In this document: positions 1-39,348 of the stretch, piece by piece
Layout: the number at the start of each line of letters is the position of its first letter
Position numbering within the stretch: the first letter of the stretch is position 1
IMG/VR virus record: IMGVR_UViG_3300020472_000066
Coordinates: 1-39,348 of that record
DNA length: 39,348 bases
Source: a virus
Direction: 5' to 3' (one strand)
Program-made: the position numbers and the translations under genes
The notes under the pieces: model-generated
Seen by the model: the letters and a program-made list of their open reading frames with translations, nothing else
The model's database searches: none
Told to the model about the DNA's origin: nothing

Positions 1-144
1 TACCTAGATCTTCTCACTGAACTCCAGAATCTTCCCGAAGAAGATTTACTCAAACCTGTCACGATTTATGATGTTGATTGTGAAGATTACTCACAAAGTT
101 TCTCGTTTGACTGTAATCGAGAGGTGCCTAATATCATCATCTAA
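1..144 (+). CDS. 3' end of a small phage hypothetical protein (5' end outside window)
   Basis: Frame 1 is open from the first base to a TAA at 142-144 and gives the last 47 residues of a protein that begins upstream. The visible part starts YLDLLTELQNLPEEDLLKPV and continues with a TIYD segment, then an acidic, Tyr/Cys-containing tail ending in NIII. The pattern of a leucine-rich helix, then 'LP-x-x-x-L', then 'VT-I-Y-D' resembles small uncharacterised proteins common in cyanophages; that resemblance is from memory and the function is unknown. The stop codon lies inside a TCTAAATA box (140-147) like those found at other gene ends here. No catalytic motif is visible. Confidence 0.6.
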   Translation, partial: YLDLLTELQNLPEEDLLKPVTIYDVDCEDYSQSFSFDCNREVPNIII

Positions 145-147
145 ATA
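140..147 (+). promoter_or_regulatory. late-promoter-like TCTAAATA box over a stop codon
   Basis: TCTAAATA spans the TAA stop (142-144) of the partial first gene and lies 19 nt before the ATG at 167. It differs by one base from the NATAAATA consensus of T4-like cyanophage late promoters (T4 itself uses TATAAATA). The same TAAATAA core recurs at 5180, 33034 and 38720. The match is short and AT-rich, so chance is a real alternative. Confidence 0.3.
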
Positions 148-166
148 ACATTTTATCCATCCTAAT

Positions 167-445
167 ATGCACTACAAAGAGTTTAAAAAAGGATTAAAGA
201 TTACATGTGGGGATGATACTGGGGTCGTTAATTTCATCGACAAATTGTATATAACTCTTACTACACATAAGTGGATGAAACCCCCAGAATTAGCAAAACA
301 TAGTATAAACAAATACAATGAAGTTAACGTCTTAGTGTATAAGAATGACTGGTGTAATTGTATGCCTGTGGATAACACGGAAGAGACACAGAATAGCGTT
401 GCTATGTATAAATCACAGGAGGGAAGATATGGAGACGTTCAATGA
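167..445 (+). CDS. small hypothetical phage protein (92 aa)
   Basis: A 92-residue ORF with ATG at 167 and TGA at 443-445. It begins MHYKEFKKGLKITCGDDTG. The N-terminal half (K-I-T-C-G-D-D-T-G-V-V-x-F-I-D-x-x-Y-I-T-L) looks like a small beta-barrel of alternating hydrophobic strands. The remainder is rich in Asn, Lys and Trp, with a D-W-C-N-C motif near residues 61-65. There is no signal peptide or membrane helix. The stop overlaps the next start in an ATGA junction, so the two small genes are probably translated together. I do not recognise a functional family; it is most likely an accessory phage protein. Confidence 0.65.
   Translation: MHYKEFKKGLKITCGDDTGVVNFIDKLYITLTTHKWMKPPELAKHSINKYNEVNVLVYKNDWCNCMPVDNTEETQNSVAMYKSQEGRYGDVQ
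367..375 (-). promoter_or_regulatory. DnaA-box-like 9-mer
   Basis: The + strand reads TGTGGATAA, so the - strand reads TTATCCACA, a perfect match to the bacterial DnaA-box consensus. It lies inside the 92-aa ORF. Two further TTWTNCACA matches in inverted orientation lie about 210 nt downstream (586-594 and 609-617). Whether host DnaA binds here is unknown; a single 9-mer can occur by chance. Confidence 0.3.
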
Positions 446-582
446 TAGATAGTAAGAACAATTACCCTCACTACAATGTTACTCACGGAGAACAAATTCA
501 CTATGTGTTTATAACACTTAAGGAGTTAATCGTTATGCAGTGGGAGTATATCAGAGAGAACAGATTATGGGTCACTAAATGA
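442..582 (+). CDS. small hypothetical protein (46 aa)
   Basis: ATG at 442-444 overlaps the TGA (443-445) of the 92-aa gene in a classic ATGA junction, and the frame runs to TGA at 580-582. The protein begins MIDSKNNYPHYNVTHGEQIH and ends N-R-L-W-V-T-K. Its second half (Y-V-F-I-T-L-K-E-L-I-V-M-Q-W-E-Y-I-R-E-N) could form one amphipathic helix. There is no obvious Shine-Dalgarno site, so translation is probably coupled to the upstream gene. The family is unknown. The tight overlap and credible amino-acid composition favour a real gene despite its size. Confidence 0.5.
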   Translation: MIDSKNNYPHYNVTHGEQIHYVFITLKELIVMQWEYIRENRLWVTK

Positions 583-585
583 TAC

Positions 586-617
586 TTTTCCACAGGTAAT
601 CGTATATTTGTGGAAAA
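586..617. repeat. 9-bp perfect inverted repeat made of two DnaA-box-like 9-mers
   Basis: TTTTCCACA (586-594) and TGTGGAAAA (609-617) are exact reverse complements separated by 14 nt. Each arm also fits the relaxed DnaA-box consensus TTWTNCACA. It sits just after the TGA of the 46-aa gene in a 256-nt noncoding gap (583-838). Options are a protein-binding palindrome (DnaA or a repressor) or a hairpin. No T-run follows the downstream arm, which argues against an intrinsic terminator. Confidence 0.5.
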
Positions 618-738
618 CAATTAAATGTTAATATAAATCTATTAGTGTGTTTAATGCCTCTGTAATCCTCTCAGGAAAATGTAGTCTTAGCACGTTGATT
701 ACCGATTCGTCAATAACATTTAACAACCTGCAATATAC

Positions 739-767
739 CCTGTGAGAGTATCAACAATTATCACAGG
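739..767. repeat. 7-bp inverted repeat upstream of a promoter
   Basis: CCTGTGA (739-745) and TCACAGG (761-767) are exact reverse complements with a 15-nt spacer. The right arm ends 7 nt before the -35 hexamer at 775, a position where an activator or repressor half-site pair could act. No terminator-like T-run is present. Short arms make this only suggestive. Confidence 0.3.
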
Positions 768-774
768 ATTACAC

Positions 775-803
775 TTGACAAACTAACACAAATGCCCTAT
801 AAT
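775..803 (+). promoter_or_regulatory. consensus sigma70-type promoter
   Basis: A perfect -35 TTGACA (775-780) and perfect -10 TATAAT (798-803) are separated by the optimal 17 nt. Transcription would begin near 810, giving a leader of about 30 nt before the ATG at 839. Such an exact match suggests host RNA polymerase with its housekeeping sigma factor transcribes the small genes, consistent with early expression. Confidence 0.8.
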
Positions 804-838
804 AACTCTGTAAGGGTTCACAACAATTCTAAGCAATT

Positions 839-1042
839 ATGCAATACAAAGTGTATGATTCAGACGACAAATTACATGGTACGTTTGAAACAATTAGTGA
901 CCTAGAATTATACATGGATGGTGTTAGAAACTCTAGGGGAGATAGGTATAAAGAATTGCCCAAACATTCTGCTTTTGATTATATTAAATCTATCGGATGG
1001 TTTATGGAGGTTGTTGATACTCACGCCCAAAACACTTCTTAA
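839..1042 (+). CDS. small hypothetical protein (67 aa), promoter-proximal
   Basis: A 67-residue ORF beginning MQYKVYDSDDKLHGTFETIS, with a short beta-like start followed by a probable helix (D-L-E-L-Y-M-D-G-V-R) and an I-K-S-I-G-W-F-M-E-V-V segment. It is the first gene after the consensus promoter at 775-803, which supports its being expressed, probably early. No Shine-Dalgarno site is evident. It has no recognisable domain; small early phage proteins of this kind often act on host functions, but nothing in the sequence shows that here. Confidence 0.65.
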   Translation: MQYKVYDSDDKLHGTFETISDLELYMDGVRNSRGDRYKELPKHSAFDYIKSIGWFMEVVDTHAQNTS

Positions 1043-1048
1043 CACCTA

Positions 1049-1078
1049 TTGACAACAATTGCAGTCCTATGTTATAAT
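1049..1078 (+). promoter_or_regulatory. consensus sigma70-type promoter
   Basis: A perfect -35 TTGACA (1049-1054) and perfect -10 TATAAT (1073-1078) with an 18-nt spacer, 7 nt after the stop of the 67-aa gene. The start site would be near 1085, about 34 nt before the ATG at 1119. This leader length is close to that of the first promoter, which supports 1119 as the intended start of the next small gene. Confidence 0.75.
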
Positions 1079-1118
1079 TAAGGCATAGCAATCACCTGTG
1101 CTTATGTAACACAAACTC

Positions 1119-1284
1119 ATGCAGTCACTATCTATTATTATATAACACTCACATCGCAGTGTTCATGGGGGTTCTCGGTCTTTATGGTGGCCGTTATATT
1201 AAAAAGGTTAGAGACCCTAACCTACAAAGGTTCCCAGAAGCAAGTGATATATTATTAGAAATTAATTTTACACCTTCATTCTAA
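1119..1284 (+). pseudogene. small membrane peptide gene, apparently frameshifted
   Basis: ATG at 1119 gives only M-Q-S-L-S-I-I-I before TAA at 1143. The +1 frame continues the hydrophobic character and is open to TAA at 1282-1284: Y-N-T-H-I-A-V-F-M-G-V-L-G-L-Y-G-G-R-Y-I-K-K, then V-R-D-P-N-L-Q-R-F-P. Read together, the two frames give a typical one-helix phage membrane peptide followed by positive residues. A single-base indel, a recoding site in the AT run near 1135-1145, or a shorter gene starting at ATG 1165 (39 aa) or GTG 1159 are the alternatives. The upstream promoter and leader length favour 1119 as the ancestral start. The family is unknown. Confidence 0.4.
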
Positions 1285-1303
1285 AATTTTTCCAGTATAA
1301 AAA

Positions 1304-1510
1304 ATGACTAAAGAGGATTTACAAGACACACGTGTATGGGCACTAGAGCAATTAATAAGATTAGAAAAATGTTTAGATAGTCGTATGTATGATTGTGCGT
1401 CTGTATATACTAGCAATGGTGTAGGTAAGAATAAAGAATCTCTATATACTCTATGGGAGGGTTGGAAACTACAACATCCCAGTAATAATCCCAAATCAAA
1501 TAGATTATAA
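1304..1510 (+). CDS. small hypothetical protein (68 aa)
   Basis: A 68-residue ORF beginning MTKEDLQDTRVWALEQLIRL, an amphipathic helix that continues to about residue 40. A Gly/Asn turn and a W-E-G-W-K-L segment follow. No signal peptide, transmembrane helix or catalytic motif is visible. It lies 1 nt before the next ATG (1512) and 19 nt after the frameshifted ORF, and so is probably part of the transcript begun at 1085. The function is unknown. An antisense ORF covers almost the same span but has no supporting context. Confidence 0.6.
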   Translation: MTKEDLQDTRVWALEQLIRLEKCLDSRMYDCASVYTSNGVGKNKESLYTLWEGWKLQHPSNNPKSNRL

Positions 1511-1511
1511 A

Positions 1512-1682
1512 ATGAGTAAAAGATTCACAACTAAACTGGAGGAAGATGACTACGGAGACTTAATACTGACTATACCATATGACGTAATAGAAGAACTCGG
1601 ATGGTCAACTGACTCAGAACTAGAATATGATGTTACTGATGACTCTAAATTTAGATTAAAAGCAATTAACAGTAATGAGTGA
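1512..1682 (+). CDS. probable AbrB/SpoVT-fold small protein (56 aa)
   Basis: ATG at 1512 to TGA at 1680-1682, 56 residues. The core E-E-D-D-Y-G-D-L-I-L-T-I-P-Y-D-V-I-E-E-L-G-W followed by S-E-L-E-Y-D-V matches the swapped-hairpin AbrB/SpoVT (MazE-like) signature 'GD-L-x-L-P-IP-x-x-x-x-x-x-LGW-x-x-G-D-x-L'. Such small proteins are frequent in cyanobacteria and their phages. Members of the fold bind DNA as dimers, as transition-state regulators or antitoxins. No toxin-like partner is recognisable next to it, so a regulator is as likely as an antitoxin. It overlaps the next ORF by 8 nt, which suggests translational coupling. The family call is from motif recognition only. Confidence 0.6.
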   Translation: MSKRFTTKLEEDDYGDLILTIPYDVIEELGWSTDSELEYDVTDDSKFRLKAINSNE

Positions 1683-1920
1683 TAAAATAGATCCTTGGTT
1701 AGATAATAAAGAGGCACATGAAGCAATTAACATGTGCTTATCTGCTATTGTAAAGAGATTAGAAGGTATAGAGAAGTTTGTTAATGAGATGCCTACTCCA
1801 GATAAGACGTATTATAAACCAAGTGGGCACGAAGATTACTTAAATACTAAGGAGAACTATGATAACATTTACGATAGACTTAAGGTATTAGAGGAAAAAG
1901 TATGGGATGCAAAAGACTAA
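1675..1920 (+). CDS. small hypothetical helical protein (81 aa)
   Basis: An 81-residue ORF beginning MSDKIDPWLDNKEAHEAINM. Two long helices are likely: about residues 10-40 (with C-L-S-A-I-V-K-R-L-E-G-I-E-K-F-V) and a heptad-like C-terminus (Y-D-R-L-K-V-L-E-E-K-V-W). Both have leucine/isoleucine spacing fit for a coiled coil. It overlaps the preceding gene by 8 nt and the following 848-codon gene by 19 nt, so the three are probably translationally coupled. That makes it either the last accessory gene or a small partner of the virion protein that follows. No known family is recognised. Confidence 0.6.
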   Translation: MSDKIDPWLDNKEAHEAINMCLSAIVKRLEGIEKFVNEMPTPDKTYYKPSGHEDYLNTKENYDNIYDRLKVLEEKVWDAKD

Positions 1921-4448
1921 CTGATATTCGCTTTGGAGGTGGTGAACCATGTACATTAAACACCCCAGAGACTGCTGATCTAGGTGTTACGTTCGAGTTT
2001 CTTGAATATCCATCAGATCCAGCGAAGACGAATATAGATCCTCTTACAGGGGAAACTGTAGACTATCATATACCAGAGAGAGACTTAAACTCGGTAATGC
2101 ACGATTCTGTCATTATTGAGTTACCTGATCCTGGACCTCTCAGACCAGGACCATCCAATTGCGGTAAAGTAACTAGAGATATACCAAACAATTACCCTTC
2201 ACTTAGTAATCAGGAACCAGCGAGAGTATTTTACGACTATTATCCGAATGAACTATCATATGATATGGTTACATCGGACACTTGGTTTAGTTACCTATAC
2301 GATACCTCTGATAAGATGGGTATAGTAGGTACACCTTGCTATCATATTGAAGATGAAGATGGTACAACTGTAAGTACACCTCCTGGTGGTGGAAGTCCTT
2401 CAAGTTCTTCTTCTTATGAATATACTTGCGTACCTTGTAACAATTTTACTTGTACTCCAGCCGAAACCACATTAAAGTATACAGCACCCCAAGATTTGAC
2501 TGGCGACCCCGACTGCCCGCACCCCACACTATTCGGGTTTGGAACCACAAGTTACAAATTAGCCTTTAAGTATGATGCCTTGGCAACTACACAACCTACT
2601 GGAGTCCAAGATATAGAAATGTCTTATACTGGTTCTGGGTATACTGATGCATGGGATCAGGGATCAAACCAAGGAATTACATATGAATCCTCTCAGAACC
2701 CTTGGCAAGCTACAGAAGAGTCATTTGGTACTATACAAATCTTCTCTATTTCTTTAAGCGGGGGCACTGGACTTAAACTCCAAGTAAAAATAGAACCAAA
2801 ATTTGACGATTCGGGAACGTCCACAGTATTCTCAGGTACTGAATGGACTATACTAAACATCATGGATCCTGGAACAGGGTATACATTGAATGATACTACC
2901 CAATTGTCTTATGCACATACTCATCCTGATAATAGTACAACTACACTATCCGTTAATATTAAACTTAGTGCCGTTGGTGATGTAGAGATTGTTAACCCTC
3001 AATCAGGGTTTGATAGACTAGTTGAGGGTGATACTCTTAATGGTCATAAGATTTTACGTGCATTTCATACTGATATTAACAATTTTCCCTATCATGTGGT
3101 GTATTTAGATGGTGCAGGGAGCGATTTTACCAAAGAAACGCAGTATACATCGTCTAGAAGTCACCAAATTACCGCAAAAGCGGGTTATGGCATCAAAGAT
3201 CGGGCAATTTTGATCGGAATTTACGAATTTTTGGATAAATCCGTCCAATTTGTTACTGCAAGACTCACAAAAGGTGCTCCAGACCTCTTTAATACGCTAA
3301 AACAACCAAATTGTAACGTTACAGTTACAAATGGAGTAGTTACGGGGGTATCTATAACTGATGGCGGTGAAGGGTGGAATCAACTAACACAAGAGCCTAT
3401 ACTAGAGATAACAGCACCTAAAATACCTAAGCGAAGTGTAGGTTCTATCTACCAAGCAGGTGAACTGGTTGATGGTGAAGAGGAACCAGCAAAGAAAAAT
3501 GCTTCTGTAAAGGGTATTTTCACGTCAGGTGTGCTAACTGGTGTTCAAATTCTTGATGGCGGTAAAGGATACCCAGATGATTACCCTCCTCAGATATGGG
3601 TGAGGAACGTTTTTAAGGAAAATCCAAAAACATTAGGTGTTTCTGCGTATGATGCGAACACACCAAACATAAAAAGAGGTATCCTTAAGGCGTATGCGGA
3701 AGAAGGATTGAAGATTAGTAATGAATCATACGCACATTGGGATAATTATAATGATAATTTAAAAGCATCCGTTACTGCTAAGAGCATTGACGCTGCTTAT
3801 AGTGTTGATAAAGACCCATCAGTTGATAGATATCATGAAATTGGTCAACGGAAGTATACAAAAGACGTAATTGATAATCTACGTCAATTCCATGATAATG
3901 ATAGGAATAAGGGATATGTAGATAAAGTAGGTCTTCAAGACCTATCTGCTACGTATAGGGACATGTTAAAGAACCATGTAGAGGACATAGATAAGCATTG
4001 GAATGGTGTTCTTGACAAATATACACAAGAGAAGGTACCCGAAAAGGTAAAATATGATGCTAACTATGTTCAGACAATACAAGGAAGTCTTACTCAGTTA
4101 CCTTATGCTACGGAGAATACTAAATATTTGTTAAAGCAGTATCGTGCTGATCCTACTCAACATGATACGATAACAATCGAGCTTAGTTGTAAGCCTACTA
4201 ATGCGGGATGTGCACATATTAATTGTAATGCACCTGCAGGAACTACGCCAAACCCTAATACTAGCACTAGTACTGACGGAGATGGTAATACAGTTGTTAC
4301 AACATTGACGTATACTATGTCTAATATGTTAGGTGATGGGTGTAAAGAGTGGACTGCAAAGGGAGATTGTAAAATATATCACGATTTAACTAGATCAATG
4401 GAGACATTTGATCGTGCAGTTAAAGCTTATGGTAATCCTTATTCGTAA
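1902..4448 (+). CDS. putative virion structural protein (848 aa), upstream of the PAAR-like tip
   Basis: ATG at 1902 is preceded by a plausible Shine-Dalgarno AGAGG (1890-1894), although the frame overlaps the previous gene by 19 nt. The protein starts M-G-C-K-R-L-T-D-I-R-F-G-G-G. Residues 1-160 hold proline-rich linkers. A Cys cluster (Y-T-C-V-P-C-N-N-F-T-C) lies near 175-186. Two degenerate glycine repeats, D-G-G-E-G-W near 487 and D-G-G-K-G-Y near 551, match the GSGY repeat of the giant protein downstream. Residues about 590-750 are charged and helical, and a Cys-rich tail (S-C-K-P-T-N-A-G-C-A-H-I-N-C) follows near 760. T4 places the gp5 spike just before gp5.4, so a spike or hub-associated role is possible by position only. 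No lysozyme domain is seen. A locally C-rich stretch near 2490-2560 is unlike the rest. Confidence 0.55.
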   Translation: MGCKRLTDIRFGGGEPCTLNTPETADLGVTFEFLEYPSDPAKTNIDPLTGETVDYHIPERDLNSVMHDSVIIELPDPGPLRPGPSNCGKVTRDIPNNYPSLSNQEPARVFYDYYPNELSYDMVTSDTWFSYLYDTSDKMGIVGTPCYHIEDEDGTTVSTPPGGGSPSSSSSYEYTCVPCNNFTCTPAETTLKYTAPQDLTGDPDCPHPTLFGFGTTSYKLAFKYDALATTQPTGVQDIEMSYTGSGYTDAWDQGSNQGITYESSQNPWQATEESFGTIQIFSISLSGGTGLKLQVKIEPKFDDSGTSTVFSGTEWTILNIMDPGTGYTLNDTTQLSYAHTHPDNSTTTLSVNIKLSAVGDVEIVNPQSGFDRLVEGDTLNGHKILRAFHTDINNFPYHVVYLDGAGSDFTKETQYTSSRSHQITAKAGYGIKDRAILIGIYEFLDKSVQFVTARLTKGAPDLFNTLKQPNCNVTVTNGVVTGVSITDGGEGWNQLTQEPILEITAPKIPKRSVGSIYQAGELVDGEEEPAKKNASVKGIFTSGVLTGVQILDGGKGYPDDYPPQIWVRNVFKENPKTLGVSAYDANTPNIKRGILKAYAEEGLKISNESYAHWDNYNDNLKASVTAKSIDAAYSVDKDPSVDRYHEIGQRKYTKDVIDNLRQFHDNDRNKGYVDKVGLQDLSATYRDMLKNHVEDIDKHWNGVLDKYTQEKVPEKVKYDANYVQTIQGSLTQLPYATENTKYLLKQYRADPTQHDTITIELSCKPTNAGCAHINCNAPAGTTPNPNTSTSTDGDGNTVVTTLTYTMSNMLGDGCKEWTAKGDCKIYHDLTRSMETFDRAVKAYGNPYS

Positions 4449-4457
4449 AAAATAACT

Positions 4458-4997
4458 ATGGCAAGAGGAGCAGCACTATACGTTGGTAATTGTAGCGGTC
4501 ATGGAAGAGCAACTAGTGCATTTCATCACCCTGGATTAGGTGGTGGTATCTTAGGTGGATGCCGTCACGCAACTTTAGCGGGTCAAATTGTTAATAAACC
4601 GCTTAGATTGACAAATAGTGTTGCTATTTGGCCACCTGAACCGCAAAGACCCGCAGGAGAAACTGTAACAGACGTAGTAATTAACGATAAAATACCTATA
4701 GTTGATCAGGATGAGCTCATTAGACACCCTACTCCAACTAAATTTGGTACAGTTTCCATTGGTTTTAAGTGTTTTTGTATTCGTAGAACACCTGCTTGGC
4801 ATTGTACGGACGGAGATAGTGGAGGAAGAGAACCTTCAGATGGTCATATACGGAAATTATACTCAACTACGAAGACAGTTTTCGTAAATGGTAAACTTTT
4901 AGGTAGAATAGACGATCCACTTGGTAATGATACTACAAAATATCCGTGTAAATCCGTTGTTTCTGGTTCAAGTGAAGATGTATTTGTCGGAAACTAA
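4458..4997 (+). CDS. PAAR-like baseplate central-spike tip protein (gp5.4-like)
   Basis: 179 residues beginning MARGAALYVGNCSGHGRATS. Glycine-rich turns, His and Cys (H15, H23-H24, C35, H37) and the C-terminal pattern 'T-V-F-V-N-G-K-L-L-G-R-I-D-D' with 'V-S-G-S-S-E-D-V-F-V-G-N' match the PAAR/gp5.4 type of repeat-containing spike caps. In T4, gp5.4 caps the gp5 needle, binds a metal ion with His and Cys, and is the first part to meet the cell envelope. It is longer than a minimal PAAR domain because of an insert (about residues 55-140) with additional Cys (C105, C107, C116). Its position just ahead of wedge genes fits. The exact metal ligands cannot be assigned by eye. Confidence 0.72.
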   Translation: MARGAALYVGNCSGHGRATSAFHHPGLGGGILGGCRHATLAGQIVNKPLRLTNSVAIWPPEPQRPAGETVTDVVINDKIPIVDQDELIRHPTPTKFGTVSIGFKCFCIRRTPAWHCTDGDSGGREPSDGHIRKLYSTTKTVFVNGKLLGRIDDPLGNDTTKYPCKSVVSGSSEDVFVGN

Positions 4998-5011
4998 AAA
5001 TGTGCTATAAT
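4984..5011 (+). promoter_or_regulatory. possible weak promoter before the basic peptide gene
   Basis: A perfect -10 TATAAT (5006-5011) lies 24 nt before the ATG at 5036, with only a partial -35 match TTGTCG (4984-4989) at 16-nt spacing. The sequence also contains an A/T run that loosely resembles late promoters. It may give the small basic peptide separate expression from the structural operon. Confidence 0.35.
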
Positions 5012-5035
5012 ATAAGAACAATATATTGATTAATC

Positions 5036-5182
5036 ATGGCAAAAGCGTCAAGTGGTATAAGTGGTGGCGATTTTATTCAATCACCACCTAAAAAGACTAG
5101 ACAAGGAAGAGGAAAGCATACAAAATATGCCGCAACCTCTAGAAATGGAGCAAAAAAGAGATATCGTGGGCAAGGTCGCTAA
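5036..5182 (+). CDS. strongly basic 48-aa peptide
   Basis: ATG at 5036 to TAA at 5180-5182. The peptide starts M-A-K-A-S-S-G-I-S-G-G-D-F-I-Q-S-P-P and its remaining 30 residues contain about 14 Lys, Arg or His (K-K-T-R-Q-G-R-G-K-H-T-K-Y, then N-G-A-K-K-R-Y-R-G-Q-G-R). I recognise this as a small conserved cyanophage protein of unknown role, from memory. It resembles a histone tail or protamine in being disordered and rich in Lys/Arg/Gly/Ser. It could bind DNA or RNA or be a virion component. It stands 27 nt before the SET-domain gene, which raises the possibility that it is that enzyme's substrate. No cysteine or hydrophobic core is present. Confidence 0.8.
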   Translation: MAKASSGISGGDFIQSPPKKTRQGRGKHTKYAATSRNGAKKRYRGQGR

Positions 5183-5185
5183 ATA
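5178..5185 (+). promoter_or_regulatory. late-promoter-like GCTAAATA box over a stop codon
   Basis: GCTAAATA covers the TAA stop of the 48-aa peptide (5180-5182) and lies 24 nt before the ATG at 5210. It is one base from NATAAATA. The placement matches the late-type box at 33032-33039, which also contains a stop codon. Confidence 0.35.
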
Positions 5186-5209
5186 ATAGTTAGTTATTAT
5201 GCTAGTGTG

Positions 5210-5491
5210 ATGTACAAAGCATTACCAGACGGACTATTCATATCAAATAGTCCTATTTCAGGACAAGGATTGTTTTCTAAACTACCTATAGAAATTGGTA
5301 CTGAATTAGGTATGTCACATCTTGTTATCAACGATGAAATTTATAGAACGCCATTAGGAGGATTCATTAATCATTCTCCTTTTCCAAATTGTGAGAAATA
5401 TAAGGTAGATAACAAATATTATGTGAAAGTCATTACTCCCATTAAACCGATGGAGGAATTGACGCTAAATTACACATTTTATAAAGTTTAA
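5210..5491 (+). CDS. minimal SET-domain protein (putative lysine methyltransferase)
   Basis: The frame is open from GTG 5207, but ATG 5210 is the better start (93 aa). SET hallmarks are in order: G18-x-G20-L-F near the N-terminus, the N54-H55-S56-x-x-P59-N60-C61 motif, and M-E82-E83-L-T-L-N-Y88 at the end. Known SET enzymes transfer methyl from S-adenosylmethionine to lysine, the NHS..PNC and EEL..Y motifs forming the knotted active site. At 93 residues it is shorter than the 119-aa chlorella virus vSET. It has no pre- or post-SET Cys clusters. Its TAA overlaps the ATG of gp25 by one base, so it belongs to the baseplate operon. Possible substrates are the adjacent Lys/Arg-rich peptide, a virion protein or a host protein; none is shown by the sequence. 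Confidence 0.8.
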   Translation: MYKALPDGLFISNSPISGQGLFSKLPIEIGTELGMSHLVINDEIYRTPLGGFINHSPFPNCEKYKVDNKYYVKVITPIKPMEELTLNYTFYKV

Positions 5492-5910
5492 TGGCACTAA
5501 AAGACATTACGAATAAGGAATTTACGAAATCTAGAAGTTTCAAGGATATTGCGGTGTCTTTTGCTAAAAATTCTTTTACTGACGACGCAGCTATCGTGAA
5601 AAATGAAAATTCGATAAAACAGTCTGTAAAAAACCTAGTTTTGACTCAAATGGGTGAAAAACCATTTCAACCTACTAAAGGATGTCGTGTTAATGCTCTT
5701 CTTTTTGAACCACTAGATCCCTTTACTGCTGATGCATTAAAGGAAGAAGTACTAAATACCATTAGGCAATATGAACCAAGGGTAAAGATTAGTGACTGTA
5801 CGGTCACTCCAATAATTGAAAGTAACAAAATCAATATTTCTATAACATATAGAGTTGTAGGATTACCTATAGTGGAAACAATAGCATTTATTTTACAGAG
5901 ACCTGAATAA
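5491..5910 (+). CDS. 25: baseplate wedge subunit gp25
   Basis: 139 residues, close to the 132 of T4 gp25. The GPW/gp25 family signature is visible: an N-terminal strand/helix region, L-T-Q-M-G-E-K-P-F-Q-P-T-K-G (51-64), L-L-F-E-P-L (70-75), and the conserved E95-P96-R97 with R-V-K-I. The C-terminal strands end I-A-F-I-L-Q-R-P-E. In contractile tails gp25 joins the wedge to the sheath and to gp6 and gp53, and is needed for sheath initiation. The start shares one base with the SET stop, and the stop shares one base with the gp6 start (TAATG at both junctions), showing tight coupling. Confidence 0.95.
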   Translation: MALKDITNKEFTKSRSFKDIAVSFAKNSFTDDAAIVKNENSIKQSVKNLVLTQMGEKPFQPTKGCRVNALLFEPLDPFTADALKEEVLNTIRQYEPRVKISDCTVTPIIESNKINISITYRVVGLPIVETIAFILQRPE

Positions 5911-7961
5911 TGCAACCGAATAATTTAACAGCATTAGACTTTGAGGATATCAAAGCTTCTATTAAGTCGTACCTAAGAACTAGAACCGAATTTAGTGATT
6001 ACGATTTTGATGGTTCTACTTTAGCATATTTAATTGATACTTTATCATATAATACCTATTATACAGCATTTAATGCAAATATGGCATTAAATGAAGTATT
6101 CTTACCATCAGCAACTATTAGAGATAATGTTACTAATATTGCAAAGCTTTTAAATTATACTCCACGATCAATCATTGCTTCTAAGGCATTTATTGAATTG
6201 ACATGCCCAACACAATTAATAAGTGGAGAATATCCATCTACCGCTACTTTACCAAAAGGTGCAGTTGCTGCAGGTGGAAATTATATATGGAATACTCTTG
6301 AAGATATTACTGTAAATGTAGATCAGACCACTGGAGATGCAATATTTAAATGTGTTCCGATATATGAAGGACAATCTGTAACTTTTAGTTATGTTGTTAA
6401 TACTTTTGCGAAACAAACTTATAGAATACCTGCTGAAGATGCTGATGTTTCTAAGTTAGTTGTTAGAGTAAAACCAAACGAATCATCTACCGCTTCAGAC
6501 GTTTATAATAGGGTTGATAATGTTACTAACCTAACTGGTATAAGTAGGGTCTACTTCCTCTCTGAAGGCGAGGATATGAGGTATGAGGTGAGGTTTGGTG
6601 ATGATAGTGTAGGTAGAGCAGTAAAAGATGGTGAAGTTGTAGAATTATCGTATATTGTTACTGATGGTGCTGCAGCTAATGATGTTGCGAAATTCAATTT
6701 TGTAGGAAAAGTAAATGATAATAATGGAAATTCTTATGGTCCAGCTTTTGTTTCGTTAGAAACTAGAAATAAGTCATATCTTGGGGAATCTGCTGAAAGT
6801 ATTGAATCAATTAAATACAATGCACCCAGATTTTATGCTTCTCAATATAGAGCAGTAACAGCACAAGACTATGCAATTATCACTAAAAACATCTATACTA
6901 ATGCAGATACTGTTATAGCATATGGTGGAGATTCATTAAATCCTCCGACTTATGGAAAGGTTTATATTGCTGTTAAAACAAAGACAGGATCTAATCTAAA
7001 TGATGCTACTAAAAAGGATTTACAAGATAAATTAAGATCATATTCTATGGCATCTATTGATCCTGTAGTAATAGATCCTGATGATGTATATGTCTATATC
7101 AAACTATTTGCTCAATATGATACTGGAAGAGGTAATACTTCTGAAATACAATCTAATATACAAAAAGCAATTGGTGATTGGGCAGCACAGACTAAGATAA
7201 ACAATTTCAATTCTACATTTAGATTAGGAGCATTTGAAAAGGCAGTTACTTTATCAGATAATAGTATTGCTGATGTTTCTTCTCAAGTTAGTATCTTAAA
7301 ATATATTAAACCAACAAGCAATCAAACTAATACGTATTGTATTTCTACTGGTGCTGGATTGTATAATAGTGCTCCAAGTAATACTAGTGGAGATGGTGGT
7401 ACAGGTACAGGTGATGATAACGTTTGTAAGAAAGAACCTGTGTTATTATCAGGAACTTTTAGAACTGATACTCGACCAGGTGTAGATCAACAATTTGAAG
7501 ATGATGGATTTGGTAATTTAAGAATGTTCTATAATACAGGAACAAGAAAAATCTATACAAGTGACTCTGCTGGATCAGTAAATTATGATACTGGTCAAAT
7601 ATGTTTTGGACCAGTTAATATTGTTGGTACTGGTTCTAATTTACCACCTTCAACTGCTACTACTATAACAGATCCTATTAGTGGAGCAGGGTCAATAACA
7701 GATCCTACTGGTCTTCCTACAGATTTAAAAATCCCTGTTAATTTAATACCAGCAAACAATTCAACTATTCCTGCTTCAACTCCTGGAACTATTGTTAATA
7801 TTGTCTCACCTGAAGTAACTGTTGCTCCAATTGGAACTACTCCACCTGCCACAATTCCACTAAATAGTTTGACACCGACGACGTTCAATCAAACTCCTTC
7901 TGTAGTTGAAGTTCCAGACTTGGCAAATGCGGGTGCAATTAATACTTCTAGTTGTTTCTAA
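5910..7961 (+). CDS. 6: baseplate wedge subunit gp6 (baseplate J-like)
   Basis: 683 residues against 660 in T4 gp6. The N-terminus has the typical gp6/J pattern: D-F-E-D-I-K-A-S-I-K-S-Y-L, then D-Y-D-F-D-G-S-T-L-A-Y-L-I-D-T-L-S-Y-N-T-Y-Y and N-M-A-L-N-E-V-F-L-P-S-A. A second conserved region is R-A-V-T-A-Q-D-Y-A-I-I-T-K near 314-326. After about residue 500 the chain becomes Gly/Pro/Thr-rich, with I-P-V-N-L-I-P-A-N-N-S-T-I-P-A near 610 and a Val/Thr/Pro tail ending in S-S-C-F. gp6 forms the inner ring that joins adjacent wedges. The next gene starts 4 nt after its stop. Confidence 0.95.
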   Translation: MQPNNLTALDFEDIKASIKSYLRTRTEFSDYDFDGSTLAYLIDTLSYNTYYTAFNANMALNEVFLPSATIRDNVTNIAKLLNYTPRSIIASKAFIELTCPTQLISGEYPSTATLPKGAVAAGGNYIWNTLEDITVNVDQTTGDAIFKCVPIYEGQSVTFSYVVNTFAKQTYRIPAEDADVSKLVVRVKPNESSTASDVYNRVDNVTNLTGISRVYFLSEGEDMRYEVRFGDDSVGRAVKDGEVVELSYIVTDGAAANDVAKFNFVGKVNDNNGNSYGPAFVSLETRNKSYLGESAESIESIKYNAPRFYASQYRAVTAQDYAIITKNIYTNADTVIAYGGDSLNPPTYGKVYIAVKTKTGSNLNDATKKDLQDKLRSYSMASIDPVVIDPDDVYVYIKLFAQYDTGRGNTSEIQSNIQKAIGDWAAQTKINNFNSTFRLGAFEKAVTLSDNSIADVSSQVSILKYIKPTSNQTNTYCISTGAGLYNSAPSNTSGDGGTGTGDDNVCKKEPVLLSGTFRTDTRPGVDQQFEDDGFGNLRMFYNTGTRKIYTSDSAGSVNYDTGQICFGPVNIVGTGSNLPPSTATTITDPISGAGSITDPTGLPTDLKIPVNLIPANNSTIPASTPGTIVNIVSPEVTVAPIGTTPPATIPLNSLTPTTFNQTPSVVEVPDLANAGAINTSSCF

Positions 7962-7965
7962 TTAG

Positions 7966-10900
7966 ATGACGAATATCAATAAAGTTTCTCAATCTATTAA
8001 TACACAGGTACCAGATTTTATAGAATCTGATTACCCGTTATTCAATAAATTCATTGAATATTATTATAGATCTCAGGAGAAGACGGGCTTAGGTCAGAAT
8101 ATAATTAATAACTTCCTTCAGTATCTTAATATTGATAAGTTAGATATAGGTATTCTAGATGGAACAACTAAAATTGTCGAACCGATTACTGCTAGTAGTC
8201 AATCGATTGTTGTAGAGAGTGTTGATAAGTTTTTAAGCAATAATGGTTCAGTTTTAATAGGTGATGAGGTAGTATATTATGAAAAAACAACTGCTGCACC
8301 AAATATTGCGTTAAGTCCAGGTATTTCTTATGAGCAAGTAAAATTAAAATGGACTGATCTTGCTAGTCATATCAATGATTTTGACGGATCTACACAAAGT
8401 TTTTCATTAACATCACAATCTGCTCCTGTTGCTGTACCTTCTGCACAACATATTATTGTAAGTGTGTATGGTGACGTATTAGTTCCTGGAATAGATTATA
8501 CAATTAGTGGCACTGATATTGTTTACACTCAAGCACCTAGAACAAGACTTCCTGCAGATGATTCTTCTTCAACATATATTTTCTTCTTAAGTGGATTTGT
8601 TGAGAATACTATTGTAGGAACAGATAATTTATCTGGTTCTTTTGGGGATTCTAAGACAGAATTTGCTCTTACTAGAAATGGTATTTCATATGAACCTCTT
8701 GTAGATGAATATATTCTTGCTGTTTACGATAATAAACTTCTTATACCAAAAGTAGATTTCTTTCTTGATGGATCTAAATTTATCTTTAAAGAAGCACCTT
8801 TAAATGGTAGATATTTGTCAGTATTTTCAATTGAAGCTCCTATTCCTTCTTTTGGTAGTGGTGCTATAGGATATGCACGTGTAGATGATTCTGGTAAACT
8901 TACTGGTATTGAAACTAGTGTAACTGGTTCTTTATATCAATTTGAGTATCCTCCAAAAGTTTCTATTGGATCTGATACTGGTAGTGGTGCATCTGCTACA
9001 GCACTTGTTAATGGTATTAAATCTTCTACATTATTATCTGGTGGTAGAGGATATAGTGATACAAATCCTCCTCGTGTGGTAATTGAGAATCCTACTAAAA
9101 CAGGATCTCAAATTGCAGAATTAAAGGCAACTGTTACTAATGGAGAGATTAGTAACGTTGAGATCACCAATTCTGGTAGTGGATATACATTTACACCTAG
9201 AGTTACTTTCAAACAACCTGGAGGGGCAAAATTAGCAACTCCTACGATGCTTGGAGGTAGTATTTCTGGTGGAATTACTATTACTGATAGTGGATCTGAT
9301 TATTCTACAGTTCCTAGCATATATGTTGATGAACCAACGGGTGATAATCCAATTAGAGCATCATTACAAGCAGTTTTAACTGATGGTAAGATTACAAGTA
9401 TTACAGTATTAAATGCTGGTCAGGGTTACTTATCAACACCTAGAATTGCTGTTATTGATCCAGTAGGAGCACAAATATTAGAAACTAAAGTCGATGGAGA
9501 TGGTAGGGTAACATCTGTTGAATTACTTGATGGTGGTAGTGGATATAATGATGTTCCTTCAGTCTATATTGTTGATAGTAGAGTAGATGCTGTTGGTAAT
9601 TATATTGGTGGAGTAGGTGCAACTGCATCTGCAGCAATATTTAACGGCAAAATTACTGATATTAATATTGTTAATTTTGGTAGTGGGTATAGTGCAGATT
9701 CACCACCAAAAATTGTTATTCAAAGTCCACCTGAAGCAGAATGTTCTGTTATAATTGGTGTAAATGAAGTTACTGGTTTTAATATAAACCGTAGTGGTGA
9801 TAAGTATACTAAGGCATCATTTGAAGGATGTGCTAGAGCTGCTAGTGGTATTGTTGAATACACTGAAACTGGTAATGCAGTATTTTCTAATAATACTACC
9901 GCATCTGCAGCAGTAGTGGATACTGAAGTAAAATGTCTAGATGCTTTATTCGTTAAACGAATATTAGATAAGTATACAGAACAATTTCTTCCTGATGTAC
10001 CAGAATTAGATTATAAAAAGATTGATGTACGTACTGCAATCCAAACTATAAAGCAATTTTATAGTACTAAAGGTACTTCTTTCAGTATTGCATATTTGTT
10101 TAAGTTATTATATGGTGAACAGGTAAGTGTTTCTTATCCAAAAGATCAAATTATTAAACCATCCGCTTCTACATGGTCTATTGACACTATTTTACGTTCA
10201 ACATTAGTTAGTGGAGATCCAACTAATATTAAGGATGGTCTTTTAACACAAGAAGAAGATATTGCTGATACTAGTATTAAATCTGCTAGTGCTCTTGTAG
10301 AAAATTATATTTCTATTAAAACCTCAGAAGTTGAGATTTTTGAATTAGTTCTTTCTGAAGAAACGATTAATGGTACTTTTGTTGTTCCTTATAAGACAAA
10401 ACTTGCTGAACCACTAGGATTTGAGGATAGTGTTATAACAGTTGACTCTACTATTGGTTGGCCAGAAAGAAATGGAGAGTTTGTTATAGGAGAAGGTACA
10501 ACAACAGAAGTTGTTCAATATAAAGAAAAATCATTAAACCAGTTTATTGAGTGTACTCGTTCGGTTAATGGTACTGTTGAAGACTGGGATTCTGCTACTG
10601 AAGTAGCATCAAATTTCAATGTTTATGTAAATAAGGGAACTGCACAAGAAGTTGTACTTAATGTTGTAGGTATAGTTGATGCTCAACAAACAACACTAAC
10701 TGATACTGGTTCTTATTACTTACCTGGAGATAAATTAAGTGTTTCTAAGCTGGGAGGAACAAGTGTCTTACCAGAACTTACTACTTGGTTATATAACGTT
10801 AAAAAGCTTATTGAAGTAACACAAGTTCAGTTTGGTGGTATTGATGATAGATATGCTACTATAACATGTTCTAATCCTCATGGTTTATTGGTTGGGGATC

Positions 10901-13900
10901 AGGTAACTGTTTATGGTGCTAACCCAATTCTTTATAACGGAACTTTCCTTGTAACTTCTAGGGATAGTGAAACAGTTTTCCAATATCAACTTCCACAACC
11001 AGCTCAAGTTATTCCTCAAGGTAATATTTTAGTATCAGTTGACCTTAATTTAGGTAAATCTGATAGTTCTGCTGTTTTAAATGCTATTGGTCCTTATACG
11101 ACTAATATTCAAAATACATTTTTTAATGATAGTCACGTTTATATTGCTTCTACAGGTATTCCTAACTATAAAATTGGTCCTTTTCCTGGATCTGCACTTC
11201 TTCCAGGTAACCAACGTAAATTAAATAGGTTTCCATTAGCACCTCAGACTATTTCAACTAAAAATATTATTAATCCAGGTCCAATTGGAACATGGGTTAA
11301 TGGTGTTTCTGTATGGTCATATAAATCTAGTACTACCAAGACTTTTGGACCTGTTACAGGTATTGCTACAACAACTACAGGTTCTGGATATGATGCTGCA
11401 TCACCTCCTGTTATCACAATTAGTGGTGGCGGTGGAACTGGAGCAACTGCATCTGTAATCGTTGATGGTTCTATTAGTGAAATTACAGTAACATCAGGTG
11501 GTTCTAATTACACATCTTCTCCTCTAGTATCAATTGTTGGTGGAGGTGGTTCTGGTGCTGCTGCAACTGCTATTATAACAAAAGGGTCAGTATCTCGTAT
11601 TCTAATGAATTCTGGAGGTTCTGGATATACTTCTCAACCTTCAATTACTATTGTTGGTGGTGGTGGAACTGGAGCAACTGCTACAGCATCTGTTAGAGGA
11701 CCAATTAAACAAGTTGATGTTGATACTGGTGGTGAATCATATACATCAAGTCCAACTGTTACTTTAAGTTCTGGTGAAGGTGCAGTTGCACAAGCAATTG
11801 TAAATGATGGAAGAATTATTTCAATAGCAATAATTTCTGCTGGACAAGGATATACTACAGCACCTACAGTGTCTATACAAGGTGTAGGTTTTGGTGCTAT
11901 AGCACGTGCTACTATTGATGTAGATGGTGAAAATGCTGGTAGAGTTACAGGAATTGAAATTATAAACAGAGGTATTAACTATGTTCAAGGTACTACTATT
12001 ATTACCTTAACATCTGTAGGATCTGGTGCAACATTTACACCTTCTGTATTCCAATGGAGGTATAACTTAGATAAATCATCAACCTTTGATGGTGCAAAAG
12101 GTGGAGTATTTGAAGGATTTAATAATCAATATGGAGGTGAATATGCTCACCTTGCAAACCCTCAAACTTTAAGATATATTTTAGGTGATAATTTATATGA
12201 AAATAATTCTGGTCTTATTAAAGAACAGGAATCAAATCTCGAACACTCTCCTATAATTGGATGGGCATTTGATGGTAATCCAATTTATGGACCTTATGGA
12301 TATACTGATCCTACTGATCAGGGATCTGTTATGAAAAAATTGGATACTTCATATCAAATAAAACCTGCTATAGTTTATAATGCAATAACTAATCCATATC
12401 CAGTAAGAACATCTGGTCCTTTACTTACAGATGAAAGTGCTGGTAACTTTATTGAAGATTATGAGTATGTCTTTGGTCTTGGTGATTTAGACCAATATAA
12501 TGGTCGTTTTTGTAAAACACCAGACTATCCAGGTGGTAGATATTGCTACTTTGTTACTATCGATTCTACAGAAGATGGTAATCCTCTTTTCCCTTATGTT
12601 ATAGGTCCAAATTTCAATTCTGTAGTTGATATCTGGAACCTTGGTGAAGGTGCTACACAACAGAATATTCCTACTGGGGTTGTTCGTTACAGAGATCCTT
12701 ATGAGAATGTTGATATTGATGTTGAAAGGGCACCTAATGCTTCTACAAATGCTATAACTACCGAATCTGGTGATATTTTATTATTCGATCCAGAAGATGA
12801 TAACAATGATGGTGTTATTACTCAAGATGAGATTGATAATCCAGATCAATTATATGAAGAATCACCATTACAATTATTTGATTACTTCCCTAAAGTTAGA
12901 TTCGATTCTAAGGTTGATATCGAAGTTGAAACTACGACTAAATTTGAAGATGCTTCTGTAACTGGATTCACAGTTGAAAACCCAGGTACTAGTTATCAGG
13001 TTAATGATATTTTAGTATTTGACAATGCTAATACTGATGGAACTGGAGTTTCTGCTAGAGTTTCTAAAATTACTGGTGAAACTGTATCATCATATTCTTT
13101 TGAGAATGTTGGTGGGCAGAATTATGGTGTTTTAAAAACTGCAGTTCCTCATAATATATCTCCTGGAGATACTGCTTTTATTGATTATAATCCTATCATG
13201 GATGATACCAATAAAACATTTGTTGTACGTCAATTCAAGGGTATTGAACAAGTTGTAATTGATCAAGCAGGATCTGGGTATGATGAGGAAATACCACCAT
13301 CAATTATTATAGATGGTGATGGCATTAAAGGTGAAATTCAGGCAGTTGTAACTTCTGTTGGATCAATTAATACTGTTAATATTCTAAATTCTGGTTCTGG
13401 TTATACTCAAAACCCTCGTGTTATTTTAAGTCATCCACAAGTTTATAAGAAGGCAGATTATTATATCTCCAAGATGGTGAATAATGATTATGTAAAAATT
13501 AATGATAGTTATGTAAATGATGCTAAAGAGACTTATATTTGTGGTAAAACAAAAGATAGTCTTGGAAATGAAGTTGCTTTTGTATCTAAGTTCTCTTCTT
13601 TGGGTATTAAAGAATGGGAGAAGACATTAGAAAGTGATAGTGGATTAGAATATACAGAATGGCAAAAAATGTCTGTAGAAGGCACTGATATTTGGTTAGT
13701 TGGTGTTAATAAGCCAAATAGTCAAATTCTAAATGCTTATAACCCAGATATTATTTTAGCGAAGTATATTCAATCTGCTGATGGATTAAGTGCTGCTTTA
13801 TCTTTCCAAAAAGGATATGCTGGTATTTCTGGTTCAAATCGTGCTGATTATGTAAGTGCTGTTAAGAAATATTCTGATACTCGTTATGTTATTGGTGGAT

Positions 13901-16900
13901 ATACAAATACAAACTCACTTTATCCTGATGATGCTTTCTTAGCATCTATTGATACAACAGGTAATTTTGCTATTAAGAGAAAGATAGCATCTTCTACTAA
14001 GTCTGAAAGAATTACTGATTTAGTTGTTTTAGGTGATGATATCTACTTTATCATGGAAACTTCAACGGATGCTAATGCTGCCGATACTAATGTTGTTTTT
14101 GGTAAGGCAACTATTGGTCTTAGTGCTATTGAAGTTGAATGGACTAAGGAATTAAGCAATAGTGTATATTCTTTCCTTGATACTAGTATTTGTGTTGATG
14201 AATTTAATGAGTTCTATATTACTGCCACATGTCAACAAAAGGCAAATGATACTACTCAAGATAGTTTATGGGTTTGTAAATTAAGTAATATAGGATCAAT
14301 TATATGGAATAAGCGTTATGTAATGCCAGATACAGGAATTACTGCTGTTAATAAGGGTGTAATTGACATTTTTGGTGATCTTAACATTGGATATTCACAA
14401 ACAAGTTCTACTAACGGATATTCAAAAGTAGGAACAATTAAGGTTGGATATGATGGTGTTATGAAGAAACATACCACCAATGAGTTTAATAAGAACAATA
14501 TTGAAGGACTTAAGATACATTCATTATCTGTAGATAATTCTGGTGATGTTTATTCCTATGGTCAAACAGTTTGGAATAGAAACGAATTTATATTCAAGTT
14601 TGATTCTGGTGAAACTACAGATACTACAGGACATTATACTCCAACCTTTATAGGTACAGGAGATGCCTTAGCATTAGATTCTACTAATGGACTAGTTAAA
14701 TTTTTAGGTAGAGATACTATTAATACTGCTACTTGGGAAAATGCTGCTATTCAGTTTACTGCTGCTTCTTTAGGGACTAGACTTGCTCAAGATTGGACTA
14801 TGGAGTTCATGTTGTATAAAGATGGTACTCTTACCAATACACATGGGCAAAATTCAGAAACTTTAATTGGTATTGGAGATGCTACCGATACTACAGGTGG
14901 TTTATGGTTGTATTATGATCAAACTACACCTAGTAATGGAGCATTAACTTTAGTTGTTACTAATAGCACAACTGCACTTAATGCTGCAGGTAGTGCATTA
15001 ACTTCAACAGTTACAACCATGTATGCTGATAATACATGGCAATTTATTGGAATTAAGAAAGCAGGTGATTTATTTACGGTATATGTAAATGGTATATCTG
15101 TTATAAGTGGTACACTTGCTGCAACTTCTTTAGGTAATAAGGATTTATGGATTGGTAACCAACCAGGATGGTCTGGTACAACAGGACAATTCCAGTCAGG
15201 TCAACAAGGACAATGGTGGTTAGATAATTTACGTTTAAGAAATAGAGCAATTACACCGACAGTTCCAGCTGATATCGTTGTTTTACCTCTTGTAGGTGCT
15301 TTTGCTCCAACATATGATTGGCAAGATGATGCTTGGTTTACTGCTAATTTAAATCAATATGATTATCTTGATTATGTTGGTTGGGGTTTAAAATCTGATA
15401 AGAATTCAGATTCTGATAGATTGGGTGATAAAGGACTACAAACTAATACACAATTAGGATTTGCTCGTACTGCAGTTACTCCTGTTGTGGGATCTACACT
15501 TACTGTTACTAATACTGGATATGCTTTAGGTAGTGCTGGTTTCCAGACTTTAGATTTTGATGATGCTACAACATCAATGAATCAAGATACTGAAACATTG
15601 GTTCATACTAGTGATCTTTGGAGTTCTAGAACATCTACAGTTCCTTCTCCAGGTTCATCAAAACTTAAAGTATCTGCTGTAGTTAAAGACAAATATTACT
15701 TTAAAGTAACTAATACAACTAAGATTGATAATGTTCAAGAACTTACCATCAATCAAGACTTTATGTTTACAGTTGGTGCAAAACTACGTTTAAATAATGA
15801 TTCTGGTACCTTTGTTAATAGTGGTTATATCCTTAGAAAGGATGATGCTAATAATAAAGTGTATGTTGCTGTTAATAATAATGAATGGACTAATGATACT
15901 AATACAGGATTCTTATTAACTGAACAATTTGATGAAGCAAGTTCTTATGGTATTGTTGGACCAGTTCCTGATGATACTAATGAAATTGTAGATTATACTT
16001 TCACTTTAGTAGATAATACAACTCCAGGAACATTTGATATTGATTTAGACAAATATAATTTAGATGGAACTTATAATGCTGGTGGATCACAGAATTTAGA
16101 TAGTTATGCTAAATTTAAACCTTTTTCAATCGCTGATTACAGTATAAAAATTGAAGAAGTATCTGGTGGTTCTAGTTTTATTCCAGGTTCTGTTATTGAT
16201 ATTAATACTGGTGATATATCATTTAATGCTTCTTATAGCACAGCACAAATTATTAATTTAACTGGTGTCTTAAAGATAAGTCTAACTGCTAATTTAACAA
16301 AGATTCTTCAAGTTACTAATGTTGCTAATACAGATGAAGTTTATGTAATTACTGCTACTGGTCATTATCTCTCTGCTGGAGAAATGATTTATGTTGATGG
16401 TAACCCAACACAAGAACTTAGTGGTACTGCTTATGATGAATATGATGGATCATTTACAGTTGATAGTGTTATAAGTTCATTAGAATTCATTTATAAGTTA
16501 CCAACTGCTGCTCTTACAAGTCCTGCAACATCTGCTGGAGGAGTTAGTGTCTTTGCTAAATCTCCTGTCCTTCAAATGTACTATGGACACCAGTATTTGT
16601 TTGACATGAGTCATTCTTCACTTGCTGGTGCAAACCTATCCTTCTCTAAGGATAACTTGTATAAGTTGGAATATTCATTCAACTCAATTGAAAGAATTGG
16701 AACTCCTGGATTAACTGGAGAAGGACAACCTACACCTACAGTTAAACTAAAAGTAGATAATGATATTGTAACTAATATATCATATTATTTCGATCCATCT
16801 AGATTGGGAGATGATTCTCCAATATCAGAAGGTGCATATCTTGATATTGTAGATTCACCTTATCTTGGAAACTTTACTATTACTAGTATTAGTGGTGCAA

Positions 16901-19900
16901 CTATTACAACTGGTGCTGATACATTTAAATTTAAGTTGGCAAACGAACCTGAAGGAAATGCTGCTGTAGCACAAACAACATATAGTACAAGTTCTTTAGC
17001 TGCTGTTGGTAAGATATCTGATATTAGAATAGTTAATGCTGGTGGATTCTATTCTAAATTACCTATTATTACTGGTATTCAGTCAACTAGACAAATTGAA
17101 AGAGTTCAAATTAAAGAACCAGGTACTGAATATGCAGTTGGTACTTATAATCAAATTCCTATTGGTGGTGATGGTGAAGGTGGATTAGTTACTATTACAG
17201 TTGCTGATGGTCAAGATGCTGAAGGAGTTACTATTCCTGGTCAAATTCAAGAAGTTGTTGTTACTTCGCCAGGTAAAGGTTATACAACTGCAACTATTGA
17301 TGTCGAATCTATAGATGGTATTCTTGGAGCAGGATTAGCTGGTTCTGGTGCAGATTTAGAAGTTGTTATTCCTCCATTTGGTACTGGTGCATCTATCTTT
17401 ACTAAGGGTAATAAAGTTGGTAAGATTAAGAAACTTAAGAATAATAACTTTGGTTATGATTATTCACATGATTATACCTTACGTCCTGAAATTACATTCC
17501 CAATTAATGCACAATTAACTTCCACAAGTATACTTGATAGTATTACTGTTACTGATCCAGGTTCTGGATATTCACAAGCACCTGCTGTTGTAATTACAGG
17601 TGGTGGTGGATCTGGTGCTGTCGCAGAAGCAACTATTAAGAATGGTCGTATTGATCAAATTTTAGTAAAAGATTCTGGTGCTGGATATTCTTCTACACCA
17701 GCAGTTGAACTAAAATCATCATTTAACTATGTTGTAAACCTTGACTTGGGATTATTCCAATTTGCATTCCCACATGGAATTGTAAATGGTGCTGAAGTTA
17801 CTCTTAATGTAGTTGACACTGGTGATGGTGCTGATTTCCCATTATCTTCTGGAGCAACTGGTCGTTTAAATGGTACTACAACTTATTATGCTATTACAGG
17901 TACTGCTAATTCACTAGAAGATGATCAATTAAAACTTGCTATTACTGCTTCCAATGCTTCACTTGGAGATGCACTTGGATTTGTTAATGCTGGTGAAGGA
18001 AGACAACAAATATTAACATCATCATTTGGTGGTGCTGCAGAAGCAAATGTTATTACTTCTACTTTCTTAGAAGGAGAATTAGTGTATCAAGGAGATTCAT
18101 TAGAGGTTGCTACTGCAACTGGATATGTTTCTACTAACTCTGGTTGGCAAATTGGACCTAGAATTCTTAAAGTTGTTGATTATACTGGTAGTTGGCTAGA
18201 AGGTCAAAGACTTACTGGTGTTATTTCTAAATCTTCTGGTATTATTAGTGATCTTGCAATTGCTAAAGGTGTATTAGAAATTGGTTCTATTACTAGAACG
18301 ACTGGTCAATTCATTGATGATATTGGTAAACCTTCTGAAATTATTCAAAAGATACAAGACTCTTATTATTATCAAGATTTCTCTTATGCTGTTAAGTCTG
18401 CAGTATCTATTGGTGAGTGGAAAGAAATTCTTCTTAAGAATGTTCACCCTGCATCATTTAAAGTATTTGGTGAGTTAAATCTTAATGAATATGGTCTTAT
18501 ACCAAATAAAGAAACTGCTTTCCAATTAACTAAGTCAGTTGAACTTGCTAGACAAGCAACAGTTCCAAATATTCAAAGTTTTGCTTTAGTTGAACCAATT
18601 TATACAGAATTTAATAATACTGAAGTTTTATTCCGTCAAAAGAGATTAACATCTTCTGAGAATATCTTAACCTCTGTTGTTCAACGTGTAGATGATATTT
18701 CAACTTTATTTGATGGTGAAAGGATTGCTTTCCCATTAACAGTTGATCAAAATACAATTGTTGCTAATGCTAATCAGCTAATGATTGTATTGAATGGTAT
18801 TGTACAAACTCCAGATACAGCATTTAAGATTGAAGGAGATTCTATTGTTTTTGCTGATCCTCCTCAACCACCTGCTAGTGTTAAGTATGTAAGCGTAACT
18901 ATTAATCAGATTGCTACAGTTAGACTAACATTTACAAATATTAGTGGAATATTCCCAACTGTAGGTAATAGTCTTGTAGGTACTGCAAGTACAGCAAGAC
19001 TAATTGTTACTAAGGTAGAAGGTAATGACATATATGGATACATTACTGAAGGAACATTTATACCAGGAATTCCTTCTGGAGAATTATGTACAGTTAGTGC
19101 TACTGGATTCTCTGCAAACCTTACAGGTCAATTTGCAGTTGCTAATATTGGATTATTTACATATGGTGAAACTGTTACTAACTTAACTGGAGATATTGCA
19201 AAAGTTGAAGAGGTTAACTTAGAATCAGGTTCTGAAACACCACTTGCTAAGTTACGTTATACTATAGGTGCTTCAACTACTAGTTTTGAAGTTATTTCTA
19301 ATACACTAACTGATGATTCTCCAGTTCCAGCAGGAACATTTGAAACTTCTAAGAAGTATCAGTTTGGTGCTGAAATATTCTTAGTTAATAGTATTGCAAA
19401 TAATACAGAATCTACAACTCTTAGTGTAACAAGAGCACAAGATGGTACTGCTGCAGTTTCACAGCAAGAAGATATTCCAATTTACGGAACTGATATTAGT
19501 GTTACTAATACTCTTACTTTAAGTAAAACAACTGGTACTTATAAGTCTACACCAGGTCTTTATGATATTCAATTGAATGATGTTATTATTGGTGCTGGAT
19601 CTGGAGTAGTTGCAAGTATTACAGCAACCCAAACATATAAAGATCCAGTTACGAATGAATTTATTGAACAGGTTAATATTTCTCCAGGATCATCTTTCTT
19701 TGGATTATTGTTCAATAGAATTACTTCTCAAACATATCCAAACGTTGTTCTTGATGATATATCTAAGTCTCAAGTAAGTATTGTTAAATATGATGATAAT
19801 GCAACGGCTTTTAACTCTCAATTCCCATCAAATGAGCAGATTAACAACATAGTTGTTCCTTATGATAATCCTAGTGGTTCTTTAACAACTGGTGAGATTA

Positions 19901-22900
19901 TTCGTAACTATAAGATGGAATATGGTAATAATGATGGTGAATTTATTGCTACTGAACCAGGAAGAGTAAGAAGATTAACATTTAGAGAAAAACTTGGTAC
20001 TGGATTCTTCTCTCAAGGACATGTAATAAGAACTCGTGATACAAAAGCAGAAGTTATTGGTTATAACCAAGCACGTAATACAATTTACCTTGGTAAGATT
20101 GGAAGAACTCAAGCAAATGGACAAGATATTCATACAGCAACCTTTAAGGGTAGTGCACAAATAGATACTGCTCAGAAGAAATATGGTGGTGCATCATTAT
20201 TACTTGCTGCTGCATCTTTTGATTATATTAATATTCCATCTAGTGCTGAAACTGCGTTTGGTGCTGATGCATTTACTATTGAAATGTGGGTGAGATCTGC
20301 AACTAGTTCTTTATCTGGTACAGCAACACTTCTTGATGGTAGAGTATCTGCAGCATCTGAAATTGCTCCAAGATTATATCTTGAAGCTGGACAACTAAGA
20401 TACCATGTTAATGGATCTGATTTGGTTACATCTGGTGCAACAACATTAAACAATGATGTTTGGTACCATGTATGTGTTCAAAGATCATCTACTACAGTTA
20501 AGATATTACTTAATGGTGCTGAAGTAGGTACTGGTACAGATAGTAGTTCTTATGTTTCTAAACCAGTAAGAATTGGTTGTGATTATACTGGTGCTAATGG
20601 GTTTAGTGGTAATATTGATGAATTTAGATTATCTAATACTAACAGGTATACATCATTACCATTTGCTCCTCAAGATGGTATTTTCCAAGGAGATGCAAAT
20701 GCTAAGATGCTCTTCCACTTTGATGGTATTGATGGACAAACTTGGTCTAATGATTGGTCTGGTACTGAAGCATTTACATCAAATGAATACTTCAATAACG
20801 ATTCAATATTAGAAAGTACACGTATTTCTGGTGCTCATATTTACGTAGGTGGCACAGTATCTAATGCTATAACAATAACTGCTGGTGCAGTTCAGAAAGA
20901 TGTAACTGATGCAACATATAATCCTATAACTGGTGATTTAGTACTAACAATAGGATCTCATAGTTTTACTACTAGTGATACAGTTACTATTGCTCAATCT
21001 TCACTAACATTTACATGTTCTAAAGATGGACATTCAACAAATCATTCTTATCCAAGAACTACTGATCCTGCATATAATACTGCTATAGCAATTACTGGAG
21101 TATCAGCAACTACTCTTACAGTTAATGTTGGTATTGCAAAAGTTCCTGCTGGATTTGCAAATAGATCACAGAGATATATTAATGCTTCAATCCTAATAGA
21201 TGCTAATAAAGATTTCATTGCTAATGAAGCAGTCTATATTATGAAGCAAGTATTCCCTTCATTTACCATTATTGGAGGAGAAATTAATTGTGAAGATGAT
21301 GTTCGTGATATTTTAACTTCTGTTATTTCTGACCTTAGAAATGGTAGTAATAGTAGTATATGGGATGCTGCTGCATTCTATGTTGATCGTACACAGAATC
21401 CTGTTGCTTTACGTCAAATTGAAAATGAAATACCACAAAGTCTTTTTGTAATTAATAAGGTTGAAGAGATGGTTAAGTATATCATCAATAATGAACTTTG
21501 GGATATACAAGGAGATCATGGTTTAGCACAGATAACAGATACAACTATAACCGAGTCTGGTTATTCAGGATTAACACAATTTACACCAACTGATGCTACT
21601 TACTCTCCATCAACAGGTGATTTAGTACTAACAATAGGATCTCATAGTTTAACTGGTCCTACAGAACTTTCTCCTATTGATGCTTCTTATAGTGCGACTA
21701 CAGGATATTTAACATTACAAGTTAATAATCATCAACTTCCTGTTGGAACTAAAGTTAAGATTAAAGAGAATTCTCTTGTAATGAATTGTACCTCTGATGG
21801 TAATACCGTTGATCAGAGTTATCCAAGACCTGATGATCCTGCTGCCCAAGGTTGGTTAGAGATATCTAATATTCAGACTAATACTTTTGATGTATTTGTT
21901 GGTAAATCACCTACAGTTAATTACACACCTACTGCTGGAACTTATGATGGTGAAACTGGATGGTTAACTATGAACATTGGTGATCATAGTTTACGTACTG
22001 GTAGTAAGTATACAGCGAAGAGTGCCACATATACTGCTGGTACTGGTGTTCTATCTGTTACAGTTGACACTCCTATTTTTGATGTAACAGATGCAAAATA
22101 TAATCCTATAAGTGGTGAGTTAGAATTAATAATAGGTACTCATAGTTTAACTAAGGGTAATAAAGTTAATATTAAGCAAGATTCATTATCATTCACATGT
22201 TCGATGAATGGAAATGAAACTACTAAAACTTATCCAAGAACTACTGATCCTGTATATAATCAATCTATTAAAATCACAGATGTTACTGCAACATCAATAA
22301 CAGTAAACGTTGGTACAACAACTAATACTGAACATGATGTAACTAATGCTACTTACAGCACTACTTCTGGTGATATGGAACTTACTATTGGGTCTCATAC
22401 TCTAACAGTAGGTGAAAGTATATACATTAAACCTAATTCATTAACATTCAATTGTGGTAGTGGATCTGGAACTTATCCTCGTGGAGCAGATGCTAATACC
22501 TCAGATGGTGCAGACTATGCTTATGAAGCTGCTCTAGAAATTACTGCAGTAAGTGGTACTACTATTACAGTTAACGTCAATGGTGGTCAAGGTGCAATTA
22601 GTAATAGTGATGCTCATAGTTGGGGTGGTGGAACTGCTTCTAAAGCAGTTGTAAGTGGTGGTGATTACACTCATACATTTGCTTCTGCTCTTTCTGATGC
22701 AATAACAGTTGATCATGGTCTCTTTATTGGTGATAGAGTCTTAATTGAAGAAGATTCTCTAACATTTACTTGTGATATGGATAGTAATCTTACATATCAC
22801 ACTTATCCTAGAAAGACTGATCCTAAGTTTAATAAGTGGTTAGAACTTTCTAACGTTACTACTAATACATTTGATGTTAATGTTGGTACTACTACTCTTT

Positions 22901-25900
22901 CTAACTTTACACCAACTGCAGCAACTTATGATGCATCAACAGGTGAAATGGAACTTACTATTGGTGCTCATACTTTAAAACAGGGAGCTACTATTAAGAT
23001 TGCTGATAATTCATTGACATTCACATGTTCGATGGATGCTAATGGATCTAATCATACATATCCTCGTTCAACTGATCCTGTATCTGGTGCTTCTATTCCT
23101 ATTACTGGAGTAACTGATACAACAATCAATATTAATGTTGGAAAATCACCTCTAGTTAAGTATAACGTTACTAATGCAACATACAACCCAACATCGGGTG
23201 ATATGGTATTAACAATCGGTACTGCTCATGGATTGACTAATGGAACAAGTATTAAGATAGCAACTGAATCTTTATGGTTTACTTGTGATTATAATAGTGA
23301 TGGAAATACCACTACTAAGAAATATCCTCGTGCATCAGGTGCCTCTACAACTGGTAATGCTGGTGCTGACTATGCTTATAATACTGCTGTATCAATAACT
23401 GCTGCTGATCAAGCTGCAGGAACCATAACAGTTAACGTCAATGGTGGTCAAGGTGCAATTACAGATACAACTGCACATAACTGGGTTGATCGTACTGCAT
23501 TCAACGCTATTGAAACTGGTGGTTCTTACACTCATGCATTTGTAACTGGTCAAGGTGCTGCTACTAATGCTATTACTGCTGGCGGTTCTTACACTCATAC
23601 ATTTATTTCTGCTGTACCTAATGGAATTACAAGGTCTGGAGAAACAATTAAGATGCTAAAGGATGGTATAACCTTTAGTTGTGATCAAGATAATTATTCA
23701 ACCGATCATTCTTATCCTAGAGGAGATGATCCTGCACACGATACTTCACTTCCTATCTACATTGATGGTGAAACATTAACAGCAGCAAATGCAAGTTATA
23801 ATTCATTAACAGGTGATATAAGCATTACTATTCCTAGTCATGGATTATCTACTACAGATCAAATAAGAATTGAGAATAATTCATTAACATTTACATGTTC
23901 TAGAGATAAGAATATAAGTGTTCATAATTATCCTCGTCCTGGAATTGATCCTTTTGCTGGCAGATGGTTAAGAGTTAAGTCTTTCACCACAGATACATTT
24001 ACAGTTAACGTTGGTGCATCTCCTTCCGATCAACAATATACTCATTCATTCGTTACTGCTTTAGAAAATGGTATCGTTAAGAAGAATAATTCGATAACAG
24101 TTAATGTTGGTGCATCTCCTACTAAGTCATATGCTCCTACAGCAGCGACTTATAATTCATCAACTGGTGCTATGGAACTTACTATTGGTTCTCATAGTTT
24201 ACCTGCTCCAACCACACATACACCAACTGATGTTGCATATAATCCAACAACAGGTATTATGACCCTTACTATTAGTGGTCATGGGTTCTCTAATGGAGAA
24301 AAAATTAAGATTGCTGATGGTGGATTAAAGTTAAGTTGTGCATTTGGTGGTGCTTCTGGTACTGCTGCACAGAAAGATTACCCACGTTCAACTGACCCAA
24401 TTAGTAACAAGTGGACTGCTATTTCTAATGTAACTACAGATACATTTGATGTTCAAGTTCTAGATGTAGTACCTTCTACAAATACTGATACTCATTCATT
24501 CGTATCTGCTGTTAGTGGATGTGTAAGTAAAGCAAATTCAACACTTAAAGTAGCACCTAATTCACTTCTCTTTAGTTGCACTGAAGGTGCTGGTAACTAT
24601 GCTTATCCTAGAACTCAAGTTGCAAGACATACTGCTGGACCTGGAACAACATATAATCCTGCTACAGGTATAGTTGAAATTAAGGTATCTCAAGATTCTC
24701 ATACTCCTACTGCTGTAACATATGACCCAACTTCGGGTGATATGGTATTAACGATTGCATTAAATTCTGGTACTAAGGATGTTAGTGGTGCAACTTATAA
24801 TCCATCAACAGGTGACTTAGTTTTAGATATTGGTGCTCATACATTAACTACAAATGATCGTATTAAACTTGCCGAAGAATCTTTAACATTCACATGTAAT
24901 TATCTTGGTGATGGCAATCAAACTCAGAAGAAGTATCCACGTGCATCAGGTGCCTCTACAACTGGTAATAATGGTGCTGATTATGCATTCGATACTTATC
25001 TAGATATCACTGCTGTAGACCAATCAGGCGGTACTATTACTATTAATATTAATGGCGGTCAAGGTGCTATTACAGATATTTCTACTCATCAATTTGTTTC
25101 AGCAACTTCTGGTGCAGTTATACTTGGTCATGGATTTGTTGTTGGTGATAGAATTAAGATTGCTGAGGAGTCATTAACATTTACTTGTGATTATAATGGT
25201 GATGGAAATACAACTAATAAAGTATATCCTAGAAGTAATGGTAATGATTTTGCATATAATACTGCTTTAATGATTAAGGCAGTAACTGGTACTTCTATTA
25301 CAGTTAACGTTAATGGTGGTCAGGGTGCTATTACAGATACTACAACACATAACTTCGTTACTGGACAAGCTGCTGCTAACAATTGTATAACCAGTGTTCA
25401 TGGAATGAGACCTGGAACTCCAATTATGTTTGTTGATGATTCAATTACATTTGCTTGTGGATTCCAAGGTGCACTTGGGGATGATCAGAAGAAAACTTAT
25501 CCAAGATCTACTGACCCTGTTAGTGGTAGATGGTTATTCATTAATAATGTAACTGAAACTTCATTTAAGATTCAAGTTTTAGATTCTGTTCCTTCAACTA
25601 ATACAGATTCTCATACTTGGGTTACCGCATCTATAAATGGCATAATTGAAGGAGATCCATTAGTAGCTCAAGCGGTTCCTGTTGATGCAGTTACCTCAAC
25701 TACAGTTACAATCAATCCTTTAGATGGTTATACATCAACTAATACATCTACACATACTTTCCAAGGTTTAAGTTCATACCAATATCAACCTACTGCTGCA
25801 ACTTATAATGCAGAAACAGGTGCAATGACAATTACTTCTAATAGTCATGGTATGAAGGATGGAGAAAGAATTCTTATTAGAGATAATGCATTAACATTTA

Positions 25901-28900
25901 CATGTTCAATGGATGATCATTTCTCTGATCATTCATATCCAAGAACAAGTGATCCTGTTTCTGGTGATTGGATAGAAGTTTCTAATGTAACTGATAATAC
26001 TTTTGATGTTAATGTTGGTAAATCTCCAATTAAGACATATACACCTAGAGATGCTGTTTATAATCCAACTACAGGTGCAATGGAACTTACCATTGGTAAT
26101 CATGGATTATCTAAAGGTTCAAATATTAGAATTGCTTTAGAATCAATCACATTTACTTGTGCACAAGATGGTAATGCTACTAACCACTCTTATCCAAGAG
26201 CAACTGAGGATAGTCATACTGCATGGGGAGGAACAACTTACAATCCTATTACTGGTATTCTTTCTGTTACTACACCACTCGCTCATGGAATTAGAAATGG
26301 AGATTGGGTTAAGTTTGATGAAGGTGGAATTACTTTTGAATGTTCAATGGATGAACGTTCTTCTAAGCACACCTATCCTAGAACAACAGATCCAACTTAT
26401 AACAAATGGTTAAAGGTTTCTAACGTATCCACAACCACATTTGAAGTATTTGTTGGTAAGTCTCCAACAGTAACTCACACTCCAACAGATGCAACTTATG
26501 ATCCTGCAACTGGTGATTTAGTCTTAACTATAGGTTCTCATAGTTTAGTACAAGGTACTAATGTTAGACTTCTAGAAGGAGCTGTTAGTTTCAATTGTGA
26601 TATGGATGGTGGCACTGCTACTAAGTCTTATCCTAGACCAAATATCGATAATTATACAGCAACAGGTGCAACTTATAATGGCGAAACTGGGGTAATGGTA
26701 GTTACAGTACCTCAGCATAGAATGGATACTGGTGATAAAGTTAAATTTGATCAAGATGCGTTCACATTCACATGTGAAATGGATGGAAATACTGCACAGA
26801 AAACATATCCACGTACATCAGATCCAGTTATAGACACATGGTTAGATGTTGGTGCTGTAACTGAGAACACTTTTGAAGTTAATGTTGGTACAACACCACT
26901 TGTCGGTTATGATGCACAAGCAGTTAACTACTATCCTGCTAGTGGTAATCTATACATTTTCAATCCTTCATTAGCAGCCGCTGTAAGTTTAGGAGATGGT
27001 ATTAGAATTGCACCAGAATCTTTATGGTTCTCTTGTACTGAAGATGGTAATACAACCGTTAATAAGTATCCTCGTGCTTCAGGTGCTAATACTGGTGATG
27101 GTGAAGACTATGCATATAACACTGCTCTTCCAGTTCTTTTCATCGATGGTAATCAGACATATATCGCAGTTAATGTTAACTCAGCTCTTAATACTCCAAT
27201 ATCAAATACAACTGATCATACATTCCTTTATGCTCTTCCAGGTGCAATCGTAACAGGTGGTAATTATAATCATAGTTTCGTTTCATCAACTGCTGATGGA
27301 GTTAAGATGAAGCGTGATAGAGCATATAGAAACTCTGTCGAAGTCAAATCTGTTGGTTCTGATTCAATTACAGTTAATGTTGGTAAATCACCTTTAAAAT
27401 ATCATACTCCAACAGATGCAACTTACAATCCTACTAGTGGTGATATGGTCATCACTATAGGTCTTCATACTTTGAAGGTTGGTATGTCAGTAAGACTTGC
27501 CCCTCAATCATTTGTATTCTCTTGTGATCAAGGTGGTACAGTTGGTAACGGAACTTATCCACGTGCAACTGGATCTGCAGCTGCAGGTGGTGCTGATTAT
27601 GCTTACAACAATGCAATGAATATTACTGCAGTTGATTATGCTGCTGGAACTATCACTATTAATGTTAATGGTGGTCAGGGTGCTATTACCAATACCAATA
27701 CTCATACATTTGTATCTGCGGCTGCTGGTGCGGTAATATCTGGTGGTGGTTATGCTCATACTTATGCATCAGCTCTTGCTGATTCTCTAATTACTGGTGG
27801 TAACTATGTACATACCATTACAGCAAGTAAAGGTGGTGGAATTAAGCAAAAACGTGATAGAAATTATGATACAAATGTTGAAATTATAGATGTAACTGGT
27901 GATACAATTACAGTTAATGCTGGTATATCTTCTAATACTACTACACATACATTTGTAAATGCAGATGCTCAAGCAATATCCACTGGTGGTAACTATACAC
28001 ATACCTTTAAATCCGCATTACCTAATGCTATTACTAGATCAGTCTTAATGTCTGGTGGTAATTATAATCATAAATTTATATCTGCTCTTACTAATGCTAT
28101 TAGTACTGGTGGTAATTACGTTCATACCTTTGTATCATTTGCAAATAATGGATTAGTTGTTGCTGGTAGTTCAGTATTCTTAGATCCAAGTTCTATTAAA
28201 TTTACTTGTGATAAGGATTCAAATGAAGAGATAGCAGCATATCCAAGAACTACTGATCCTTCATACAATCAAGTTATAAGAGTAACAGATTCTGTTGCTA
28301 ATACTAGCATTACAGTAAACGTTGGAAAATCTGGATCTGATGATCAATATGTACATACATTCTCTGCTGCAAATACAAACGCAATAACACAATCTAAGTA
28401 TTCGACACAAGATTGCACAGATGTTTATACAACAACTGGAAACTTGATGGATATAGTAACTGATACTTTAGAGCAAGCAAATCTAGCAAGTCCTGTAGAC
28501 CATCTTGCATCTGTTGCAAGAGTAGAAGCTGCTCAAGAATTTGCTGGTGGTAGAGTTGATGAATATATTGATACACCATTTGATGTGTCATTCCATGATT
28601 CTGCTAATGACATCCTATATGCAAATCAAGTTGATGCTGATACTCAGTATAGATTCCGTGATGCAGCAAATCTAGTACGTGCTAATCGTGGAGTTATTCT
28701 TGATAAGGCTTCATATGATATGCTTGCTAGATATCCAGATCTTGCTTTGGATATGCCTAGAAATACAGATGGAAGTGGAGCAGGTACTTTACGTTGCCAG
28801 CAAGATATTGGATTAATTATTGATGCGGTTGCTAACGATCTTGAATCAGGTGGAAATAGAAATATTGTTACTGGTGCTAAATTCTATATCGGACAAAGTG

Positions 28901-31900
28901 GTGAATTACAACATATTCGTTTACAAGTATTCCAGTCTGTATATGCACATGATCGTGTAGGTCATTATGTTAAGCAGTGTGTAACTGGTGATTTAGATTA
29001 TACAAATACTAATGATATTATTGTTGGTGATTGGGGTATTACAAATGATGCTGGTGGATGTGCTAATGTTAAGACTGCCGTTGATACTTTAATTACAACT
29101 GCTAATGATATTATTGCTCCTACTGATAATGACTTTAATATCGCTGCAGATCGTCTATACTTCAATAGATTGTATATTGCTCAGGAAATAACAGGTCTTA
29201 CTACTGCAGAATTTACTTATCAATTAAATGGTGTTAATTACCAAGCACATGCATATCCAGGTGATAATGGTGAATTGACATGTCAAAGAGATATTAAGTT
29301 AATAATTCTTAGTATCATATCTGATTTACAAACTGGTGGTAATAATAGTACTATTGCTGCAATTGAAACATATCTAACAGCTAACCTTCAAATTGATGAA
29401 GTTGAGAATGAATTACTTGCTACTTTATTCTCTATTGAAAAACTTAAATTGCTTTGTGAAAAGGCAGTTAGAAATTTACTTTATACATTCAGTGAGGCTG
29501 TAACTGGTCAACAATATCAAGCACAACATTCAAATCAAAATGCATATAGAGATGCTTTAAGTCCTACAGATATTAATGCTGTAGTTTATAGAGTAAGAGA
29601 TTTAGTTGAAACTGCAGTTCTTATGCTTGCTCCTGGTAAAATTGATGCTAGAAGTGCTGCTAAGAATATTCTTTATAATAAGAATTATTATGTTCAAGAA
29701 ATTGGTGCTATTGTTAATCAACAATTTGGTACTGGTACATGGACATATGATAACTTTGTTACTGGATTAACGGATGATATTGTTCATGATCTTATTACTA
29801 CAGATGTAAATTCTACTACTAGAGCATATAAGATTCTTATTAATACAGTTAGTGGAAACTTTAAAGATGGTGAGGTATTAAGATACCCTAGTGGTAATGC
29901 TGAAATATTAGAATTTGATGCAGCAAATAATCATTTGTATATCAAACCTACTACAACTAATGTACCAGCACCATCTGATACTCTTGTTGGACAGGGAAGT
30001 GGTGCTACTGCAACTTACGCTAGTGTTGTATCAGTCTATAACGTTTATTCAAAACCAACTAATGTTAAGATTCTGAATACAGCAAGGCAAATAACTTCTA
30101 ATATTCAAGGTCAAGTTTCTTCTGATAACCTTGTACCTACTCCTGAAACATTTAGTTCTCCTAATTGGACAGCAATTGAGACAACAGTTTCAACTAATGA
30201 TGGTGCTGTAACATCTCAACCACCTGATTTTGATCTTTCTACAAATTATACTGCAGATAAATTAACTTCAACCACAGTAGCTGGTACTCATGGCATCTAT
30301 AAGAGATACACCATGAGTTACTATGATACATTTGATGATGGTAATTTAACATGGGATAACGCTGATAATACATTAGACGAAGGTCCATTTAATATAACTC
30401 AATTCCGTAATTACACATTCTCTACTTTCGTTAAAGCTGGTACAGAATCAAATGTACACATTAGGGTAACATTAGACGTTGATTATGTTGGAAGACAGGA
30501 TGCTTTCTTCAACCTTGATTTGACTAATGGATCAACTAGTTCTATATTCCAACCTCAGGGTGGTGTAAATGTTGATGCATATGGTGCAATTCCATTTGGA
30601 GATGGTTGGTATAGAGCATATATCACATTAACATTCTCTTGGGGATTCAGACAATTTGTACCTTATATTGGTCTTAATAATAACATATCATATAATACAG
30701 CAACAGATCTTCTTGTTTGGGGTGCTAAGATTGCTGAAGGTGCATTAGATCCTTATACTTCTGTAGCAGGTCAAGTATTCTATGGTGATATGGAATACAA
30801 TGTTAAGCAGTATGCTCTTAACCTGTTGAATACTTATATGAAGCAATCTATTACAGGTACTCTTGTTGCTCCATCTCCACAAGTTAGTTTCTACTCTTAT
30901 TATGATTCTACTATTGCATCAAATTATGATGAAAAATCTGTTAGAGAATTTATTAATGGTTCTTTAGATATTATAAGTAAGCAGTTAGCTGTAGATACTC
31001 ATTATACTACCTTACCAACTTATAATGGTATAGTTATTCCTACTAAGAATTATGGAACAAGAACTATTCCTACAGGAATTAGAGGTGGAGTAAATAACAC
31101 TGATTATCTTTATGGAACATGGAGTGATTCATCTGCTGAATTGGAAAGAATTTCAACAAATGAAGGTGAGGTTGTTAAGATTTATCAGAGATTCCGTATT
31201 GATGGAGATATTACAGATGGTCCATTCACAATGGGTGAGGGTGTTAAGAAGCAAGGTGCTCCTTCAATTACTGGTATTGTTTATGGTTATCATTTCGATG
31301 AAAATTATAAGTACCTAGATGTACAAGTTACTGCTGGTCCTTGGGCAATCACTGATTATATTGTGGGAGATGATAATTCAACAACTGCACAAATCAGTCA
31401 AATAGAAGATAGAATACACATCATTGATCTTAAAGGTGAATTTAATAATGATATTCCATTCAAGGGTTATACTTCTGGCAATACTGCAACTCCAACTGGA
31501 TTCATTAAGAATCAAGCAGCAACATTAGATAATACTGGTGGTACTTTAACAGTTGACACTGAGACTCTATTAGGTTCATTTGAAACAACTTCTGTTGTTT
31601 ATCCAGAATCTTCTAGACAATACTTAGATGTTAGTAAGTATGCTGGTCTTAATCTTGGTGTTGGATCTAGAATTGCCTCTGGTGGATACATTAGACTTGG
31701 AATTAGTATAGTAAGTTCATTGAATGCCTTTACAGTTGGAAATAGACTTTATAAGATTATTAATGGTTCACAAGATCCAACACAATATGGAATAATATCT
31801 GAGGTTGATTTAGATAATAATTATCTTTATATCGCAGAATATCAAGGAACATTTAATAATGGTGATCTTGTTGGTGATTATGGAGATGGAATAACTGGGT

Positions 31901-33036
31901 TCCCAGTTGGTTACGCATCTATTACAACTAAGACTACAACTGCTGGTGCTGCTTCAGCATTAGTTCAAGATATTCGTGATGTTGGTATTAATAAGAGATT
32001 ATATCTAAGTGATATAAAAGGAACATTTAGTACTAGAGATTGGATACGTGGTCCTGAAGATTATAGATCCGTCGTTCTTTCAAAAGAAACTTTACTCGCT
32101 CGTGTTAAACGTTCATTTAAAGGATTTGATGGTACTCAGACTACATTCCCATTAACTATAACCAATGGTACTCAGTACTTACCAGATCCAGAAGGACATC
32201 TAATGGTATTTGTTAATGGTATATTACAACCTCCAGGATCTACTTTAGCATATACAGCGTTCTCTAACCAGATTCAGTTTACAGAAGCACCAGATCTAGG
32301 AGCATCATTTACAGGATTCTACATAGGTAAATTGAGACAATTGGATGATATCTCATTCGAGTTTGACTCTTTACGTCAGTCATTTAACCTTAAGCGTAAT
32401 GATATATTCTATTCATTGACACTTACGGATGGTGTTCAATCTGCTACAATTCTTCCAGAAAACAATATCATCGTTTCTCTAAATGGTGTTATTCAGGAAC
32501 CAGGCGTAGGTTTCGAGATTGTTGGTTCTAGAATTATCTTCTCTGAGATTCCTCGTGTGGGATCAACATTCGTTGCCTTCTCATATGTTGGTTCTGAGGC
32601 AGACGTTGACGCTGCTGAAGTTGTTCCACCAATTGAACCAGGCGACTTTATAGATATACAAGGTGAAACAGAAGATAGAGAAGTTGCTGTTATTGAATCT
32701 TCTAACTCTCTAATCACATTTGACTATCTCGGATCTGTCTTTGGACAAAATGCTCAGGGTCAAGCAAATATTATTACTGGATTTATTAGAGATGTACAAG
32801 TAACAGGTGGTGGTTCTGGATATAGTACAAGACCTACAGTAAGAATCGATTCTGTATCAGGATTTGATGGACAGATTCGTGCTTTGATTGGGGTCGCTGG
32901 TGTTGAAATGAGTGCATCTGGATCAAATTATCAAGAACCAGATATTACAATAGAAACATCAGTTCCTGATGATTGGACTGCTCCTGATTTAAGTCAATAT
33001 GGTGAAGAACTAGTTGACCCTGAAATACTTCCATAA
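7966..33036 (+). CDS. giant modular baseplate/tail adhesin-like protein (8356 aa), in gp7 position
   Basis: One open frame of 8356 codons with no stop and consistent codon use, starting with ATG 4 nt after gp6. Domains in order: residues 1-290, a phage-structural N-terminus (F-I-E-S-D-Y-P-L-F-N-K-F-I-E-Y-Y) with two 'Q/L-x-PG' strand modules; 299-620, GSGY repeats; about 690-735, a conserved baseplate segment (F-Y-S-T-K-G-T-S-F-S-I-A-Y-L-F-K-L-L-Y-G); 1128-1359, more GSGY repeats; 1424-1555, YHYH domain; 1611-1622, EF-hand loop; 1827-2215, seven-bladed beta-propeller; 2226-2430, LamG-like; 3010-3260, GSGY; 4052-4259, second LamG-like; 4311-6809, repeat array; 6899-7173, helical modules; about 7389-7601, carbohydrate-binding-like jelly roll; 8049-8212, two strand modules; C-terminal GSGY repeat. 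T4 gp7 (1032 aa) occupies this position, but I see no specific gp7 similarity. The most likely role is a wedge-anchored fibre or decoration that binds host polysaccharide or protein. The lack of any frameshift argues against assembly error. Confidence 0.88.
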   Translation: MTNINKVSQSINTQVPDFIESDYPLFNKFIEYYYRSQEKTGLGQNIINNFLQYLNIDKLDIGILDGTTKIVEPITASSQSIVVESVDKFLSNNGSVLIGDEVVYYEKTTAAPNIALSPGISYEQVKLKWTDLASHINDFDGSTQSFSLTSQSAPVAVPSAQHIIVSVYGDVLVPGIDYTISGTDIVYTQAPRTRLPADDSSSTYIFFLSGFVENTIVGTDNLSGSFGDSKTEFALTRNGISYEPLVDEYILAVYDNKLLIPKVDFFLDGSKFIFKEAPLNGRYLSVFSIEAPIPSFGSGAIGYARVDDSGKLTGIETSVTGSLYQFEYPPKVSIGSDTGSGASATALVNGIKSSTLLSGGRGYSDTNPPRVVIENPTKTGSQIAELKATVTNGEISNVEITNSGSGYTFTPRVTFKQPGGAKLATPTMLGGSISGGITITDSGSDYSTVPSIYVDEPTGDNPIRASLQAVLTDGKITSITVLNAGQGYLSTPRIAVIDPVGAQILETKVDGDGRVTSVELLDGGSGYNDVPSVYIVDSRVDAVGNYIGGVGATASAAIFNGKITDINIVNFGSGYSADSPPKIVIQSPPEAECSVIIGVNEVTGFNINRSGDKYTKASFEGCARAASGIVEYTETGNAVFSNNTTASAAVVDTEVKCLDALFVKRILDKYTEQFLPDVPELDYKKIDVRTAIQTIKQFYSTKGTSFSIAYLFKLLYGEQVSVSYPKDQIIKPSASTWSIDTILRSTLVSGDPTNIKDGLLTQEEDIADTSIKSASALVENYISIKTSEVEIFELVLSEETINGTFVVPYKTKLAEPLGFEDSVITVDSTIGWPERNGEFVIGEGTTTEVVQYKEKSLNQFIECTRSVNGTVEDWDSATEVASNFNVYVNKGTAQEVVLNVVGIVDAQQTTLTDTGSYYLPGDKLSVSKLGGTSVLPELTTWLYNVKKLIEVTQVQFGGIDDRYATITCSNPHGLLVGDQVTVYGANPILYNGTFLVTSRDSETVFQYQLPQPAQVIPQGNILVSVDLNLGKSDSSAVLNAIGPYTTNIQNTFFNDSHVYIASTGIPNYKIGPFPGSALLPGNQRKLNRFPLAPQTISTKNIINPGPIGTWVNGVSVWSYKSSTTKTFGPVTGIATTTTGSGYDAASPPVITISGGGGTGATASVIVDGSISEITVTSGGSNYTSSPLVSIVGGGGSGAAATAIITKGSVSRILMNSGGSGYTSQPSITIVGGGGTGATATASVRGPIKQVDVDTGGESYTSSPTVTLSSGEGAVAQAIVNDGRIISIAIISAGQGYTTAPTVSIQGVGFGAIARATIDVDGENAGRVTGIEIINRGINYVQGTTIITLTSVGSGATFTPSVFQWRYNLDKSSTFDGAKGGVFEGFNNQYGGEYAHLANPQTLRYILGDNLYENNSGLIKEQESNLEHSPIIGWAFDGNPIYGPYGYTDPTDQGSVMKKLDTSYQIKPAIVYNAITNPYPVRTSGPLLTDESAGNFIEDYEYVFGLGDLDQYNGRFCKTPDYPGGRYCYFVTIDSTEDGNPLFPYVIGPNFNSVVDIWNLGEGATQQNIPTGVVRYRDPYENVDIDVERAPNASTNAITTESGDILLFDPEDDNNDGVITQDEIDNPDQLYEESPLQLFDYFPKVRFDSKVDIEVETTTKFEDASVTGFTVENPGTSYQVNDILVFDNANTDGTGVSARVSKITGETVSSYSFENVGGQNYGVLKTAVPHNISPGDTAFIDYNPIMDDTNKTFVVRQFKGIEQVVIDQAGSGYDEEIPPSIIIDGDGIKGEIQAVVTSVGSINTVNILNSGSGYTQNPRVILSHPQVYKKADYYISKMVNNDYVKINDSYVNDAKETYICGKTKDSLGNEVAFVSKFSSLGIKEWEKTLESDSGLEYTEWQKMSVEGTDIWLVGVNKPNSQILNAYNPDIILAKYIQSADGLSAALSFQKGYAGISGSNRADYVSAVKKYSDTRYVIGGYTNTNSLYPDDAFLASIDTTGNFAIKRKIASSTKSERITDLVVLGDDIYFIMETSTDANAADTNVVFGKATIGLSAIEVEWTKELSNSVYSFLDTSICVDEFNEFYITATCQQKANDTTQDSLWVCKLSNIGSIIWNKRYVMPDTGITAVNKGVIDIFGDLNIGYSQTSSTNGYSKVGTIKVGYDGVMKKHTTNEFNKNNIEGLKIHSLSVDNSGDVYSYGQTVWNRNEFIFKFDSGETTDTTGHYTPTFIGTGDALALDSTNGLVKFLGRDTINTATWENAAIQFTAASLGTRLAQDWTMEFMLYKDGTLTNTHGQNSETLIGIGDATDTTGGLWLYYDQTTPSNGALTLVVTNSTTALNAAGSALTSTVTTMYADNTWQFIGIKKAGDLFTVYVNGISVISGTLAATSLGNKDLWIGNQPGWSGTTGQFQSGQQGQWWLDNLRLRNRAITPTVPADIVVLPLVGAFAPTYDWQDDAWFTANLNQYDYLDYVGWGLKSDKNSDSDRLGDKGLQTNTQLGFARTAVTPVVGSTLTVTNTGYALGSAGFQTLDFDDATTSMNQDTETLVHTSDLWSSRTSTVPSPGSSKLKVSAVVKDKYYFKVTNTTKIDNVQELTINQDFMFTVGAKLRLNNDSGTFVNSGYILRKDDANNKVYVAVNNNEWTNDTNTGFLLTEQFDEASSYGIVGPVPDDTNEIVDYTFTLVDNTTPGTFDIDLDKYNLDGTYNAGGSQNLDSYAKFKPFSIADYSIKIEEVSGGSSFIPGSVIDINTGDISFNASYSTAQIINLTGVLKISLTANLTKILQVTNVANTDEVYVITATGHYLSAGEMIYVDGNPTQELSGTAYDEYDGSFTVDSVISSLEFIYKLPTAALTSPATSAGGVSVFAKSPVLQMYYGHQYLFDMSHSSLAGANLSFSKDNLYKLEYSFNSIERIGTPGLTGEGQPTPTVKLKVDNDIVTNISYYFDPSRLGDDSPISEGAYLDIVDSPYLGNFTITSISGATITTGADTFKFKLANEPEGNAAVAQTTYSTSSLAAVGKISDIRIVNAGGFYSKLPIITGIQSTRQIERVQIKEPGTEYAVGTYNQIPIGGDGEGGLVTITVADGQDAEGVTIPGQIQEVVVTSPGKGYTTATIDVESIDGILGAGLAGSGADLEVVIPPFGTGASIFTKGNKVGKIKKLKNNNFGYDYSHDYTLRPEITFPINAQLTSTSILDSITVTDPGSGYSQAPAVVITGGGGSGAVAEATIKNGRIDQILVKDSGAGYSSTPAVELKSSFNYVVNLDLGLFQFAFPHGIVNGAEVTLNVVDTGDGADFPLSSGATGRLNGTTTYYAITGTANSLEDDQLKLAITASNASLGDALGFVNAGEGRQQILTSSFGGAAEANVITSTFLEGELVYQGDSLEVATATGYVSTNSGWQIGPRILKVVDYTGSWLEGQRLTGVISKSSGIISDLAIAKGVLEIGSITRTTGQFIDDIGKPSEIIQKIQDSYYYQDFSYAVKSAVSIGEWKEILLKNVHPASFKVFGELNLNEYGLIPNKETAFQLTKSVELARQATVPNIQSFALVEPIYTEFNNTEVLFRQKRLTSSENILTSVVQRVDDISTLFDGERIAFPLTVDQNTIVANANQLMIVLNGIVQTPDTAFKIEGDSIVFADPPQPPASVKYVSVTINQIATVRLTFTNISGIFPTVGNSLVGTASTARLIVTKVEGNDIYGYITEGTFIPGIPSGELCTVSATGFSANLTGQFAVANIGLFTYGETVTNLTGDIAKVEEVNLESGSETPLAKLRYTIGASTTSFEVISNTLTDDSPVPAGTFETSKKYQFGAEIFLVNSIANNTESTTLSVTRAQDGTAAVSQQEDIPIYGTDISVTNTLTLSKTTGTYKSTPGLYDIQLNDVIIGAGSGVVASITATQTYKDPVTNEFIEQVNISPGSSFFGLLFNRITSQTYPNVVLDDISKSQVSIVKYDDNATAFNSQFPSNEQINNIVVPYDNPSGSLTTGEIIRNYKMEYGNNDGEFIATEPGRVRRLTFREKLGTGFFSQGHVIRTRDTKAEVIGYNQARNTIYLGKIGRTQANGQDIHTATFKGSAQIDTAQKKYGGASLLLAAASFDYINIPSSAETAFGADAFTIEMWVRSATSSLSGTATLLDGRVSAASEIAPRLYLEAGQLRYHVNGSDLVTSGATTLNNDVWYHVCVQRSSTTVKILLNGAEVGTGTDSSSYVSKPVRIGCDYTGANGFSGNIDEFRLSNTNRYTSLPFAPQDGIFQGDANAKMLFHFDGIDGQTWSNDWSGTEAFTSNEYFNNDSILESTRISGAHIYVGGTVSNAITITAGAVQKDVTDATYNPITGDLVLTIGSHSFTTSDTVTIAQSSLTFTCSKDGHSTNHSYPRTTDPAYNTAIAITGVSATTLTVNVGIAKVPAGFANRSQRYINASILIDANKDFIANEAVYIMKQVFPSFTIIGGEINCEDDVRDILTSVISDLRNGSNSSIWDAAAFYVDRTQNPVALRQIENEIPQSLFVINKVEEMVKYIINNELWDIQGDHGLAQITDTTITESGYSGLTQFTPTDATYSPSTGDLVLTIGSHSLTGPTELSPIDASYSATTGYLTLQVNNHQLPVGTKVKIKENSLVMNCTSDGNTVDQSYPRPDDPAAQGWLEISNIQTNTFDVFVGKSPTVNYTPTAGTYDGETGWLTMNIGDHSLRTGSKYTAKSATYTAGTGVLSVTVDTPIFDVTDAKYNPISGELELIIGTHSLTKGNKVNIKQDSLSFTCSMNGNETTKTYPRTTDPVYNQSIKITDVTATSITVNVGTTTNTEHDVTNATYSTTSGDMELTIGSHTLTVGESIYIKPNSLTFNCGSGSGTYPRGADANTSDGADYAYEAALEITAVSGTTITVNVNGGQGAISNSDAHSWGGGTASKAVVSGGDYTHTFASALSDAITVDHGLFIGDRVLIEEDSLTFTCDMDSNLTYHTYPRKTDPKFNKWLELSNVTTNTFDVNVGTTTLSNFTPTAATYDASTGEMELTIGAHTLKQGATIKIADNSLTFTCSMDANGSNHTYPRSTDPVSGASIPITGVTDTTININVGKSPLVKYNVTNATYNPTSGDMVLTIGTAHGLTNGTSIKIATESLWFTCDYNSDGNTTTKKYPRASGASTTGNAGADYAYNTAVSITAADQAAGTITVNVNGGQGAITDTTAHNWVDRTAFNAIETGGSYTHAFVTGQGAATNAITAGGSYTHTFISAVPNGITRSGETIKMLKDGITFSCDQDNYSTDHSYPRGDDPAHDTSLPIYIDGETLTAANASYNSLTGDISITIPSHGLSTTDQIRIENNSLTFTCSRDKNISVHNYPRPGIDPFAGRWLRVKSFTTDTFTVNVGASPSDQQYTHSFVTALENGIVKKNNSITVNVGASPTKSYAPTAATYNSSTGAMELTIGSHSLPAPTTHTPTDVAYNPTTGIMTLTISGHGFSNGEKIKIADGGLKLSCAFGGASGTAAQKDYPRSTDPISNKWTAISNVTTDTFDVQVLDVVPSTNTDTHSFVSAVSGCVSKANSTLKVAPNSLLFSCTEGAGNYAYPRTQVARHTAGPGTTYNPATGIVEIKVSQDSHTPTAVTYDPTSGDMVLTIALNSGTKDVSGATYNPSTGDLVLDIGAHTLTTNDRIKLAEESLTFTCNYLGDGNQTQKKYPRASGASTTGNNGADYAFDTYLDITAVDQSGGTITININGGQGAITDISTHQFVSATSGAVILGHGFVVGDRIKIAEESLTFTCDYNGDGNTTNKVYPRSNGNDFAYNTALMIKAVTGTSITVNVNGGQGAITDTTTHNFVTGQAAANNCITSVHGMRPGTPIMFVDDSITFACGFQGALGDDQKKTYPRSTDPVSGRWLFINNVTETSFKIQVLDSVPSTNTDSHTWVTASINGIIEGDPLVAQAVPVDAVTSTTVTINPLDGYTSTNTSTHTFQGLSSYQYQPTAATYNAETGAMTITSNSHGMKDGERILIRDNALTFTCSMDDHFSDHSYPRTSDPVSGDWIEVSNVTDNTFDVNVGKSPIKTYTPRDAVYNPTTGAMELTIGNHGLSKGSNIRIALESITFTCAQDGNATNHSYPRATEDSHTAWGGTTYNPITGILSVTTPLAHGIRNGDWVKFDEGGITFECSMDERSSKHTYPRTTDPTYNKWLKVSNVSTTTFEVFVGKSPTVTHTPTDATYDPATGDLVLTIGSHSLVQGTNVRLLEGAVSFNCDMDGGTATKSYPRPNIDNYTATGATYNGETGVMVVTVPQHRMDTGDKVKFDQDAFTFTCEMDGNTAQKTYPRTSDPVIDTWLDVGAVTENTFEVNVGTTPLVGYDAQAVNYYPASGNLYIFNPSLAAAVSLGDGIRIAPESLWFSCTEDGNTTVNKYPRASGANTGDGEDYAYNTALPVLFIDGNQTYIAVNVNSALNTPISNTTDHTFLYALPGAIVTGGNYNHSFVSSTADGVKMKRDRAYRNSVEVKSVGSDSITVNVGKSPLKYHTPTDATYNPTSGDMVITIGLHTLKVGMSVRLAPQSFVFSCDQGGTVGNGTYPRATGSAAAGGADYAYNNAMNITAVDYAAGTITINVNGGQGAITNTNTHTFVSAAAGAVISGGGYAHTYASALADSLITGGNYVHTITASKGGGIKQKRDRNYDTNVEIIDVTGDTITVNAGISSNTTTHTFVNADAQAISTGGNYTHTFKSALPNAITRSVLMSGGNYNHKFISALTNAISTGGNYVHTFVSFANNGLVVAGSSVFLDPSSIKFTCDKDSNEEIAAYPRTTDPSYNQVIRVTDSVANTSITVNVGKSGSDDQYVHTFSAANTNAITQSKYSTQDCTDVYTTTGNLMDIVTDTLEQANLASPVDHLASVARVEAAQEFAGGRVDEYIDTPFDVSFHDSANDILYANQVDADTQYRFRDAANLVRANRGVILDKASYDMLARYPDLALDMPRNTDGSGAGTLRCQQDIGLIIDAVANDLESGGNRNIVTGAKFYIGQSGELQHIRLQVFQSVYAHDRVGHYVKQCVTGDLDYTNTNDIIVGDWGITNDAGGCANVKTAVDTLITTANDIIAPTDNDFNIAADRLYFNRLYIAQEITGLTTAEFTYQLNGVNYQAHAYPGDNGELTCQRDIKLIILSIISDLQTGGNNSTIAAIETYLTANLQIDEVENELLATLFSIEKLKLLCEKAVRNLLYTFSEAVTGQQYQAQHSNQNAYRDALSPTDINAVVYRVRDLVETAVLMLAPGKIDARSAAKNILYNKNYYVQEIGAIVNQQFGTGTWTYDNFVTGLTDDIVHDLITTDVNSTTRAYKILINTVSGNFKDGEVLRYPSGNAEILEFDAANNHLYIKPTTTNVPAPSDTLVGQGSGATATYASVVSVYNVYSKPTNVKILNTARQITSNIQGQVSSDNLVPTPETFSSPNWTAIETTVSTNDGAVTSQPPDFDLSTNYTADKLTSTTVAGTHGIYKRYTMSYYDTFDDGNLTWDNADNTLDEGPFNITQFRNYTFSTFVKAGTESNVHIRVTLDVDYVGRQDAFFNLDLTNGSTSSIFQPQGGVNVDAYGAIPFGDGWYRAYITLTFSWGFRQFVPYIGLNNNISYNTATDLLVWGAKIAEGALDPYTSVAGQVFYGDMEYNVKQYALNLLNTYMKQSITGTLVAPSPQVSFYSYYDSTIASNYDEKSVREFINGSLDIISKQLAVDTHYTTLPTYNGIVIPTKNYGTRTIPTGIRGGVNNTDYLYGTWSDSSAELERISTNEGEVVKIYQRFRIDGDITDGPFTMGEGVKKQGAPSITGIVYGYHFDENYKYLDVQVTAGPWAITDYIVGDDNSTTAQISQIEDRIHIIDLKGEFNNDIPFKGYTSGNTATPTGFIKNQAATLDNTGGTLTVDTETLLGSFETTSVVYPESSRQYLDVSKYAGLNLGVGSRIASGGYIRLGISIVSSLNAFTVGNRLYKIINGSQDPTQYGIISEVDLDNNYLYIAEYQGTFNNGDLVGDYGDGITGFPVGYASITTKTTTAGAASALVQDIRDVGINKRLYLSDIKGTFSTRDWIRGPEDYRSVVLSKETLLARVKRSFKGFDGTQTTFPLTITNGTQYLPDPEGHLMVFVNGILQPPGSTLAYTAFSNQIQFTEAPDLGASFTGFYIGKLRQLDDISFEFDSLRQSFNLKRNDIFYSLTLTDGVQSATILPENNIIVSLNGVIQEPGVGFEIVGSRIIFSEIPRVGSTFVAFSYVGSEADVDAAEVVPPIEPGDFIDIQGETEDREVAVIESSNSLITFDYLGSVFGQNAQGQANIITGFIRDVQVTGGGSGYSTRPTVRIDSVSGFDGQIRALIGVAGVEMSASGSNYQEPDITIETSVPDDWTAPDLSQYGEELVDPEILP
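8860..9825 (+). repeat. first block of glycine-rich GSGY protein repeats
   Basis: At least seven imperfect units encode the pattern 'G-x-I-T-x-I-x-I-x-N-x-G-S-G-Y-x-x-x-P-x-V-x-I-x-x-P'. Examples are S-G-G-R-G-Y-S-D-T-N-P-P, N-S-G-S-G-Y-T-F-T-P and D-G-G-S-G-Y-N-D-V-P. Each unit looks like a pair of beta strands with a tight Gly turn, as in a beta-helix or beta-solenoid stalk. The same unit recurs in the 848-aa, 1472-aa and gp7-position proteins. Confidence 0.75.
11347..12040 (+). repeat. second block of GSGY repeats, with G-G-G-G insert
   Basis: Five or six units with a regular core, for example T-G-S-G-Y-D-A-A-S-P-P-V-I-T-I-S-G-G-G-G, then G-T-G-A-T-A-S and on to the next S-G-G-S-N-Y. The regularity (roughly 38-40 residues per unit) is higher than in the first block and suggests later duplication. 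A low-complexity but conserved beta-solenoid is the likeliest fold. Confidence 0.75.
12235..12630 (+). other. YHYH domain in the giant protein
   Basis: Residues 1424-1555 contain the YHYH-family core: H-S-P-I-I-G-W-A-F-D-G-N-P-I-Y-G-P-Y-G-Y, then D-Y-E-Y-V and L-D-Q-Y-N-G-R-F-C-K-T-P-D-Y-P-G-G-R-Y-C-Y-F-V-T, ending P-L-F-P-Y-V-I-G-P. The family is widespread in secreted and phage-structural proteins, often next to cupredoxin domains; the activity is unknown. A second, split YHYH domain is in the 1472-aa protein. Confidence 0.8.
12796..12831 (+). other. single EF-hand-type calcium-binding loop
   Basis: Residues 1611-1622 read D-D-N-N-D-G-V-I-T-Q-D-E. Positions 1 (D), 3 (N), 5 (D), 6 (G), 8 (I) and 12 (E) fit the canonical 12-residue EF-hand loop exactly. 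It is isolated, between the YHYH domain and a GSGY segment, as in dockerin/excalibur-type single loops of extracellular proteins. Calcium binding is inferred. Confidence 0.6.
13444..14610 (+). other. probable seven-bladed beta-propeller (SBBP/WD-like)
   Basis: Residues 1827-2215 contain seven evenly spaced strand motifs: E-T-Y-I-C-G, D-I-W-L-V-G, R-Y-V-I-G-G, D-I-Y-F-I-M, E-F-Y-I-T-A, D-L-N-I-G-Y and D-V-Y-S-Y-G. Most are followed by a second strand like 'D-x-x-L-A-K/S-x-D-x-x-G' (D-A-F-L-A-S-I-D-T-T-G-N). This is the layout of extracellular SBBP beta-propellers, which bind ligands or sugars. The blade count by eye matches a closed seven-bladed propeller. Confidence 0.65.
14640..15255 (+). 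other. LamG/concanavalin-like jelly-roll domain 1
   Basis: Residues about 2226-2430 show W-T-M-E-F-M-L-Y-K-D-G, T-W-Q-F-I-G-I-K-K-A-G, F-T-V-Y-V-N-G-I-S and D-L-W-I-G-N, ending W-W-L-D-N-L-R-L-R-N-R-A-I. These are the usual strands of a LamG-like carbohydrate/ligand-binding sandwich. It follows the propeller directly. Confidence 0.7.
17000..17740 (+). repeat. third block of GSGY repeats
   Basis: Units such as D-P-G-S-G-Y-S-Q-A-P-A-V-V-I-T-G-G-G-G and D-S-G-A-G-Y-S-S-T-P-A-V, and the looser V-N-A-G-G-F-Y-S-K-L-P and S-P-G-K-G-Y-T-T-A-T, spread over about 740 nt. Same family as the other blocks. Confidence 0.7.
20120..20740 (+). other. LamG/concanavalin-like jelly-roll domain 2
   Basis: Residues about 4052-4259: K-Y-G-G-A-S-L-L-L, F-T-I-E-M-W-V-R-S, D-V-W-Y-H-V-C-V-Q-R-S, V-K-I-L-L-N-G-A-E-V-G, V-R-I-G-C-D-Y and G-N-I-D-E-F-R-L-S-N-T-N-R-Y. 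This is a clear LamG sequence, closer to the family consensus than domain 1. It lies directly before the long repeat array. Confidence 0.85.
20932..21650 (+). repeat. 35-nt exact direct repeat in the array (20932-20966 and 21616-21650)
   Basis: Both copies read GGTGATTTAGTACTAACAAT and continue identically to 35 nt, encoding G-D-L-V-L-T-I-G-S-H-S. The identity extends over third codon positions, so it reflects recent DNA duplication or gene conversion rather than protein constraint alone. Confidence 0.8.
21160..21505 (+). other. helical module 1, inside the repeat array
   Basis: Residues about 4399-4514: A-S-I-L-I-D-A-N-K-D-F-I-A-N-E-A, then I-N-C-E-D-D-V-R-D-I-L-T-S-V-I-S-D-L-R-N-G, then an E-N-E-I-P-Q-S-L-F-V-I-N-K-V helix. 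It is homologous to modules 2 and 3 after the array. It is predicted wholly helical and cuts the array after its first unit. Confidence 0.7.
22567..23461 (+). repeat. 34-nt exact direct repeat in the array (22567-22600 and 23428-23461)
   Basis: Both copies start ACAGTTAACGTCAATGGTGG and are identical for 34 nt, encoding T-V-N-V-N-G-G-Q-G-A-I. They mark the type-B units of the array. Other copies (near 25040, 25300 and 27660) are related but diverged at synonymous positions. Confidence 0.8.
28645..29005 (+). other. helical module 2
   Basis: Residues about 6894-7013: D-A-A-N-L-V-R-A-N-R-G-V-I-L-D-K-A, then L-R-C-Q-Q-D-I-G-L-I-I-D-A-V-A-N-D-L-E-S, G-G-N-R-N-I-V and a further helix to V-G-H-Y-V-K-Q-C-V. 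I recall this 'C-x-x-D-I...D-L-x-x-G-G-N' module from other marine phage structural proteins. Its function is unknown. Confidence 0.65.
29130..29485 (+). other. helical module 3
   Basis: Residues about 7055-7173: A-A-D-R-L-Y-F-N-R-L-Y-I-A-Q-E-I, then L-T-C-Q-R-D-I-K-L-I-I-L-S-I-I-S-D-L-Q-T, G-G-N-N-S-T-I and V-E-N-E-L-L-A-T-L-F-S-I-E-K. It aligns with modules 1 and 2. Confidence 0.65.
30130..30770 (+). other. carbohydrate-binding-like jelly-roll domain
   Basis: Residues about 7389-7601: L-V-P-T-P-E-T-F-S-S-P-N-W-T, A-D-K-L-T-S-T-T, Y-T-F-S-T-F-V-K-A-G-T-E, A-F-F-N-L-D-L-T-N-G and G-D-G-W-Y-R-A-Y-I-T, then W-G-A-K-I-A-E-G-A-L-D-P-Y-T-S-V. This is the characteristic order of the phage fibre CBM-like sandwich ('NLL...W', 'YTFSxxVKAG', 'GWYR', 'WGAQLE'). 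It probably binds surface sugars. Confidence 0.7.
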
Positions 33037-33039
33037 ATA
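33032..33039 (+). promoter_or_regulatory. late promoter CATAAATA overlapping the giant gene's stop
   Basis: CATAAATA fits NATAAATA exactly and contains the TAA stop (33034-33036) of the giant gene. The next ATG is at 33066, giving a leader of about 20 nt. In T4-like phages a gp55-type sigma factor with the sliding clamp reads such an extended -10 with no -35. This probably starts the transcript for the following structural genes. Confidence 0.6.
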
Positions 33040-33065
33040 ACTTTATAGAAAAAACCGTATAAGTA

Positions 33066-34292
33066 ATGGCCAAACAAGGATTAAATATTGGTACTACCTC
33101 CAATGATAATACAGGTGACACCCTGAGAGTTGGTGGTGATAAGATTAATGATAACTTTAATGAAATATATTCTGCTTTAGGTAATGGTACCACTTTAACG
33201 GTTAGTACCACAAACCCCGCTAGTGGACAAGTTCTTCGTTATAATGGAACTAATTTTATCCCGTCAGATTATACAAACTTAACTGCAGCACTTGATGTTA
33301 ATGGTAATTCCATTATCTCTGCTTCTAATGGCAATATTATTATTGCCCCTAATGGAACAGGAGATGTAACTATATCTAATGGTGGAGTTACAAATACCTT
33401 TGAAGGTAGTGATGGCACTATTGACATGCCAACAAAGGTAAAATATAAGAATGAATTTAGTACACTTGGAAGTGCACCTTCAGCAGCAACATATACTGGA
33501 TATTTCTTTACTGTAGATGGTGATGATAATCCATATGTTAATATTAATATTACAACAGGTGGTGCTGGTGACGTACAGGCAAAAATAGCAACACAATATT
33601 CCAGTATTGATCTTTTAGCAGATGTTGATACAACTACTGTTTCACCTACTGATGGACAGGTTCTTAAATGGGATAATGCTGCAGCACTTTGGAAAGCAGC
33701 AGATGATAACGCAGGTGTAAGTTCTGTTAATTTATTTGCAACAATTGCTGGTGATACTGGCAGTACTACTGCTGATTCAGCAACAGATTCATTAACTATT
33801 GCTGGTGGAACTAATATTACGACATCTATCACTGATGATATTTTAACAGTTGATTTTAGTGGTACTTTAACAACTACATTAGCAGCATTAACAGATGTAA
33901 ATTTAGGTACTTTAGTACAAGGGGATTCATTATTCTATAATGGAACTACTTGGGTTCCTACTCGTAGTCCTATTACATGGTGGGAAATTAATGCTAATGG
34001 TGCATCAGATTACACTTTCAGTGGACCTGGTTTCCCAGTTACACAAAATGATCCTACGATATATGTCCAAAGAGGACAGACTTATGCTTTTGACAATACT
34101 GTACAAGCTGCGTCACATCCATTTAGGATTCAAAGTACTCAAGGATTAGCAGGAACACCATACACTTCTGGTCAAACTGGTAGTGGAACATCAGTGCTTT
34201 ATTGGACTGTTCCTATGGATGCTCCTACAACTTTATATTATCAATGCACTCTCCATGCTGCGATGCAAGGAACTATAAACGTTATAACATAA
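33066..34292 (+). CDS. structural protein with C-terminal cupredoxin-like domain (408 aa)
   Basis: The N-terminus M-A-K-Q-G-L-N-I-G-T-T-S-N-D-N-T-G-D-T-L, then R-V-G-G-D-K-I-N-D-N-F-N-E-I-Y-S-A-L-G, is a fibre/wedge-anchor sequence typical of T4-like marine phages. Residues about 60-300 are Thr/Gly/Ser-rich beta sequence with D-V-N-L-G and G-Q-V-L-K-W-D repeats. The last 100 residues form a cupredoxin-like fold: Y-V-Q-R-G-Q-T-Y-A-F, H351-P-F-R-I, L-Y-Y-Q-C394-T-L-H397-A-A-M400. H, C, H and M in this order match type-1 copper ligands; the C-x2-H-x2-M spacing is tighter than plastocyanin's. Whether copper is bound or the fold is only structural is unknown. The gene follows a late promoter and ends 5 nt before the 1472-aa gene. 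Confidence 0.78.
   Translation: MAKQGLNIGTTSNDNTGDTLRVGGDKINDNFNEIYSALGNGTTLTVSTTNPASGQVLRYNGTNFIPSDYTNLTAALDVNGNSIISASNGNIIIAPNGTGDVTISNGGVTNTFEGSDGTIDMPTKVKYKNEFSTLGSAPSAATYTGYFFTVDGDDNPYVNINITTGGAGDVQAKIATQYSSIDLLADVDTTTVSPTDGQVLKWDNAAALWKAADDNAGVSSVNLFATIAGDTGSTTADSATDSLTIAGGTNITTSITDDILTVDFSGTLTTTLAALTDVNLGTLVQGDSLFYNGTTWVPTRSPITWWEINANGASDYTFSGPGFPVTQNDPTIYVQRGQTYAFDNTVQAASHPFRIQSTQGLAGTPYTSGQTGSGTSVLYWTVPMDAPTTLYYQCTLHAAMQGTINVIT
33816..34289 (+). other. cupredoxin-like domain of the 408-aa protein
   Basis: Residues roughly 310-408, about 95-100 long. The four likely copper ligands are H351 (34116-34118), C394 (34245-34247), H397 and M400. The domain ends the protein. It is the first of three copies in two adjacent genes. 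Confidence 0.7.
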
Positions 34293-34297
34293 TATAA

Positions 34298-37200
34298 ATG
34301 GCAAGAACTGTTCCTGGATCTGGTGCCGTAATTAAACCCATATTTGATGAGATATTTGGTGTTAAAGCGGTAGAAATAGAGAATCCTGGATCTTTATACG
34401 ATCCAGCAGATCCTCCACGATTAACTATTACTGGATGCGGAACTCCTGAGACAGAAGCATTACTATATCCAATTATTGATGAAGATTCTGGTAAGATTAT
34501 ACACGTTCGTGTTTTAGAAAGAGGTAAAGGATATGATCCTCTTAGATTACAAATCACAACGTCTGCAGAAACTCCTAATGTTTTAACCTCGTTTGATATC
34601 AATAGGATATGGCAACCACACCCAAATTCCTCTACAACAGGTATATTTCAAACTGATACTGATAGATTAAGAATACAAAGTGATAATCATATCAAACCTA
34701 CTTGGACAGAGGCAGAGGCAGCACCAGGTGGTGGACCTTTAATTGATAGATCTTTTGATCAAACATTCATTTATAGAGGTGGTAAAGATGTTCCTAATCC
34801 AGGAACTAGAGAGATACAAAGTAGTAAAGTAGTTGGAATCCTAGCGAATGGTGGTTTACTCCATACTCCAGATTGGTCTGGTGCTGGAAGTCCTCATCCA
34901 GGATTTAATATTGATACAGTTAAGCATAAGTATATAAAAAATACTGATACTAATGATGTTGTAGTTGATGGTAATGTTTCTTATTATCACTCTTTAAAAT
35001 CAATATTAGAATTTGATCAAGATAATGGTGTATTTGATTGGGGTAGGTTAGAACAATTTACTTGGAATGTAAAAACAGAACTTGATAATATAATGCTAAC
35101 AGTTTCACAAGTTGATGAAACTCTTGGTAATGTTGAAGTTGGTAGGATTGTTGATGAAGTTAGTGGTCAAGCAAAAGGAACTATTTCTAAAGTTGTTAGA
35201 AATAATCAGAACATAGTTACCCATGTTTATTTGAGATTGTTGGGTACTACAGAAGACTTTGCAATTAATGATACATGTTTAGGATCAAATGGATTTAGTT
35301 TTATAATAACAGATAATCCAAGATCATTTCCAGAAGGTGTTTTTTATATCGACTTTGGACCTGAAGCAAATGAATTTGGTCCTTTTGTGCCTGGTCAATA
35401 TTATATGGCACCAGAAAATATTAAAGTAAAGAGAAATTATTTAATTATTTGGAATCAATCGGATAGTAGTAATCAAGAAGGTGCACAAGGGCATCCAATG
35501 AGGTTTAGTACAACTCCAGATGGTCCTTTAAATCCAAGTCCAGGAACACTTTATTATAAGAGTACAGGGGTTACTGAAGCACCTGCAGCTGATTATGAAA
35601 ATCAATGGCAAGCATTATTCATAATGAATGCCGATGAATCACAAAGAATTTATTATCATTGTGCACATCATCAATACATGTCTGGTTGGACTGGACATGC
35701 AGGTTATATGAGTTTAGATACTGATATTGACAATCCACCAATTACAAATACTTATTACTTTGCTACATCTGATGCTGATGGATATCAAGATAGTGCTGGT
35801 AATACTCTTGCTCCTGATTATGCTAGACATGTTAATGGACATTCAAAGATTCTGGGTATGTCTTATGATGGTTATCCAATTTATGGTCCTTATGGTAAAG
35901 GTGAGTTTACAAGGTATTTTGATGGTTCATATAGTAGAATATTAGGTGGAGTAATTACATCTGAAGTTTCTGGATATAGATTAAGAACTACTGCAGAATT
36001 ACCAGGTAATAGACCAGATGTTGTTACTGCCTCAACTGTAACATACGCAGTTACATTATCTAATAATAAATTCTTATTTGATGGATCGACTCCAAGTTTC
36101 TTAGAACTTTTTAGAGGAAAAACTTATATCTTTAATCAAGACGATTCTTCTAATGATGGTGAAGTATTACTAATTTCTACTTCAGATGATGGTTGGCATG
36201 GTGGTACATTAGGAGATACTGCGTTTGTATATTCTGGACATAATAAGGTTAAGTATTATCTTGAAGAAAGTGAAGTAACTTATGCAAGTTATATTGCTGG
36301 TTTTGATGCTGCAACTAAGAGAGAATTAAGATTTGAAGTTCCTGTAGATGCTCCTACTGCACTTTATACATTTGCTGATACAACTGCTGCAGTTGGAGTA
36401 AGAACTGTTCAAGATGGGTATGTTCTTGGAGATTTAATAGAAGATTATATCTTTGATGAATCACCAGCATGGGATAAAGATACTGCTTATGATCAATATG
36501 ATACTGTAGTAACTCCTAATGATGGTGGAGAGAATAATAGTTATTCAATATACGAAGCAACTGCAGCAATTTCTGCTAGTGGTGATGCACAAGATGAACC
36601 TGGTCATACTTCAGGTACTACTGCTAATTGGAAGTTTGTACAATATAGAGGAACACTTGATCAATATAATGGTAGATTTGCAGTAACTCCAGAGTATCCT
36701 AATGGAACTTATGCATATTTTATGACTGGAAAGAAGCAGTATACTGGAGATAATTTAGGAGAATATGGAACTAATATAGGAGCACCTGAATATCCTTATA
36801 CTATAGGTCCAAGATTTTATGGTACACCTTTATTTGAAGGTGATACAGTTCCTGATATGGCATCTGAATTCCCAACGACTGCAGAGGGTGAAGTTGTATT
36901 GAGTGAAGATAATCCTGGACAAGTCTCATATATTAGGATGACTAAAAAGGGTGATAATTTCTTTGGTGAAGCAACAGCAAGGATTCTTGGTGGACAAGGA
37001 ACAGGTGCAGAAGGAACCCCTACTGTACAGACTGTCACTGGTCTATCTTTACTTAATGGTGGTAGGAGTTATGCTACTCCTCCAACATTAATCTTTGAAG
37101 GTGGTGGTGGTCAGGGTGCTCAAGGTGCTGCAGCAGTAGATACACAAGGTAAAGTAACTAGTGTTAGTATTGTAGATGGAGGAGAATTCTATCAAGAAGC

Positions 37201-38716
37201 ACCTTCAATTTTAATTGTTGGTGGAGGAGGACTTGGTGCAAAAGCTGAAGCAATAATCAGTCAAGGACAAGTAACTGCTATTAATGTAACAGAGCAAGGA
37301 AAGGGTTATACAAGTCCTCCAAATATTATATTTACAAAATTAGTAGATCTTAAGAGAAAAACTAGAGCAAGACAGGCATATAATTCTGGTCAAATTAATT
37401 TAACTGGTTTAGTTAAAGATGTTGGTGCATCAGATTTAACGATATATGTAGATGATACTAGTGCTTATCCTGGATCTGGACAAGTTATAGTTAATAAAGA
37501 AACTATTACATATACAAATAAATCTGATGGTAGATTCTATGGATTAACAAGAGGTGTTAACTTTAATTACGATCAAAGAGTTATCTTAGATTCTAATCAA
37601 TCTTTTAATTTTAGTGTTGGTGATAGAGTTATTAGACAAGTTGAAAATGCTAGTAACAAGGTTGCTAAAGTATATGATTGGGATGCTACAGCTAGAGAAC
37701 TTTTAGTTGTATTTGAAATTGATGAATTAGCATTTATTGATGGTGGTATTCCTTCTACTGAAGATGCTATTGTTCAATTTGATGCTGGTACTGCTCAAAG
37801 TGCACCTTCTGGATTTGATCCACATGTTCTTGTAGATGCTGCTGGTACTAATATTGTTACTTTAACAACACCTTTAAGTACAATAGTAGATAAAGATTTC
37901 CAAGATATAGCAGAGAATGATGGTGCAGGTGATGGTATTCCTGATTTAGTTAATACTGGTACTTCTTTTGAAAACCAAATTAGTTTAGAAGGTGGTATAT
38001 ATAGTTCTTTATATGGTATTGAAGAAACTCAAGGTGGAACTAACACTACACTCTTCCAAGTTGGTGATAGTATAAAGGATGCAAGTATACCATTTAAGTT
38101 TGCTACTATTACTGAAGCTGGTGGATTAAGTGAAGGTGTTTCACATAATTCAGTAATTGATATTTACGTAGATGCTAATAATGCTAATGGTTTGAACTTT
38201 AGTGTTAATGAGATTGTTACTGGGGATATTTCTGGTGTTAGAGGAACGGTTGTTTCTTGGGATCCAGTAAATCTTATATTAAAAGTACAAGATATAGTTC
38301 CATATAATACTGGTAATATTAATGTTGGTATTTCTGGTTACTTGTATGAGTTCTCTCATAACAGTAGTATTGTTGATTACTATGTACAAAATCCAGGAAC
38401 TAACTATACTGCACCACCAGTACTATCAATTGAAAATATTGGTGATATACAAGCAACTGGTACAGTTACTATGACTACAGCAGGTGACCAAGTTGCTGGT
38501 GTTACTATTACTAATGGTGGATATGGAATTCAACAATCTGTTGATAATTTATATGCACTTCATCCAACAGTAACCTTTACAAATGCATCTGGAGATAGCA
38601 CAGGATCTGGTGCTATAGCGTATGCAATTATGGGTGGTGAGAACATTGTTGGTAATGGTGGTGCATCTTATAGAATTAAGCGAATTGATTATAATACAAT
38701 CGTTCGCTCCAAATAG
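34298..38716 (+). CDS. large structural protein with cupredoxin-like, split YHYH and GSGY regions (1472 aa)
   Basis: ATG at 34298, 5 nt after the previous stop. Residues 1-100 carry two GSGY-like turns (N-P-G-S-L-Y-D-P-A-D-P-P and E-R-G-K-G-Y-D-P). Residues about 349-473 form a cupredoxin-like domain with H399-P-M-R-F and C455-A-H-H458-Q-Y-M461. Residues 506-578 start a YHYH domain (H-S-K-I-L-G-M-S-Y-D-G-Y-P-I-Y-G-P-Y-G). Residues 578-705 hold a ligand-less cupredoxin-like copy and about 721-783 a CBM5/12-like segment; the YHYH domain then resumes (D-Q-Y-N-G-R-F, P-Y-T-I-G-P) at 783-850. GSGY repeats lie at about 908-1016. The C-terminus has baseplate-type strands (S-D-L-T-I-Y-V-D-D-T-S-A-Y-P-G) and ends S-Y-R-I-K-R-I. 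Its place before gp8 suggests a wedge-attached decoration; no specific T4 homologue is evident. Confidence 0.78.
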   Translation: MARTVPGSGAVIKPIFDEIFGVKAVEIENPGSLYDPADPPRLTITGCGTPETEALLYPIIDEDSGKIIHVRVLERGKGYDPLRLQITTSAETPNVLTSFDINRIWQPHPNSSTTGIFQTDTDRLRIQSDNHIKPTWTEAEAAPGGGPLIDRSFDQTFIYRGGKDVPNPGTREIQSSKVVGILANGGLLHTPDWSGAGSPHPGFNIDTVKHKYIKNTDTNDVVVDGNVSYYHSLKSILEFDQDNGVFDWGRLEQFTWNVKTELDNIMLTVSQVDETLGNVEVGRIVDEVSGQAKGTISKVVRNNQNIVTHVYLRLLGTTEDFAINDTCLGSNGFSFIITDNPRSFPEGVFYIDFGPEANEFGPFVPGQYYMAPENIKVKRNYLIIWNQSDSSNQEGAQGHPMRFSTTPDGPLNPSPGTLYYKSTGVTEAPAADYENQWQALFIMNADESQRIYYHCAHHQYMSGWTGHAGYMSLDTDIDNPPITNTYYFATSDADGYQDSAGNTLAPDYARHVNGHSKILGMSYDGYPIYGPYGKGEFTRYFDGSYSRILGGVITSEVSGYRLRTTAELPGNRPDVVTASTVTYAVTLSNNKFLFDGSTPSFLELFRGKTYIFNQDDSSNDGEVLLISTSDDGWHGGTLGDTAFVYSGHNKVKYYLEESEVTYASYIAGFDAATKRELRFEVPVDAPTALYTFADTTAAVGVRTVQDGYVLGDLIEDYIFDESPAWDKDTAYDQYDTVVTPNDGGENNSYSIYEATAAISASGDAQDEPGHTSGTTANWKFVQYRGTLDQYNGRFAVTPEYPNGTYAYFMTGKKQYTGDNLGEYGTNIGAPEYPYTIGPRFYGTPLFEGDTVPDMASEFPTTAEGEVVLSEDNPGQVSYIRMTKKGDNFFGEATARILGGQGTGAEGTPTVQTVTGLSLLNGGRSYATPPTLIFEGGGGQGAQGAAAVDTQGKVTSVSIVDGGEFYQEAPSILIVGGGGLGAKAEAIISQGQVTAINVTEQGKGYTSPPNIIFTKLVDLKRKTRARQAYNSGQINLTGLVKDVGASDLTIYVDDTSAYPGSGQVIVNKETITYTNKSDGRFYGLTRGVNFNYDQRVILDSNQSFNFSVGDRVIRQVENASNKVAKVYDWDATARELLVVFEIDELAFIDGGIPSTEDAIVQFDAGTAQSAPSGFDPHVLVDAAGTNIVTLTTPLSTIVDKDFQDIAENDGAGDGIPDLVNTGTSFENQISLEGGIYSSLYGIEETQGGTNTTLFQVGDSIKDASIPFKFATITEAGGLSEGVSHNSVIDIYVDANNANGLNFSVNEIVTGDISGVRGTVVSWDPVNLILKVQDIVPYNTGNINVGISGYLYEFSHNSSIVDYYVQNPGTNYTAPPVLSIENIGDIQATGTVTMTTAGDQVAGVTITNGGYGIQQSVDNLYALHPTVTFTNASGDSTGSGAIAYAIMGGENIVGNGGASYRIKRIDYNTIVRSK
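35341..35715 (+). other. cupredoxin-like domain with intact ligands (copy 2)
   Basis: Residues 349-473 of the 1472-aa protein. H399 sits in G-H-P-M-R-F and C455/H458/M461 in Y-Y-H-C-A-H-H-Q-Y-M-S-G. The C-x2-H-x2-M arrangement is identical to that in the 408-aa protein. Confidence 0.7.
36030..36410 (+). other. degenerate cupredoxin-like domain without ligands (copy 3)
   Basis: V-T-Y-A-V-T-L-S-N-N-K-F-L-F-D-G, then R-G-K-T-Y-I-F-N-Q-D-D-S-S-N and D-D-G-W-H-G-G-T-L, then V-P-V-D-A-P-T-A-L-Y-T-F-A. This follows the cupredoxin strand order, but H-P-L-R-F is replaced by E-V-L-L-I, and C-x2-H-x2-M by F-x2-T-x2-V. The fold is retained while metal binding should be lost. Confidence 0.6.
36460..36645 (+). 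other. CBM5/12-like chitin/carbohydrate-binding segment
   Basis: Residues about 721-783: A-W-D-K-D-T-A-Y-D-Q-Y-D-T-V-V, then S-Y-S-I-Y-E-A-T, E-P and T-A-N-W-K-F-V. This is the 'W-x-x-x-x-x-Y-x-x-G-D-x-V, Y-x-a, P, W-x-x-v' order of CBM5/12 chitin-binding modules. It lacks the central Gly before D. The call is from motif order only. Confidence 0.45.
37020..37345 (+). repeat. GSGY repeat block in the 1472-aa protein
   Basis: Three units: N-G-G-R-S-Y-A-T-P-P-T-L-I-F-E-G-G-G-G-Q, D-G-G-E-F-Y-Q-E-A-P-S-I-L-I-V-G-G-G-G and E-Q-G-K-G-Y-T-S-P-P-N-I-I-F. They match the blocks in the giant protein closely enough to suggest shared ancestry or exchange between the two genes. Confidence 0.7.
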
Positions 38717-38717
38717 G

Positions 38718-38725
38718 CATAAATA
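38718..38725 (+). promoter_or_regulatory. late promoter CATAAATA before gp8
   Basis: CATAAATA matches NATAAATA exactly and begins 2 nt after the stop of the 1472-aa gene. It lies 25 nt upstream of the gp8 ATG and just before a strong Shine-Dalgarno site. It probably drives gp8 and later wedge genes. Confidence 0.6.
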
Positions 38726-38728
38726 AAC

Positions 38729-38734
38729 AGGAGG
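38729..38734 (+). promoter_or_regulatory. strong ribosome binding site of gp8
   Basis: AGGAGG is the full complement of the 16S anti-Shine-Dalgarno core, unusual in a window where most genes show none. The distance to ATG 38751 is 16 nt, which is long. No in-frame start lies closer, so 38751 is kept. Confidence 0.55.
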
Positions 38735-38750
38735 ACAATAGTCACAAGTA

Positions 38751-39348
38751 ATGGCAGCTCTATTAACTGATCAATTTAGAATTTTTTCGGCACAAAAATT
38801 CATTAAAGCTCTTGAAGGACCAGATGCAACTCAAAGTGATGCAGCTGCAGGTTCTAGTCGAGATAGGGTTTATATCTTTATAGGTAGACCCCAAACTTGG
38901 GATAATGAGAACTCTCCACCGCAAGCGGTAGATTCTTTCTCAGAATTCTCAGCATCTTATGATGATATGATATCATTGAAACGTGTTCTTGCTGCCGACA
39001 CGGTTCAAGTTGTACGTAGAATTGACTGGGTTTCCCCAGAACAAACTACTGGTGGACTAGGTTTTACCTATGACATGTATCGTCACGATTATTCTCCTAG
39101 TAAAACTGCTGCTTCAGGTGCAACTAAACTATATGATTCTGATTTTTACGTTGTAAACTCTCAGTATCAGGTTTATAAGTGCATCTATAACGGCACGTCA
39201 CCTTCTGATCCAAATGGTAAGCCTTCTACAGTTGAGCCTACTGGGACTAGTACCTCTATTATTACTACTGGCGATGGATATCGTTGGAAGTATATGTACA
39301 CCATCCCCGTTGCTTCCGTCCTTAAATTCTTCTCTAATGATTATATGC
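38751..39348 (+). CDS. 8: baseplate wedge subunit gp8 (3' truncated by window end)
   Basis: About 199 residues are present; T4 gp8 has 334. It begins M-A-A-L-L-T-D-Q-F-R-I-F-S-A-Q-K-F. The gp8 landmarks align with T4 by eye: Y-I-F-I-G-R-P-Q-T-W, V-R-R-I-D-W, D-F-Y-V-V-N-S-Q-Y-Q-V-Y-K-C and G-D-G-Y-R-W-K-Y-M-Y-T-I-P. gp8 is a dimer in the wedge and contacts gp7, gp6 and gp10. It is transcribed from a late promoter directly upstream. The reading frame is open to the last base. Confidence 0.92.
   Translation, partial: MAALLTDQFRIFSAQKFIKALEGPDATQSDAAAGSSRDRVYIFIGRPQTWDNENSPPQAVDSFSEFSASYDDMISLKRVLAADTVQVVRRIDWVSPEQTTGGLGFTYDMYRHDYSPSKTAASGATKLYDSDFYVVNSQYQVYKCIYNGTSPSDPNGKPSTVEPTGTSTSIITTGDGYRWKYMYTIPVASVLKFFSNDYM

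Follow-up and report, generated by a model that had tools for sequence, protein, structure and literature searches.

The window analyzed here is a virus record of 39,348 bases (IMGVR_UViG_3300020472_000066), presented as one strand, in which genes for a PAAR-like protein, a basic peptide, a SET-domain protein, gp25, gp6 and a giant ORF follow one another as in a T4-like baseplate operon (Table 1). The initial annotation had placed two small ORFs in such an operon. Both were found where it located them, encoding 48 and 93 amino acids and lying 27 nt apart, and the PAAR gene upstream together with gp25 and gp6 downstream bears out the setting. The SET ORF starts with ATG, although an in-frame GTG at position 5207 is a possible alternative start, and its stop codon overlaps the ATG of gp25 in the sequence TAATG (5489–5493). 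Judged by their profile matches, neither ORF is a chance frame, because the first belongs to phrog_516 and the second matches both PF00856 and phrog_28741. A TATAAT sequence at 5006–5011, situated 25–30 nt before the start codon of the peptide and within the short gap that follows the PAAR gene, is a possible promoter.

Table 1. Features of the peptide–SET locus, with positions as numbered in the window.
Feature	Position	Strand	Basis
PAAR-like spike-tip protein (phrog_281), upstream neighbor	4458..4997	+	PHROGs E 3e-25
48-aa basic peptide, phrog_516, core cyanomyovirus gene	5036..5182	+	PHROGs E 3e-26
93-aa minimal SET-domain protein, phrog_28741, probable protein-lysine methyltransferase	5210..5491	+	profiles, fold
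GxG motif of SET domain, G18-Q19-G20	5261..5269	+	alignment of 57 sequences
NHSxxPNC motif, SET residues 54-61	5369..5392	+	N54/H55 invariant (57 sequences)
EELxxxY motif, SET residues 82-88	5453..5473	+	Y88 aligned with vSET residue 105
gp25-like baseplate wedge subunit	5491..5910	+	profile searches
gp6-like baseplate wedge subunit	5910..7961	+	profile searches

Most of the window is occupied by the giant ORF, which encodes 8,356 amino acids over 25 kb (7966–33036) and whose first half includes a YHYH domain as well as a baseplate-wedge-like region. Counterparts of comparable size occur in P-RSM6 and S-SM1. A passage in PMC3037559 reports that T4-GC969 of S-SM1 was found in virions.

The 93-aa protein matches the Pfam SET model PF00856 locally, over residues 50–88, with an E-value of 9.7e-9 (36.0 bits against a curated cut-off of 22.4). 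It also belongs to phrog_28741 (E 2e-32), a family annotated as of unknown function. Searches of NCBIfam returned no match for the window protein and weak matches to AnkI/LegAS4 for three of its relatives, and none of the defence-system models matched. A PDB profile search and an AlphaFold model were built from 57 relatives. The profile search retrieved KMT2C (E 3e-8) and vSET (E 2e-7 over residues 7–88). The model, with a pLDDT of 92.3, superposes on vSET over 85 residues (rmsd 2.0 Å, Z 11.7) and also matches MLL1 (Z 11.9); as modeled, the SET fold spans the whole 93-aa protein. The SET-domain identity first suggested from two motifs is thus upheld by Pfam, by the PDB profile search and by a fold match over the full length.

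Both of those motifs are present, as NHSPFPNC at residues 54–61 and EELTLNY at residues 82–88, and a GQG at residues 18–20 can be added to them. Across the 57 sequences, N54, H55, G20, Y88 and Y91 are invariant, and G18 is conserved in at least 90%. N54 and H55 are the counterparts of the Asn and His with which SET7/9 contacts SAM (PMC1282579), while Y88, which follows EEL, is the tyrosine at the catalytic position and falls on residue 105 of vSET. The initial annotation had named a missing SAM pocket as a point against its proposal; instead, the SAM-contacting Asn-His pair and the tyrosine proved to be invariant. The gene is also under strong purifying selection, with a median pairwise dN/dS of 0.14. 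Taken together, the fold, the invariant SAM and tyrosine residues and the low dN/dS suggest that the protein very probably functions as a SAM-dependent lysine methyltransferase. Only five residues, TFYKV, follow Y88 (pLDDT <50 for the last three), and a post-SET segment appears to be lacking. A dimer or a partner may therefore be needed to close the lysine channel.

Several known systems can be compared with this protein. The SET domains of the KMT2/MLL group (PDB 6u9k, 5f59) provide the best profile and fold matches, but only their catalytic core is matched, and the phage protein lacks a pre-SET segment, apparently also a post-SET segment, and partner subunits. Like vSET (PBCV-1 A612L; PDB 1n3j, 3kma), it is a small stand-alone viral SET domain. 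It differs from vSET, to which it is ~25% identical, in having fewer inner residues and a shorter C-terminus, and it is indeed the smaller of the two, as had been claimed (93 versus 119 residues in 1n3j). Proteins of this family, being shorter than vSET, are convenient for exploring how small a SET domain can be and still catalyze. vSET methylates H3K27 of its eukaryotic host. The virus of the window is a T4-like phage, and histone H3 is not expected to apply as a substrate, since T4-like phages infect bacteria, which have no H3. Prokaryotic SET proteins include cpnSET, Gö1-SET and LegAS4/AnkI, the last of which were the weak NCBIfam matches mentioned above. In contrast to cpnSET, Gö1-SET and LegAS4, the phage protein has no added domains and sits in a different genomic setting. 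A short SET domain with an R-x-PLGGFINH signature is shared with phrog_28741, represented by T4-GC 716 of P-SSM7, and with SET proteins of marine Flavobacteriaceae and Porticoccaceae. These relatives are annotated only as unknown or hypothetical, and the bacterial ones are longer, at ~100–120 aa.

The neighboring peptide is strongly basic, with seven Lys and six Arg against one acidic residue (pI 11.75). In the phage collection, 451 records, almost all from cyanophages, contain a member of phrog_516, a family with the conserved core PKKTRQGxxxxTKxxATSRNxAKKRYRGQGR. In all 80 loci examined, the peptide lies upstream of gp25, at a distance of 18 to ~1,465 nt and once of ~4 kb. Its structural model is of low confidence (pLDDT 61), and by itself the peptide is probably unfolded. 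No relative of solved structure was found at an E-value of 1, and a match to StpA (E 0.035), which fell far below the cut-off, was treated as compositional. Cyanophages with smaller genomes, such as Syn5, S-CBP42 and S-CBS2, have remoter versions that keep this C-terminus. Distant relatives or look-alikes that end in KKYRGQGK or KKYKGQGR, for example Syn5 gp19, were also seen in other phages of the survey (loci L080, at 5292–5438, and L093–L095). Small basic peptides of this sort perhaps form a broader family among phages.

The space between the peptide and gp25 is filled differently in different phages. Elsewhere (in loci L022, L108, L071, L134 and others) it holds genes of the 2OG-Fe(II) oxygenase type (two families, seen in 15 and 2 loci), heme oxygenase, purM, purC, or families of small proteins without known function, and a passage in PMC3037559 describes a hot spot of small genes between gp46 and gp25. 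The SET gene is mobile, and IMG/VR contains at least 595 relatives. In other phages it lies in nucleotide-sugar, LPS-type or glycosyltransferase-type clusters, near an hli-like gene or beside kinase-like genes (all labels assigned by eye from sequence); between or by nrdB and talC; or, in Kolga-like phages, beside a gene for an AAA protein. A partner gene recurring across these groups of contexts was sought, and none was found. Bacterial relatives are stand-alone proteins in contigs of marine Flavobacteriaceae and Porticoccaceae, and in Porticoccaceae they adjoin FabA/FabB-like genes (names read from sequence). The distant SET domain of Pseudoalteromonas phage PH1 (locus L005, 4473–5303) is fused to a tail-fibre-related domain (phrog_12032, phrog_24280).

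The initial annotation had read the pair as a possible enzyme–substrate cassette, in which the SET protein would methylate the lysines of the adjacent peptide and so tune nucleic-acid binding or virion packing. Peptide and SET gene are true neighbors in many marine T4-like phages, adjacent and co-oriented, and they overlap or touch in P-RSM6, AG-345-P14 and many more IMG/VR loci. The peptide is basic, is predicted to be unfolded and carries invariant lysines. Because known SET enzymes act on small basic DNA-binding proteins, with archaeal Gö1-SET methylating MC1-alpha and chlamydial cpnSET the histone-like Hc1 (PMC3980110), the proposal is kept alive, at a low probability. The association, however, is one-sided. 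Loci in each scan were the best 80 matches, from fragmentary and partly redundant contigs, and are therefore biased toward relatives of the window; even so, among the best 80 peptide loci, only five had a SET gene nearby and 75 had none. S-SM1, too, has the peptide, and no SET gene was found in it. Conversely, the SET gene is found where the peptide is lacking, in the complete genome of Kolga, in all 71 Kolga-like loci, in 72 of 80 loci from another clade (two more of which have gp25 and no visible peptide), in several records of 29–66 kb and, as the distant version, in PH1. P-SSM7 carries both genes, but unlinked, with the SET gene at 164 kb and the peptide at 51 kb, ~113 kb apart. Where the SET gene lies in the baseplate region, it adjoins gp25 in 54 of 59 loci, compared with 25 of 53 for the peptide; other genes split the pair in the remaining 28. 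Moreover, conservation at K19, K30 and K41 is the same in 50 peptides that have SET alongside and in 72 that do not. In a tree of 85 SET proteins, which rests on few alignment columns, the baseplate position is largely confined to a single large group, relocations are few, and the state of touching or being separated from the peptide has switched repeatedly. Within the clade of the window, the order peptide–SET–gp25 is ancient and has largely persisted; this might stem from a functional connection and counts against the explanation preferred below. Examined from SET to peptide and from peptide to SET, the cassette was rejected as the leading explanation. Of the earlier interpretation, the SET domain, the baseplate operon, the basic and probably unfolded neighbor and the recurring order all stand; the pairing of enzyme and substrate is not supported. 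Since the SET gene is a widespread accessory gene of ocean phages, whereas the peptide belongs to the phage core and is mostly seen in its absence, the two probably do not form an enzyme–substrate pair and are neighbors because insertions are frequent at this site.

It is about as improbable that the substrate is a baseplate protein, with gp25 and gp6 as the obvious choices, and that methylation affects assembly or stability of the tail. The near-constant position of gp25 directly after the SET gene and the overlap of the two genes in the window argue for this, but the SET gene is also found in genomes and places that have no gp25 or gp6, including Kolga, and gp25 normally occurs without SET. 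Equally doubtful is a degenerate or non-enzymatic SET fold that serves as a structural or binding module. The very short protein, its apparent lack of a post-SET segment and the fusion in PH1 would suit such a role, which is difficult to reconcile with SAM and tyrosine residues that are invariant in 57 relatives and with strong purifying selection.

The explanation judged likely is a minimal, horizontally spread SET methyltransferase that acts in trans on a phage or host substrate which the neighboring gene does not specify. Under this explanation, the 93-aa protein would be a catalytically competent minimal lysine methyltransferase from a stand-alone family common to marine phages and marine bacteria. 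Its gene would be an accessory one, which in T4-like cyanophages and related phages has entered the gap that separates gp25 from the conserved basic peptide. Sharing an operon with, and overlapping, late baseplate genes, it would presumably be co-expressed with them, and the enzyme would act in trans during infection on lysine residues in some protein of the phage or the host, with the peptide as only one candidate among others. Given the varied contexts, the lack of a recurrent partner and the stand-alone bacterial relatives, the enzyme probably encounters its substrate in trans, and the substrate would not have to be encoded next door.

How phages methylate lysines in proteins has hardly been explored, and full-text searches of the literature on phage SET enzymes found no relevant paper, which makes the family mildly notable. 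It is still labeled as unknown despite its many relatives in a single viral collection, and it points to an unstudied protein modification that takes place while abundant ocean bacteria are infected. A broader idea, though an unlikely one, is that in several unrelated groups of ocean phages the minimal SET protein methylates either a protein of the host or a nucleic-acid-binding or virion protein of the phage, which in T4-like phages would be the phrog_516 peptide. If true, a regulatory modification resembling that of histone tails would operate in phage infection.

Some minor observations concern SET genes in contigs assigned to cellular genomes. In bins of marine Flavobacteria/Bacteroidetes (loci L180, L185 and L186, at about position 4000), a bacterial SET relative lies between argC-like and proC-like genes in a cluster resembling one for arginine biosynthesis, the gene names again being read from sequence. 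Locus L181, from a Pelagibacter bin, is a phage contig within a bacterial bin, and locus L176, from a bin labeled Euryarchaeota, is a phage contig that carries the PAAR–peptide–SET–gp25–gp6 operon.

Follow-up and report, generated by a model that had tools for sequence, protein, structure and literature searches.

Each wedge of a contractile-tail baseplate contains one gp7-like and two gp6-like chains (PMC6300606, PMC10457771). In the gp7 orthologue of XM1 only an internal loop (residues 80-106) and the C-terminal tail (201-242) lie outside the ordered core, and both of these parts bind tailspikes (PMC10457771). Among cyanophages, P-SSM4 gp7, with 7312 aa, was reported by a 2021 survey as the largest protein among the bacterial viruses it examined (PMC8553790). 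A 2020 paper described T4 gp7 as absent from cyano- and pelagimyophages, with VrlC as its substitute (PMC7029224). Virion proteomics has recovered several large products from such phages: purified S-SM1 virions contain multiple T4-GC969 peptides (Sullivan et al. 2010, PMC3037559), the 6619-aa protein 208 of S-SZBM1 is represented by 71 virion peptides at 13.5% coverage (PMC9146016), and a 1937-aa product encoded after gp6 in S-CREM2 by 91 peptides (PMC10665884).

Here we describe a giant protein encoded in a 39,348-base stretch of DNA (hereafter the window), a virus record that is probably a fragment and derives from a marine T4-like, Kyanoviridae-like cyanophage with a baseplate gene set. Genes of this kind are known; the useful part of the present case is a split wedge core and the pattern by which the protein grew around it.

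Genomic context and reality of the giant frame

The window presents the gene order phrog_719, PAAR, gp25, gp6, giant, gp9-like, gp10-like and gp8 (Table 1), which from gp25 on is identical in P-SSM4 and S-SM1; a giant likewise occupies the slot right after gp25-gp6 in P-SSM4, S-SM1, S-SZBM1 and P-RSM6. The initial annotation placed the gene between gp6 and gp8: it does follow gp6, its ATG start codon lying 4 bases past the gp6 stop codon, but the gp9-like and gp10-like genes come first downstream and gp8 is only the third. The gp6 gene itself has tblastn matches in 2315 phage records.

Three smaller frames were also observed. A 94-aa ORF between the PAAR and gp25 genes (5207-5491, + strand) matches the SET domain (PF00856, E 1e-8); its close relatives are few, namely in the Prochlorococcus phages P-RSM6 and P-SSM7, one Pelagibacter phage and one single-cell marine virus, with the P-RSM6 relative in the equivalent position immediately before gp25. 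These relatives hint that the host may be Prochlorococcus. A 56-aa ORF (1512-1682, + strand) has a match to the DNA-binding domain of the antitoxin MazE (PF04014, E 8.9e-6). Antisense to gp9, a further open frame of 187 aa (33269-33832, - strand) is probably a by-product of codon bias.

Table 1. Features of the window, with positions on the 39,348-base stretch and residues (aa) of the giant protein
Feature	Residues	Position	Strand	Support
Baseplate protein (phrog_719), 848 aa		1902..4448	+	PHROG E 2.7e-282; S-SM1 has equivalent place
PAAR-family spike-tip protein		4458..4997	+	phrog_281 E 3.3e-25
gp25, sheath initiator / wedge subunit		5491..5910	+	phrog_261 E 3.4e-63
gp6, baseplate wedge subunit, expected gp7 partner		5910..7961	+	phrog_219 E 2.4e-221
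Giant, probable gp7 orthologue	1-8356	7966..33036	+	8356 aa, predicted 895 kDa, pI 4.6; one uninterrupted frame
Core piece 0, N-terminal helices, putative core-bundle hairpin	7-54	7984..8127	+	weak HMM, low-confidence AlphaFold
Beta domain, two copies	139-290	8380..8835	+	self-BLAST E 2.4e-8 to 5.9e-7; phrog_10330, phrog_18673
GxGY array 1, inside insertion 1	309-588	8890..9729	+	self-BLAST E 3.8e-19
Core piece 1, FYSTKG...LFKLLYGE helix pair	677-729	9994..10152	+	BLASTP, PF23786, HMM, PDB profile search
Insertion 2 between core halves, 2728 residues	730-3457	10153..18336	+	12 residues in minimal gp7s
GxGY array 2	1128-1339	11347..11982	+	self-BLAST E 5.1e-10 to 6.0e-12
YHYH domain	1388-1534	12127..12567	+	PF14240 E 2.9e-30
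Single EF-hand-like loop DDNNDGVITQDE	1611-1622	12796..12831	+	pattern match
GxGY array 3	3074-3292	17185..17841	+	self-BLAST E 5.8e-10 to 3.9e-12
Core piece 2, SYYYQDFSYAVKS...VHPASFKVFGE	3458-3507	18337..18486	+	BLASTP, phrog_26741, phrog_3465, HMM
C-terminal extension, 4849 residues	3508-8356	18487..33033	+	1 residue in Ackermannviridae minimal gp7
Recurring beta domain, later copies	3572-3634, 8061-8209	18679-18867, 32146-32592	+	self-BLAST
LamG / concanavalin-like domain	4085-4225	20218..20640	+	PF13385 E 3.6e-20
21-unit array of ~78-aa repeat	4313-6788	20902..28329	+	HMM search; AlphaFold pLDDT 85
Duplicated modules, helical by eye	6891-7254, also 4398-4499	28636..29727	+	self-BLAST E 9.4e-10
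Conserved C-terminal region	7401-8356	30166..33033	+	tblastn matches in 314 phage records
gp9-like wedge/tail-fibre connector		33066..34292	+	phrog_677 E 2.5e-193; PF07880 E 2.2e-11
gp10-like wedge protein, own GxGY and YHYH		34298..38716	+	phrog_708 E 0; PF14240 E 2.6e-12
gp8 wedge subunit, truncated at window end		38751..39347	+	phrog_438 E 1.8e-94

The giant gene had been called as a single frame of 8356 codons, and this is borne out by the absence of any internal stop; the remaining five frames over the same interval carry 430-1262 stops each, with a longest open run of at most 114 codons. The G+C content at the three codon positions is gene-like (~47/44/12%) along the entire length. Measured against G001, a relative with 95% identity, the overall dN/dS is 0.18 and each 600-codon block falls within 0.08-0.30; against G002 the ratio is 0.25. 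The chain is under purifying selection throughout, repeats included. The metagenomic type of the record and the long repeat region might suggest that the frame arose in assembly, from misjoined or expanded repeats. However, the 39,348-base window contains neither exact repeats of at least 40 bases nor TRF tandem arrays, and short reads should therefore be able to resolve the ORF. Further, separately assembled IMG/VR contigs encode uninterrupted frames closely similar in length and repeat count (G001, 8359 aa; G002, 8458 aa; G003, 8214 aa), and a protein of 8573 aa (CPXG_00128) is encoded in the equivalent slot by the cultured phage P-RSM6. An assembly artefact is thus exceedingly improbable.

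A large family of virion proteins

Profile searches show that PHROG_701 (6136 positions) covers the giant almost end to end: pieces 1-4 and 8 of the giant align in order with positions 1-4272 and 5202-6135 of the model, and the repeat region gives many overlapping matches. At a tblastn coverage of at least 80%, the N-terminal region was recovered in 290 deposited cyanophage records and the C-terminal region in 279. Labels in the family are gp7, as for the P-SSM4 counterpart (YP_214641, 7312 aa), or virion structural protein. The protein is less unusual than was first suggested: it belongs to a large known family and, because P-RSM6 has 8573 aa, does not hold the record for length.

The published proteomics can be tied directly to this family. 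T4-GC969 is SSM1_102, a 6180-aa gene in the giant's slot in S-SM1; S-SZBM1_208 comes immediately behind gp6 and gp25, and on our inspection it contains both of the core pieces described below, and the 1937-aa product of S-CREM2 matches the first of them. The virion proteomics proposed as a check on the initial annotation is thereby answered favourably through orthologues, those of S-SM1 and S-SZBM1 having been detected in virions. Hence, the family itself is already known and found in virus particles, and its virion membership is well supported by these papers on orthologues from other phages.

A gp7 core split across the chain

That the giant fills the slot of gp7 had been noted earlier; it is also homologous to gp7, as indicated by BLASTP, profiles and HMMs. 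Core piece 1 is the FYxxKG helix pair, a membership feature of gp7 that is present in the giant: T4 gp7 734-759 matches giant 698-723 (BLASTP E 6e-5), PF23786 is recovered with E 5.2e-7, and an HMM of non-cyanophage gp7s aligns at 679-729 with 36.9 bits. Core piece 2, the HPxGF segment, follows core piece 1 in the same order as in gp7, and is recovered by phrog_26741 (E 3.1e-10), phrog_3465 (E 9.1e-11) and the non-cyanophage HMM (3463-3503, 20.9 bits); its pairwise BLAST match to T4 gp7 is weak. These HMMs were built from the gp7s of Ackermannviridae, Vibrio, Rhizobium and T4 phages, and for both pieces none of the 300 composition-preserving local shuffles used as controls reached the score. 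Direct comparison with the 284-aa minimal gp7 of the Salmonella phage SP-9-14, whose gene immediately follows gp6, pairs its residues 184-221 with giant 692-729 (BLASTP E 2.1e-4) and 236-280 with giant 3463-3503 (E 9e-5). Three independent families (PF23786, phrog_26741 and phrog_3465) give collinear matches flanking an insertion of 2.7 kaa; the second stretch of PF23786, beyond this insertion, matches weakly (E 0.07). A putative further part of the core, core piece 0, consists of helices modelled by AlphaFold with low confidence at 7-14, 17-22, 24-40 and 50-54; its match to the non-cyanophage HMM is weak (6.5 bits, reached by 0 of 300 shuffles). Together the core pieces make up less than 2% of the chain. 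The lowest dN/dS relative to G001 (0.08) is that of the block with core piece 2, and the core piece 1 block has 0.12.

When 70 cyanophage sequences were used to build a profile for the 940 residues at the N terminus, and this was run against 177,635 PDB sequences, T4-type gp7 provided the best two matches (E 0.0035 and 0.0042), both at the FYSTKG motif. It was detected by the family profile alone, a phmmer search of the PDB with residues 1-1000 yielding no match. A PDB fold search with the model of residues 1-940 did not recover gp7 significantly (one 5iv5 chain at E 0.14); its best hit by E-value, 9occ (8.5e-5), was rejected as meaningless given a TM of 0.07.

Could the giant instead be unrelated to gp7 and have replaced it, with VrlC taking over the role? 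The reported absence of T4 gp7 with VrlC in its stead (PMC7029224) would fit this, as would the lack of recognisable T4 domains V and VI in the giant. However, these domains (Pfam Gp7_5th and Gp7_6th) match T4 only and, since they are missing from the minimal gp7s as well as from the giant, they are not family-defining. Moreover, P-SSM4 and S-SM1 encode VrlC in a gene of its own, located downstream of gp8, and the split-core matches are collinear in several independent profiles, with the shuffle controls and the unbiased PDB search in agreement. The replacement scenario is therefore already strongly disfavoured, and we deem it very unlikely. Rather, the identification of the giant as the cyanophage orthologue of the T4 baseplate wedge protein gp7 is well supported by sequence, and on this evidence, contrary to the statement in PMC7029224, gp7 is present but split in cyanophages. 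No prior description of a split gp7 core was found in the literature open to searching, subscription journals and preprints excepted, and the growth of a giant protein around such a core seems not to have been reported before.

In the Vibrio phage K485 the minimal gp7 (L005:7757-8764, PF23786 E 7e-62) is deposited under the label 'head closure Hc2', a label shared by phrog_3465 and phrog_460.

Insertions, accreted domains and growth by repeats

Core pieces 1 and 2 are separated by 12 residues in both SP-9-14 and Vibrio K485, 89 in T4, where they correspond to domain V, 423 in the Rhizobium phage Y68, 1593 in S-RIM44, 2176 in ACG-2014f, 2239 in P-SSM2, 2728 in the window and 2818 in P-RSM6. The residues past core piece 2 number 1, 92, 135 and 14 in SP-9-14, Vibrio K485, T4 and Rhizobium Y68, respectively, and 1408, 1775, 2671, 4849 and 4968 in S-RIM44, ACG-2014f, P-SSM2, the window and P-RSM6. 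A third insertion, insertion 1 (aa ~55-676), is found in the window's clade and is small in P-SSM2 and S-RIM44.

Of the module kinds first listed for the giant, GxGY (15), YHYH, LamG and the novel repeat are borne out; the EF-hand turns out to be a single EF-hand-like loop, and the 'propeller' and 'CBM-like' assignments found no support when Pfam and PDB matches were sought in the giant. By eye, seven candidate propeller-like blades can be seen at aa 1841-2145. The EF-hand-like loop DDNNDGVITQDE is present at the equivalent place in P-SSM4, P-SSM7, G002 and G007 and has no Pfam match. The lectin-like domain, a membership feature of adhesins, is present as LamG (PF13385), for which carbohydrate binding is predicted.

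A beta domain recurs at the start, middle and end of the chain. Its families phrog_10330 and phrog_18673 comprise virion structural and tail fibre proteins. In the fold search based on residues 1-940, 8jov chain 1 was also recovered (prob 1.00; 81 columns, target TM 0.52), and the recurring domain may therefore be one already known from phage tails. On visual inspection it looks like the domain found at the N terminus of T7-type tail fibres.

The ~78-residue repeat shows near-invariant Y, G, H, F, C, D, YPR and D positions, including one conserved cysteine per unit, and is modelled by AlphaFold as a confident all-beta fold (pLDDT 85). A fold search of the PDB with this model gave no match (best E 0.2), with a 79-column match to the E1 enzyme 7sol (prob 0.60) as a lead only. 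Among predicted viral structures, the named matches are mainly tail, fibre and baseplate proteins of cyanophages, and the repeat also occurs in other cyanophage genes, short tail fibres among them. At a threshold of at least 25 bits in the HMM search, the giant has 21 copies. Within the window's clade the count is 1 in S-MbCM100 (6064 aa), 2 in S-SM1 and S-SSM5, 11 in P-SSM7 and P-SSM4, 15, 19 and 21 in further members, 21 in the window and 23 in G002; P-RSM6, from another clade, has 18. Over ten proteins of the clade, which are kin to each other and hence not independent points, length follows 5974 + 109 n for n repeats (r = 0.997). Thus, in the closest family protein length is set by repeat number. 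The longest proteins come mainly from phages of Prochlorococcus NATL strains, counts that are confounded by kinship; a link between repeat number and isolation host was dropped owing to this confounding and to an exception, Syn30, with a Synechococcus host and many repeats.

Mechanistic interpretation

These observations lead to the proposal, which we regard as quite likely, that the giant is a gp7 orthologue whose split core carries accreted domains as a covalent arm on each wedge; the wedge-attached multi-domain protein of the initial annotation is thus the best reading, with its basis in the gp7 slot and gp7 homology. A small ancestral core would persist in three pieces, the N-terminal helices (aa ~7-54), the FYxxKG pair (677-729) and the VHPxxF segment (3458-3507), which by homology are expected to meet in the folded protein as the lone gp7 chain of a (gp6)2-gp7 wedge. 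With one copy for each wedge, there would be six per baseplate. The rest, including the GxGY, YHYH and LamG modules and the 21 repeats, would be accretions: one loop at aa ~55-676, a second at 730-3457, and the C-terminal part from 3508 to 8356. These added domains would hang from every wedge as a multi-domain arm that could touch the cell surface as well as further proteins of the wedge. On the simplest interpretation, material docked onto gp7 in other phages would here be fused in cis, giving six lectin-like and beta-repeat arms. The outward course of the arm and its role in adhesion are, like its copy number and the (gp6)2-gp7 assembly, what we infer.

Since this phage has YHYH and GxGY in further baseplate proteins as well, they could be wedge-packing modules rather than receptor binders. 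In a rival arrangement, the added domains would be packed together as a structural skirt of a larger baseplate, perhaps one with two layers, and separate fibres would bind the receptors. The recurring beta domain, too, is shared with other baseplate proteins, and a double-layered baseplate has been proposed for cyanophages (PMC7029224). Close packing would, however, ill tolerate a repeat number that runs from 1 to 23 among relatives, and the fold matches of the repeat include annotated tail-fibre proteins. We consider the packed arrangement a genuine contender, albeit with less than even chances.

A third alternative, raised already in the initial annotation, is a polyprotein-like precursor cut during or after assembly into several virion proteins. 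Its appeal lies in the extreme length and modularity of the chain, and the published peptide lists fit a whole or a cut chain alike. Yet, Pfam scans of the giant detected no protease domain, an unsystematic look revealed no conserved cleavage pattern, and frames of 6,000-8,600 codons are intact in every close relative examined. T4 baseplate proteins are not known to be proteolytically processed. A cleaved polyprotein thus finds no support, and we hold it to be highly improbable.

Returning to the preferred reading of a covalent arm on each wedge, a bolder and rather doubtful extension is that the split-core wedge scaffold serves as a host-reading organ, six covalent arms of ~0.9 MDa each, lengthened by the addition of repeat units, replacing separate long tail fibres. 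Micrographs of S-SZBM1 show no long tail fibres, and such fibres or their genes are reported lacking in P-RSM6 and S-WAM1 (PMC9146016). These reports are in keeping with this extension; S-SZBM1 and P-RSM6 carry giant gp7s (6619 and 8573 aa).

Comparison with known baseplate proteins

The 284-residue wedge protein, T4 gp7 and the cyanophage proteins of 3,000-8,600 residues can be arranged as one series of evolutionary anatomy. New material appears to have entered at the C terminus and in two loops of fixed location; the longest clade grew by adding copies of a single repeat. The published claim that gp7 is missing from very abundant ocean phages would thereby be corrected. The series also predicts that the core pieces, despite the ~2,700 residues between them, lie next to each other in the wedge.

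The nearest described proteins are the cyanophage gp7s, or 'baseplate wedge initiators' (PHROG_701), which share with the giant the slot, near-full collinearity, the split core and the module kinds, and range in identity from 95% (G001) to ~62-72% in the terminal regions. Well-known isolates have 1-11 repeat copies and 6064-7312 aa against 21 copies and 8356 aa in the window, whereas P-RSM6 gp7 (8573 aa) is longer. T4 gp7 (PDB 5HX2, 5IV5) resembles the giant in having its gene after gp6 and the FYSTKG motif followed by a VHPxxF segment; it differs in having only 89 residues, domain V, between the halves and a 640-residue N-terminal part that precedes the helical domain, whereas growth in the giant affected two internal loops and the C terminus. 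The minimal gp7s (PF23786; SP-9-14 of Ackermannviridae, 284 aa, and Vibrio K485, 335 aa) are likewise encoded right after gp6 and possess the core pieces but, unlike the giant, are nearly core alone, with 12 residues between the halves. By published description, XM1 gp17, P2 gpI and TssG are likewise the third chain of a (gp6-like)2-gp7-like wedge (PMC10457771, PMC6300606); they are only a few hundred residues long, and the adhesins or TssK attach to them as separate chains instead of being fused. The places at which the XM1 protein binds tailspikes are of the same kind, internal loops and C terminus, as those expanded in the giant.
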